Shown here in pieces: positions 1 to 64,000 of a stretch of 64,000 bases of DNA (position 1 is the first letter of the stretch; each line of letters begins with the position of its first letter). The DNA lies in NCBI RefSeq assembly GCF_037975245.1, contig NC_092562.1, forward strand, positions 23,861,554 through 23,925,553, given 5' to 3'. Source of the stretch: Apostichopus japonicus. Taxonomy: Eukaryota; Echinodermata; Holothuroidea; Aspidochirotida; Stichopodidae. The position numbers and the translations under genes were made by a program. The notes below the pieces were generated by a model, which ran no database searches, was not told the DNA's origin, and was given only the letters and a program-made list of their open reading frames with translations.

Positions 1-877
1 TACTGTACACATCCAAGGATGAAGCTCATTACTTAGTTTAGGCTTCTACAGATTACAGTAAGCATTACCTAAAAACATAGAGTAAGAATATCTTAAGGAT
101 TCCAATTGTAGGATAGGATTTACTGTGCATAGAATACTTAATATCTATAACAGGCTCACTTAATAAAAGATAATTTACAGTGTTATTCCAAGAAGTGATC
201 CCTACACCACCCCTCCTCCCCCTTTAGAAGTGAGGTCCAATCCTTTACATGTTACTATTTAAGTATATAATCATCTACCAACCAAGGTAAAGGATTAAGT
301 AAATGGAGATAATTACCCTAAGACCATGGCCAGAGAGGCAATGCCATAGAAGGAGGCATACCAATTAAATAGCTCCCTGGACCCTGATAGTTGCATAGCC
401 ATTCCTTTCTCTCTCATCTGGTTTTGCATTTGGATCTGTCTCTCCAACTGTAAGATAAATTGTAAATTCCTTACAATTTAGGAAAATGGATACAGTAAAA
501 GTCTTGGATATTAAACTCAAATTCAAATATCTATGTAATCCCTTACCAGTGTTCTTCAAGACAGTTTTTATTCTGAAAGTATTCATCAAAGGATAGTAGA
601 ATATTTTACAATTAATACACTCATTTGAGTCACTGACAACATATTACAGGCCAGTTTTGTGGATCAATTTTTGTTGTTCTTCGAGCTTCCAAAGCAAGCT
701 GGAAGAAATTCCTGCACAACTTTCAAGTCACCCCTCTGTACTCTCATATCATTCATCCAAATTTTCGAAATATGATATAGATTCAAATTTTTGATTTGCA
801 TATGCGATACCTAAGGAGACACAATGGAAACTCAATTACATGATAAGCCAATGCAAGATCTAACGAAGGTAACTTAC
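1..877 (-). other. Intron 3' of the first PLGRKT coding exon
   Basis: This stretch lies downstream (on the minus strand) of the PLGRKT-like start exon, whose donor is at 877. I looked for the expected next exon (a charged ERQ/MQ-rich helix) and did not find it, so the rest of the gene lies left of the window. The short minus-strand open frame at 365-589 has no family features and is treated as chance. Confidence 0.6.
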
Positions 878-958
878 CATTATCTGCTGATTTTCGGTCA
901 TGAACTCCTTATTCTTCTTAAAGCTCTCCTCCATCGCTTGAGACATTAATCCGCCCAT
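878..958 (-). CDS. PLGRKT: PLGRKT-like protein, first coding exon (partial gene)
   Basis: Read on the minus strand, the ATG at 958-956 opens 27 codons beginning MGGLMSQAMEESFKKN and ending at an ATG codon followed directly by GTAAGTT, a consensus 5' splice site. The MG start, the SQAMEESFKKNKEF segment and the following ENQQ run match the N-terminus of plasminogen receptor KT (human C9orf46), a small two-pass membrane protein of about 147 residues known to bind plasminogen through a C-terminal lysine. The start has A at -3 and G at +4. A pyrimidine-rich acceptor lies just upstream, at about 964-985, so a noncoding first exon probably exists further right. Only the N-terminal fifth of the protein is in the window; the membrane segments and C-terminal lysine are not. 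The assignment rests on about 27 residues of recalled family sequence. Confidence 0.82.
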
Positions 959-2163
959 CTTGATCTTCCATTACAGAAAAAAGAAATGAATATTTAGTAC
1001 ATGCAGTGATTCCCAATTTTCAAGAGAACATACATATGCAAAAATCCAAATTTCAGTACAGTCTATCCAGTTACTGAAACAGTTATTTCAATTTGTATAC
1101 TGATTGCTTGATTAATTGAGCCGTACCAGGTTTCTTCAGTATAAAGCCTTCAATACCGTATTCTTTTCTTAATTTCAGCATAGGACTATTATGTTCACAT
1201 GTGGAAATTTGTGCTAAGTGCTAAGTTCTGCAGCAGGCATAAGTGAGGGATCCATGAATGTCCTAACACCATTCGGCCTATGCTAGGCCTAGTGTAACTA
1301 GGCTACATGGAGTATCGGTTAACTTAGTTAGACCTAGTATTAAATTCAGTTACAGCTAGTCCTAAATCGGCTAGGCCTGTAACTATTAGTACTACTACTA
1401 GACCATTTCTATGCAATATTCTTTGTACAGACAACGAATCGTTTGTTACAATACCTACTGAGATTTATACTAGATCTGTCAGACTTGTCAAACTTTGATA
1501 ATCCTACGTTCGTTGTTATGCAGTCCACTATCAATGTGCCCTTGTCTAAATGTTCTGCTTTTATTTTTACACACAGCTTACGACAGTTCACACGCACAGC
1601 ACAGAAATCCAACACATTGACTCACAGCTGATTGTCCCAGGTACAGGCTCTAAATCCTGGGTGTTTCAGCCAATCGCTCTCACGAATACCACAGACTGAC
1701 AGATAGTACCGTTAGGGCCACATCTGTAATGATATGGTGCGCTAAAGTGACTCAATATAACATATCACAATCACTGTAATACGTATCCAATCTTGGTTCT
1801 TGGACCATCCTAAATGAAGATACCTAAACATATTTTCACTGTAACTGACCCCTATAAGGAAGCAATTATGCATCGTGTTTGGTCCTCAAAGTTATGATAT
1901 CTCTAACGTGTCATTTTTACACATTTAGAAGTCTGATCTATTCGAATATAATTAGGTTAAAATGTCATGTAGGCCTTCTCAACATCCAAAAAGGAAAATT
2001 TTAGTATTTCTGTCATTATTTTCTACGTAACGTCTGACTGAATGACTTTTTCCGACATGTTGACAAGCAGAAAATAGCAAACACCAAATTTTAGGTTTTT
2101 CGACATTTGACCTCTGAATTTAGACCTATATTACGTCATCAATCACGCAGACATAAGTTTACA
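959..2163. other. Upstream region of the PLGRKT-like gene
   Basis: No coding exon is supported here. The stretch should hold the noncoding first exon and promoter of the minus-strand PLGRKT-like gene, but no TATA box or other element can be placed with confidence. Around 1265-1380 there are several TAGGCCTA-type words, which recur near 4420-4660. Confidence 0.4.
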
Positions 2164-3078
2164 TGTTCATGCATGGGCGTCAACAGGTGGGGGACGGGGG
2201 GGGGGACATGTCCCCCCCCCACTTTCAAAAGTGGAGGGGATATCATATCATTTGTCCCACCCACTTTTCAGAGTAGTTATTAAAAATAATCACATGCATA
2301 TGCGCGATTTTCTATTTAAGGTCAAGAAATCTGGACTCCCTGGGCCCCTGCTATCTATCACTTGCACCGTCATTAATCTCCCATTCTCCCAATATCCTAA
2401 ATCTGCCCATTTAATTCGTTCGGGGGGGGGGGGAGACCATTCGAAAGTGTATTGAATCTTGCAAACATGTTGTTTGTATGGGTTCCAAGGGATTAGGTAA
2501 GCCATACAGGTAGATGGTGATGAGTTACTATGTTCATATCACTACCTGGACTGGACGGACGAATAGGGGTGTAGGGGTTAAGTAATTAAGGCTACATGTA
2601 TTCGCCGGATATGGTAGATCTTTATTGTTGAGTGCCGGCTAGGCGCTACACACGCTCTGCGCACGGTGCCTTTTTCTGATTATTATTATTAAAGTACCTG
2701 GGCACATAACAACTGACGTCTCGCACCTACATGCATGTATTATATATACCACTCCACTCATCCCGGAGGTGACGGCGCCACTTTTTCAATATTTCGTTTG
2801 AGATGGACGCTGTGTAATTCGTCTCCCTTGGTGTCAGAACGGCATCTTTCTACCAGTACTTTCTGTCGGAATTTAGTTTTGTGAGACAAAATTTCTCCTC
2901 ACAGATCTGGTTCTGATGTAACTAAAAACGACTCAGGAAGGCTGTCTCCTGCGATCTAGGGGATCTTATGTACCCAAAATTTTCTGGTACGCTTCGCGCC
3001 AACCAATGGTGGCGCTCCGCTTAGATAGTATAGTGTCCCCCTCACTTTCTGAAACCTGCTGACGCCCATGTGTTCATG
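2164..3078. mobile_element. Non-autonomous hAT-like element, 8-bp target duplication
   Basis: Element 2172-3070 (899 bp) begins CATGGGCGTCAACAGG and ends CCTGCTGACGCCCATG, an inverted terminal repeat. It is flanked by perfect copies of TGTTCATG at 2164-2171 and 3071-3078. An 8-bp duplication is typical of hAT transposons. No transposase frame is visible. It contains the hairpin core module at about 2987-3030 and long G and C runs near each end. The target is an old repeat, whose diverged uninterrupted relative lies at about 3260-3450. Confidence 0.85.
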
Positions 3079-3464
3079 CACCTTCCCACCAACATTGATC
3101 GTGATTGGACTTTACTGTCTATAGGACGGGTTTGTGAGTAAATTGTGACACATTTTCTCACATAATATAGGCCAGTTTGACCCTGACCTCAAATGACCTT
3201 TGACCCCGACCCCAAACGCCTAAATATGTCCTGTTTTCAAATTCGTTAATTATTTTCTCTACATATCGTGTGTTTGACTTACCTTCTTACATATTGACAA
3301 GCAGGAAATGGCTAAAAAATAAAGTTTGTGGTTTCTTGACCATTTGAGATCTAATCTTTGATCTATGACATCACCAATCACGCAGGCACGAGTTTACATG
3401 ATCAGGCATCTACCCACCAAGTTTGAACATGATAGGACTAGCTTACGGTCTAGGATGAGTTCGC

Positions 3465-3690
3465 CACACATTTTTTCTTCCACTCCTTCACTCCCTCCAC
3501 CCTCAGTCCCTCATTCCCTCGATCACTCCCTCACTGCCTCACTCCCTCACTCCCTCCACCCATATCTGCACTCACTCACGCCACCTCTCACTCTTTCACC
3601 CACTCAATCACCCCCTCACCAACCCACTCACTTTCTCACCCACCAACCCACTCTCTCACCCACCCACCCACTCACTCACTCACATTTCTG
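3465..3690. repeat. Low-complexity CTCACTC/CCACC tract
   Basis: A pyrimidine-rich run of CACTC, CTCCC and CACCC words. The long proline/serine-rich open frame across it is a by-product of the composition. Confidence 0.85.
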
Positions 3691-4429
3691 ATGTGGGGTG
3701 AAGTACAATATGTCTTCATCAGTACACATTACATGTAGGGAGATGAGATAATGTCACCCCCACCCCTCCCCCTTTAATCCCTCAAGTTAGGCGTTATAGG
3801 TAACTTCGGTCTATAGTGGGATTAGGGGGCCATAACACCGAGAACCACTCAGCCCTCCTAATCTAATTCCACCTCCCTCCTAAAGAAGTCATCTATATTT
3901 GGGCCCGGATGTTAGCTCTTTGGGAACATCAAGGCACCATTTAAAACACCGTTACATGTACCAATTTCAGCACGGTCCATTTCAACACGGTCAATATATA
4001 TAATGACACCACAGTACACTGCGGGTTTAGATCAATTGGGGTATTGTCTTTGGTTTGTACGAGTTCTGTACATGACATCGTAACCGCACAAATAGCGCTA
4101 TACAAAATCATAAAGTAGAATGTATGACAATTGAATACAGAGCTCAAGTGAATCCTACAGGATTATCTTTGCGTTTAATTACCACTGAATTTGTTTTGCC
4201 AACAGTTTGAAGGGAGACAACGAAGGAATATTCAGAAACTATCGGTGAAGTCTGTAGTGGCCAGTGGAAAAACCCAACATCGAATCATGATTTGAGTAAA
4301 CAACATAGCACAGGCCTATATTTAGGGTAACATCGGACGATATAGTCCGGGAAGTAAAGGCAAGTAGATTTACCAGGGCAAACGTATGTTTACAGCATAG
4401 GCTAAGTAAGAGAACTTAGGCCTAGGCCT

Positions 4430-4750
4430 ACTTTGGTCTTACTTGCAGTAGGCCTAGCCAGGCCTATTGCAAACTAAGTAAGGTTAGTAGCAGTAGCTCA
4501 GTCAATTAACTTGCTTTAGGCTTTGAAGTTAGTAACACTGACTGAATGGAGTGAAACATCAGGGAATAATTTCGCATTCAAAAATTGTACAGCAGCTTGG
4601 CTACTTTAGTCTTACTTGCAGTAGGCCTATCCAGGCTGTAGCCTAGCATAGCCTATTGCAAACAAAGTTAGGATAGTATCAGTAGCCCAGTCAATTAACA
4701 GGCTTTGAACTTAGTAACACTGAATGCATAGAGTGAAACATCAGGGTATA
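4430..4750. repeat. Local tandem duplication, about 180 bp per copy
   Basis: The sequence from CTACTTTGGTCTTACTTGCAG (about 4428) through the stretch ending ATAATTTCG (about 4572) recurs from CTACTTTAGTCTTACTTGCAG (about 4600) to 4755. The second copy is interrupted by the small inverted-repeat element that follows, and resumes at about 4977. Confidence 0.75.
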
Positions 4751-4755
4751 ATTTC

Positions 4756-4976
4756 GGCCTAACTTTAGAATCCGTACCATATGAATGGGAAAGCTTACTT
4801 CGAATCGGCAGAATAAGGTTAGGGGTTAGAAAGTAGGGTTAAGGAGTAGGCTAGGGCTATAGGGGTTAGGAATTAGGGAGTAGGGAATATGGTTTAGGGA
4901 GTAGGGTAAGTAAGTAGGGGAGAGGGTTAGGGGTTAGGAAGTAGGGTCGATTGGTACGGATTCTAAACTAGTACCA
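4756..4976. mobile_element. Short inverted-repeat element with TTAGGG-like interior
   Basis: Inverted copies of TTTAGAATCCGTACCA (about 4763-4779) and TGGTACGGATTCTAAA (about 4952-4968) enclose roughly 170 bp of degenerate GTTAGGG, AGTAGGG and GGTTAGG words. It splits the second copy of the local duplication. The flanks read ATAATTTCG on the left and ATAATTTTG on the right, compatible with a target duplication of about 9 bp as in Mutator-like elements. The class is an inference. Confidence 0.6.
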
Positions 4977-6152
4977 TAATTTTGCATTCAAAACTTGTAT
5001 GGCAGCTTTAATGAATGCCCAGAAATGTTGTTCCTTATAAAATACGTAGACTAGCCTACACTGTACAGTAGCAGGATAGATATGCTTCAAACCAAAATTG
5101 ATGTCGCCAAAACTTTGCCAAAAATCCTTAATTCAGTTTTTGCTGTGGTTGGTTAGAAATTTAATTTATGTTATTTTCTCTCCTTGCCATTATAAAATGA
5201 GATATGTATATATGTGGTGCATCATTATTAGGCCTATTTACGAACTAAGGTGTATATTGTGAATATTTGGTGGCTAAATTATTGCCACCATTAGCCGAAG
5301 TAATAAGAATATAGTCAGCAGTTACTTTTATGACGCTTAAGCGACCACAAATGTGTTAGAAATTCCCACCTATAGGGGCTTATGAATTACAACTTACACG
5401 TCGGGTGGCTTCCAATTCAACATTTTAACTCATATTTGGAATCTTTTTTTCAAGTATATTCAAGTATATTATGTGTTTCTACTTCTGTTATGTCAGATTA
5501 TATATTTTTTACCAAACTTCATTAGCTTGTATTGCATTAATCATGATTTTTCATTAAAGAGACCAATACTGCACGAGTTCATGTGCCATTTTGTTTCTAA
5601 ACAAACAGTTGTGACCCCTATAGTTTTAGAAGTGTACAAAAGTACTGAACCATTTGTCTTCAGTCAGATATTACTAACTTTGGGCATAAAGACAGGTCTT
5701 CTTTATGCCAACTGAATGTTGTGTTGCTTATTTCCATACGTTGGAGGGAGGGGGGGGGGCAGGGCTGGGAGAAACGGAATTTTGACCAAAAATCACTGTC
5801 GGTTCACATCTGTTCATTAATGTTTCATCAAGTTAAGTGTTATTTAAGAAACTGATGATGTACTGTACTTGCCAAAAGTTGGGCTTTAGATATGGCCTAT
5901 TCTGATTCTAAAATCTTGATTAAATACATGCAATATATTTATAAGCAATTCAGGGTCTGATGCAACAAGGACTATATTTTATCAATTTGTATCAATTCTG
6001 ACAAGTTTATCTTCAAAGCAAACTGACTCAGTAGCATGCAAGCTACTTCATCATTAAAAGCACAGTCTATTATCTGGTAAAAGAACAATTGTACCCCAAT
6101 TTTGTATTTTTTAGATATATATCTTTAACTTTGGACCAACCAACCTATTGTG

Positions 6153-6318
6153 ATGGAAAAGAAGAGAAGAAGAGAAGGATTTCGTACTCAGCCAACTTTG
6201 GCTAGTTTATTGGTGGCGTACATGCTAAGATATGCACTTGTAGGTGCAGTTAACAGTGGTAAGGTAGCAGACCAACACAACAGCTCTAATGTTGAGAGTA
6301 GCACTAATTCAGATCAAG
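6153..6318 (+). CDS. Membrane protein gene, exon 1 (signal region)
   Basis: ATG at 6153 follows a GTG codon that is not needed as a start. It encodes the basic N-terminus and hydrophobic stretch, then a Ser/Asn-rich segment. The donor is CAAG|GTAAGA, phase 1. Confidence 0.72.
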
Positions 6319-9300
6319 GTAAGATACAACTGCATTTCAGAGAGGACTGCATTTCATTCATCTTTTGACCCAACATTTATATTTACCTCTTTGCAATATA
6401 TGTGCAATAACATTTTGTAAACAACATATATACAGTAGGTGCTTTGGGTGTTTAGATTAATGCAACAATAAACTAGGACCTAATGAATATGTAGATCTAT
6501 CTATGTGGTTGAGGAGATTTTCAAGAGAAGTGTTTTAAAACAAGAAAACTTGTGGCCACGTATGGTGATAGTTTAGCAGAAAGAAAGAAAGAATTGGGGA
6601 GGCACAAACAAACCCCATCAAGTAACTCTACAAAAAAAATGTCTTCGTGATACAACTGTCACCAGTACATAGTTAATTGAAGTCCTATAAACTGAAGCAC
6701 ACTTAAAGATATTATTATAGAAGTCACCAAAGACTCAATTTGTGGCTCTGTATGTAGCAAAGGTTGTATCACAGTTATGAATGCCATGGACAATGATATG
6801 CTGAAGGTGTAGATTATGTGTTTGAGAGTTTGTGAACGCGAAAGTATATATCAGTACAGCAAATTTTGTCTCGCAAATCGCTGTCTAGGCCCATCAATGA
6901 ACTATTTCACTTGGTGATAACATTATTAGCTGTACATTGTTTTAATAGATATACCAGAGTTCTCTTTGAATCAAATACTGACAGTGAAAAAGAGTACCTA
7001 CAGAATGTTGTTAAATATAGACATACCTTGTCATACAGTAGATGTATGTATGAGTAAGATTCAGACACATTATAGTTTGGATCCCATGTATTCAAACTGG
7101 GAGTCGCAACACTTTTGTCATAAAAAATTGAGAAAAAAATTGAACATGAAAGCATTTGTCGATATTTCTGAAAGAAAACATGGACAATTTGGGGCATAAA
7201 AATTAGCCTCCTAACTTGCAATTTAACATCAACAATTTGCTACTATGTACCCTCAGCCATATATTTAAAAAAATGCTACTGTATAAGAAAGGGGAGAGGA
7301 TGGCTCCTCCCCTTAGCCTCCTTTCTACACAATATTCACAAGTTAGTGGACGGTTTCCAAGATGGTTGTGAACATTGGGATCTTCAAGCAAAAAGGTTGG
7401 AATACCTGGGGTTTTCACGGGATCATTTCTTAAATGCTGGTTGCAAAAACTAAACTTTATATCGGCTCCGTCATAATAAACAATTATATTTTATTTTACC
7501 AACCTGTCTATAAATTGTCGTACGTGTTACTGTACATTTTGACAGAACTTCCTGTGTGCGCCGACATCAATCCTTCGCCGGCTCCCGACAAAGTCTTGAT
7601 TCTGTGGGCACATTTAAAGTTACCCAACTGTGGGGTACAAGCAGAGGACGAGTTGATATCTGTCAGCCCAGTAGGAGCCATCGGCGGTTACCTGATGGAT
7701 AACATCGTTTCAGACAAGCAATATAACATTTCTATAAAATGCATCGGTGGAGAAGTTAAAAAATCGGGAGCTGTGCATTTCCGTATAGGTTAGTACTGTA
7801 TTTTTGATATGTGTTTGAAAATGAACCAAATGCAGATGGTTGATATCCCAGATGGTCAGGCAAATTTTAACCGTCAGGGAAAGGTAGGTGAAATGACCAG
7901 AAAATCTCTTCTACTGGGTCTTGAAAGTTTGTGAATTCTATGGGTTTAGCCTTGAAAAGTGAGTTCAATCCTTATATGCACACTTTTTATTTTAATGACT
8001 ACTTTTGAAACATTTTTTTAGCTTTTTTAAAGTTTTTTTTTAAAGCAAACAGGTATTGAGACTTGAAACTTCTCTCCCCAATTTACATAACTAACAAAAA
8101 GAGGTTAACTCCTACATTTTTGTCTCTCGTTTATTTTTCTTTACTTAATATTAGAACAATTTAACCAGGTCAAGTATGTTTGTGTGTTTTCCAACTTACC
8201 ATCGTTTATTCGTTTTTTGGCTGAACTTTGGTTCTTAATGGGTTTCGTAATTTATTAATCCACATCATCGTGACGAAGATATTTTTCCTCAGCGTGTGGG
8301 ATTCCTTTATTCACAGTCATTTTTCATCTTGACGATATCGTAAATTTATGTGAGGTCGCTTTCAAAGTTTCACTACTAACTTAGTATAAACAAGGTATAG
8401 ATCGTTGCTCCCTGTCTTAATACTGTACAAGTTGCAGACCCGGGCAACCGCAGTCTCAGACAGTTGTAACTATTTAGTAGACTTATCCTTTGCATTAATA
8501 TATAAATAAATGATGATATTTGTGGCATTAATGCAATTTCATACATTTTCACAGATGACCAGTACAGTTCCAGCCCATGTACAAGTGCAAATTGGCTTGA
8601 ACAGGAAGGTGAGAACCAAGTTTTGTAATGATTGTGTCTTTTTTGACGACGTATGTCGCGGTTTTTGTTTTACCGAGATACTCTAAACCAAGCGGGCGAG
8701 CAGATCACTCAACTCCAGGAATAGAGGGCTAGGTATTTGGTTAGGAATGTTATTTCATATACAGTGTGCATGAAAAATATGTCAGCTTGAAATACCCATC
8801 GGTGGTAGGGTAGAGAGAGAAAACTAGAAAACAGTGGATTTGGATTGGTCTTTCTGGTTCGAAGTTTGAACAGTAGAGTCTAAGGGCATGAGAACATTGC
8901 AAAAATTGTAGGAGGGGGTTGGGGGGGACGGGGGTGTCAAGAATGTATGGGGAAGGGAAAGAGGAGGTTAAAGGATCCAACTTAAAATTGATAGCTGCAT
9001 GAACTAATATTAAGCCCATATTTGGTACATTCACAAAGTTCTTTCCAATGCTAGGTAGTATGAGACTAGCAAGTGCTGCAAATCATTGTAAGAGGTTTAT
9101 GATAGTTTTCAGTGCTGAAGAGTCTATTATACCTGCACATGGTATGATCAGTGGCAGAACATGGTTTGAGTTTGTTGCCAAAATGATATGACCACAGGTT
9201 CAGCCATCATACTTGTTAACATTACAAAACCATATATGTATGTCTAACTGAAAAAAAGTGATAGTGACCAACAGTTTGTCAGACAAAGGAACATACAAAA

Positions 9301-12008
9301 CTTACTTATCAAAAGCTGAGGGACCATAAAGACCAAAGAGAGGGGGGTGGGGGGGGGGGAATCCATGAAAGATGTTAAAAAAACTGGGGAAAATGCTCAG
9401 AGGTGTTGTCACAGTGTCAAATGAAATGCTCTACATTAAAAAATAGAAACTATTGATAAGCATAAGCATAGTTCTGAATCTGTATTTAAAAGAAATATGG
9501 GAAGCATTCAAAATGGAACATGTTAGATAAAAAAAACAGTCAGAGTGTTGATGATATTAATTAGGATACTCGTGGATGGTGCTTGACCCAGGTGGTTGGG
9601 GGGGGGACATGGTAGTCTACTGGTAAAGACAAATCGTGCACACCAGCCATTTTTGACAATTTTCCCCATGCTATTACCACTCTGTACTGTACTCCAGTAT
9701 CAAGCTTCAAAGCACCTGTATTGACAGTATGAACAGTTCATAATATTTATCTGATAGAAACATGAATATTCATACTTATACATATTCATACATATATGAA
9801 TACCCAATAGAGAAACTTGGGTGTGTAGATATACTTCAAAATTAGCACACTGATCAAACCTTCGTTTTCATTTCAGGTGCTAATAAACTTACAATTTGCA
9901 ATAACAAGCTGCGCAGCAAAACACTTTTAATATCATACAATGCAACGATACCGCTGGAAGATTGCTACCTCAAGGAGTTTCCAATGCAAGGAGAAATGAT
10001 CAAGAAACCAATCCATGTCTTGCCTTTTACAATTTCGATTAATCAGAGTGCCAGCTCGATGAATTCAAGTTTTTCAGTGGAATGCTATCACCCACAGTTC
10101 AAGAAACTTTACACTGCTGGTCCGGTAATCAGTGATGAGGGTAAGAGGAGGGAGAGGTGATAAGGTTGATACCTGCAGTCACAGATAATATTTCTAGGTA
10201 GTGCTGGAAAAGAAATCAGCGATGGGGTTAAGAGGATTGGGAGGTGATGATGTTGATACCTGTAGTCACAGGTAATATTTATAGGTAGTGTTGTTAAAGA
10301 AATTAGTGATGAGGGTAAGAGGATTGGGATGTGGTGAGGTTGATACCTGTAGTCACAGGTAATATTTATAGGTAGTGTTGTTAAAGAAATTAGTGATGGG
10401 GTTAAGAGGATTGGGAGGTGATGATGTTGATACCTGTAGTCACAGATGTTATTTATAGGTAGTGCTGGAAAGGAAATTAGTGATGAGGATAAGAGGAGTG
10501 GGAGGTGATAAGGTTGATACCTGTAGTCACAGATTATATTTATAGGTAGTGCTGGAAAAGAAATAAGTGATGAGGATATGAGGAGTGGGTGGTGATGATG
10601 TTGATACCTGTAGTCACAGGTAAATATTTATAGGTAGTGCTGGAAAAGAAATAAGTGATAGGGAAAAGAGGAGGAAATTAGTGATAGGGAGGTGATGAGG
10701 TTGATACCTGTAGTCACAGATAATATTTATAGGTAGTGCTGGAAAAGAAATTAGTGATGAGGGTAATATGATTGGGAGGTGATGATGTTGATACCTGTAG
10801 TCACAGATAATATTTATAAGTAGTGCTGGAAAAGAAATTAGTAATGAGGTTAAGAGGATTGGGAGGTGATGAGGTTGATACTTGTAGTCACAGATCATAT
10901 TAAATGGTAGTGCTGGAAAAGAATAAAAAGAAAAAAAAATTACCTTTGATGACTTTGGTGGAGAAGGAGGTGTAGGTGGAAGGAACATGTTGTTGCTGTT
11001 GCACCATATTTGGAATGAATTACCTGTAGTCATCAGGCTGGCAACAAGTATAATCATTTTTTTTAAGAAGAAACTCAAGGCTTTATAAATAAGAAGGCTT
11101 GTGATGATGACATCTCTTAATTATTCCATTTTATTGTCTGAATGTTGGCTGTCCTTTACTTTTTGCCATGAGCTCTCTGCAGAGATAAGTTTTGCATAAT
11201 AAATCCTTCCTTTATTATTTACTTTGATGATTATTTTTTCAACATCAATGTAATTTAGTTTGGATGATTTTCACATTTTGTTTGACTCACTGCATCAGCC
11301 TTCTTAAATAATTTGTGAACCAAAAATAATTTGTTTGTTTGTTTGTTTCTTAATATCCATTGACAGTTTTGTTTCTTGCAGAAAATGAGCTCAAAGAATC
11401 TTTCTCCCTTGTTTCCCTTTCTTTCTCAGGTAAACAGCTTTGCGCAACAAAAAATATGATAGTCAAGGGCACAGACAACGGAGGTACTACGAGCAAAACA
11501 AAGGTCCACCAGTCATTCGTGACATACCATGTAGGACTCTTTGTAGTTTTCATAGTGGCAACAATAGTCTGCAGCGTGGCGGGAACCATCTTTCTTACCA
11601 GAAGATTGCGACTTCACCGCAGAAGACAAGGTCAAAGGTTAGTTTGATTTCTAGGTCGCTCTGTAGAATGACAAACCTGTTGAAAGTTGTGTTCATTTTG
11701 TTTTTTCAGCCATCCAGTGTTGACAAATGTTTTATAAAGTGGTAATATCCTTGCATATCTCTGATTTTTGTTTTCCAATTTTGCTGATGTCAAACACATT
11801 GCACCTTAAGGGCTCCTAATTGGTAAATGGTTCTGTCCCTTCCAAGTATAACTCGGATTATCTTCAATGTCTCTGTGGAACAGCCAACAATACTATCTTG
11901 CAGTCGTCTTTGATGAGTTGACAAATCTAATCGTTTTCTTCCAGATTGCTAGTAAATGAGGACGGAGATGAAGCTGCCTTCAGAGAGTACAGAGAAATGG
12001 AATCATAG
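6153..12008 (+). CDS. Unrecognised single-pass type I membrane protein, complete gene
   Basis: Six exons join in frame to 999 nt (332 residues plus stop): 6153-6318, 7546-7788, 8555-8608, 9877-10140, 11430-11637 and 11945-12008. The first four introns are all in phase 1, the usual arrangement for extracellular modules; the fifth is in phase 2. The N-terminus has a KKRRR cluster and then a hydrophobic stretch (about residues 17-33) that may be a signal peptide. The ectodomain has N-glycosylation sequons (HNSS, YNIS, YNAT, INQS, MNSS) and about nine cysteines. It falls into two stretches with beta-sandwich-like spacing that could be divergent FN3 or Ig folds. A transmembrane helix (HVGLFVVFIVATIVCSVAG) is followed by a basic stop-transfer RRLRLHRRR and a short tail ending EYREMES, where YREM fits a YxxPhi sorting signal. 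I do not recognise the family; a receptor or adhesion role is only a guess. The start ATG has G at -3 and +4. Confidence 0.78.
7546..7788 (+). CDS. Membrane protein gene, exon 2 (first ectodomain half)
   Basis: The acceptor is ACATTTTGACAG. The exon is 243 nt, phase 1 at both ends. It encodes LPVCADINPSPAPDK onward, with an alternating hydrophobic pattern (VLILWAHLKL, YNISIKC) typical of beta strands. The donor is ATAG|GTTAGT. Confidence 0.75.
8555..8608 (+). CDS. Membrane protein gene, exon 3 (54-nt linker)
   Basis: A symmetric phase 1-1 microexon encoding DQYSSSPCTSANWLEQE between TTTTCACAG and GTGAGA. Because it is symmetric it could be skipped without changing frame. Confidence 0.68.
9669..9790. 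repeat. Dispersed CAGTATGAACAGTTC repeat, copy 1
   Basis: Shares TTACCACTCTGTACTGT, TGACAGTATGAACAGTTC and a GATAGAAA...ATATTCATACT tail with 43452-43575 and 60408-60555. Confidence 0.75.
9877..10140 (+). CDS. Membrane protein gene, exon 4 (second ectodomain half)
   Basis: 264 nt, phase 1-1, acceptor CATTTCAG, donor GATGAGG|GTAAGA. It carries three sequons and cysteines in TICNN, EDCY and VECY contexts. The last 30 nt and the donor are repeated many times in the next intron. Confidence 0.78.
10111..10930 (+). repeat. Intronic array of about 87-bp units seeded on the exon 4 end
   Basis: About nine units of 86-88 bp follow exon 4. Each carries a version of the exon tail and splice donor; the copy at about 10302-10323 matches AGTGATGAGGGTAAGAGGA exactly. 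The remainder of each unit reads GGTTGATACCTGTAGTCACAG plus an AT-rich spacer. Other copies have changed the donor to GTTAAG, GATAAG or GATATG. The long minus-strand open frame across the array is a by-product of the repeat. Confidence 0.85.
11430..11637 (+). CDS. Membrane protein gene, exon 5 (transmembrane helix)
   Basis: A strong pyrimidine tract ending CTTTCTTTCTCAG precedes 11430; an alternative in-frame acceptor would start the exon at 11382 and add 16 residues. It encodes a short juxtamembrane stalk, the hydrophobic helix and the basic stop-transfer segment. The donor is CAAAG|GTTAGT, phase 2. Confidence 0.75.
11945..12008 (+). CDS. Membrane protein gene, exon 6 (cytoplasmic tail)
   Basis: The acceptor is GTTTTCTTCCAG. 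It encodes LLVNEDGDEAAFREYREMES and a TAG stop at 12006-12008. The acidic tail with YREM near the end suggests clathrin-adaptor sorting; this is an inference from motif form only. Confidence 0.72.
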
Positions 12009-12565
12009 CAAAGGATATGTGAAAGGAGTGACCAAAACAACAGACTGAAAATCAGACGAAACAACAGAATTAAGATATCAAAATGCCATTGAGATACAAG
12101 AAGGATGGAACATGGAAGCAAAGATGAACTCTGTAACGACACAGTTTCAAAATTTCAGGCCTAAAGACCGCAAGAGGAAGCCTATTTTTGAAGGATTTTT
12201 TTTTATGAGAAACTGTACTCAAGGTAATTAATTTTGTGGAATTATCACTCTCAATAGTTGGAATCTAGGGCAGGAAGCTCAAAACAGCATTTGGGGTTCT
12301 GTTCTAACTCAAAGAATTACCTGAAGAGGTGTAACACAGTGTTATTGTTTATATACCTGTCCAGGAAGGAACTCATACGCCAAGCTTCTATTCCGGAAAG
12401 GCATAATTCATACGTATAACCAGTTGAATGAAAAGTACAAAATGTAACACATAACATGTAAAGTACAATGCTAGATATATATCAAATTAACAATAATAAT
12501 AATGATGCTTATAACATTCGTAATTATTTGGGTATTAGTAGTAAGTTTTCCCCTCAGACACATTT

Positions 12566-12571
12566 AATAAA
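12566..12571 (+). terminator. Candidate AATAAA polyadenylation signal
   Basis: First AATAAA after the stop codon of the membrane protein gene, about 560 bp downstream. Supported only by position and sequence. Confidence 0.3.
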
Positions 12572-13621
12572 AGCAAACCTGCAATTTTAATTTGAGTGTC
12601 CCACCCGATTTACCTATCATTGTACTTTGTATAATCCCTTCCTTTCAAGTGAACATGTTAGTTGACCATGTACTGTCTTCCAGGGTTGGTGCTTGTAACG
12701 TTTTAAATGGATTGTGGGTTATACTGCTCGTTTTCATAAATAGTACTACCATAGACTGGTTTTTTTCACAGAACTGGTGTTATCGGATACTTATAAATAC
12801 TCAGTGACAAGTTTCAATATTTTGACCATTTATATATATTTCATTTGCAAAATGTTAATCATCCTATTGTTATCAATTCTTTTGTGAATAAGTTTTGCAT
12901 TAATTCAGAAATTTTTCCCGAGATATATTTTTTTTACACTAGGTGTCTGCTACATCTTCAAGGTCATCCTTATTGACTCCAGATGTGCTAGAATGTCAAA
13001 TAATGTCACTCATGTTGAAATTTAACCAGCATTTAACTGCCACTCTCAACCACTGCCAAATCATCACAGATCTGTTAATTGTGTGATTAAACATTTTGCT
13101 GTATCTAAGGGGATAATATGGATGATCTGAAGTTTTATCAAACTGCAAAATTTAGCATTGAGAGGCAACACTGATGACTTTAAAGTTGTATTTGAAATGA
13201 TTGAGTAGGTTATGTTGAAGATGGATTGGGTAGGGTTTGTGGGATATGGAAGGGGGTTGGGGAGGGGGGGGGGGAAGCTGCTAAATTTCTAATCAAATTT
13301 TGAGTAGCACTAATAGATTGCTTTCAACTGCTATATCAAAATTTGGCATCTCTTTTTGCCAAAAGATGTGTTATAAAAAATGAGTCAATTATAAACAGAT
13401 GTAAAAGTCAATGGTTGTTTAGGCTATACTTAGAATAGGACAATTGATTCTATGCTAGAGCATGCCTGCATTGGAATGCATAATGGGATTTAATAGTGTG
13501 AAGTACATTAAATAGCAGCTGGTTGTGTTTACAGAGTAAACTTCCATAAAAACCAAACATATTTTAAAGGAAACAATATTGCATTGTTTGTCGCTCCAAT
13601 GGCAATTGATATCTTCAATTT

Positions 13622-15366
13622 CTTATCGCTAGTGTTCGACCGATTGTATGACAATCGGTTTTACCGATTACCGATTATTTCCTGTGACAATCGGCCGATT
13701 GCCGATTACCGATTACCGATTATTTCAAAATTTTCGTGGAACTGGCCTAATGTATGATTAAGTGTTATGCATGATTACCAACTTCTAGGCCAATACAATC
13801 AAAGATGTAAATGAACCACTTAACTTTTCACAGTAAAGATTAATGGAGCAAGTAAAGAACACTGTAATACATACATGGGGCGATGTACGATTATAACGAG
13901 GAGTCGCAATATTGCAATCCCGCCACAACACAGTACTGTACAGACAGAAGGGGGGAAATAGTAGCCATTGGCTACGAAATGAAAAACAAAAAAGTTAGGG
14001 ACAGGTTTTACAACTGCTACGAAAACCATTATCAGTGTTGCAACTCAAACGTAAATAAAGTAAAAAGTATATCGCACGTAAATAAAATATTCGTTATTTC
14101 GTTAGCTGATATCGAAATATGTGATCTGATATGAAAAATAATGTGTAGGCCTAGTAAGAGTAAGTTGGCCTGACGTTTCGATCCTAGCAGGATCGAAATG
14201 TAACGCCACATTACTTATAACATATTTTTACAAAGGCTCTTTAGTGGATAAGCAGTTTGCTAACAGTTTTATTTTATTATGAAAAATAAAACAATCCCGA
14301 ACGTTTGCTTCAAGTTTTCAATTACCATCTGCGCGGTAAAACTTACGATCGAACGAACGTTGTTTCAAACGATCATACACAGTAAGTCAATGGCGCTTCT
14401 CCATTGACTTAACTACATGTGGGAGAAATCACACACTAAAGTCCCATTGACTTTGTCGCGGCGTGTCACTGGAAATCAGACTTGCTTAAAGTCGGTTGCG
14501 GTAATGAGTTTAGTTACTGTTAGCACGTATGGTGGTAGATGCGGCATAGGAAAAAAAGTTCATCGGGTTTTTCGTAAAAATATGCGTAAGAATGTTTGCC
14601 TAATCACAAAATACTGTTATGCAGTAGAACTTCTGAGGAATGTCGCCAAACGTGTTTATGGACTTTTAGGTGTATTTGGAGCCTTGATTTCATCATTTTA
14701 TGCCATTTGTAAAATCTTGGGCGCATTTTCAAACTTAACAGTTCTGAAGCTCAACCGTTCTTCAGCCAGACTAGCCTAATGTACGTAGTTCTCACAATGA
14801 ACAAAGCCTAATGTTATTGTTTTCACTTTCCAGTTTTCACCTACAGTGAAACGGCCAAAGTGGTTCAAAAGTATACTGATTTGGTGATTATATTTAGTAT
14901 AGACAATTTTTCTTTCGTATAAATCGTTTAACATGATGACAGGTGGTTCTGTTAGATGCAACAAGCGAAGTAAAAAAATAAGTCGTTCCCCTAAGCTTAT
15001 CGCGGGTATACTGCGTGTTGTTACGAGGGTATACAACATGATGTTAACTGACAAAACTGGATAGTGTATCGAACAGCATTTGTGCAAACTCGCGCAAGCG
15101 ACTTACGATACCGTTCCACGGTAGATTAGCGCACCTTCCCCGGTTATGAATAGCATTGGAATCGAACGCTCAAATTTTTTTTCTCCCGTTGTAGTTGTGG
15201 TGTTTCAAAAGCGCGGAAAATACAATCCTTTATGTGGAACGTAATAATCGGTTCCAACTAATCGGTAGCGCAATGGATTTTGCCGATGCCGATTATTTAC
15301 CGATTATCTGATAATCGGCCCGATGCCGATTGTCTAACCGATTATCGGTCGAACACTACTTATCGC
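13622..15366. mobile_element. hAT-like element with ACCGATT-rich ends, 8-bp target duplication
   Basis: Element 13630-15358 (1,729 bp) starts TAGTGTTCGACCGAT and ends ATCGGTCGAACACTA, with perfect flanking copies of CTTATCGC (13622-13629 and 15359-15366). Both ends carry several ACCGATTA/AATCGG words, a subterminal repeat structure like transposase-binding sites. No transposase is recognised in the short internal frames. Around 14157-14290 it shares a stretch including TTTCGATCCTAGCAGGATC with 56222-56345. Confidence 0.88.
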
Positions 15367-17134
15367 TGCTTTTTGAGTGGATAATACAACTGGCAAAATA
15401 CTCTGTTGTTTTAGCCCACCAAAATGTTCACCAGGAATGGTGACAATTAACAAAATCTTGACTTATTTGCCAACAACAAGATACAGCATAATGTTTAATG
15501 TGTGCCACACATACATTACTCTGTATTTTGTTTATGTTATTGCATGTCACTACACATTATGTGGTAAAGAGCCTAGCCTACCATGAAGTTTGTATATAAG
15601 AACTGAGGATAGTGTTATCAATATCACTCACTCACTCTAAATGCTGATATCTAACTTATAATGCATCAGTTTGAGTAAGAGGTTAAATTCATTCAGAAAT
15701 CTAAACGGAAGTGTAATGTAGCAAGATGGATGTAACCAGCTGCAAATAGAGTATAGACTACAGCTAAAACTGTAATTGGGTAAAGAGGTATAACCATGCA
15801 CATGGGTGTATAGTGGTGTGATTTCTCTATTCTTTCTGACAATGTTCTATGTCATAGCAATGCTTTACAAATCATTTACATCTGCTTTTCTCATTGCAAG
15901 TTTTTAATCTGTGACAAAATGGAAACTCTTTTGGGTTGTCGAAGAACTGCAATAATGTACAGAATTGTAAAATATTGTGTAATATTAAGCCTATTTACTA
16001 TTATTATCTTGTATACTACTAAATATGGTGAGGTTTTGTGATGGTCTTGTATATACTACTAAAATATGGTGAGGTTTTGTTCTTTAAAAAGTTGAACCAT
16101 TTAACAGACAAGTTTTATTTTTATGAAGTGAACAGTAACACCAAGGAGTATTTGGAATTTTGCACAATAGTTTGTGTGAAACATTGAATTTTTTGATGAA
16201 ATAAGGAGTTTTAAGTACAATTACCACATGTTGTTAAAGTCATGAACGTTAGGTGATGTGTATATAACCTTTTCAGTGTTGTGAATTTCATATCCAAACC
16301 CCATCGTCCCTTTTCACTCAATATCATCTCTGTTGTGGGGTTATTATGTACACACAAATTATTCAATGTGATACGAACAGGAGATTTATTTACTTTTATT
16401 TAGATTAAAATTGATATGATGTCATCATCATTTCTGTCTGTACCCATTCATCTGCTTTTGACCATAAAACTAAATCATTGACATAAAAAATTGACAGAAG
16501 TTTCAAATGGATTTGTTTATGTATTGATTTCCAAGACTTTTGGGTCAATTCAATTGAGGTAAAAGACAAAAGGAGTCAAAGAAAATGCTTGTTAAAACTT
16601 GACTTTTCTAGAGTTTGTTTCTCAATGTATCAAAGTAAAAATCTTTCCCCTATTTAAGGATGACTACCAATCAGTTCTAACAGCTCAACCCCTTTCTCCT
16701 CTGGTTTCCTAAAGATTGTTCTATGAGCATTTGTAAAAAAAGGTTGACACATTGAATAGTCAAAGGTTTCTATCATATTCACTGCTGAATTTACCCAGAG
16801 GTTTACACTGTATATTTATTATTTCAAGCTATGTTTGGTCTTAAAGTTTTCGTTTCCTTATTCTATTTTTTTTGACATATATTAAATAAAAGTGCCATTT
16901 GAGAAAAGGTAACTTCATCTATTTTGTTTGGTATATAAGTGAGAAGGACAGAGTTTTTTCTTTCTTTTTTTACTTTTTCTCTTGAGCATGAACAGAGTTC
17001 AATCTGGTTACTCCTGACTTGGTTTATACCCGGAAGAAAATCAGTTAACTAACGTAAAATGTTTGAACAGTAATTAAGGCAAAAATTCACTCTTTCCTCT
17101 ATTGAATTTGAAACAGGCTAACCACTGTGATACT
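15367..17134. other. Intergenic, nothing recognised
   Basis: AT-rich sequence with no supported exon, RNA gene or clear repeat structure. Open frames are short and lack family features. Confidence 0.55.
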
Positions 17135-19277
17135 GTTAGCAGGTGCGTATCCAGGGGGGGGGCGTTGGGGGCGCGCGCCCCCCGGGTAAGAAAAAGAGAA
17201 GAGAAAAAAGAGAAGAAAAAAGGAAAAAAGAGGGGAAAAAAGAGGAGGAGGAGAGGAAGGAAGGGAAAAGAAAAAGAAGAAAGAGAGAAAAAGGAGAAAA
17301 GAGGGAGTAAAAGCAAAACACGAAGACACCGGGAAGAGAAAGAAGAACGGTGACATCATTACAGCGCTGAAGGGTAGCCAGTGACGGATCAATGATTTCG
17401 TAAAAGTGTGACTCACCCTACCCCTTACACCGACAACTTCATTTTTTGACGTTTCCATTTTCCTCTCTCACTAATGATCTATATATATACTACATATGGT
17501 CTATCATAACGCGTGTGTAGAATTGTGCTATGAAACCAACTGTGGCTGGTCTCGAACTCGACCGTGTCGTCGGGGAACATGACGCATTTTGGGATGGGGG
17601 CGACCGCCTGCCCCCCCCCCCATTCAGCATTTTTTTTAAATGATATCGCTAAGTAATTTCAAAATAGAAAGTGCTTAGAGGCAACTTACAAGGCCTGGGA
17701 AGTGTCATTTCCAGCGATCTGGGAGACATTTTCGGCCAAAATTTGCTTGTACGCTTCGCGCCAATCTATGGTGGCGCTACGCTTAGATAATTTGCCTACA
17801 GGCTTCGCCCCTCCCAAATTCCTCGCTACGCGCCTGTTCGAATTTGTAACGCAAACAGCAGATATCACATCATATCAGTGAACATGAAAATGGCGTTCCA
17901 GGATGAAAAGCCTCAAAACTGTCCGACTTGCCTGAAAAAATAACCAAAAATTTTCGCGCGCGAAGCGCGCGTTCAACGTGTTCGTGACAATATCATATAA
18001 GCAAGCATCGGTTATTACATCGCATGCCATCATGTACCGTACGGTCCGTTCAAATTGCGCAGTATACCGCCAAATGCTAATTTAAACAACGACATGTCTC
18101 ATGTAGATGTATAAAAAGCATGGAGGTCCAATTATGTCAAAACTCTCTTTTACATTAGTAATGGCGAATTAGGGCCTGCACCCCCGCCGCGCAGTGGCGG
18201 AGCGTCCATATGGTCAGGGGGCGGATGCCCCCTGACGGACTCAAATGGACTGCTGGCGCCTTTATCAGCTGTTTACCACTTTTTACTTATTCTAGATTAT
18301 TGACTTTTTTATTGCGCTCTCATCTACTTATTGACATTTGTCACATTTTGTTGGTGTACTGTAATTTTCTGACAAAATGGCGATGACACCTATTTATTCT
18401 TCGTTATCTGCAAATTAGCAAGGACCGGAAAGGGTCATTTCCTGCGATCTAGGGAGTATCTTTACTCAAAAATTTTCTGTACGCTAAGCGCCAACCAGTG
18501 GTGGCGCTCCGCTTAGATAGTGTCGAAAGCGCCCCTTCAGACCATTCTCGCCACTCCTGACCAATACCCCTAGCGCCGCCACTGCCGCCGCGCCTCCTAC
18601 GCCTATGTGTGTAGTGTTCGGTTTCGGAAATATCTGCTATTTTTTCATTTCCTTCAACCAAGTTTCATAATAGCCGTTATAACAGGTTTTAATATTTGTA
18701 CACCAATAAATTAACTGTGTCTGAATTTTCCAAAATTTCTGACCAACATTCTACATCACACTTCCCGCTACTCGTGCAATTTTGACCGGTCTGTTAGGGG
18801 TTGAAGGAAGTTTTTTCTGTATTGGTTGTCCATAGATGAAATTTTGTACAACATTATGGGTATGTTTTGAAGTGAGTTTTTTCACGAGAAATGTGAATTT
18901 TCAAATTCTGAACAAATATGGGGCTTAAAACCTTGAAAAGTGGGGCTGACGGGTACTGTGGGCCGCGACGTAGAATCACCTACAAAAGCAAAGACCCACA
19001 GGAGATGCGATCAGGTCGAACATGATGTGTGCCGGGTTGACAATCTTCAAAAAGGTTATAGATGGAAAAAAAAAACTATTATGAAATACTTGGTTCGAAG
19101 GCAAAAAGTGTACATCTGGTGGTCATTTCAAGCCCGAGAAGTGCCGTTTCCGGTGATCTGGGGGGTTTCAAAACAAGAAATTTTCTTGTACGCTGCGCGC
19201 CAACCGATGGTGGCGCTCCGCTTAGATAGTAATTCGCGCCCCCCGGGTTTGAAAATCCTGGATACGCGCCTGGTTAG
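17135..19277. mobile_element. Composite DNA element, 5-bp target duplication
   Basis: Element 17140-19272 (2,133 bp) begins CAGGTGCGTATCCAGG and ends CCTGGATACGCGCCTG. GTTAG flanks it at 17135-17139 and 19273-19277. Its flanks match the continuous sequence at 24495-24703, which has one GTTAG and no insertion, so the empty target is known. It contains three copies of the hairpin core module (about 17748, 18478, 19188) and internal sequences resembling other termini, so it is probably nested. No transposase is visible. Confidence 0.85.
17185..17350. repeat. Purine-rich GAAAA/GGAAG tract
   Basis: A low-complexity AG tract inside the composite element. Both the Lys/Arg/Glu-rich plus-strand frame and the Phe/Ser/Leu-rich minus-strand frames across it are compositional. 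Confidence 0.85.
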
Positions 19278-20879
19278 TGTTACTTATCATTGTGACTTCC
19301 TAGTCCTACAATGATGTGACCTCAGGTAACATTTACATTTACAGTAACATTAACTTAGTTTTAAGATAGACCCAAATTTACTAAAAAAGATACGTTAGTA
19401 TAATACAACGGCCCGGACATTTTCCAAGTATCGCGTGATCTGCGAAGTAACGAAAGCTATCTTCCATACCTTAACTCGGTCCAGTGGAAGTCATGCACAC
19501 TTACAGTGTGAATTTATTGTGTTGACTGTCACTCTCCAAACTCTTCTACATTTTAGTATCCGCTTCTACACGAAATCATTGCGATTAGGAACATTATTGC
19601 GAAGTGGGGAAGTAGAGAGTTGGTCTGTACTGAGATGGTCTCGCATTGGGTTGTGAGACTATACCAAAGAGGGCACACAATTCTTTTGACCAGTCTGAGG
19701 ATGGTATATCTATAGGTGAATGGTGATGTGGGGATATTGGTTACTACAGCACTGTGGATGGAAGGGTTAGGCTTTCGCTACCAATTAGATGCCAAACTAT
19801 CACTTAAAAAAAAAAAAATACACGTAAATGTGCCCCATAAACTAAGCACACAATAACGGTATAAATGCATTACTATGCAGTACTCATGTGAACAAACAAC
19901 CGCGTCGAACAGGTTTTACGGTAGCCTACGTAGGCAATAAATTGTGTCTCGACATAGTTTAGTTACGTAGGCTGAGAGGATAGCTCCTACGAGGGGGGAA
20001 GGAAAGTTTAAGCCTCTTGTCGAACGTTCATCACGAAATGTCAACAGTTCATCTCGGACTATCGACAGTCTAGTTCATCGCATCATTTTAACTTATTCCA
20101 CCGAAAGTATCTGACTGGGCTATGTAGTAAACACGACTATAGTGGCCCGGCCGCGAATACTCCCAAACTGAACTGACACTGAAATTATTTCCTCTATTCT
20201 GACTGGCTCTCAGCGAGCATGTGATATACTTAAGTATTCAACATGGGCCCTCCATACTCTGTCGATATCAGTATGATCAACACAAACAAATTCAAGATAT
20301 TCACATTAGCAACTTTCCAGAACTTTTGGTAGGTATATATGAACGAAATTATACAGTGTTCTTAATACAATGAAGCAACTATTCCCAGCTACTGCGCCCA
20401 TTATAGGCAGTCCTCGGTCGTTTGTTTACTCGCTTGACTCCGCTCTACACGACACGTGTAATGTAGCCTATTGTACTGCGTATAGTATACAACACAATAA
20501 AACAAAGTTCATTTGTAATTGTCAGGGGCGTAGCCAGGATTTCAAAGTTGTAGGCACGACTATCTGAGCGGAGCGCCACCATCGGTTGGCGGAAAGCGTA
20601 CAATAAAATTTTTGGTTTTACAAACCCCCCATATGGCCGGAAACGGCCCTTCCCGAGTGTTCATTCTGGTTCCCTGGCCTCATGCTAACTTGAGACACCT
20701 CATTCAATATCACTTTTAAACCAAAAAACAAACGAGTTAAAATAGTACGTAATGCAATACTACATAATGTATTTAAAATTAGCAAGGTACATGTACAGCT
20801 TCTGAACATAGATACAAAGATAGGCCAGAAATGTCTTTGATGCAACTATAGCCAGTAATTGTGTTTGATACAACTGTAA

Positions 20880-22080
20880 CTAGTAAATGTTTAAGTTAGC
20901 GGAATAATAGAAGGCGAGAGCTATCCGACGATTGCCATCTGATGCAAATTTCTTCAGCACAGAATCAACATCAATTGCAAAGTCTCTGTGGATGTCAGTG
21001 GCGTAGCCAGGATTTTTCAGTGGGGGGGGGGCGCTGGGGGACTTGACCATTTCCTGGGAGGGCGTCTTGTTACTATCTAAGCGGAGCGCCACCATGTGTT
21101 GGCGCGCAGCGTACCTAATTTTTTTAGCTAAAAGGCCTCCTAGATCGTCGGAAATGACACTTCCCAAGCCTTGTAAGCAGGGGCGTCAATCCGATTTGAA
21201 ACGTGGGAAGGGTGGGGGGGGGGACGTAATTGATTCGAGTATTCCGGCCGCGAGTACTATCTAAGCGGAGCGCCACCATCGGTTGGCTCGCAGCGTACCA
21301 AGAAAATTTCAGATTTCAATATCTGCCAGATCGCTGGAGATAGCACTTGCCAGGCTGGATAGCAGCCATCTATAGTTGCATGATTTCGGGAGAAAATTAC
21401 AAATTCGTGACTCAGGAAATCTGCAATAAAGTTCATGCGGCCTTAATTTTTGGTGGATTGTTTCTGTTATTAGCGATTCCAATTGACATCAACATGAGAA
21501 CCCAGTGCATGTTGACATATGATGCGGCGAACTGGAAACCCCAGCCCCATATTGCCCTATGTTTCAGGATAGAATACCCCTCATTTGTTCAAACCCATGA
21601 CAACTAACAATCTGTGAATAAATTTACTTCGAAATGGGCACATTATATTGCACCAAGTCGGTCAAGGAATGACCCCAGGGCATCAGATATAGGCCTATAG
21701 AAACGATGCCCCAAATTGTCCCCGGACATACTATAGGCGAAGGAAGCTATTCACCGAGACTGCATGTGCGACTGCGGTCGAAGGGTCGTTCATGAGTGGT
21801 AATCATGGATATTCGAGACCATTCAGACCAATGATATATCATTTTTCGCACATGTAATTTTTTTTCGACACCCAAAATCCCAGTGGGAGGGCGACTGGGG
21901 GGCGACAAGCTTTCATGGGGGCTGTCGCCCCCACCCCCCCCTTGGCTACGCCACTGGTGGATGTGCATGAGTGCCAAACCGCTGAGTCTCTCTTCATTCA
22001 TTGTAGAACGCATGTAGTTTTTTTATTCTGCGCATTGCGCTAAAAGACCTTTCAGCAGTTGCCGAAGCTATTGGCATGAT
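20880..22080 (-). pseudogene. hAT transposase C-terminal fragment, broken by another transposon
   Basis: On the minus strand, 22080-22021 encodes a segment with the hAT dimerisation motif ATAERSFSAMRRIK. A one-base loss then shifts the frame, and it resumes as MRSTMNEERLSGLALMHIH up to 21957. The 961-bp element 20996-21956 interrupts it. The remaining C-terminus (HRDFAIDVDSVLKKF, then NRRIALAF) continues to a TAG at 20882-20880. Removing the insertion and one 8-bp duplicate joins the halves in frame. These motifs belong to ZMYM6-like or PRKRIP1-repressor-like hAT transposases. Upstream of 22080 the frame hits stops, so the copy is dead. Confidence 0.82.
20988..21964. mobile_element. Non-autonomous hAT-like element inside a hAT transposase
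   Basis: Element 20996-21956 (961 bp) starts CAGTGGCGTAGCCAGG and ends CCAAG-less inverse GGCTACGCCACTG, with perfect 8-bp duplicates GTGGATGT at 20988-20995 and 21957-21964. It has long G runs just inside both ends. It contains two copies of the hairpin core module (about 21072 and 21257), the second beside an internal CAGGGGCGTCAA-like terminus near 21178, so it may itself be compound. Confidence 0.88.
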
Positions 22081-23223
22081 TAATCATGGTTAGTCTTAAC
22101 TAGATGTTAAAAAACTGACAAGATCGGATCCTAGTCTTTTTCGGCGGGTATAGTGTTGAATGAAACGGCACGCGATAGAAATGACAGCCTAGATGACAGA
22201 AGAATAGGTCACCTAATTTAGCCATATTCTTGCTACGTTCATTTAAATAGTTTTTCCTGTCTAGACTCTTAAACTCGTCCAGCAAGCTTATGGATTTGAA
22301 TTATGGGTGTTTTAAAGAAAAAGATAACTTGGCCAAAAAAGTGTACGCCCGGGCCTACAGTGCTACATACTGGCTACGCCCCTGATTGTATACATGTAGC
22401 CGATGATATGTACGAGGTGTTTGTGTATATTCGGAGTTGCGATACTTTTAGTTTTATAATCATAAATTCAAAATGTATTCAGTCAATGAATCATGGTAGG
22501 CCTAGTCGAATATGCCGTGGCCTTGAAGACGGCGAGCGAGTGTGTGCCAGCCAGTGAGTGTCACAAAAAAAGGCATTTGACGATATGTCTGTGTCTTTTG
22601 ACTTGCTAAACTAGTTGTAGCAAATAGCCTTATAAACTATACGTACGGAAACCTATACGGAAACCCATTGGCTCGCTGAGAGCCAATCAGAATCGAGGAA
22701 ATAATTTCAGTGTCAGTTCAGTTTGGGAAAAAATATTCGCGGCCCGGCCTTAATATAAGTTATTGCACTCTTGGTTAAACTCAAAACAATCGGTAGGGTA
22801 ATCTTCCCGTTGTTTAATGCGAGAAAAATGCAAGTGGTGGTGGCCTTTATGCTTGGTCCAATGATGTTATCGGCTTACAATGAGTTATCGGCTTACAAGC
22901 TTTGCCATGCCATTTGTTATCCCAACACACTCTCAACTTACCGTAGACTACCCTGGAGTTGCGCGCTCCTAATTGCTACTTTCACTGAAGCTGATACTCG
23001 CCCAGAGTCTGATACAAGGCTGGAGATTCGAAGGAAAAGCCACACATCACACTTCCCGCAATTCAGGCGCAGCCATAATCGGCAATTTTGGCTCTTTATT
23101 ACGTATGACCGCGGCTCTGGTGTAGATACCAATTATGGAAACTAGCAATTAGCCTACCGGTAATGCACTTCGCGTATAGCATAATGTATGTTTGACATGG
23201 AAATATTACGACTCAGCGAACGC

Positions 23224-23347
23224 GGTATCCAGTCAAAACGTCCCTTTACCAAAACGTCCCCGCTTTTTTAAGACCAAAACGTCCCCGCTTTTTACCAAAA
23301 CGTCCCCGCAGTCAAAACGTCCCCGTGAGTCAAAAACGTCCCGCTTT
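23224..23347. repeat. Degenerate tandem CAAAACGTCCCCGC repeat
   Basis: About six irregularly spaced copies of CAAAACGTCCC(CGC), separated by CTTTTT or AGT spacers. No function is evident. Confidence 0.8.
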
Positions 23348-24494
23348 TATAATCAGTTGGAATGCAAGTGTGGATGTTTTTAGTTCAAATCAAAGAGTAA
23401 GGATAAGTATAGTTTAGGTTGAAAACACAGTTTTTAGGAGTGGGAAGTGCCGGGTATGAGGGCGGAAACATTTTTGAGTATAATTTTCTGAGGTAAGATA
23501 CTAGAAAAGGGAATGCAAGAGGGCTGTAGGGTAATAGGATTTTTTTAAACACGAGTTGGTTTCTGAATGAATAGCCTTTATACGAAATTGAGGGAAGCGA
23601 ATAAAAAAGATTTTTGTTTTGTTTATGTACAACAAGTTACTTTTGGAATATGCGGGACGGACTGGATGGAAGTGATATATATTTTCATACAGCACATAGG
23701 TTAATTTTTTTTTTCGTCTGAAGACACTTTATATTTTTGATTTTCGTGATTGTTTGCCTATTTTGCTACCCTTTTCCAGAATTTATTCTGCCTTCTTATT
23801 TTTTGATGGTCTAGAAGGGGGACTACGGCTAAAGCCCCAGCCCCCTTTCCCGTCTCTGCCCTAAACGATCGTCCTTCATGATTTATTTAGCTCCTGTAAT
23901 CCAACTTGCATGCCGATAACTTAGCTAAATAATAACTTAATATTAATTACTAAAGACGTTTCCTTGCTACCGTACTTCAGAGTGTTGTGTGATCGCATTA
24001 CATTTCAATACATTGTAAATTTACAGTGCGAATCTTGAAGATGTACGGTAGGTACCGTATGTAGATAATAGTGCAGTAATGAACACTCGGCGTATATATA
24101 TGACTGTGATGACATCACAACACTATTATTGTCAATGGTACTCAGTGGTAGTGTTCGCTTCCTGATTTCAACACCCAGGACCCGACCATTTTACGTATTC
24201 TTTAACTCCCAGCATGCCTGCTGATATCTGAGATAAAACGATATAACCGTTTATCCAATGGACAATAAGTGTGGAATCAGCTAACGAAATGGCATAAATT
24301 GTAAGTTTTTTTTATACAAATATCAATAAGGAAATGGGGAACGAAGCACTGTTCTCACGTTAGGCTATGTGGCCTAGCCTAGGCCAAAGGGATTTTTGCT
24401 AATGCCAATGGTAATAATGCTAGTAGTGGTACATGTAGGCCTTAGTTAGGCGGGCCTGCTGACATGACCGAAGTAATAGTGTTGTCAAAGCAGT

Positions 24495-24703
24495 TAACTA
24501 TCGTAAAATGTTTGAACAGTAATTTAGGCAAATATTCACCCTTTCCTTCATTGAAACAGGCTAACCACTGTGTTACTGTTAGTGTTACTTGTCATTGTGA
24601 CTTCCTAGTCCTACAATGATGTGACCTCAGGTAACATTTACAGTAACATTAACTTAGTTTTAAGATAGACCCTAATTTACTAAAAAAGATACGTTAGTAC
24701 TAC
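24495..24703. repeat. Uninterrupted paralogue of the 17140-19272 insertion site
   Basis: Matches 17044-17139 joined to 19273-19402 with few differences and a single GTTAG at the junction. It therefore serves as the empty-site copy for the composite element. Confidence 0.85.
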
Positions 24704-25248
24704 ATATTTCGGGAAAAGATAGTGAACATTGCCAAAAGAATGAAATGTTAGACATTATTACAATAAAGATTTTTGTAATGTAATCTTGAATGCAATTACT
24801 GAGTTCTGTTTGCTGTAGGCCTTACATAGTAATGGTAGACCCAAGCTCTAATTAAATGAAGCAAGCCTAACTAAGTCCAGCATGGTATTTTATTTTACAT
24901 TGTCTAGTAGCCAAACGTTTGGCATATTATCAAATAACTTGGTTCCTCACATTGATGATGTTACTGTTAATTTCAATGTAAATGAGATTAGGAAGCAGGG
25001 CTCGAAAATCATATGCACCGAGTCTTAGTGTTATTGTTAACTCAACCCGGACACATTAGTCACAGATACTATCTTGCCATACCCTGGGGCTTCTTCTGCT
25101 ACTCACAAATTTATAGACCATTCTGGGGTCAAACAATGTGAACTGATATCGAAAAAAAAAAAAATCCACACAGTTAATAAAAAATCTTAAGTAATCTTTC
25201 GAGATATCTCAAGAGATATTAGCTTAGCCTTCTTTCATCCCTCCAAAA

Positions 25249-25400
25249 AGTGGACCGCAGTAAGTGGACCACAGTAAGTGGACCACAGTCAGCAGACCAT
25301 GTGGTCCACTGACTGTGGTCCACTTACTGTGGTCTATTTACTGTGGTCCACTACATGGTCCACTTACTAAGTGGACCACAGTAAGTGGACCACAGTAAGT
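25249..25400. repeat. Palindromic array of AGTGGACCACAGTA words
   Basis: About three direct copies, then about four inverted copies (TACTGTGGTCCACT), then two direct copies again. The block can fold into a large hairpin, with its turn near 25300-25310. The unit itself contains the near-palindrome TGGACCA. Confidence 0.85.
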
Positions 25401-28400
25401 TGGCTGTAATGTCATCTGGACGGATGTTCTTCAAATGATTTCAAATAGTCTAGAAAAGATATTATATCCTTAAAACCTGATACATTTTGCCTACAATAGC
25501 TGTCAATGTTATCAATAGTTTGAATTCATCAAAATGCAATTCTTCCTTAGAAGTATTATTTACCTCTGTAGATAAATGATTGAAATATATAGGGCCAAGG
25601 GAAACAAAGAAGAAATTGCCCTACTCAATTGTCAGGTGCTTTTAAAAAATATCACCAAAGTTAAAACAAATCATATCTTCACAATACAAAATGCCATGAC
25701 AAAATGATGTTAACGTCTTGATGCTGCAACTTTTTCGGCCGTTTGCTTAGCAATCAGCTTCAGAGTCCAAACGATCCTTTTAATTGGCCTGACTGTTAAC
25801 AAGATTAGACATATTAATTAGTATAATCTACTAATCTAGATGACTAAGAACTGAGATTTTTCATAGTGATGATAGAAGACTGAGAAAAGCTGGCTGGGCA
25901 GAGTATTGTTTGCGAAAATCTTTCTTAAACTGTCACTGCCTTTTAACATCTGGAGTAGGCTACATACTGGGATTGCAACACAACAGTATATGTGCACAGT
26001 ACAATATACCACACGCAATTGACATCATAAATTTATTCGAAGTGCACGGAGTTGTTTAGTAGTGAACAGGTGCAGGAGAATACGGTAGTATAAACACATG
26101 CTTTCTTTTTCCAAAACCTAAATGGGAACATTTTTTTGGTTTCTAAATGTATGGAAACAACCTAGGTGAAAATAGATACCAGTTGACTTAGGATGTTGGA
26201 ACTTGGAAATATTGTGGGGTAGCACATAAGCTGCATTGTGCCACTGAATGGTTAACGACTGACTTGTACAGATAGGTAACAGACAGGAACAATGCATGTG
26301 CAGATGCGGCAGGCAGGATTGTCACTCACAGGGAAAAGTCCCACCGAATCATCACTCCAGTTGTACAACAGCTTCACTTGTTGACAGTCCCATATTGTAT
26401 ACATTGATTTTAAACTTATGCATACTGCTTACAAAGTTCCATACAATGGTCCAACTCCACGTTATCTTTACAACCTAATCCAGCCATTTTGTTCTTAGCT
26501 TCCCTTTCAACGTTTGAACTAATGTGGAAGCTTTTCTCATAGTACTATTTTCTCATCTGGCGGCCGATGATTCTCTGTTGCAGCCCCAGATCTTTGGCAA
26601 GATACTTCCCCACTGCCATCAGAACAGTGTGTAATGTCAACACTTTTGAAAGGAAAGGCTTAAGACTTACTTGTCCTCAAGAGCATTTTGGTGACTCTGA
26701 GAGGAGAGCATTTTGGTAACTCTAAGAGCAACTGAATGTTGATTGAATTCGGACACTATTAAGATGTGCTACTGTAAGTACAGTAGTACTGTAAATGGCT
26801 AAATCTTGAATTGACATAAAGCTAGGACTGTTGCCATGTACAGTATGTACAGTACACTGTCTGACTAGTAGTCATCCATTATTATTGATGTTACAATGTC
26901 AGTAAAGTTGAGTCAGGTTGCATTCAGTAGGTCAATGTCCATCCGACGTAAGATTCATACATGTACAGTATATTGATAATGCTGGGATGCAAAGTCACTC
27001 ATTTGTAGGTGTAGGCATGTGAAAGCCATTACTTTAGATGCTCATAGCCAAAGAATATGAGAGAATCATTATGCTTGGGTAATAGAGCATGACCAGCCTT
27101 TTTATTCAAATTTTCTTTTGTCCTTCCTATGAATGCACATGGGTGTGTTATTGTATGCCTACGTTCAGATATGTTTAGACTGTACTTGGTCTGTGGTTCT
27201 GGTGTAAAGGAAGGCATTTTGTAAGCAACCTTTGATAGCAATGCTGGTTTTCAATCTATTTCATCTTTCATTAAATGTTCTAAATGTCTAGAATGTGATC
27301 TGTACCTGATCAATTAGTAATGCAGTCAAAATTGTTGTTTCAAGGCTAACAAACGCTGATCAGTTTTCTATGGCTTTGCTTTCTGATCGGAGCCGACTTA
27401 ATAGTCTGTTTAAGTGTTTACCAGAATAAGTAGTCCAGACACTAATTCTGACGGATTTGTTTCTGATGTCAGTACTCAGGATTATTTCTGTAAAATATTA
27501 GAAGACTGAAGTAGTACAGGAAAACAATGTGGACTTCTTAACGCACTGTGTATGGGAGGTCTCTAACATATATATCAGAACTTAATTACGTGCCTTTCAT
27601 CTTGTAAGGTTTATTCATGTGCGGTATGTATTATGATAATATTACCTGGCTTCTTTTTGGGGAATGGTGCAGTGTCACAACAATCCCATGCAGAATATTA
27701 ATTACAAAGTTCAAGTGTTATAACATCTATGCATTGCATCGTTGTCTCATGTTCCTGGTTGAAACAGTAGTCAGTAATATTCTCATGCCAGCTCCTGTTT
27801 GTATATTAACACCATTTCTTGACTGTAGCAAATTAGCAATGAAGCTGAAACAGTTAACTATTTCTTACAAGGAAGTTACAGTATCATTTTCAGTTCAGCG
27901 TTCAGTTCTCATGCTACGCTATTGCAGACTACACAAGGAACAACCTTCCCACTGTTGACTTTGGGACAAACAACCTTGCGGTAGCGTGTCAGTGTTAGAG
28001 TCCACCGGACTTGTGTGTTTGTTTCTTTGAAGTAAACATGTTGTGAACAAACAAAACAACTAAACAATCCATGGACAGTTTGTTGACATTATAGACTTGC
28101 CAAATGTAGGGAATAATGTTACTACTGTCTGTGTGCAATGATGAATACCGCTATAAATGGTCAACATTCTAGATCGAATCATTGTTCAGGACCATACTTA
28201 GTTCAATTCTATACCTTGCTGATGAAACCACAGATTTTCTGTAAAAAAAATTAGACTTTTTCCTTCATATTGTGTGAAGTTTGTTGGTAGTGGTGTGGTT
28301 CCTGTGGGGTAGGGGATGTAAGAGGAGCTGGTTACATACACAACTGGTTCTAGTACATGGATCCCTCGTTACATAGTATGAAAGGTACGGTACTGTGGCT

Positions 28401-29387
28401 TCTGTGACAAACCAAAGCAATACATGTAGTGTAGGGATTACCACAAAGTGATTGTGGATAGCTCAGTTGGTACAGCACCGTAGGACTTACCTGTATACTT
28501 TTCTTTGCAAAACTGTACTATATTATGTGTAATCTGGTTTTCGTTTGCACCAAGTTTGTGTCATAGCAATGAAAAAGTATTAGCAGCAAAGGTTACGGAT
28601 ATTTTCTCTATCTTGGCAACCTGCCTTCGCATTGACACACATACTGGGATATATCCAAAACAGTGACAAGGGTGAGGTTCCAAAAAGGTGAAAAATAGCG
28701 ACTTCATGCAGGAAATGCGGACTGTTTCTAGGCACAGGAAATGCCCAGCCAGATTGAAATAGAATATATATGGCACTGGTGACACCTAACACCACAGTAG
28801 TAGTAGTAGTAGTAGACTGACAAAGTAGGGCAATTGGGACTGTTAACTTGGCAACTGGGGAAGAAAGTTTGGATGAGGGTGGGAGAGAGAGGCGTTAGGA
28901 GTAGATCTAAAAATATTAAAATTTTCAAGAAATACCTGCTTGTCTACATCAGACAGTCCACATATACTGACACATCTAGAGAGCTTGAAGTATCAAAAAG
29001 TCTTCCTGACAGACATACATCTTGAACATCATTGCATGCCCATCCCCAACCACCCCCCCCTTACCCCGTCCCTCTGCCACTCACCTTGCCATGTTCACTC
29101 AAGTGCGGTTTCATAACACAAGTAGACAGTCATGTGTTTGAGTACTGTACCTGTCAGCTGTCAAGTGTAATTGTCAAGTGTTTTGTTATTGTCCTCACAT
29201 TTAAACTTCATGATGTGCAGAGCTACTGTAGTACGCTCTGTATTATAATTCCATACAGTGTTTGAGTATTATTTAGTTTGTCTTCTGCACAGGGCTAATT
29301 CCTATTGATGCATGGAAATAAGGACACCCTAGTTTAACAGAGCCTGATGATGTATGTAGCAAATTTCACTGCTGTTGAATGCATCTT
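25401..29387. other. Intergenic region upstream of the p85 gene, no exon recognised
   Basis: No coding exon is supported. The region could contain noncoding first exons of the p85 gene but nothing marks them. The frame at 27617-27958 is the longest and has no family features. A short (TAG)n run sits near 28797-28814. Confidence 0.45.
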
Positions 29388-30019
29388 GTATCAGCCAAGG
29401 GCGGCAGAAGCTCTTTTAATCTGGGGGGCACCGACATCAAAGGGCACTTTGCAGAAATTCGATTGGACTGATGCAGCCTTATATTTAGTACCCTTTATAA
29501 CTCTTATTGTATTATCTTATTTGCGCATACACATCACTCCATCAATGCCCCCCCCCCCCAAAGAAAATATGCATATTAGCACTGCAATATCCAATGTGCA
29601 AATTGGGAAACAGTTTTGAGATAAAATGAGGTGAAATCATGCTAGGAATCTTCCGAATTAGAGTTTATTTCTTGTCAATTTCATAACAAATTTTTTTCAT
29701 TTGAAATAGCTTTGAGTTTGACCCACAGAAATTCATTAAAAGTCAGGGGCATAGCCAGGATTTGCAAAGTTGTATGCACGACTATCTGAGCGGAGCGCCA
29801 CCACTGGTTGGCGCGGAGCGTACAAGAAAATTTTTGGTTTTACAAACCCCTCAGAAGGCCGGAATCGACCCTTCCCGAGTGTTCATTCTGGTTCCCTGGC
29901 CTCTTGCTAACTTGAGACACCTCAATTTTTATGTAGAAAAAGGGCACATTTTGAACCTGAGAAAAAGTGGGGGGCACGTGCCCCCTGTGCCCTCCGGTTC
30001 CACCGCCCTTGGTATCAGC
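29388..30019. mobile_element. hAT-like element with CAAGGGCGG ends, 8-bp target duplication
   Basis: Element 29396-30011 (616 bp) begins CAAGGGCGGCAG and ends CCACCGCCCTTG, with perfect flanking GTATCAGC at 29388-29395 and 30012-30019. Inside it, 29743-29930 is a copy of the left part of the CAGGGGCGTAGCC element, including the hairpin core module at about 29781-29823. So one family sits inside or was captured by another. Confidence 0.85.
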
Positions 30020-30354
30020 CCATGGAAGGACTGTACTGTATTATCCTGAACATTTTTTACAAAATACAGTAACAGTCCAGCTATGTGTACATGCGAAAAC
30101 TTCTTTTTGTTTTTGTGATTTTTTCGTTTCTTGTCCAGTATTCATCATGTGTATTTTTTCAGAGGCCCCTGGATTAACAGTTTAGATTTCCTGGTTGAGG
30201 TTCAGTAGACTCTTAGCTTCAGTTCCGTGAGTTACTGTACATAGTGACAACCATGACTTTCTGTACGTAAACACTACAACACACATTAGCCTGATTTTTT
30301 TTACCCCTTCTGTAAATATAATAAGGTAATTAGACATTTATAGAGAGCATACAG

Positions 30355-30470
30355 ACAGTGTATCGTACAGTGTTATGTATACCGTACAGTGTTTCGTGTA
30401 CAGTACAGTGAACAGTGTACAGTACTGCGTACGGTACAGTGTACTGTATATATGTACCATGTACTGTATG
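30355..30470. repeat. GTACAGT-rich low-complexity tract
   Basis: Irregular repeats of GTACAGTGT and TACAGT words. The minus-strand open frame here is compositional. Confidence 0.7.
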
Positions 30471-31925
30471 TCTCTGTAGTGTTCTATATAGACATACTCA
30501 TGTATATATTTGTGTGAGCATTTCAGAATTGTACTCAATAATACTGTAGCTGATTCAAGCATGATATACACTGTACGGTGATGTTGTTATTCCCTAGCAG
30601 GAAGATCAAGCCCTCAAATTGTCAGGGTGACTGACCTGACATTAAAACTTGTGATTTCAATATTAAAAGGATGTGGTGATTAACTAACTATTTTATTTGT
30701 TTATTAAGGCACGTGATGTTTTGGCAACATGCAATTGTATTTCTAATGGTTTGCTTTGTCATAAATTAATTCTCCACCTTTTCTTTTGTTTTTCCACCTC
30801 AAGCATTACTGCCATGCTTATACTCGCATTCTACGCATATGTGGTTGCAATATACCATATGATCTGTGTAACAGGGATCATTGATTTTCCTGTAAAGGCT
30901 CATCAGTCTAAATTGGTTTTCTGTTGTGCAGCCAACCGCAGGCTGAATATTTATATCAAGTTTTCTTAGTATATACAGTACCTGTCGTAGTGACATAAAT
31001 GCAAATGTTTGTATCATTGCAGACACAATTACTGTACAGTACTTCAGTCAAACCACAGACAGACATTAAGTTCCTTGTGGCAATTTTGTTTCAGTAAACA
31101 ATTTGATGGTTAATAAGTGGTTAAAAAAGTGAAGTGGTTGGTAATGAGACTTTGGCTTTAATTAGTCCCTGAACATCACACATGTTTTTATTGCAGCATA
31201 ATAAACTCTCAAATTACAAATACTTTTCGAAAATTAGAATGGCTGTCGCTCCGGGTCATGATCATTGCAAGAACACACATGTTTTTGATTTAAAAATTGG
31301 AGTCAGTTCAATGTGAGTCACTGACTATGCAACACACAGTCCACACACTTCCCCCTTCATTGAAAGTCAAACCCTCATGTCATCCAAAGAGGAAACCATA
31401 TGAAGTGAACGAAAGATGGCAAAATAGGGGATTCCTTTACAGGTTGATATGAAATCAAGTACACCATTGTCCATAACAGTATCTGTCTTAACACCTACAA
31501 AATGTGGCAACACACACCACACATATCATTCACACATAAACATCAGTTAAGCATTGTATGCAAAGTTCACCATGATGCTTCAAATGTGTTTTTTTCCTTT
31601 TATCATTCAAATTGTCAGATTACATTAAAGTGTTAGAAAACCCTCTTTTTTTTTGAAACTCAAAGATATCATCAAGGGCTTGTTATAATGGAGTTTACTA
31701 CTAGCCTCAAATCTTTGAAGGCTTGTTGAATCAAAATAAGCCTGGCGTCTTTTTTTTTCACCGGAGGAAGAACCATATGTCACTCCTATTGTATGAAGAA
31801 CATCTGTGTACACCTACATGTCATAATTTAATATATATGTATATATGTTTTGCAGCCTCAATGCCTTTTGGTGTAGTCATTTTAATATCTATTAATATAT
31901 ATTTTAATATCTTTTATCGTTGCAG

Positions 31926-31961
31926 AATCATCTCTCGACCCGCCAACACCAAGTGTGTACT
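31926..31961 (+). other. 5' UTR part of the p85 start exon
   Basis: A TTTTATCGTTGCAG acceptor precedes 31926, so at least one upstream noncoding exon exists. There is no in-frame stop between the acceptor and the ATG, so an N-terminal extension cannot be excluded from the sequence alone. Confidence 0.65.
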
Positions 31962-32235
31962 ATGGCTCAGGAGTTCATGCGTTACGAGGCCATGTTCGAT
32001 TATAACGTGGACAAAAAGGGAGACATCGAAATTAAAGTCAAAGACATTTTGATCGTAAATACCAACATAGTCCGGTTTAGTTTTTTCAAGGGAACATTAG
32101 AGAAACCACTGGGTTGGTTACTAGGCAGAAATGAAAGAACTAACGAGGAGGGCACGTTTCCAGGCCCTTTTGTGAGGTTTATCGGCAAGTCGCCTCCGGT
32201 TCCCGTGCCACGTCCTCGCACAGTTGTCAGTCCAG
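31962..32235 (+). CDS. PIK3R: p85 exon 1: SH3 domain
   Basis: Starts [14 protein letters not shown], aligned with the MSAEGYQYRALYDY start of human p85 alpha. It ends in a proline-rich PPVPVPRPR stretch like vertebrate PR1. ALYDY-, GWLLGRN- and [12 protein letters not shown] SH3 motifs are present. The ATG has A at -3 and G at +4. Donor CCAG|GTAAAA, phase 1. Confidence 0.95.
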
Positions 32236-35200
32236 GTAAAATCAGGATTTTTTTCCAGCTCTTTTGGTCGGTGGAATGTTGAGATACTCACTATGATATC
32301 ACTAAGTACTAGACTACTCGTCTAGAATGAACTGGTAACGTGCTAACACTAACCTCTGACAGGGACCATTCATATCAGATACATGTATTAAGACAATACA
32401 CGGCAGTTTTTTTTTAAAAGCATGCATTTCATTGGTTGCTTCATAGCAACCAAAGTGTTTTTGTGAAAAACACAGTTTGTAACTCGATACTTAGTAGCCG
32501 GTAATACTGATACTGTCCAACTTTGGATCAGGTTCCATTAATTCCGACATTATCCGGCCATCATTACTTGGCAGCCTGCCAGCGTTACTGTGAATATGTC
32601 CTGCTCTTTCATGAGCTTGAAATGGGTGGTACATATATTCCAAAACACCATATTTTTTTTGTTCAAGCTCGGCACGGAAGCTCTTGAAGAATGCTTCGGA
32701 TGCAGTCAGTTAGCCGTGCTCTTGGCGCAAGGAACATGACTTTGAATTTCCTTATATTTAGCCCGACGAATAACTCAACGATAATTGCATCTGTTGAAAC
32801 TTTTGATTTCATCAATGATTACATAAGGCGGTACAAAAACGAAAGTACCGTTTGTTTGCAGTTTACACTTTCCACTAAATGCACCACTCTCTAAAATGAC
32901 TGATTGATGATTTTACAGTCATGATAGGCAGACTTTAAAAATAGGCTGCTTTTATTGATGAAACCAAAAGTTGTAGAAACCATATCATTGAAGTTTTAGA
33001 AAGTTTCACATAATCGATGAGAAAAATATGACCAGAGTGCACTCTATGTTAACTTATGTTTTATGTGTTTTCCATTAGATATTTTTGTGTATTAATTAAG
33101 TATACTTCAATTCTTCTAGTCTTAAAGACTTTCTTTCTGGTGTCCTCAAATTGATCTGTCTGTTCCAAATCCCCACCCCCCCCCAAATAAGTTTGTCAAT
33201 GTTGTGGTGTAGTATATAGCAGAATGAGTACTGTAGAAAGTAAACTGTCTCTTAAGTATCACTTCTGCTATCGATAAGAACATTAATAAAAAAAATTGCA
33301 TCCATGGTTTTGTTGCTCAGTCTCTCCAAAACTGATACTGAACATGAGAAAACTTGATTTATATTTATTTTATTTAATTACCAAATTTATATAGCACTCA
33401 TTTCATGCTTTTCAAAGCATGTTCAAAGCGCTTTACAATGACAACAAAATGACAAAACCCTTAAAATATGAATAAAATATAAATATGAAAATTGACACAG
33501 CTTAAATATTAATATATAAAAAAAATATATACGTACATATAAATGAAGGAATATATAATTTTAAAAATAAAATAGATTTACAGTGAAATTCCTAAGAACG
33601 AAAAAAAGTTAGTAAATTTAAGTAACAAAATAACAAGACTTCTTCAGAGCATTGGAGGTCCAAAACCTGGTAAGCTTTGGCATCTAAATTCCAAAAGTGC
33701 AGCCTCTCCAGTCATAGGCATCTAGGCATACACCAGTACTAGTTTATTACAGCTGTGTAGTTTGTGTTATCTTATTGTTAACTATATTCCATAACCTACT
33801 GTACTTTTGTTGTACAGTATGGAACATAAGAACTGCTGATTTTAAGATACAGGTAAAGGACTCAAATAAGTCACATACAGTATATCTCATTTCCATAATT
33901 TCATTTACACAGTTTTTAACTGCTTGTTTATATTTCATAGAAGTGTTTATATCTGTTTTTTTTTGTTTTGGTGATAGGTTAGTTAGGAGGGGAAGGAATA
34001 AATAATATACTATTTGATTCACCATCTCCTACCAGTTTTGCCTTGCATAGGTTCTAAACATTTCTCCAATGAAATGCACAATGCACCTCAAAACCCAACA
34101 GAACTCTACCCCCTAATCCACTTTGGATTGTTCGGTTGCACCAAAGTTACCTCGTCCGGGACCGTACTTTGAAACAACTCTTTGCAACTGACTGTGATAT
34201 AGTACTGTATCGGTATATCGTAAACAATATATGAATATTGTCTGACACTTGAATTAGCACAGTATCATATGTAGATGTGATGCATAGTTATTAGACAGTA
34301 CTGTACTATATATACTACACATTTATGTTTCAAACGTCACATAGTCCATTTTCCCCAAAATACTTCCTCTAACTCTGTCTAACCAGCAAAGGAACTAACT
34401 GCAGATAAGGATACACAAGGAAATCACTGTTTTGAATCGCCGATGGGCTTCCATGCTGTCATAACAATAAACATGTATACTCTACAGACTAGGTTGTAGT
34501 TCTAACTTCCTGTATATATATATATAGATATATGTATTATGTACAGTATTTCATATTGTATTATGTACAGTATATATATTATGAACAGTATTGCATATAT
34601 TGTATGATGTACAGTATATATGTACAGTATTGCATATTGTATTATGTACTATATTATATACAGTATTGCATATTGTATTATGTACAGTATATATATTATG
34701 AACAGTATTGCATATATTGTATGATGTACAGTATATATGTACAGTATTGCATATTGTATTATGTACTATATTATATACAGTATTGCATATTGTATTATGT
34801 ACAGTATATATATTATGAACAGTATTGCATATATTGTATGATGTACAGTATATATGTACAGTATTGCATATTGTACTATATTATGTACAGTATTGCATAT
34901 TGTATTATGTATGTCAGTATAATGTACAGTATTTCATATTGTATTATGTACAATATATATTATGTACAGTATTGCATATTGTAATATGTACAGTATATAT
35001 ATTATGTACAGTTATTGCATATTGTATTATGTACAGTATATGTACAGTATTGCATATTGTATTATGTACAGTACATATATGTATTATGTACAGTATTGCA
35101 TATGTTTAATTATGTACAGTATTGCATATTAGAGAATTGTGTCATATAATAATGTCATCTTGAGAAGAAAAGTGTTGAGTTCAACTTTTGTCTTTCTCTA

Positions 35201-38200
35201 GATGTAACAGTTATTAACTGAACATTATATTTAAGGGTGCAGATGTCATCGATCTACAGTACCTACAGTGTAGACGGGCTATTAATTACAATTGAATGAA
35301 AAGAAAGCAATGGTTACTTTACTTCAGGCAGCAATCTGGTTGAGCAATCTTCCATAAGAAAAAAAACCCTTATCAAACTATAGTATTATATATATAATTT
35401 AAATTTAATTCCCAAAGTTTCCCATTTTTTCCCAACTTTGCTCCTCTATGGGCTATTATTAACCAGATGGTATTTCTATGCAAACCTATTCTTGCTTTCC
35501 TCTTCTTTTTTTCCCTCTTTCCATCCTTTTCTTTAAGTACAACTTTATCTATTTTTTACTTTCAGAGGACATGATTTCCCTTGGTATTGTCACACCAAGC
35601 CTTTGCAAACATTGTAAGTATACGTGACTGAAACCAGCCAATTTGCCCCATATTCTGGTACATTTCTTGTGTGTGATAATCTCATTAAAAATCTGCTGAA
35701 ATTTTTCATAAAACTCTTTTTGTTTGCAAGATATATCACATTTGAGTTTTGATAAATCTGGGAAACTCATTGAATATGTGCAAACTCTGACGTGGAGTGT
35801 TGGGCTCATCAAAGTGTTTGCCCTTAATGAGTTAACCCCTAATTACAAAGCCAACATATATATATTATTTGAAAAATGTGATGTTTCGCCTTTCAAAGAA
35901 AACAATGAAATGTTTCAAACAATTGCCTAAGGCCACAGACACATGTGTCCAGTGTCCTTGAGACAAAGGTTGTGAAGACATAGGGATTACATAACAGAAG
36001 AGTAGGCAGTCGATCCCTGTACATCATCAATGTGCATAATTAGCTATGTTTATTAATATATTTAAACAAGGATTGAGAAAGGACTTGTAAACTAGTCAAT
36101 CTTTGATGGATTTTGATGGGAGTTGCAGCTATTTTTATGATTTCTAATGCCTATACAGGTAAGAGTGATTAGGAATATCATGTTCGTAAGTGTCCGTAGA
36201 CCTGTAAGATGATATCTTGCCAGGGTTATTACTGCAATGCTGTACTTAAACTGATAGTACGCTGAGTTGTGTTATCTGCACGAATGCAATATTGATGTAG
36301 TAGTACTGTACAGCTAAAGAAGTGTAAATCTTGCGAGCACAGAACCTGATGAATAATTTATTACCTGGAGGTGTTATAAATTTGATATATGAAGACATTT
36401 GATCAATTTATCTGAAATTAACTACATGAACTGTACTAAACATCTGCTCTTTATGGTTGTAAATTGTGACATGAACATTAGACTCATTAGGTCATTGTTA
36501 CCGCTGGTTCCTATATATATGGTTCTTGTTCATGTAGGTAGGTTTTATTTTGGGGGCTTGATTATCATATGTATATATAGAGCTGTTTACAATATGATCG
36601 GCATGAGAGTCAGTGCCATCAAAGCTGGTTGAAAAGTGTGGTCTTAAATTGAATGTCCCTGTATATTTTAATATCTTTCAATCTTGCCTCTTGTTCCTGA
36701 AGGTGATGATTTCATTTGGGGGACTGGTAGAGTGGCGTGGAGGTACAAAGACACTCCAGATCTCTTCCATAAGCAGTGTACACCGTTCGCTTCCACTTAT
36801 CCACGGAAGAAAGTCGATTCCAATTACGCACTCAGCCAAAGAGAAGCGGTAAGCGTACTGTTCATGTATGTGTATTCCTCAGGAGGGATATTTGAGCAGA
36901 TCTACGGTCGGTAATCTGTCTTGAGATTTAACGTTGGGGGTCTGAATATCCTGGGATCCAAGTTCCCTTCGTCGGTGCTCATGTGTGTACGTGGCATTAG
37001 TGTTTCTTGAAGGGCTCACATAGACAAGGGATACATGCAAGGTCACCTGTATGATATTTAGCTGACATGAGCAGTCACGTACCTTGAGCACTGTTAATGA
37101 CTCTTGCAGCTTTGACCTGCTGTCTGTGTACAGTGTATTGTCATGGTAACATACATTGTAAACAAAAATCTTTCGTACTAGTGTTACTGTACCCTGTTCC
37201 CTACAGCATGTAGTTTTAAGATGTAATTATAATAATAACATATTATGACATTTGTATAGCGCTTAATACAGCGTTTCAAAGCGCTCTACAAAGTAGGAAA
37301 GAGATAAAGGAAACCCAGGAAAAAAGAAGCTAGGAATCAAACAAATGTTTTAAGTTGTCTCTTGAAAATACAGAGGGAGGAAGAGTCACAAATGAAATGG
37401 CATGATCGCCATAACGATACTGATAATGTATACTGGTAACCACTAGGTAGCATCTTAAATGGTAGGCTTGACCCGTCCAATGGACACTTAGCTACTGTAT
37501 AACACACCACTGCAAGGTAACCCATCGTCTGTACGAAGAAAGCTAACAAAATTACATATTTATAAAAACTACACTCAGGTGAGTGGAAAATTGGGAAAGG
37601 TTATTCAAATTCGAATGAAGATAGTGCTGTAGCTTGAATTTATTGGGTCATATCCTCTCAAATTTGTATGTGTTGTGAGAAAGTTGATCAACATTGGACA
37701 GCTGCAGTATTTCCATTTTAGTAGGATAATATATTTGGAATGTTCAAAGGTTGCATGACTTCTTTGGGACAATCGTTTGCTTCACAAGAGTGGTCTCCCT
37801 ATAAACATGTGGTTGTCATTTGTGTACCGATGGCTGATTTTTGAGGACAGTCTAAATACTGGAAATGAATATATTAAAAGGAATAATTCTCACTGTATTA
37901 TGTCTCCCTTTCCTACCTCAATACGCTTGACATTACAAGGATGGTTCTATGTGATGTTGCATCATTTTGAGGATTTTGTTTCATTATGTCCTACTGTTAT
38001 CTGAGAGGATTCAAGTGTTAACATTTCTTGGTCAATGTCCCCCTTATAGCCTCTCGAACATTGGAATATAGAAGATGTACTTAATTGGATGGCGGTGACC
38101 AATCTGTACAGGTACGCAGAATTATTCAGGACCAAAGGAGTAGACGGAAACAAACTTGCAAATCTCAGCGAACAGGAGCTGGAGGTGAGTTTAAGTGATT

Positions 38201-41200
38201 TCTCAGATCTCATCATTTCAAATAGTTAGTCAATGTCAGATCTGCTTCGCTGCTTTTGTACATGGCTATCTTCGGTTAAAGAACACACATCTACTTGCCA
38301 TCATCTTTATCTCAGCACATTTCATCCCATTGTGGAGTGCAGGTTCATTCGATGTAGGAACCACTGTAGGGTACCGTTGGTGCTCTGGTGTTGGTTTTCC
38401 CATCTGAAATGGTGTTCCAAATTCTAGAAAAATCCCAAACGATGAATTTTTTCTTTAATTTGATAGCCCCCTACTAGAAATGAAATGTAAGTTACGAGCC
38501 ATTCTGCTTCTCTCACATACACATGTGGCAACTTAGCATCGTAAAGTAACTGGCCGATTACAACAACTAACACATTTCTTCCAATATTTTTACCGGTCTA
38601 GAACATGGGCTTGCTGGACGAGTTTCACAGAAAGTGTATTATCTACACAAGGGATGAGTTGAATGGACGAGGAAGCAGTGCATCCAATCATGTTAATCCA
38701 GATGCTTGTGAGTATGACTAGCATTATCTACACCAGGGATTTGTTAGAATGGATTAGGATATAGTGGATCCATTGGTATTAATTCAGATGCTTGTGAGTA
38801 TGACTAGCAGTATCTACACCAGAGATTAGTTAGAATGGATTAGGAAATAGTGGATCCAAAGGTATTAATCCTGATGTTTGTGAGTATGACTAGCATTATC
38901 TATACCAGGGATTAGTTAGAATGGATTAGGATATAGTGGATCCAAAGATATTAATCCAGATGCTTGTGAGTATGACTAGTATTATCTACACCAGGGATTT
39001 GTAAGAATGGATTAGGATATAGTGGATCCATTGGTATTAATCCAGATGTTTGTGAGTATGATTAGCATTATCTATACCAGGGATTAGTTAGAATGGATTA
39101 GGATATAGTGGATCCAAAGATATTAATCCAGATGCTTGTGAGTATGACAAGCATTATCTACACCAAGGATTAGTTAGAATGGATTAGGATATAGTGGATC
39201 CAAAGATATTAATCCAGATGCTTGTGAGTATGACAAGCATTATCTACACCAAGGATTAGTTAGAATGGATTAGGATATAGTGGATCCAAAGATATTAATC
39301 CAGATGCTTGTGAGTATGACTAGTATTATCTACACCAGGGATTTGTAAGAATGGATTAGGATATAGTGGATCCATTGGTATTAATCCAGATGTTTGTGAG
39401 TATGATTAGCATTATCTATACCAGGGATTAGTTAGAATGGATTAGGATATAGTGGATCCAAAGGTATTAATCCAGATGCTTGTGAGTATGACTGGCATTG
39501 CCTACACCAGGGATTAGTGGTATGAATTAGGATATATTGGATCCAAAGGTAGTAATCCAGATGATTGTGAGTATAACTAGCGTTATCTACACCAGGGATT
39601 CTAAGTTAGAATGGATTAGGATATTGTGGATCCAAAGGTATTAATCCAGATGCTTGTGAGTATGACTAGCAGTATCTACACCAGAGATTAGTTAGAATGG
39701 ATTAGGAAATAGTGGATCCAAAGGTATTAATCCAGATGTTTGTGAGTATGACTAGCATTATCTATACCAGGGATTAGTTAGAATGGATTAGGATATAGTG
39801 GATCCAAAGGTATTAATCCAGATGCTTGTGAGTATGACTGGCATTATCTACACCAGGGATTAGTTGTATGGATTAGGATGAAGTGGATCCAAAGGAATTA
39901 ATCAAGATGTTTGTGAGTATGACAAGCATTATCTACACCAGGGATTAGTTGTATGGATTAGGATTTAGTGGATCCAAAGGTATTAATCCAGATGTTTATG
40001 AGTATGACTAGCATTATCTACACCAGGGATTAGTTGTATGGATTAGGATGAAGTGGATCCAAAGGAATTAATGAAGATGTCTGTGAGTATGACTAGTATT
40101 ATCTATACCAGGGATTAGTTGTATGGATCAATGCATCCAACCATTTCAGACCAGTTTTGACAGCATTAATTTATATTATGTACATGAGTATAGAGAATCC
40201 TATGATTATTTTTTTGATTTGAACTTTTCTGAGAACATTTTACAAAGATTCTTGGAATTGAGATTACTGATTTCTTGCCTCCAACTCACAAAGTCCTTAA
40301 GTTTTAAATAAAACAAACCCTAAAATTGTTAAATTGTTCATGAATAAACTTGCAGTTATTTAAATTGATGACAGACAGAATGGTGAATCTAATATCAAAA
40401 CAACAGAAGTAGTGAAGACTTCCTCCACAAATGAAGATATTCAGTGAAATGATCGAGTCTCTCCTGTTTGTTTGCAGCCTTTCAACACACAGCTAAACAC
40501 CATAACTTGATGGAATACACATTCTCTAAGCTTACGTGGTGTGCGAAATGCCGAAGGTTTATGTATGGATTGGTGCAGCAGGGCCTCTACTGTAAAGGTA
40601 AAAACTTCCGAGTGTTTGAGCCTTCCTAGCGATGTGGAAAGGATGAAGCAACAGGGTTTTTTAGTTTCCATTTTACTGATGGAGATGTAACTTTCAATTA
40701 TATGATGAGGATTATTCGGCAAATAATTATAATTTTCAGTAATGTGACCATATGGCAATGAATGTTCAGAATCTCATGATATGACAAGGAAAATTCACTT
40801 ATATGACATTGAATATTCAGTTCATATGTACATGATGTTCTGTAATATGTAATCTAGTCAGTGTAGAATCGGAATTGTTGAAAATTCATTCATACAATCA
40901 TGTAATATTGATATGAAGAGACACTATAGAACCTTTATGTATGGTTTTGTCAAATTCTCTTTAGAAAGTCATTTAACAATTAATAATCTCAAAATAGTGC
41001 TGATGTATATCATGTTGTCCTTTACATTTTATTACAGTATTATTTAAATAACATATCCCAAGAAACCAAATTTTAGGCAGTACTAAAGTGTAACAATCCT
41101 AGTTCACTTTCCACTCTGTAATCATTGAATTTATTCCATAAACATGAATTGAAGCATGTTTTTCAGACCAAAACCTTTTCTCAGCTGGTGTTACACCCAG

Positions 41201-44200
41201 TTGCTAGACAGCAATCTATAGGTAGCTTACATTGTTGGTTTTATATGCAACCAAGGTAGGCTGACATATTTCTTGTGAGGAGTAATTATTAACCTTTTTT
41301 TTCATGATGCCTTTGTCTTGATTAACTTTGGTAGTTCCATCTTTGGTCATGCTTGCACAAGAGAACACTAAATGATCCAAGAAAAGTTGTATCAATACCC
41401 ATCCATGATTCTATCACCATGAAATGATTACAGACCATGAAATGATTACAGACCATGAAATGATTACAGACCATGAAATGATTACAGACCATGAAATGAT
41501 TACAGACCATGAAATGATTACAGACCATGAAATGATTACAGACCATGAAATGATTACAGACCATGAAATGATTACAGACCATGAAATGATTACAGACCAT
41601 GAAATGATTACAGACCATGAAATGATTACAGACCATGAAATGATTACAGACCATGAAATGTTTACAGACCATGAAATGATAACAGACAGAGAACAAATGA
41701 TCAACATCTTTTTATAACCTTGCTATAAAGCCTTCCCTGTATCATCTTCCTTACAGTGTGCAATTGTGCATTCCATCGTACTTGTGCTGCCACTGGACTA
41801 CCGAAATGCAATGCAAAAGCCATAAACGACAGTGGCATGAGAGAAAAAGGTAAGAACTAGAGTAGTTAGATGTATTAAGACTGCATCATATAGTAGCTAG
41901 TATCGATATAATTTACCTGATTTGTCACAGTGGAATAGAAATATCTGCAAAGAATATCTATGTCTCATTCCAATCCTTCCGTTCAACTCATTTATTCGCT
42001 TTTCATTTGTAGGTTTCACAGATTAACTTATTTAATCCTTCTTGCAACAAAACTAGCCAAAATTGTTGTCCTACCCTATACCTCACCCCTGACCTCCCTT
42101 TGGTAATATCTACCAAACCTTTTACTGCATAAGGGGACATGTTTACAGAGTTCTTTGCTCCTTGCTATCAAAGGAATGGATCTTTTTTCAGTAGAAGCTA
42201 AACTCGCTTTTGTGGTGAATAATCCAAAGGGTCTTTGGAGATTTGAATATGTATCACAATTTCATTTATATTGTTTCTTCTCCACATAAGATTCATTAGT
42301 TAATGAATTTTTAAATTTTTTTTGTGCTTTATATTTTTATTCTGTTTGGTTTTATGTTGTACATGTTAGACATTAGTTAAGTATTTGTGTACTAAATGCA
42401 TCATCCATTTATTAATTTATTTTTTCTGGTTTATTCAGCTGGAGTATTCTGTCAACCACTTGAAGAACAATTTCAAGTAGAAACAGAGAATGCCCCAGTG
42501 GTGATCGTAAAGTGTGTGGAAGCCATTGAAAGTAGAGGTATTTATTTGACATTTTGAGTGTTTCTGATCTTGGACCAAATATTAAACCTTTAAAAAGTGC
42601 TCACCTTTTAGAAAGAAGTCCAGACTCTGAGGAACAAAGTAATATAAATATGTTGGCTTGAAAAAGGTAAAACATAAAGTGTTATCCTTGTGTACTCCTT
42701 TATCACACAAAACAGTTCACCATGACAACCATTAATTCGTGACCCAGGCTCAAGGCATTTTGAACTTCATCAGTGAATTGCCCCCCTCGCATGCTAATAA
42801 TTGTCATCTTAACTTCAACAAGTTTTTTAGGTCCCACTGTCAAACTATTTCCCTAATCCTTAATCCCTCCCCCTCCTCCAATCCATTGTGGGCTGGAGAT
42901 ATCAGTAAGGAATCTGCACTACAGCCAATATATTGCACACAAAAAAAGTTTGAAAAGTGTCAACTAATCTTCAAGAAGCATTTATAAGTCCCATTGTCAA
43001 TATACCCCTACACATCATCCCACCCCCCCACACTAACACACAGTTTTGTGGCATTTAATTGTCCACATTAACCCTTCGTCAATTGATCTAGAGATGAGTT
43101 TGATAGTCAGAATGCCATCCAGGTAAGGATCTTTCTTGTAAGATAATATCTGATTTCACCTTCAGATACTCCTGTTAGAGGGCTCTATCGTACATCGGCG
43201 TCCACGATACCGGTAAATGAAATTAAAGAACAGTTCAACGAGAATCCCGACAAGGTGGACCTCTCAAAGTGTTCAGATGTCCACATTATCACAGGTGTCC
43301 TCAAGAGGTACCTGAGGGAGCTACCAAACCCAGTCATTTCTCTGGAGATGTATGACGAATTTCTTGCAGCTATAAGTAAGTTCATCTGACCTTCTGAATA
43401 CTCATGAATTGACCTCTTCACCATCAGCGAGTCAGTTGGGAAAATCCTCCAATGCTAACACCACTCTACGCTCTCCTCTGAGATCATGATTTAAAGCACT
43501 CGTACTGACAGTATGAACAGTTCCTCACCTGTACCTAATATTAGCATGATATTCATACTTCTCAAACTGCTGTACAGGTTTTTCTTCTGTGAAGCATGAG
43601 AACTATTTCTCCACAAAATGATTGGGTGTTATTTTTCTCTAAGTGTGTTTGAGGAAGCCTAAACTTCCCCTGGGTTGTCTGTTAGTCACAGCTATGTTAT
43701 TTATCATGTGTGGTCAGTTGTGGGTCATGTGTGGGTCAGTTATCATGTGTGGGCCAGTTATGCAAAATAGTGTCTGGAGTATTCCTAGGAGTGTTTTCTT
43801 CTCATCCTTCAAAATGTTGGCACCTTGGCCTATTGTTCTTTTTTCTTCACATATAAACCTAGATGAGTTCGGTCATTATTAAATTTAAATGTTCACTTGA
43901 ATTATGGTTACTGCTTTCACAATCAATACTAGATAGTCTGAATGTTCTTTCCCCATTTCTGAATCATTCCCACACAAAGCCAGATATAGTTTAGAATCTC
44001 TGTCTCTCTGTAAATAATAATAATAATAAAAATAATAATAATAAATAAGTCCTTAATATAGCGCCAAATACGAAAGGCCTCTAGGCTCTTTACAAAACCT
44101 AAAAAATATTAAGAAAATTAAAGACAGAGAAATCAAAAAAGAAATTTATGCAGCAAAGAACAAGAAAACTATCATCACCCCTACTTACACCCCTCCCCTT

Positions 44201-47200
44201 TCCATAATTTTTTCTCCAGGTGTCTCAAGAGAAGGGGACCGAGAAGCCCGGCTACTTGACTGCGTACAGAGGCTTCAGCATGCCCATCGGTCAACACTCT
44301 CTTACCTGATGGCTCATTTTGCTAGAATCTGTCAGAAGACAGACAATCAGATTCAGCCCAGACATCTCTGCTTTGTTTTCTGTCATATTCTTCTTAGACC
44401 GCCAAGAAATAAAATTTTGTGAGTAACGTTATACTGTATTAGTGTATTAGTAATGGTTATTGCATGGAACAATGCATTAAGCATTTACTAAATACAGGAG
44501 TGATGTGGTGGAGGGGGGGTTGGGGAGGATGGGGGGGAGAGGGTACATGGAATTTTCAGAGGTTAGGTGTTAGGAGTTAGGATAAGGATACTTGCTTCAT
44601 CATTTATCTTGTCACCTGACAATATCTTTTTGAATCTGTTTGGATAAGTGGTCATGAGAAATTGCCTCTACATTTTGTAATTGCAAACTAAATAATTGAT
44701 ACAACTTCCAGACAAGTTGCAATAATTTGGGAGTTTTTAACTCTTCCAAAATTACTTGCAAGACCTTAAAAGAGAATCTAATTTAGGCCGTCAAATTTCT
44801 CATTATGGAAAGTTTTGCTGTAAAATAAAGATAGTAAACCCACTGCTGCATTTATATAAAAATTTAAAATATTGAGATCATCTGGACGGACAAATATACT
44901 GTGTTGTGAAATTTGCCTTGCAGTTAAACGGCAGCCCCATGTGCTGGCCACTGTGCCTTAGTTACATCAATTTGGTTAGACCAAATCCTCCAGTTATCAG
45001 CACAACTACCTAATAGAGAAATTTGTGTGTTCAATGCATTTCGATGTAATGGCTTGTCTGTTTCATATGGAAACCGTCGATGTTTGCCGGTGTTAATATT
45101 CCGTGGGACAATTTTGGTGAACTGTATGGCACAGATCATACTTTCAGGTATCTTTCAATGGCAGTTAAGTTACAGCCCTCCTCTTACCAGACTTTTGAGA
45201 GACCATGTTATTTTGTTACTTTGTCACTTGAATGTACTTCTGAACTAGCTTGTAAGAAATATACAACATAATGATTGCAGTGTCTCGTGGGAGTTGTTGT
45301 CGTTAGCAACCAAAGTGACACCAAACCTTTTCCCGTTCCTCTCTGACAGACATGTCATTCACAATACAGACGCTCATCGGAAAATCGTACTAACTTTAAT
45401 CGAGAAGGGAGACTGGGGTGTGATTCAGCCCACACCGATACCTCCTGGTAAGAATAACTCGGTGGTCATCACCTCAACCTTTCAGGTCTCTCTTCACGAG
45501 AGCAGCTGGTTTGGTTTGTCTCGCCATCATGTACCCTCGAACAGAAATCAGTTCATGATGTACAGATTACAAATGGATTGATTTATTGATTGATTTATTC
45601 ATTTAAAGGAAGGTTTCCAGATATATCAATATTGTCAGCTTTCTTTGATCTGCTGATGTACCAGTTTACTCATACTTTCTAAAATTTTGATGGATTCATT
45701 TAATTAGACTAAAGAGTTTGTAGATATCAGAGATCCGCCATGATCTCCTGATGCACCAGTTTTATTCATAATATGGAATTGATTTATTTATTGCTTTTCT
45801 GCAGAAATTCCTGACAGAAATGCAGCGTACGCTCCGATCACTGGTGCGACCAACGGCGGGCCTAAAACCTTAGAGGAGGCAGAGTGGTACTGGGGGAGTA
45901 TATCAAGGTAAGTTGTTAACCTCAAGTCCTAAGAGTGGGCACCTTAGAAGGGCCATTCTCGGTCACGTGTGTGACGGAAAAATGGGGAGATTTGCACTTT
46001 ACCACTAAGTAACTACTTTTAGGTAAAGAAAGTTGGGTTGATTGTAGTACTTAAGTACGCACTAGGGGACTCTTTTACAAAACCATATATCTTAGCCAAA
46101 ATCAGAACATTCATGTGCTGGCAGAGGTCATAGAGGAGGCAGAGTGGTATTGGGGGAGTATATCAAGGTAAGTTATTCAAGTCCTTAGAAGGGGCACCTT
46201 AGAAGAGGCATCCTAGAATAGGGGGGCCTCAAACCTTAGAGGAGTCAGAGTGGTATAGAAGAGGCAGCAGGGAGTGGGGGGGGGGCAGGGAACGAGTTGA
46301 AGGAGACACACTAATCTCTTGTGGACATAGATGATAATTTTAGATGATAATCTCTAACAGCATTTTGTAATTAATTCATCATCTTCTGATTCTCATTTAT
46401 CTCCCTTCCCTCCATCTTTTTTCACTTGCACTTCGTAGCCACCAATATTTCACCTTCCTTGAATTTTGGGGGCTGGAAAGTTCTCGTAGAGCTGTACAGA
46501 CGTGACATTTAGGTACACTCACGATGTGTTTCTATCTCTCTTTTCTCGCTTTCCATCCCGTACATTCTTTCCTTCGATTCATTTTGCTTAGTCGCAAACA
46601 ATGAGAAATGTTACGTTTTCTCCACGTTTTAGGGAAGAAGTTAACGAGAAGCTCCGAGATATGCCCGATGGAACATTTCTGGTCAGAGATGCTGCTAACA
46701 AGTTCCAGTCTGGAGACTACACACTCACACTAAGGTAAATATCAGGTGGGATAGAGGGGGTGGGGGGATAAAGGGGGTGGGGGTGGGATAGAAGGGAGTG
46801 GGATGGGAGGGGGGATGTTCACACCCTCCCTAATTAAAGTCCCACGCCACAAAAAGAGGTTGTTATTAACCTTAAATTTTTCAATAACAGTGCTTGTTAC
46901 AACAAAGCTAATTTTGTTTCTAAGAGATTCCCATTTATAAATTAAAAAAATCTATCTAGCAAAGTCAATGGATATATTCCTTGGAAAGCCAGAATTTGCA
47001 AATACTTAAGATGAATTTTAAGTATTGTACAAGTTAGTTTTTCATCTTTGAGTATTTTTTTTCAAATCTTTTTCGGTGTGTTCTGTTTTATAGGAAAGGA
47101 GGGATCAACAAACTGATCAAGATTTACCATAAAATGGGGCATTATGGCTTCACAGAACCTTTGAAGTTTCATTCAGTGGTAGAATTGATACATCACTACA

Positions 47201-50200
47201 AGCATGCCTCCCTCAAACAGTACAACGAGAAGCTGGATGTCCGATTGCTGCATCCTGTCTCAAGGAAGGACCAGGTTAGTGGTTCATCATCCCTTCAAAT
47301 ATCCACAGCTTTACTGTAAAAGCATTATGGATAAATGATATACCCCATAATAATGATAGGGTTTCAATAGAATATTATCTACAGCAGCTGGAGGTAAGAT
47401 TACCACATCTAATCTCAAGGAAGGACCAGGTTAGTGGTTAATCCTCCCCTAAGATATCCACAGCGTTACCGTTAGAGGGGGGCATTATGGATATATGATA
47501 TACCCCATAATAAAGATAGGGTTTCTAGAGAATATTGTCTACAGAAGCTGGAGGTGAGATTACTGCATCCTGTCTCAAGGAAGGACCAGGTTAGTGGTTC
47601 ATCATCCCTTCAAATATCCACAGCTTTACTGTAAAAGCATTATGGATGATATACCCCATAATAAAGATAGGGTTTCTAGAGAATATTGTCTACAGAAACT
47701 GGAGGTAAAATTACCGCATCTAATCTCAAGGAAGGACCAGGTTAGTGGTTAATCCTCCCCTAAAATATCCACAGATTTACCGTTAAAGGGGGGCATTATG
47801 GATATATGATATACCCCATAATAAAGATAGGGTTTCTAGAGAATATTGTCTACAGAAGCTGGAGGTAAGATTACTGCATCTAATCTCAAGGAAAGACCAG
47901 GTTAGTGGTTCATCATCACAGATTTACCTTAAAAGGGGGCATTATGGCTATATGATATACAGGCATAAAGTGGTTGTTATATCATATTATAATTATCATT
48001 GTTGTTTTTATTATTATGATTATTATATGATATACCACGTAATAATGAAAGGGGTTTGTAGAGAATATCGCAGTTACTGTGACTGAAACGAACGAGACAT
48101 ACTTCTGTCCGTGATTCTAACATTTTCTTTCATTTTTACAGATGGATGTACCCGATGATATAGAAAGCCTGATAAAAACATTGCAAGACAAAAATAGCAA
48201 ATATCTGGAGAAAAACGCAGATTATGACAAACTCTACGAAGACCACAATAAATCACTGCAGGTGAGAGACCGTTTTGTTAATTAATTACTGAAGTCACCG
48301 GCAATTTGATGAGAACCAAATTTGTTTCAACAATTATTTAAACAGTGGCAATACTGACAGGAAAACTGTAAACAAATTTTACAGTGACAATTAAGAAACA
48401 TTTATTAGAGTATTATTGAAGAAACTTATTGACTGGAAACAAAACTTGAACCAGTCATCTCAGGATATACAAGATCTTGTACCTTTTCCAACTGAGCTTA
48501 ACTAGCTGTTACCTTGGTGGTGGGAGTTCCCTTGTAGCTGCTTGTTTGCTAGAAGGTGGCAGGCAGAATATAGTGCTTCCTTCTAAAATTAATGTCCAGC
48601 ATAGGTTAGCAAATGGACACTTTAACCTTTCTCTTGGCATGTGTGGTACATTGCCTTAAATAAAATAAGGGATTGGTTTTTCATCTCTATGTACCATGAA
48701 TGTTCTCTGTATGTCAAAGTACATTAATGAGTTCATATGAACGTAGAGCAAAATTTGCAGGGTATTGTTGTAAACTGTAGTTCTCTCAATTTGAAGTATA
48801 TTCCTCAGATAACATTTTGTTTGTATTTTCTATCACAATTAATTGCTCCATTGACTACTTACACACTGATTTTTAAACACTTTCCAACTTTGCCCCAGAG
48901 CGTATACAAATGTTTTTGAACTGTCATATCATAGTTACCCAGTAAGACTTTAGCCAGAAATGAGATATAGGGAAATTAATCCAGTTTGTGTAATGGGTAA
49001 ACATTTGCTGACTGGGAGGGGGGAGAGAGGTGGAGACAAGGCTCATAGTTTCAGTGATTTATATGACAGACGGTAGCATCATTTGAACTTTTCCGGGGGG
49101 GGGTGGGGACCAGGCTCTTATTTCTGTGATTCATATGCCAGACGGAAGCATTATTTGAAGCTCTTGTGGGGGGGGAGGCTATTTCATGCTCTTTAACATC
49201 AAAGGATTAAAAAAGTGATATGGATGATAAATAAACTGCATACGTGCAAAGAAAGTCACCTCTCAAAGTCTGTTGAGGCGGTCCTCAATCAGGGTAAGCC
49301 TCTGATGTGGATATACATTACTCGGTACTTACAAGAAGTACCCCGGTTAGACAACATGTTTTTTGATAAGGAAGAGCTAATCTATGCCACATAGCTTGGT
49401 GGAAAATGCCATCACAATATCTTGTTCCAAAATTAAGATATTTAATCTTTGTCTTGAAGGTGTAATTAATCTTTATGTATTTTTCCTAATATTTTTGGTT
49501 TATTTGACCTTTGACATGTGCAACAATTTGAGTTTCTTTGTTTTAGCGGTAGATATCCTCTTAAGTCAAGGCTTCATGAATATGCACTTTGTTTATCAAA
49601 GGTAATGATTTGTAGTACGTGATAAAGACATTTTCGATTACCTTGCTACGGTATGTTGCCAGAAACATTCATAAAAAAAAACATACCAAATGTTAAAGTT
49701 TATCGCTGGGATCACACATGTTATTAGGATGCGGTTACCACATATTACAAAATTGTTTTTTCTATTCCAATCATAGGAAATCAAAGTTAAGAGGCAGGCC
49801 CTGGTAGCTTTTGCAGAGACGGTCAAAGTTTTTGAAGAGCAAATTGAACTCCATATGAGGCATCATAACAATTGTCCAACACAAGAATCACAGCCGTAAG
49901 TGAAAAACTTCTGTCATGTTTGAATGTAGCTGTATGCACCGTACAGAGTAGGAAGGTAGTCTACGTTACCCCCCTCCTTCCCTTCTCTCTCTCCCTCTTC
50001 TCCCACCTACCCACCTCCCCACCCTTCCCAAAGGTGCATTTAGCTTGCTAATGCCCACAGAAGCTAGTTAACAGTAGTAGCTACTGACTAATCCTCAAAG
50101 TAAAAGCTAATCAACCCATTGGTCATTTTTACCTGAAATGACGCAGGTGTCTCAATAGGACCTAACACAGAAAGGCCGAGAAAAAGATCTGGTTCCATTT

Positions 50201-53200
50201 GGGGGATGTCAGGGCTTATAAGTGGTGTCAGTGGGTTGAGAGTTTGTCCATGTGTGGTGGGAGGTGAAATTTTGTCCTTTCCTTTTGTTGTCCAAATTCA
50301 AATTTTCCAAGGCTAAGAATAAAAGAGGGCTGTTAATGAGTGGCTTTGCAATACTTCTTTACTCCCTGGTTTATACCGCCTTTGCAACAACCCCTTCATC
50401 TTCATCGTAGACTACTACAAAACTTCCAACTGTTGAAGAATCGTCTGTTAGAGATCCAGGAGAGTCAACTAAGCCTAGAGGAAGAAATTCAGGAAGAAGT
50501 TGGCAGGAATCGAGAAAGGGACAGAGCAATGAACAGCATCAAACCACAGATAATGGAACTGAAGAAGGGTCGAGATGAAGTCATTCAGTAAGTGTGGTTA
50601 TCCATTCCCTGCCTCTTACTGGGGTACCATCTAATTGATAAACGTGACGCCATGACATGACTCTTGTGGGGGACATCAGATAAAATTGAATCCACTAGAC
50701 AGACAGATATTGATGGCATCAAAGAAGGACAAATGCAGTAGGGAAAATGGGGTTTGGAGAAATGTGGATAAGGTGACTCTTATTGAGTAAACAACCGCAT
50801 TGGTGACTCTTATTGGGTACACTACTGGATTAGGTGACTCTTAATGAGTACACTACTGGATTAGGTGACTCTTAATGAGTACACTACTGGATTAGGTGAA
50901 TCTTAATGAGTACACTACTGGATTAGATGACTCTTATATTGAGTACACTACTGGATTAGGTGACTCTTATTGAGTACACTACTGGATTAGGTGACTCTTA
51001 TTGAGTACACTACTGGATTAGGTGACTCATATTGAGTACACTACTGGATTAGGTGACTCTTAATGAGTACACTACTGGATTAGATGACTCTTATATTGAG
51101 TACACTACTGGATTAGGTGACTCTTATTGAGTACACTACTGGATTAGGTGACTCTTATTGAGTACACTACTGGATTAGGTGACTCTTATTGAGTACACTA
51201 CTGGATTAGGTGACTCTTATTGAGTACACTACTGGATTAGCTGACTCTTATTGAGTACACTACTGGATTAGGTGACTCTTATTGGGTACACTACTGGATT
51301 AGGTGACTCTTATTGAGTACACTACTGGATTAGGTGATTCTTATTGAGTACACTACTGGATAAGGTGACTCTTATTGAGTACATTACTGGATTAGGTGAC
51401 TCTTATTGAGTACACTACTGAACTAGGTGACTCTTATTGAGTACACTACTGGATTATGTGACTCTTATTGAGTACACTACTGGATTAGGTGACTCTTATT
51501 GAGTACACTACTGGATTATGTGACTCTTATTGAGTACACTACTGGATTAGATGACTCTTATTGGGTACACTACTGGATTAGGTGACTCTTATTGGGTACA
51601 CTACTGGATTAGTTGACTCTTATTGAGTACACTACTGGATTAGGTGACTCTTATTGAGTACATTACGGGATTAGGTGACTCTTATTGAGTACACTACTGG
51701 ATTAGGTGACTCTTATTGAGTACACTACTGGATTAGGTGACTCTTATTGAGTACACTACTGGATTAGGTGACTCTTATTGAGTACACTACTGGATTAGGT
51801 GACTCTTATTGAGTACACTACTGGATAAGGTGACTCTTATATTGAGTACACTACTGGATTAGGTGACTATTATTGAGTACATTACTGGATTAGGTGACTC
51901 TTATTGAGTACACTACTGGATTAGGTGACTCTTATTGAGTACACTACTGGATTAGGTGACTCTTATTGAGTACACTACTGGATTAGATGACTCTTATTGG
52001 GTACACTACTGGATTAGGTGACTCTTATTGGGTACACTACTGGATTAGTTGACTCTTATTGAGTACACTACTGGATTAGGTGACTCTTATTGAGTACATT
52101 ACGGGATTAGGTGACTCTTATTGAGTACACTACTGGATTAGGTGACTCTTATTGAGTACACTACTGGATTAGGTGACTCTTATTGAGTACACTACTGGAT
52201 TAGGTGACTCTTATTGAGTACACTACTGGATTAGGTGACTCTTATTGAGTACACTACTGGATTAGGTGACTCTTATTGAGTACACTACTGGATTAGGTGA
52301 CTCTTATTGAGTACACTACTGGATTAGGTGACTCTTATTGGGTAATACTGGATTACTTGACTCTTATTGAGTACATTACTGGATTAGTTGACTCTTATTG
52401 GGTACACTACTGGATTAGGTGACTCTTATTGAGTACACTACGGGATTAGGTGACTCTTATTGAGTACACTACTGGATTAGATGACTCTTATTGGGTACAC
52501 TACTGGATTATGTGACTCTTATTGGGTACACTACTGGATTAGGTGACTCTTATTGGGTACACTACTGGATTAGTTGACTCTTATTGAGTACATTACTGGA
52601 TTAGGTGACTCTTATTGAGTACACTACTGGATTAGGTGACTCTTATTGGGAGGGCGTTGTGGTCAAGTGGTTAAGGCAGTGGACTTGTGATCTAAGGATT
52701 ACAGGTTCGAGCCCTGGCCAGATCATTGCGTTGTGTCCTTGGGCAAGGCGCTTTATCTCCATTGCCTCTCTTCACCCAGGTGTATAAATGGGGACCTGCG
52801 AGGTAACTTGTAAATATAGTTGCGTGCGCCGGTTTGTGGCTGCACCCTATGGGAAGTCCCCCGGGGGACACGTGGTTGTGGTGCACTGTGGTGCCCCAGG
52901 AGAGATTGATTGAATTGTGCACACTTTGGTGTGTGGGTGTGACAAGTTACCAATGACCAGGGGTTAAGTTGTAAAGTCGTGTGAGGAGGCATTAGCCTCA
53001 TACAAGACTGTAAACCTTCAACTTCAACTTTAACTTTATTGAGTACACTACTGGATTAGGTGACTCTTATTGAGCACACTACTGGATTAGGTGACTCTTA
53101 TTGAGTACATTACTGGATTAGCTGACTCTTATTGAGTACACTATTGGATTAGGTGACTCTTATTGAGTACACTACTGGATTAGGTGACTCTTATTGAGTA

Positions 53201-56200
53201 CACTACTGGATTATGTGACTCTTATTGTGTACACTATTGGATTAGGTGACTATTATTGAGTACACTACGGGATTAGGTGACTCTGATTGAGTACACTACG
53301 GGATTAGGTGACTCTTATTGAGTACATTACTGGATTAGGTGACTCTTATTGAGTACACTACTGGATTAGGTGACTCTTATTGAGTACACTACTGGATTAG
53401 GTGATTCTTATTGAGTACACTACTGGATTAGGTGACTCTTATTGAGTACACTACGGGATTAGGTGACTCTTATTGAGCACACTACTGGATTAGGTGACTC
53501 TTATTGGGTACACTTCTGGATTAGGTGACTCTTATTGAGTACACTACTGGATTAGTTGACTCTTATTGAGTACACTACGGGATTAGGTGACTCTTATTGA
53601 GTACACTACTGGATTAGTTGACTCTTATTGAGTACACTACGGGATTAGGTGACTCTTATTGAGCACACTACTGGATTAGGTGACTCTTATTGAGTACACT
53701 ACTGGATTAGGTGACTCTTATTGGGTACACTACTGGATTAGTTGACTCTTATTGAGTACATTACTGGATTAGGTGACTCTTATTGGGTACATTACTGGAT
53801 TAGGTGACTCTTATTGAGTACACTACTGGATTATGTGACTCTTATTGAGTACACTACTGGATTATGTGACTCTTATTGAGTACACTACTGGATTAGGTGA
53901 CTCTTATTGAGTACACTACTGGATTAGGTGACTCTTATTGAGTACACTACTGGATTAGGTGACTCTTATTGAGTAAACTACTGGATTAGGTGACTCTTAT
54001 TGAGTACACTACTGGACAAGGTGACTCTTATTGAGTACACTACTGGATTAGGTGACTCTTATTAAGTACAAGTACTACTGGATTAGTTGACTCTTATTGA
54101 GTACACTACGGGATTAGGTGACTCTTATTGAGCACACTACTGGATTAGGTGACTCTTATTGAGTACACTACTGGACAAGGTGACTCTTATTGGGTACATT
54201 ACTGGATTAGGTGACTCTTATTGAGTACATTACTGGATTATGTGACTCTTATTGGGCACATTACTGGATTAGGTGACTCTTATTGAGCACACTATTCGAT
54301 TAGGTGACTCTTATTGAGTACACTACTGGATTATGTGACTCTTATTGAGTACACTACTGGATTAGGTGACTCTTATTGAGTACACTACTGGATTAGGTGA
54401 CTCTTATTGAGTACACTACGGGATTAGGTGACTCTTATTGAGCACACTACTGGATTAGGTGACTCTTATTGGGTACACTTCTGGATTAGGTGACTCTTAT
54501 TGAGTACACTACTGGATTAGGTGACTCTTATTGAGTACACTACTGGATTATGTGACTCTCATTGAGTACACTACTGGATTAGGTGACTCTTATTGAGTAC
54601 ACTACAGGATTAGGTGACTCTTATTGGGGGCATCAATGAAATGCATGTACTTATGCATTAGGTGGTTGTTATATCATACCTCTGATGATAAAAATCATTG
54701 TGAAGTAACACTAACTTTGATTCAATTTGCTAGTGATGATCCATTAGCTTATCACTTGCAAAATTTAAATTTCTAGTTGTGTCAATTTTAGTTCAAAGAG
54801 AATTCTGACAGTTTGATCAATCTTCTCTTCTTCCTCTACAGAATGCTGGTCGGCAAAGGTGTGAAGCAAGATCGGTTATACGACGACCTCAAGCGAGGAG
54901 AAATGTAAGTGTCAGGCATCCATTTCTTCTTCATAATAATAATAATAATAAAATCCAGCAGCGTTTGCTATCTCAGCTTTTTTGAACGGTTTGGGGTATC
55001 TGGGTGAAAACTAATATGGTGGCAGTACATCAGTCGTAACTTCTAACCTGGGTCTTCTCTCCACAGACGAGTGGATAGGTTGCGACCCGAGCCCCTCCCA
55101 CATAGCAACCAGGATCTGTGGTTCGTAGATGTCTCCCGCGAAGATGCAGAAAAGATGCTGAAAGGAAGAAAGAAGGGAACGTTTTTGATACGGAGCAGCA
55201 AAGCAGGTGGTTTTGCCTGCTCTGTGGTGTAAGTAACCCCTGCATGTAAATCTCTGCCTTCTCCCTCTCTCTCTCTTCTGGAGTCCCTCTAGGAGGGGGG
55301 TACCCAATTCCATGCAGCTGACTTTTTCCTTTTGACATCCACCTTCTAGCTTTCTTGCAGCATTTGCAAAATTAGCCACAAATAAAAAATGTGCTTTTTA
55401 AGAAAATTCAGTCAAGATGTAGCCTGGGCACGAAATCCAAAGCAGTCTGATCCACGCTAAACCCTCAGTCGGTGCCCTTGCATTAAGACTGTGACTGTGC
55501 GATTATGACAGTGTGTTATCTCAAGTGAGGTATATAAATCATGATACCCTCTGAAAGGGTGTATGTAGATCTGTATATACTACTGCAAATGATCTCAGCG
55601 TAAGGTCAGTCTGCAATCTACTGCGCAATGGTCGGTGTATCTGATCTGAAAGGAACAGAATACTACACACGACGATCTTAGCCAAGATGCCAAGAATAAA
55701 ATGCAAGCTTGGAATTTATCGTCTCAAGAAGATGAAAGATGTACGATGATGATGGTTGATACTTTCTATAAACTAATATGTAGATACCTATAACATTAGA
55801 TTACAAATATCATGCTCAAAGATGGCCTCTGCAATTGTTACAGCCAACTAAAGCTATAGAGCTGTATAGCTGTATAGCTATATATATATAGTATATATAT
55901 ATATATATATATATACTACAGCTATATATATACTATATATACTATAGCTATATATATACTATATATACTATAGCTATATATACTATATATATACTACAGC
56001 TTTATATATATCTATATATATATATATATATATATAGATATATATACTATAGCTATAGCTATGCAGCCAACTATAGCTATAGAGAAGCCTTATGCGGTCT
56101 TTCTAATGCCCTTTCTCCAAATTTCAGAAACTCCCCGCGTCGTGTAAAACCTGCATTCAACTCATTGGAGCCAGTGACTGAGCGACCCCAAAGGTTACAT

Positions 56201-57164
56201 GTGTACGTTTCTTAAGATATTTCAAAATAAACTAAAACTGTTAGCAAACTGCTTATCCACTAGAGAGCCTGTGTAAGAGAATGTGTAAAAGTAGGTTGGC
56301 CTGACATTTCGATCCTAGCAGGATCTTCTTCAAAGGCTAAATGACAAGTAACAGTAAAGAAGGGACAAAAACATGTACAGAATACAGACAGGTTAATGAG
56401 AATGGTGAACACAAAGAGATGGATGTAAAGGGATTAGTGGACAGGGGATGGAGAGAAGAAAGAAAGAAACCAACAGGGGAAGAGGATAGGTAGGAGATCA
56501 ACAGTGGAGGGACAACGAGAGGATTAAGGGAAGGGGGTAGGGAATAAACTGGAGAAGGACAAAGACAGAATGGTGTGGAGAAACAAAGGGTCGAAGACAG
56601 CTTTGAGAAGAGGAGTGAAGATATTTCACGGCATAATTAAGGATTGGAAACTGGTCATCATTTGTGCTTAAAATTTGCATTTTTACGATTTGAATTATGT
56701 TTTTATTGCACTGAATAGAAATAAGAAGACAGATGTGGACATGAAAAAAGCCATTAAAGAAATTGAAGGCTTTGATTTACTTTATAGGAAAATATATCCT
56801 TTCTGATATGTGATGAGATTTTAGCAACTAATTATCCCATGGGTGTATCCTTTTTTTTGCAATTAAATGAAATAAAAACAACAGATAAAAAGACTTCAAT
56901 CAAATTTTATTCCAATGTCTTTCTCTGTCCTTCTGTCTCCGCAGGGCAAACGAGGACAGTGACGTCAGCCATTGTAAAATTAACAGCACGGTGACTGGAT
57001 TCGGTTTTGCTGAGCCCTACAATCTGTACTCGACTTTAACCGAACTGGTGATAGCCTACCAGCAGAACTCTTTAGCCCAGCATAACGAAAAACTGGAAAC
57101 GGTGTTGCTTCATCCATACCATGCCCCCGCATCACATCAGCATCCTCATCAAAATAGTAAATGA
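31962..57164 (+). CDS. PIK3R: PI3K regulatory subunit p85-type, complete, with extra SAM and C1 domains
   Basis: Twenty coding exons sum to 2,775 nt in one frame, giving 924 residues. Every junction is GT-AG with matching phase. Domain order: SH3 (about 5-80), proline-rich [10 protein letters not shown], a half C1 finger (about 92-140), SAM (about 157-222), canonical C1 (245-294), RhoGAP/BH (about 308-490), PTPIPP linker, nSH2 (about 537-635), iSH2 coiled coil (about 640-797) and cSH2 (816-915). The protein should bind phosphotyrosine YxxM sites through its SH2 domains and hold and inhibit class IA p110 through iSH2. The nSH2 and cSH2 phosphate-binding arginines (R562, R840) and the iSH2 [10 protein letters not shown] motif that contacts the p110 C2 domain are present. 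Human p85 alpha is 724 residues and lacks SAM and C1, so this protein is about 200 residues longer. Which vertebrate paralogue (PIK3R1-3) is closest cannot be told; it is probably the single pre-duplication form. Confidence 0.96.
33362..33480. repeat. TATAGCRC...CAAAGCGCTTTACA repeat, copy 1 (p85 intron 1)
   Basis: TATATAGCACTCATTTCATGC is followed by CAAAGCGCTTTACAATGAC. Same family as the copies near 37240 and 44045. Such words are common in invertebrate SINE-like repeats; the exact family is not identified. Confidence 0.65.
34530..35130. repeat. AT-rich minisatellite in p85 intron 1 with 117-bp higher-order repeat
   Basis: Built from variants of ATTATGTACAGTATTGCATATTGT. Between about 34578 and 34870 a 117-bp block occurs three times, marked by ATGAACAG at about 34581, 34698 and 34815. 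The Tyr/Cys/Ile-rich open frames are by-products. Confidence 0.88.
35566..35613 (+). CDS. PIK3R: p85 exon 2: 48-nt microexon, start of half C1 finger
   Basis: Phase 1-1, between TTTTTTACTTTCAG and GTAAGT. It encodes [16 protein letters not shown], and the next cysteine codon is split over the intron. It supplies the PxLCxxC start of a C1-like finger. Skipping it would keep the frame but remove a zinc ligand. Confidence 0.8.
36703..36848 (+). CDS. PIK3R: p85 exon 3: rest of half C1 finger
   Basis: Encodes [26 protein letters not shown] and a basic tail. With exon 2 it matches the C1 spacing C-x2-C-x13-Y-x2-T-x4-H-x2-C, where the two usual mid-domain cysteines are Y122 and T125. The acceptor follows TTGCCTCTTGTTCCTGAAG; donor GCG|GTAAGC, phase 0. 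Confidence 0.85.
37218..37430. repeat. TATAGCGC...CAAAGCGCTCTACA repeat, copy 2 (p85 intron 3)
   Basis: TTTGTATAGCGCTTAATACAGC and CAAAGCGCTCTACAAAG, followed by a GGAAACCCAGG body and AAACAAATGTTTTAAGTTGTC. Same family as copies 1 and 3. Confidence 0.65.
38050..38184 (+). CDS. PIK3R: p85 exon 4: SAM domain, first part
   Basis: Encodes [22 protein letters not shown] and [16 protein letters not shown], the standard SAM signature of helices 1-4 (WxxEDVxxW, YAExF, IDGxxLxxLxEEEL). 135 nt, phase 0-0. Confidence 0.9.
38602..38707 (+). CDS. PIK3R: p85 exon 5: SAM C-terminal helix and linker
   Basis: Encodes [20 protein letters not shown], the SAM last helix, then a Gly/Ser/Asn linker. The donor is GCTT|GTGAGT, phase 1. 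The last roughly 68 nt and the donor recur as the unit of the array in the following intron. Confidence 0.88.
38640..40130 (+). repeat. 86-bp array copied from the exon 5 end and its splice donor
   Basis: About 16 tandem units of 86 bp follow exon 5. Each unit reads ATTATCTACACCAGGG..., GTGGATCC..., TTAATCCAGATGCTT, GTGAGTATGACTAGC. This aligns end to end with the last 68 nt of exon 5 plus the first 18 nt of the intron. Most units keep GTGAGT, giving a row of decoy 5' splice sites. Subtypes (ATTTGTAAGAATGG, TAGTTGTATGG) recur in blocks, showing later multi-unit duplication. Confidence 0.9.
40478..40597 (+). CDS. PIK3R: p85 exon 6: C1 domain, first half
   Basis: Encodes [18 protein letters not shown] then [13 protein letters not shown]. 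It supplies C1 ligands H245, C258, C261 and C275 and the conserved QG (Q271-G272) that shapes the C1 fold. Phase 1-1. Confidence 0.93.
41418..41695. repeat. 18-bp minisatellite ATGAAATGATTACAGACC in p85 intron 6
   Basis: About 15 near-identical units. The length is a multiple of three, so both strands are open in several frames; the resulting repeated peptides are by-products. Each unit contains GATTACAG, a weak 3' splice-site-like word, close upstream of the real exon 7 acceptor. Confidence 0.92.
41757..41849 (+). CDS. PIK3R: p85 exon 7: C1 domain, second half
   Basis: Encodes [18 protein letters not shown] and a short linker. With exon 6 it completes H-x12-C-x2-C-x13-C-x2-C-x4-H-x2-C-x7-C (last four ligands C278, H283, C286, C294), a full zinc-binding C1 signature. 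Phase 1-1. Confidence 0.93.
42439..42537 (+). CDS. PIK3R: p85 exon 8: RhoGAP start
   Basis: Encodes [12 protein letters not shown] and [14 protein letters not shown], the helix that opens RhoGAP domains (FGxPLE..., PxIVxKCIEAIExRG). Phase 1-1. Confidence 0.93.
43166..43375 (+). CDS. PIK3R: p85 exon 9: RhoGAP core with arginine finger
   Basis: Encodes [10 protein letters not shown], with R349 at the arginine-finger position, and [20 protein letters not shown], with the conserved K387 and R391. Closely similar to the human p85 BH domain. Phase 1-1; donor ATAA|GTAAGT. Confidence 0.95.
43452..43575. repeat. Dispersed CAGTATGAACAGTTC repeat, copy 2 (p85 intron 9)
   Basis: Reads CTAACACCACTCTACGCTCTC, then GTACTGACAGTATGAACAGTTC-type sequence, then ATATTCATACTTCTC. 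Same family as copies at 9669 and 60408. Confidence 0.75.
44005..44150. repeat. (AAT)n plus TATAGCGCC repeat, copy 3 (p85 intron 9)
   Basis: An (AATAAT)n run leads into TTAATATAGCGCCAAATACG and CTCTTTACAAAACC. Same family as the copies near 33400 and 37250. Confidence 0.6.
44220..44418 (+). CDS. PIK3R: p85 exon 10: RhoGAP C-terminal helices
   Basis: Encodes [15 protein letters not shown] and [15 protein letters not shown]. The canonical RhoGAP motif FGPNLLRP is FCHILLRP here, so the catalytic-site asparagine is replaced by isoleucine (I467). Donor TT|GTGAGT, phase 2. Confidence 0.93.
45350..45447 (+). CDS. PIK3R: p85 exon 11: RhoGAP last helix and PTPIPP linker
   Basis: Acceptor CTCTGACAG. 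Encodes [20 protein letters not shown] and [12 protein letters not shown], equivalent to the human NLIKVIEILIS...QPAPALPPK region. Phase 2-1. Confidence 0.92.
45805..45907 (+). CDS. PIK3R: p85 exon 12: linker and start of nSH2
   Basis: Encodes a Gly/Ala/Asn linker and then [13 protein letters not shown], the invariant SH2 opening. Donor TCAAG|GTAAGT, phase 2. The last 38 nt and donor are repeated at 46130-46175. Confidence 0.95.
46130..46260 (+). repeat. Second copy of the exon 12 end in p85 intron 12
   Basis: From about 46130 to 46167 the last 38 nt of exon 12 recur with about one change, still encoding [11 protein letters not shown], followed by an intact GTAAGTT and about 40 nt of matching intron. 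A third, decayed partial copy starts near 46224. The copy is not preceded by an acceptor that would keep frame. Confidence 0.88.
46633..46734 (+). CDS. PIK3R: p85 exon 13: nSH2 core with FLVR arginine
   Basis: Encodes [20 protein letters not shown] and SGDYTLTL. R562 is the phosphotyrosine-binding arginine. Phase 2-2. Confidence 0.96.
46746..46817 (+). repeat. G-rich tract in p85 intron 13
   Basis: Many runs of three to six G separated by ATA, T and AGAA, starting 12 bp after the exon 13 donor. It could fold as a G-quadruplex in RNA or DNA. Confidence 0.7.
47094..47274 (+). CDS. PIK3R: p85 exon 14: nSH2 C-terminal half
   Basis: Encodes [38 protein letters not shown] and [15 protein letters not shown], matching human nSH2 closely. 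Ends in phase 0 at CAG|GTTAGT. The final 45 nt are the seed of the following array. Confidence 0.96.
47230..47990 (+). repeat. Array in p85 intron 14 carrying four 45-nt pseudo-exons
   Basis: Units of about 150-160 bp each repeat the last 45 nt of exon 14 and its GTTAGT donor. The copies are at 47385-47429, 47545-47589, 47696-47740 and 47856-47900. Every copy is directly preceded by CTACAG and followed by GTTAGT, is exactly 45 nt, lacks stops in the exon phase, and encodes a version of [15 protein letters not shown]. Copies 1 and 4 also contain an internal GAGGTAAGA donor-like site. They may be spliced as in-frame cassettes or may only be decoys. Confidence 0.9.
48142..48261 (+). CDS. PIK3R: p85 exon 15: start of iSH2 coiled coil
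   Basis: Encodes [38 protein letters not shown], like the human EAVGKKL...YDRLYEEYTRTSQ helix. Phase 0-0. Confidence 0.94.
49777..49895 (+). CDS. PIK3R: p85 exon 16: iSH2 coiled coil
   Basis: Encodes [20 protein letters not shown] then a His/Gln-rich turn, matching human [20 protein letters not shown]. Phase 0-2. Confidence 0.94.
50411..50587 (+). CDS. PIK3R: p85 exon 17: iSH2 coiled coil with p110 C2-contact residues
   Basis: Encodes [20 protein letters not shown] and [21 protein letters not shown]755 and N759 correspond to human D560 and N564, which contact the p110 C2 domain. Phase 2-2. Confidence 0.95.
50770..54630. repeat. 31-bp minisatellite, about 110 units, in p85 intron 17
   Basis: Unit TTGAGTACACTACTGGATTA plus GGTGACTCTTA, interrupted once by a SINE (about 52649-53035). 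Variant units (GGGTACAC, ACATTACGGG, TTATATTGAG, TTAATGAG) recur in the same order; for example the TAGTTGACTC...ATTACGGG block at about 51609-51668 returns about 436 bp later, so blocks of 14 units have been duplicated. Nearly every unit holds AGGTGACT, a weak donor-like word. It does not derive from exon 17. Confidence 0.95.
52649..53035 (+). mobile_element. tRNA-derived SINE inserted in the minisatellite
   Basis: The head is tRNA-like, with an A-box-like TGGTCAAGTGG at about 52660 and a B-box GGTTCGAGCCC at about 52704. A body containing CCTTGGGCAAGGCGCTTTAT follows, and an AACTTCAACTTTAAC tail. TTATTG lies on both sides (52643-52648 and 53036-53041), a short target duplication. The tRNA-like head lacks a complete cloverleaf, so it is not a tRNA gene. 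Confidence 0.85.
54842..54904 (+). CDS. PIK3R: p85 exon 18: end of iSH2
   Basis: Encodes [20 protein letters not shown], matching the human WLTQKGVRQKKLNEWLG segment. 63 nt, phase 2-2. Confidence 0.94.
55067..55228 (+). CDS. PIK3R: p85 exon 19: cSH2 first half
   Basis: Encodes the linker [20 protein letters not shown] and [20 protein letters not shown]840 is the phosphotyrosine-binding arginine. Phase 2-2. Confidence 0.95.
55865..56065. repeat. (TA)n and TATAGCTATA palindromic tract in p85 intron 19
   Basis: Alternating TATATA runs with AGCTATA words, able to form cruciforms. No other signal. Confidence 0.88.
56222..56345. repeat. Fragment shared with the 13630-15358 element
   Basis: The stretch from ACTGTTAGCAAACTGCTTATCCACTAGAG to the TTTCGATCCTAGCAGGATC region matches about 14157-14275 in inverse or direct pieces. 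It is a dispersed repeat of unknown class. Confidence 0.55.
56945..57164 (+). CDS. PIK3R: p85 exon 20: cSH2 second half and stop
   Basis: Encodes [40 protein letters not shown], and a His-rich C-terminus ending HQHPHQNSK before TGA at 57162-57164. It matches human cSH2 ([20 protein letters not shown]). Confidence 0.96.
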
Positions 57165-58161
57165 TAATGAAATTATCATATCTATTCCCTTTTTCTTAGA
57201 ACTTTTACATAATGTATATTTTCAAGCAATTTTGCCTTAAAAACTATATCGAACCAGGTAATGAATGCACCGTTGGGTTAGAATGCATGCAGGGGGCAAC
57301 TGACAGGGAGTTCATCAGAGGTGGCACAGGGGACACTTCCAACCCCACCCCCCCTCCCCAATCCATCCCCAACCTCCCCTTTCTTACACCATTCCTCTGT
57401 TCAGTCAGTTTTGCAGCCTGGTCTTTGAAGTCTCTTTCCAAAGATAAATATGTTCTTATGACATCTCCACTCTTGTTGGGGTAGGGCATGTACCACTTCC
57501 AACAATTCATGGAAACTGATGACAAACAACCGTTTCGGGTAGTAAAATTTGATATGAAAATAAGAAGGGAAGGAATGATTCTTATTACCGTTATTACCGT
57601 TATTTCATAAACGATATGCTATATGAAGCCTCCTATGCATATTTTAATATTTCTAAGACAACTGATGTACATATATTCTACAACATGCTACGGTTCTAAC
57701 GCTCTATTTTGTACTCGCAACAACTAATCAAACCTGAGATTCTTCTATTGTAATATTTTTTCCCCCCTTGTCTTTTGTTTTCTCTCTCTTTCTTATTTTG
57801 TTTTTGTTTGGTGATCGGGATCACACTAGAAGTTCTGTTCTGTGATATTTCTCTCAATTTGTACAGTATAGGAAGGGTAGAGAGATAAATTAAACGTCTT
57901 TGCATATATATAGATAGGACGAAGCCAGCTTGAACTGTGCAACTCACTTTATTTTGTGTTCAAACAGGCTTTATTGATCGATCAGTTATTGATCAGACCA
58001 TCATTTATGAATGTATCAAGGTCACATTCATAGGTATTTGTCAGTCTGCTGGATGTCGGCCAAGTACGAGACGAAACATTAAAATTTAAGTTTATCAAAG
58101 TTTATCGATACCAGACATTACGAGAAGTCTGAGATGTACATTTACAAACCGTTTTTTTATG
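57165..58161 (+). other. 3' UTR and downstream of the p85 gene
   Basis: No exon or structured repeat is recognised. The 3' UTR extends an unknown distance into this stretch. Confidence 0.45.
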
Positions 58162-58167
58162 AATAAA
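58162..58167 (+). terminator. Candidate AATAAA polyadenylation signal for the p85 gene
   Basis: AATAAA about 1 kb after the stop. Position and sequence are the only support. Confidence 0.28.
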
Positions 58168-61100
58168 CTTTTGGCCTATCTAACTTTTCTCAAAATTTGC
58201 TCCCACGCAGGAAACTTTGTAATAACCTATTTTCAACAATCTATAATGTTCGGTTCCAATTCGTATATTCTTACAAAGTCACCAAATCGCGCTATCAATT
58301 TTGACAGTTTGCTTTCACAAAGTGGATAATAAATCAGATATTCACTTCCGAAATGAAAGTAGTCCAATAATAATATTGTGAACGCCTGGACAGAATGAGC
58401 TATTTCAGTTAGTTTTAATGTTCATATTATTTCTTCTGATTTCATTAGTCAGTAGTGTTTTACCTCAAGATTCTAGTCAACTATTCTAGGAATGGCGTTT
58501 AAAAAGTACACCAGGTTTAATGTAACCGCTCATCACATATATCCACGATCGAGGATGCGATGACTGCGTTTGTTTTGGTTTCCACGAGTTTTGTTAGAAT
58601 AACAATAATCGTAGAGAGCTCCTAAGATTTAATATGCATGAACAGTGTAGCGGACTAATGTGAAATGCTTTGCTGGACACTGGTTACAGATGATGTTGCC
58701 CTAACTACACAATACACAGTACACACCTGAAGTCAATGGTCTGTAGGGTTGAGCTTTTTAGTATTGTATCTTACACTCCTAGCAATGGCGTGTAACAGTG
58801 ATACAGCAGCTGAACCATCCACCAAAAACAGTGTGGTCAGCAATCGTTGATGAGATTCTCAAAGATAAAGAATGTTAAGATGCTGCAACTTACAAGGCCT
58901 GGGAAGTGCCAATATTAGTATTAAAAGATGATGGTAGGTTGACCCTCAGAGCTGTTCATATGACCGAGTCTGAATAGGTAAATAATGTAGGGATGTTCTA
59001 GAGTAGTTAATTGAAAAATATATATGTTGCGTTAAATTGCTTGACACAGTGGCAGGCCGATGTGTAGTGGTTAATTTTTTGGGGTAGATTAGTCACAATC
59101 TGGTGCAAAGTTTTGGTGCTAACGGCAGATTAGGTAATGAAGGGCGACACAGGGTGAAGTATTGTCAAATACTCTTGTGAGGTTCATTTAATCTACATTT
59201 TCTGTTGGGTTTATTTCTAGTAATTTTATTGTTGAAGCAGAACTCTCCATGGAGGCATGAAGTGATCCGATTGGTCCTTCCAGCTGAGCAGAGAGAATCC
59301 CCCTTGATTGGGTTATGCATATTTCTGACTTAAGTAACACGTTAAGGTCCAATTTGACAATCAATCAATCAATCAAAAAATTATTTACAGCCAAATTCAA
59401 GTGGTGCTTAGAGTCAAGAAAATGCTCTTAAGAACAGATAAGTCTTAAAAGTTTTGTATTAAAAACATTTAGGTGCTGTTAGGTAATGTCAGTGGTAATT
59501 AATGTCAGTGGTAATTTGGTAATGTCAGTAAAGTATGTTCCACATTTCAGGAACTGTAATATGGCATGACCAACAGTCACATGATTGGTCCTGGTTGATG
59601 TGTTTAAGTCTCAATAGAGGGCTGTTAGTGGCTTCCATACCCTTTTATCTCACCATGCTATGGCCATTAACTCGGGTAGCATTATTGCGTACTGAGGTCA
59701 ACACTTTGGAAACGATCAGACTTGGGCATTTTTTTTTTTTTTCATTTTTGGATATGGACTATAGTATTCACCAAGTAAGAGGTAAATATTCAGTTTGTAA
59801 TTTGACCACTTTGTTCCATTTTATATATGAATTAGGAGCCATTATTATCAACTAATTATTTTAATTGACCTGTGGATCCTTCGAATATGCTATACAGATA
59901 ATAACATATAGCAGATAATTTGACATGCTTTCCTCCGTATCTAATCAAATTAATTCCTTGGACCAGTTTCTGGGTAAAGACGTAAGCCGGCTGTGAACAG
60001 GAGATACATTTGGTGTTTTACTAGGTGTACTGAATGTTTTATTGAATAAATCAGAGATAATGTAGCCAAACGTCGAAAAGTCGAACATTTTATTCTAATT
60101 CTTACATACTTGACCACTACATTGCCCTAATATACTTTGTATCGTGTTGTTGCTTATATTCAGAACATGACATACAGCAGTTTATCCATAATGCCAGTTA
60201 TTGTGAAACAAAGATTCATAGTTTTTACCCTATTTCTGCTACTACATTAAAGTTGGGAATATGTGGAGATTTTTTTGGTAATTAAAGATTATATTAATTC
60301 AATATGCCATCTCTATGTCCATAAATTTAAAGCCCATTACACATTTTATAACTATTCAAAGACAATTTGAATTTATTTTTGCCATCCCCAATGTGCAGAC
60401 AATTTTTCAGTGCTAATACCACTCTACACTGTCCTCTCATATCCTGCTTCACTGTACTCGTACTGACAGTATGAACAGTTCTAAACTGAATCTGATAGAA
60501 AATGAATATTCATACTGCTCATACTGTCAGTACAACTGCTTTGAAGCATGATAATGAAAGTAAAGCATATCAAAACTTTGTCCAACTGGTTGCAGGCACT
60601 CTATAGGTACAGCACCACTCCCCCCCCCCCCCCCCTCAAATCTGTTATGTGATGTCTGTTATATGTCACTTTGGCGTTATGTTTTTATTTAAATTAATTC
60701 AAGCAAATTTGTTATTAATGAAAAACCATCTTAAAATTGTTTATATTATGTGGTAATATTTTTGGCATGCTATGTTGCCATCGCGTGAAGAAGTATATGT
60801 TTAAAACTTGTACTGTAATTCATCATTGTAAAGTAAAAAATATTCAAAAGTCTCAAAAGACTTTATGTACGACTAAAGTTTATGAATAAACAATTATGCA
60901 ACCTAGTCAGATGATTATCAAGAAAGGGATAGTAGGGAATTTGAAAGTGTAGGATGATAGCTGTACGGAGATTGGTGATTGGACATTCGATTGACCAATG
61001 ATCACGCAGTCCCAGTTCAGATATTATATGATTGGGGTTGATAGTGAGATCATTTTGGATACATTTTTGGTATCCAGACTCTACCAACCGAGAGCTGACC

Positions 61101-62458
61101 AAGAACCAAGAGCTGACCGACAAAATCTATCTCTTCTTAGTTTTGTAGCAAAATCACTGTCCCACAGATTTCATAGCAAGAGGGAGAACAGTAAATATTT
61201 AGTTTGCATGCAATATTAGCTATTGGAATAAATTAAAAACAAACACTTTATGAAATCTGCTTATTAAAAAATATCCTCCTTTTTTCGTTGTTGTAACAGT
61301 TTTGTATTTTTTTTCTCTTTTCTCAAGAAAACAAGATGTTTCTTTGAATGTGGAATCATAACAGAAATATTTATTCTTATGCAAAGCTGACTTTGTAAAC
61401 ATATCTTGTGGAGTACATATTTATGTAGCAATTAAAGTCAAGGATTTTATACAAGATAAATTGTAGCTGCCCTTTGTTATTAAGTGTGTGACCTTCTTAC
61501 AATTTTATAAACATTCTCCTTTCCATTCACTTCCAATTCTTCCCCTATTCCATCTGTCCCTTCCCCTCCCCCCCCCCACTTTCCTGTACAAAATAGTTCT
61601 ATGCAATCCACTGGACAACAACCATATTGAATGGTAGAAACTTGCCATAGCACAATGCATTAAATCTCACATAGGCATGGTCATTTGAAGAACATAAATC
61701 TGTTTGCTTTTTTAAAGTAATGCAGTTATATTCTGGAGGGCTAAATTAATGTAAATTATCCGATCAGATTGCCAAAACTGTGATGATTTTAGTTACAATG
61801 GTATCTATTGTAAAGTAATGATTTTAATACATTTCTGTTTGCTTTGCGACCTCCCAGCTTGGTGACTATGGCTGAGACCAACAACTGGTGGCCATTATAA
61901 ACCTTGTTCTCCCAAAGAATTCTTTGTAAACTAAGAATGACAACCATGGAAATAGGTCTTTCATCTCCCATGCATTGAAGCTAAGGAACTAATCTCACAT
62001 CGTAATCAAGGCCCTACACCTAATCAATCGTCTTGCTGTTTTTCTCATTTTCTTCCTCCTAGCCATCAAACGGTGATCCAAATTTCATACGATAATGAAT
62101 ATAGCAACAAGTTTCTGGAACCAGCCGGCCAACCTCTTGTACAGGATTGGAATCCCTTGTCATTAGCCCGGCTTGGAACCGATCGGCTGCTGGGTCTTAG
62201 GCATCAAAAGTGTTGCCTAGGTTGAAGGGCAGAACATGACAAGTTCCTCTTGCTTGCAAAAGGTTCGGTTTCAACCACGAAGCCAAAAGCGTCTCTTGTT
62301 TTTTCAAGGACCACAGGCAACCATTTGGATCATTTATCCAGCACCTATTCACAGACTGACCCTCATCATGTCTTATATCTCACTATTCATCTTCCTAACG
62401 GTGAATGTCATCACAGAACAGACTGTATATCCAACGTATTATCTGGTTCCTGATCTAA
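58168..62458. other. Intergenic between the convergent p85 gene and right-hand gene
   Basis: The two genes face each other across this stretch, which must contain both 3' UTR ends. Apart from the palindromic repeat at 60408-60555, a (TCAA)n-led repeat near 59360-59520 and a 21-nt match near 58887 to the start of the transposon module (CAAGGCCTGGGAAGTG), nothing is recognised. 62040-62458 is less AT-rich and is probably the 3' UTR of the minus-strand gene. Confidence 0.5.
60408..60555. repeat. Dispersed CAGTATGAACAGTTC repeat, copy 3, palindromic
   Basis: The most complete copy. GTACTGACAGTATGA (60460-60474) is matched by its exact inverse TCATACTGTCAGTAC (60519-60533), giving a 15-bp stem and suggesting a foldback or MITE-like element. 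Confidence 0.8.
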
Positions 62459-62755
62459 TCAGCCAAGGAGGTCTTGGGCCTTTTTCACAAGAATATCTCT
62501 GTCCTGAGGAAGCTCTGAGATACCTCTGGCAGCCCTAAGCATGTCGGAGTGAATGAGCCTCCATTCTCTAACTTTGGACCTCTCCTCCTCGTTCTCTAGT
62601 CGAGCTAGTATTTCATACACCAGGACCAGGAGCCCCTCCTGGTTCCTGTTTGGAATAAGGCCAAATCCAGTACACGCATGACAGAATACTTGACCCGCCA
62701 GAAAGAGTCGACTGTGATTGTCTAAACAAGCAGCTCTCTTGGTCTGTAACAGATC
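62459..62755 (-). CDS. Last coding exon of an unrecognised gene
   Basis: On the minus strand a textbook acceptor (CTTTCTCTTTATTTCCCAG) ends at 62756. An open frame of 98 codons from 62755 then runs to a TGA at 62461-62459. It starts DLLQTKRAACLDNHSRLFLA and contains FCHACTGFGLIP, EGLLVLVYEILARLENEEE, REWRLIHSDMLRAAR and a final KKAQDLLG. The residues suggest a soluble helical domain rich in Leu, Glu and Arg. I do not recognise the family. The lower AT content and phase 0 entry support a real exon. It has no start codon of its own near the acceptor, so upstream exons lie beyond 62755. Confidence 0.72.
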   Translation of the reverse strand, partial: DLLQTKRAACLDNHSRLFLAGQVFCHACTGFGLIPNRNQEGLLVLVYEILARLENEEERSKVREWRLIHSDMLRAARGISELPQDRDILVKKAQDLLG

Positions 62756-63451
62756 CTGGGAAATAAAGAGAAAGGGGAAGTGTGTTCAGATTTCCAGGTA
62801 GTCAAAATAAAGTTCTGATGGAACTTATTAAGTCTCTCTGCCAAAAAATAAACTCAAATAAGAGACTCAGCTAGGTACAGGAAAAGAGTTGTTCTGCTCC
62901 TTTTTTTAAAATCAAAATTGAGAAACGGACATTGGCAATAGGACTAAATAGAACGTTAACTTCCCCAGCCTCGGGGTCGTCAAACTGAATCTTAAAGTGG
63001 GGGGGGGACAAAAATGACTGAACATGGATAAAACTGAAGGAGCCCATGAGCGCCTTGGCCCAAAGCCTTTATCGGGTGGGGTCCAGAGGCCTGCCTTAGG
63101 GCCCCTGATGGGTGAAGCCCTGGTGGGGCCAGGGGGCGGACTCACATCTAGACATCTTACAAGTTTGCTTCTGTTTGGTCTCTGAACTGATATGTCAGTC
63201 ATAAATATATTTTAACAAGAATGTGATTAGTTAGACTTAAGCATTAGAAAGAATTGAGAAAGAATGATCTTATGTAACATCCGGGTGTAACTTAGGGCCT
63301 GGTCAATTGTCAAACGTGTACGGCGACACTAACACATTCCTTAAAGGAATGAGGACTGGAGTTTCTTCCTTAGTAGAAACATGAATGCAGGTTAGCACCC
63401 TTCTCTTCCCCCCTCCCTTCCCAAGCCCACGTAACACAGGCCTTAATCACT

Positions 63452-63983
63452 GATATGTAGTTGTATGAACTCACCTGCATTGCTAGTAGCATTTCATGAT
63501 GTGGTACATGTATCAACTCACCTACATGGCTAGTGTTGTGTTCTGATCCATTAAAGTTAAGACAATGACAACTGTGATGTGGATGATAACTCTCGCTTAT
63601 TAATAGACACATTTCATAGGTTTCATGTCGAGAGCTGTCTACCCAATGGACGTACCTCACATTTATAACAATCATTACAGCAAGCAAGTAAGTAACATTT
63701 GATGATGTGGTACATGTATGAACTCACCTGCATGGCTAGTAAGTAACATTTGATGATGTGGTACTTGTATGAACTCACCTGCTTGGCTAGTAAGTAACAT
63801 TTGATGATGTGGTACATGAGTGAACTCACCTGCATGGCTAGTAAGTAACATTTGATGATGTGGTACTTGTATGAACTCACCTGCATGGCTAGTAAGTAAC
63901 ATTTAATGATGTGGTACATGAGTGAACTCACCTGCATGGCTAATAAGTAACATTTGATGATGTGGTACATGTATGAACTCACC
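63452..63983 (-). repeat. 51-bp array carrying a splice donor, minus strand
   Basis: Read on the minus strand, each unit ends CTAGCCATGCAG|GTGAGTTCATAC, a near-perfect 5' splice site, followed by ATGTACCACATCATCAAATG. About eight copies occur: five or six in a block from about 63715 and two diverged ones at about 63475 and 63526. The unit length is a multiple of three, so long repetitive open frames appear; these are by-products. The array lies between the 62459-62755 exon and its presumed preceding exon. Confidence 0.82.
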
Positions 63984-64000
63984 TGCATGGCTAGTGTTGA
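63983..64000 (-). CDS. Possible 3' end of the preceding exon of the right-hand gene
   Basis: The last 18 nt on the minus strand (codons STLAMQ) end in CAG|GTGAGT and differ upstream from the array units. This fits the true exon end that seeded the array. It would splice in phase 0 to DLLQTKRA. Only 18 nt are visible, and it could be one more repeat unit. Confidence 0.35.

Follow-up and report, generated by a model that had tools for sequence, protein, structure and literature searches.

In the sea cucumber Apostichopus japonicus, the 3′ ends of certain coding exons are copied, together with their 5′ splice sites (donors), into the downstream introns. Of the 24 donors verified in a 64-kb stretch of the genome (the window), 4 have such copies; of 24 acceptors, none does. 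The copies recur among kinase and myosin exons sampled elsewhere in the genome, at 6 of 117 donors (5.1%; five strong cases and one weak) and, by the same 80-bp test, at 0 of 115 acceptors. We consider these arrays, with a probability of about 0.65, to be mirage-type minisatellites: tandem duplications that were tolerated at donors and later amplified within the intron.

Copied exon ends in the window

Exon ends were determined by phase-consistent splicing and by alignment to two A. japonicus proteins, P0122 (p85) and P0233 (BSL78_04924). The copies originate from four exons in two genes: exon 4 of a transmembrane-protein gene (gene 1), ending at 10140, and p85 exons 5, 12 and 14, ending at 38707, 45907 and 47274 (Table 1). 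P0233 is 96–100% identical within the exons of gene 1, and its annotated junction at exon 4 reads ..ISDEG-KQLC... P0122 is 100% identical in most of the p85 exons that it covers; exons 1, 2 and 15 lie outside its coverage, and P0121 was used there. The p85 of Branchiostoma is merely 52–53% identical, compared with 100% for A. japonicus p85 in most aligned exons. STAT was a first guess for this SH2 gene and was dropped; the gene is PI3K p85.

Table 1. Source exons, copies and arrays within the window
Feature	Positions	Strand	Evidence or remark
Gene 1 exon 4 (BSL78_04924, transmembrane protein of unknown family)	9877..10140	+	P0233, 99% over 9876-10148
87-bp array, gene 1 exon 4	10112..10923	+	87 bp x9 at 10127-10923
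p85 exon 5	38602..38707	+	P0122 100%, P0121 87.5%, phases
86-bp array, 17.4 copies, p85 exon 5	38638..40128	+	Copy alignment
p85 exon 12 (nSH2 start), donor AAG/GTAAGT	45805..45907	+	Phases, orthologs, protein alignment
Copy of exon 12 end, donor and intron start (source 45871-45959)	46131..46214	+	
Second, partial exon 12 copy, 35 bp, donor not included (source 45855-45889)	46221..46255	+	
p85 exon 14 (nSH2), donor CAG/GTTAGT	47094..47274	+	Phases, orthologs, protein alignment
155-160-bp array of exon 14 end	47228..47960	+	~160 bp x4.4 at 47228-47917
In-frame 117-nt pseudo-exon of array sequence, ends at decoy donor	47624..47740	+	In A. japonicus gene model P0122
p85 exon 15	48142..48261	+	Present in P0121 and P0123; missing from model P0122
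51-bp array (63687-63995) with two outlying copies	63466..64000	-	Inner part of a longer array

The first copy of the 87-bp array is the last ~28 nt of gene 1 exon 4 with its donor AGG/GTAAGA, and the first copy of the 86-bp array is the last 70 nt of p85 exon 5 with its donor CTT/GTGAGT. The exon 12 copy, at an offset of +260, is 85% identical to its source over 89 columns. Repeat units of different exons have no mutual sequence relation, and their lengths differ between genes (31, 42, 51, 70, 86, 87 and ~155–160 bp); two further cases consist of copies set at spacings of 220 and 260 bp. The p85 exon set accounts for its joins, with the copies located inside existing introns, and the same is true of gene 1. 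Two p85 sequences lie on contigs of 3.8–4.7 kb, which are presumably cDNA because they are shorter than the ~25-kb gene, and their exon joins are normal.

On the minus strand, the 51-bp array continues past the window to ~65143, for a total of 28.5 copies, and it starts inside a probable exon ending in CAG/GTGAGT at ~65109. The minus-strand reference copy at 63983 is consequently an inner copy, which voids exon-versus-intron figures for that array. A sequence-only reading of the window had taken 63983 for a fifth exon end and had counted about 5 of roughly 26 donors as affected; 63983 is not an exon end, the sequence upstream of it still being array, and the other four of its five exon ends are verified. 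Its views that the units are unrelated, and so not one repeat family, and that copying ran from exon to intron both hold: the former by comparison of the units and the latter by the conservation of the copied residues in orthologs.

Copies at donors, acceptors and mid-intron positions

We now consider whether donors are copied more often than other positions. Within the window, 14.5% of the DNA is locally duplicated and 3 of 19 p85 donors fall in such DNA, but shifting the exon map yields a mean of 2.75 (P = 0.48). Plain overlap with duplicated DNA was rejected as proof of an excess, as shifting yields an equal number. When the same shift test counts p85 exons whose donor is copied while their own acceptor is not, three are observed where the shifted maps average 0.70 (P = 0.025); when either exon edge is counted, three are observed against 1.39 (P = 0.15).

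The kinase sample comprises 97 of 134 matches, picked by eye according to span before the flanks were read, a choice that favors multi-exon genes; 16 of 30 accompanying loci were left out, and locus L060 duplicates part of L045. The myosin sample is the best 40 of 70 matches. Donors could be called for 83 of 97 kinase and 34 of 40 myosin exons, and acceptors for 80 of 97 and 35 of 40, using a donor weight matrix and, for acceptors, a score of our own.

In this sample, donors and acceptors differ (Fisher two-sided P = 0.029). The rate of first copies at mid-intron positions is 55 of 3425 (1.6%), and the donor rate is higher (P = 0.012); P increases to 0.041 with five cases, leaving out the weak L084, and to 0.12 with four, also counting the near-identical L048 and L049 as one. 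The excess of donors over mid-intron positions is about threefold, with marginal significance. A filter acting purely through tolerance does not predict a donor rate above the mid-intron rate. All donor copies listed, from window and sample, are located downstream. Acceptors, at 0 of 115, are not significantly below the mid-intron rate of last copies (P = 0.12). The window had been said to hold far more copies than chance would give; the shifted exon map weakens that claim. Recurrence is borne out by the donors sampled from other parts of the genome. The proposed comparison of donors, acceptors and mid-introns, run on the sample, separates donors from acceptors and only marginally from mid-introns.

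A looser whole-locus self-alignment flagged 3 of 64 donors as copied downstream only (four in any direction), with controls at 137 of 8614 downstream only, and 0 of 61 acceptors as copied upstream only. This map was replaced by the 80-bp test because gapped extension blurred the array edges. It flagged 2 of 61 acceptors in any direction (L088 and L091, the latter with an array that stops 21 bp short of the acceptor), which, together with the acceptor comparison at P = 0.12, we count against a purge of duplications at acceptors. Intronic minisatellites are common in the A. japonicus genome: 189 kb of exon loci, including a few that were counted twice, contain 39 arrays with units of at least 20 bp. 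Genome-wide, CAGGTAAGT pairs 20–50 bp apart number 99, compared with 76 for the reversed motif, and a few arrays dominate; the 99 pairs form 29 clusters, as counted from a hand-condensed row list.

Copy divergence and the origin of the arrays

Intronic copies resemble one another more than they resemble the exon copy in the arrays of gene 1 exon 4 (0.884 versus 0.804) and p85 exon 5 (0.909 versus 0.825), indicating that inner copies are homogenized and that the edge copy, in the exon, is excluded; the exon 14 array is less clear (0.870 versus 0.848). The stages observed begin with a single copy, as at exon 12 and L139, and reach 17 copies or more. An array of the mirage type would begin with a local tandem duplication of a few dozen to ~200 bp across an exon's end and its intron's start. 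Such a duplication would be tolerated at donors because the authentic donor stays in the upstream copy, making the new copy intronic and usually harmless. The intronic copy would then drift, and unequal exchange or slippage may multiply it, while coding constraint would fix the exon copy and keep it largely outside homogenization. A duplication across an acceptor would instead set a competing AG in front of the exon and would probably be removed, leaving a donor-only pattern.

It is unlikely, though not to be dismissed, that donors simply duplicate more often, through a mutational process that starts from the 5′ splice site itself, for example by way of transcription-linked boundary structures. 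The donor excess over mid-intron positions and the excess of donor-only duplicated exons in the window point in that direction, but the former fades as the weak case is left out and the near-identical loci are merged, the latter when either edge is counted, and the genome-wide CAGGTAAGT pairs, 99 against 76, are dominated by a few arrays. A broader statement, that about 1 donor in 20 bears a self-made array through a process directed to 5′ splice sites over acceptors and the rest of the intron, so that minisatellites would arise at the boundary again and again and would keep supplying decoy donors and new exons, we regard as tentative and rather doubtful. We hold it improbable that selection maintains the arrays as U1-binding sites, either as decoys or against premature polyadenylation, as the sequence-only reading had offered. 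The GT is retained in 15 of 16 intronic copies of exon 5, 4 of 4 of exon 14, the single copy of exon 12 and all 8 minus-strand copies within the window; however, only 2 of the 8 intronic copies aligned for gene 1 retain it (the copy at 10663 enters this count and is absent from the conservation count, 2 of 7), 39 of 85 dinucleotides in the exon 5 array are retained at least as well as GT, other columns are better conserved than those of the donor in both of these arrays, and the donors bearing mirages are of ordinary strength, scoring 8.99 on average (n = 5) versus 8.44 (n = 112). Across GT retention, column conservation and donor strength, the arrays examined gave no consistent sign of selection on decoy donors.

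Somewhat more improbable still is that the arrays serve as raw material for new exons or introns, with decoy donors and AGs within the units coming into use. Model P0122 does contain the pseudo-exon and lacks exon 15, but it has the look of an automated prediction, none of the p85 exons identified here matches its first 115 residues, and P0121 and P0123 retain exon 15; P0122 is probably a gene-model error stemming from the array. Tandem repeats are error-prone in assembly, yet an artefact is very improbable: the intronic copies are mutually divergent by ~9–13% on average, the assembly size agrees with a published PacBio HiFi assembly (671.6 Mb, mean read length 14.7 kb), a gene model in a different record, which we infer to be another assembly, likewise contains an exon 14 array copy, and the copies are found at nine distinct sites (four within the window, one at the probable exon at 65109, and L022, L048/L049, L088 and L139).

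Relation to known systems

Mirage-type minisatellites have a described precedent, contrary to the earlier statement that there was none. In amphioxus, tandem repeats with units of 10–160 bp cross exon–intron boundaries in Adh, troponin C, the globins BflGb6 and BflGb9, and PGBD5, and many copies carry splice signals while array edges are not homogenized (PMC3087553; PMC3902484). The sea-cucumber repeats likewise span the boundary, have units in about that range and exclude the edge copy, as reported for amphioxus (PMC3087553). In contrast, amphioxus mirages occur at both 5′ and 3′ boundaries, whereas ours occur at 10 donors and, in the test used, no acceptor; they also belong to a different phylum and reach ~28 copies. 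What is new is the phylum (echinoderms), the donor-only pattern so far and a first rate, ~5% of sampled donors. Mirages were published as a lancelet oddity, and their presence at that rate in an echinoderm, and at none of the acceptors tested alongside, suggests that they are a general side effect of the way minisatellites arise, tolerated by splicing on only one side. The arrays offer a natural setting in which to ask how the splicing machinery chooses one donor among many that are near-identical; they also cause errors in gene models and provide a path to new exons that can be tested.

In the Rogers model of intron gain (ATP2A1 and potato RdRp; PMC4974935), tandem duplication of an AGGT-bearing segment likewise adds splice signals to a gene. 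There, the duplicate becomes a new intron; in the sea cucumber, the copies lie within an existing one, and the exon joins of p85 and gene 1 contain no new intron between duplicated AGGT segments. Intronic minisatellites are also mentioned in an earthworm metallothionein paper. The sea-cucumber arrays resemble ordinary intronic minisatellites in unit size, copy number, higher-order periods and homogenization, and differ in that their first copy is functional coding sequence with a working donor.

Duplicated exon ends in the window

The central gene of the window encodes the PI3K regulatory subunit p85, whose joined exons match the Pfam families SH2, PI3K_P85_iSH2 and RhoGAP and, among PDB entries, p85alpha (1e-117). 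Its 20 exons have consistent phases at the joins, and each is matched by P0121 or P0122, two of the p85 proteins compared. The closest named protein is P0122, the public Apostichopus japonicus model (100% identity in most exons covered), which lacks exon 15 and whose coverage begins after the first two exons; Branchiostoma p85 is only 52-53% identical, which rules out amphioxus as the source of the window. The gene upstream, here gene 1, matches A. japonicus BSL78_04924 (P0233). The genome searched, G000, has 671,581,487 bases in 35 contigs; a published HiFi assembly has 671.60 Mb on 23 chromosomes (PMC10344927).

Using an 80-bp query for each of the 19 donors and 19 acceptors of p85, we sought copies within 3 kb that extended at least 10 bases across each side. 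Donor copies at exons 5, 12 and 14 scored 49 to 72, and the top score among the 19 acceptors was at most 16. Gene 1 has copies at one of five donors and at none of five acceptors. The sequence-only reading had listed five exon ends copied into their downstream introns; gene 1 and the three p85 exons were recovered, but its fifth place (63983) is not an exon end. The minus-strand 51-bp array found there continues for more than 1.1 kb past the window edge and, judging by splice signals and an open frame, probably begins within an exon of a gene for which no named homolog was found.

In the window, 14.5% of the DNA is locally duplicated. When the exon map is shifted round the window, duplicated donors average 2.75; the observed 3/19 is therefore unremarkable (P=0.48). 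Exons whose donor is duplicated and whose acceptor is not number three versus a mean of 0.70 (P=0.025), or three versus 1.39 when either edge is counted (P=0.15).

Positions and repeat units of the features
Feature	Position	Strand	Description
Gene 1 exon 4 donor	10140	+	87-bp array downstream
p85 exon 5 end	38670-38707	+	donor at 38707
p85 exon 12 donor	45907	+	one copy with the donor
p85 exon 14 donor	47274	+	array; copy most like the exon at 47589
Additional exon of P0122	47624-47740		117 nt, in frame
Probable exon at start of 51-bp array	donor ~65109	-	donor CAG/GTGAGT, acceptor ..ttttcag/ACATC
L022			donor-spanning array, 31 bp x16; strong
L048 and L049			near-identical genes; donor-spanning array, 70 bp x at least 10.8 in stretch covered; strong
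L088			donor-spanning array, 42 bp x at least 17 in stretch covered; strong
L139			single copy spaced 220 bp, 156 columns at 95.5%; strong
Arrays with perfect donor CAGGTAAGT in units	G000 C2:28048938, C8:23173809, C9:2047527, C17:905383
p85 intron 17 array	50765-54626		31 bp, >100 copies
Array upstream of p85 exon 7	41416-41687		18 bp, 15 copies, 98% matches
14-bp repeat	25248-25400
Similar translated stretches	~17657-17881, 18937-19314	+	words like RQPMVALRLDS
Similar translated stretches	20445-20660, 20880-21185	-	words like RQPMVALRLDS

Donors, acceptors and introns elsewhere in the genome

Because the window features had been picked by that reading, we sampled exons elsewhere, taking kinase-domain (Pfam PF00069) and myosin-head (PF00063) exons from anywhere in G000 with their flanks unseen when chosen. 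Copies occur at 5/83 donors and 0/80 acceptors of kinase exons, and at 1/34 donors and 0/35 acceptors of myosin-head exons, or 6/117 versus 0/115 when pooled (Fisher two-sided P=0.029). Five donor cases are strong and one (L084) is weak. A stricter count, without L084 and with L048 and L049 as one, gives 4/116 versus 0/115 (P=0.12). Adding the window, itself a biased sample, to the stricter count yields 8/140 versus 0/139 (P=0.007). A looser whole-locus map flagged 2/61 acceptors (L088 and L091), and was set aside because its edges were blurred; in L091, 21 bp separate the end of an array from the acceptor.

Of points placed at random in the sampled introns, 55/3425 fall inside the first copy of a local repeat (kinase flanks 48/2425, myosin flanks 7/1000) and 63/3425 inside the last copy (39/2425 and 24/1000). 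The donor rate is about three times the intron rate, with P=0.012, 0.041 or 0.12 for six, five or four cases. The earlier claim of an excess far beyond chance was put too strongly. The acceptor count (0/115) is lower than the intron rate, an insignificant difference (P=0.12). Genome-wide, pairs of CAGGTAAGT 20-50 bp apart occur at 99 places, versus 76 for the motif read backwards; a few arrays dominate this count, which is compatible with a donor excess as well as with none.

Origin of the copies and relation to mirages

The copies at p85 exons 12 and 14 encode SH2 residues conserved in orthologs, and the exon is therefore the source, as the sequence-only reading had argued. At gene 1 exon 4 (0.884 versus 0.804) and p85 exon 5 (0.909 versus 0.825), intronic copies resemble one another more than they do the exon copy; the contrast is weaker in exon 14 (0.870 versus 0.848). 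An exon end would initially be duplicated, the stage that exon 12 and L139 may represent; the copy would then drift, and later amplification would take place among the intronic copies. The array-adjoining end of p85 exon 5 varies in length and sequence among P0121, P0122 and P0123, and the exon start is conserved. The nearly identical kinase exons of L048 and L049 lie about 3.3 Mb apart on contig C11; both loci carry the 70-bp array with differing copy variants, and so the array probably predates their duplication.

Two amphioxus papers describe mirages, minisatellite-like repeats across exon-intron boundaries, in Adh, troponin C, globin and PGBD5 (PMC3087553; PMC3902484); the sequence-only reading knew of no such system. 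The globin paper calls their mechanism unclear and reports that array edges escape homogenisation (PMC3087553), as they do most clearly in the sea-cucumber arrays of gene 1 exon 4 and p85 exon 5. In the literature searched, which included few subscription journals, we found mirages reported from no echinoderm, sea cucumbers included, and term searches of the available text of three A. japonicus genome papers returned no mention of them. The A. japonicus arrays therefore belong with the known mirages; what is new is the phylum, a first rate and a possible donor bias.

Splicing, decoy donors and other repeats

Adh3 data and globin RT-PCR suggest that amphioxus mirages leave splicing undisturbed (PMC3087553). 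P0121 and P0123 join the p85 exons normally and include exon 15; their contigs (4.7 and 3.8 kb) are presumably cDNA, because they are too short for the ~25-kb gene. The additional exon of P0122 consists of array sequence and ends at a decoy donor; we take it as a likely gene-prediction error, pending RNA.

Selection for arrays of U1 sites had also been suggested. The GT is retained in 15/16 aligned intronic copies at p85 exon 5, 4/4 at exon 14, 1/1 at exon 12 and 8/8 copies of the minus-strand array inside the window, but in only 2/8 in gene 1; dinucleotides retained at least as well number 65/86 in gene 1 and 39/85 in exon 5. By column agreement in four arrays, the donor ranks high for conservation in exon 14 and the minus-strand array alone (13/147 and 5/43 windows as good or better), versus 70/79 and 65/78 in the other two. 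Mirage donors in the sample are of ordinary strength (8.99, n=5, versus 8.44, n=112, for other donors). Taken together, these measures do not point consistently to selection for U1 sites.

The window holds other repeats. The 31-bp array fills most of p85 intron 17, touches no exon and is split by Tandem Repeats Finder at ~52648 and 53036; the 18-bp array stops some 70 bp short of the exon 7 acceptor, on its upstream side. The 14-bp repeat stands in direct copies on both sides of its own reverse-complement block, and the recurrent translated stretches suggest a dispersed repeat family.
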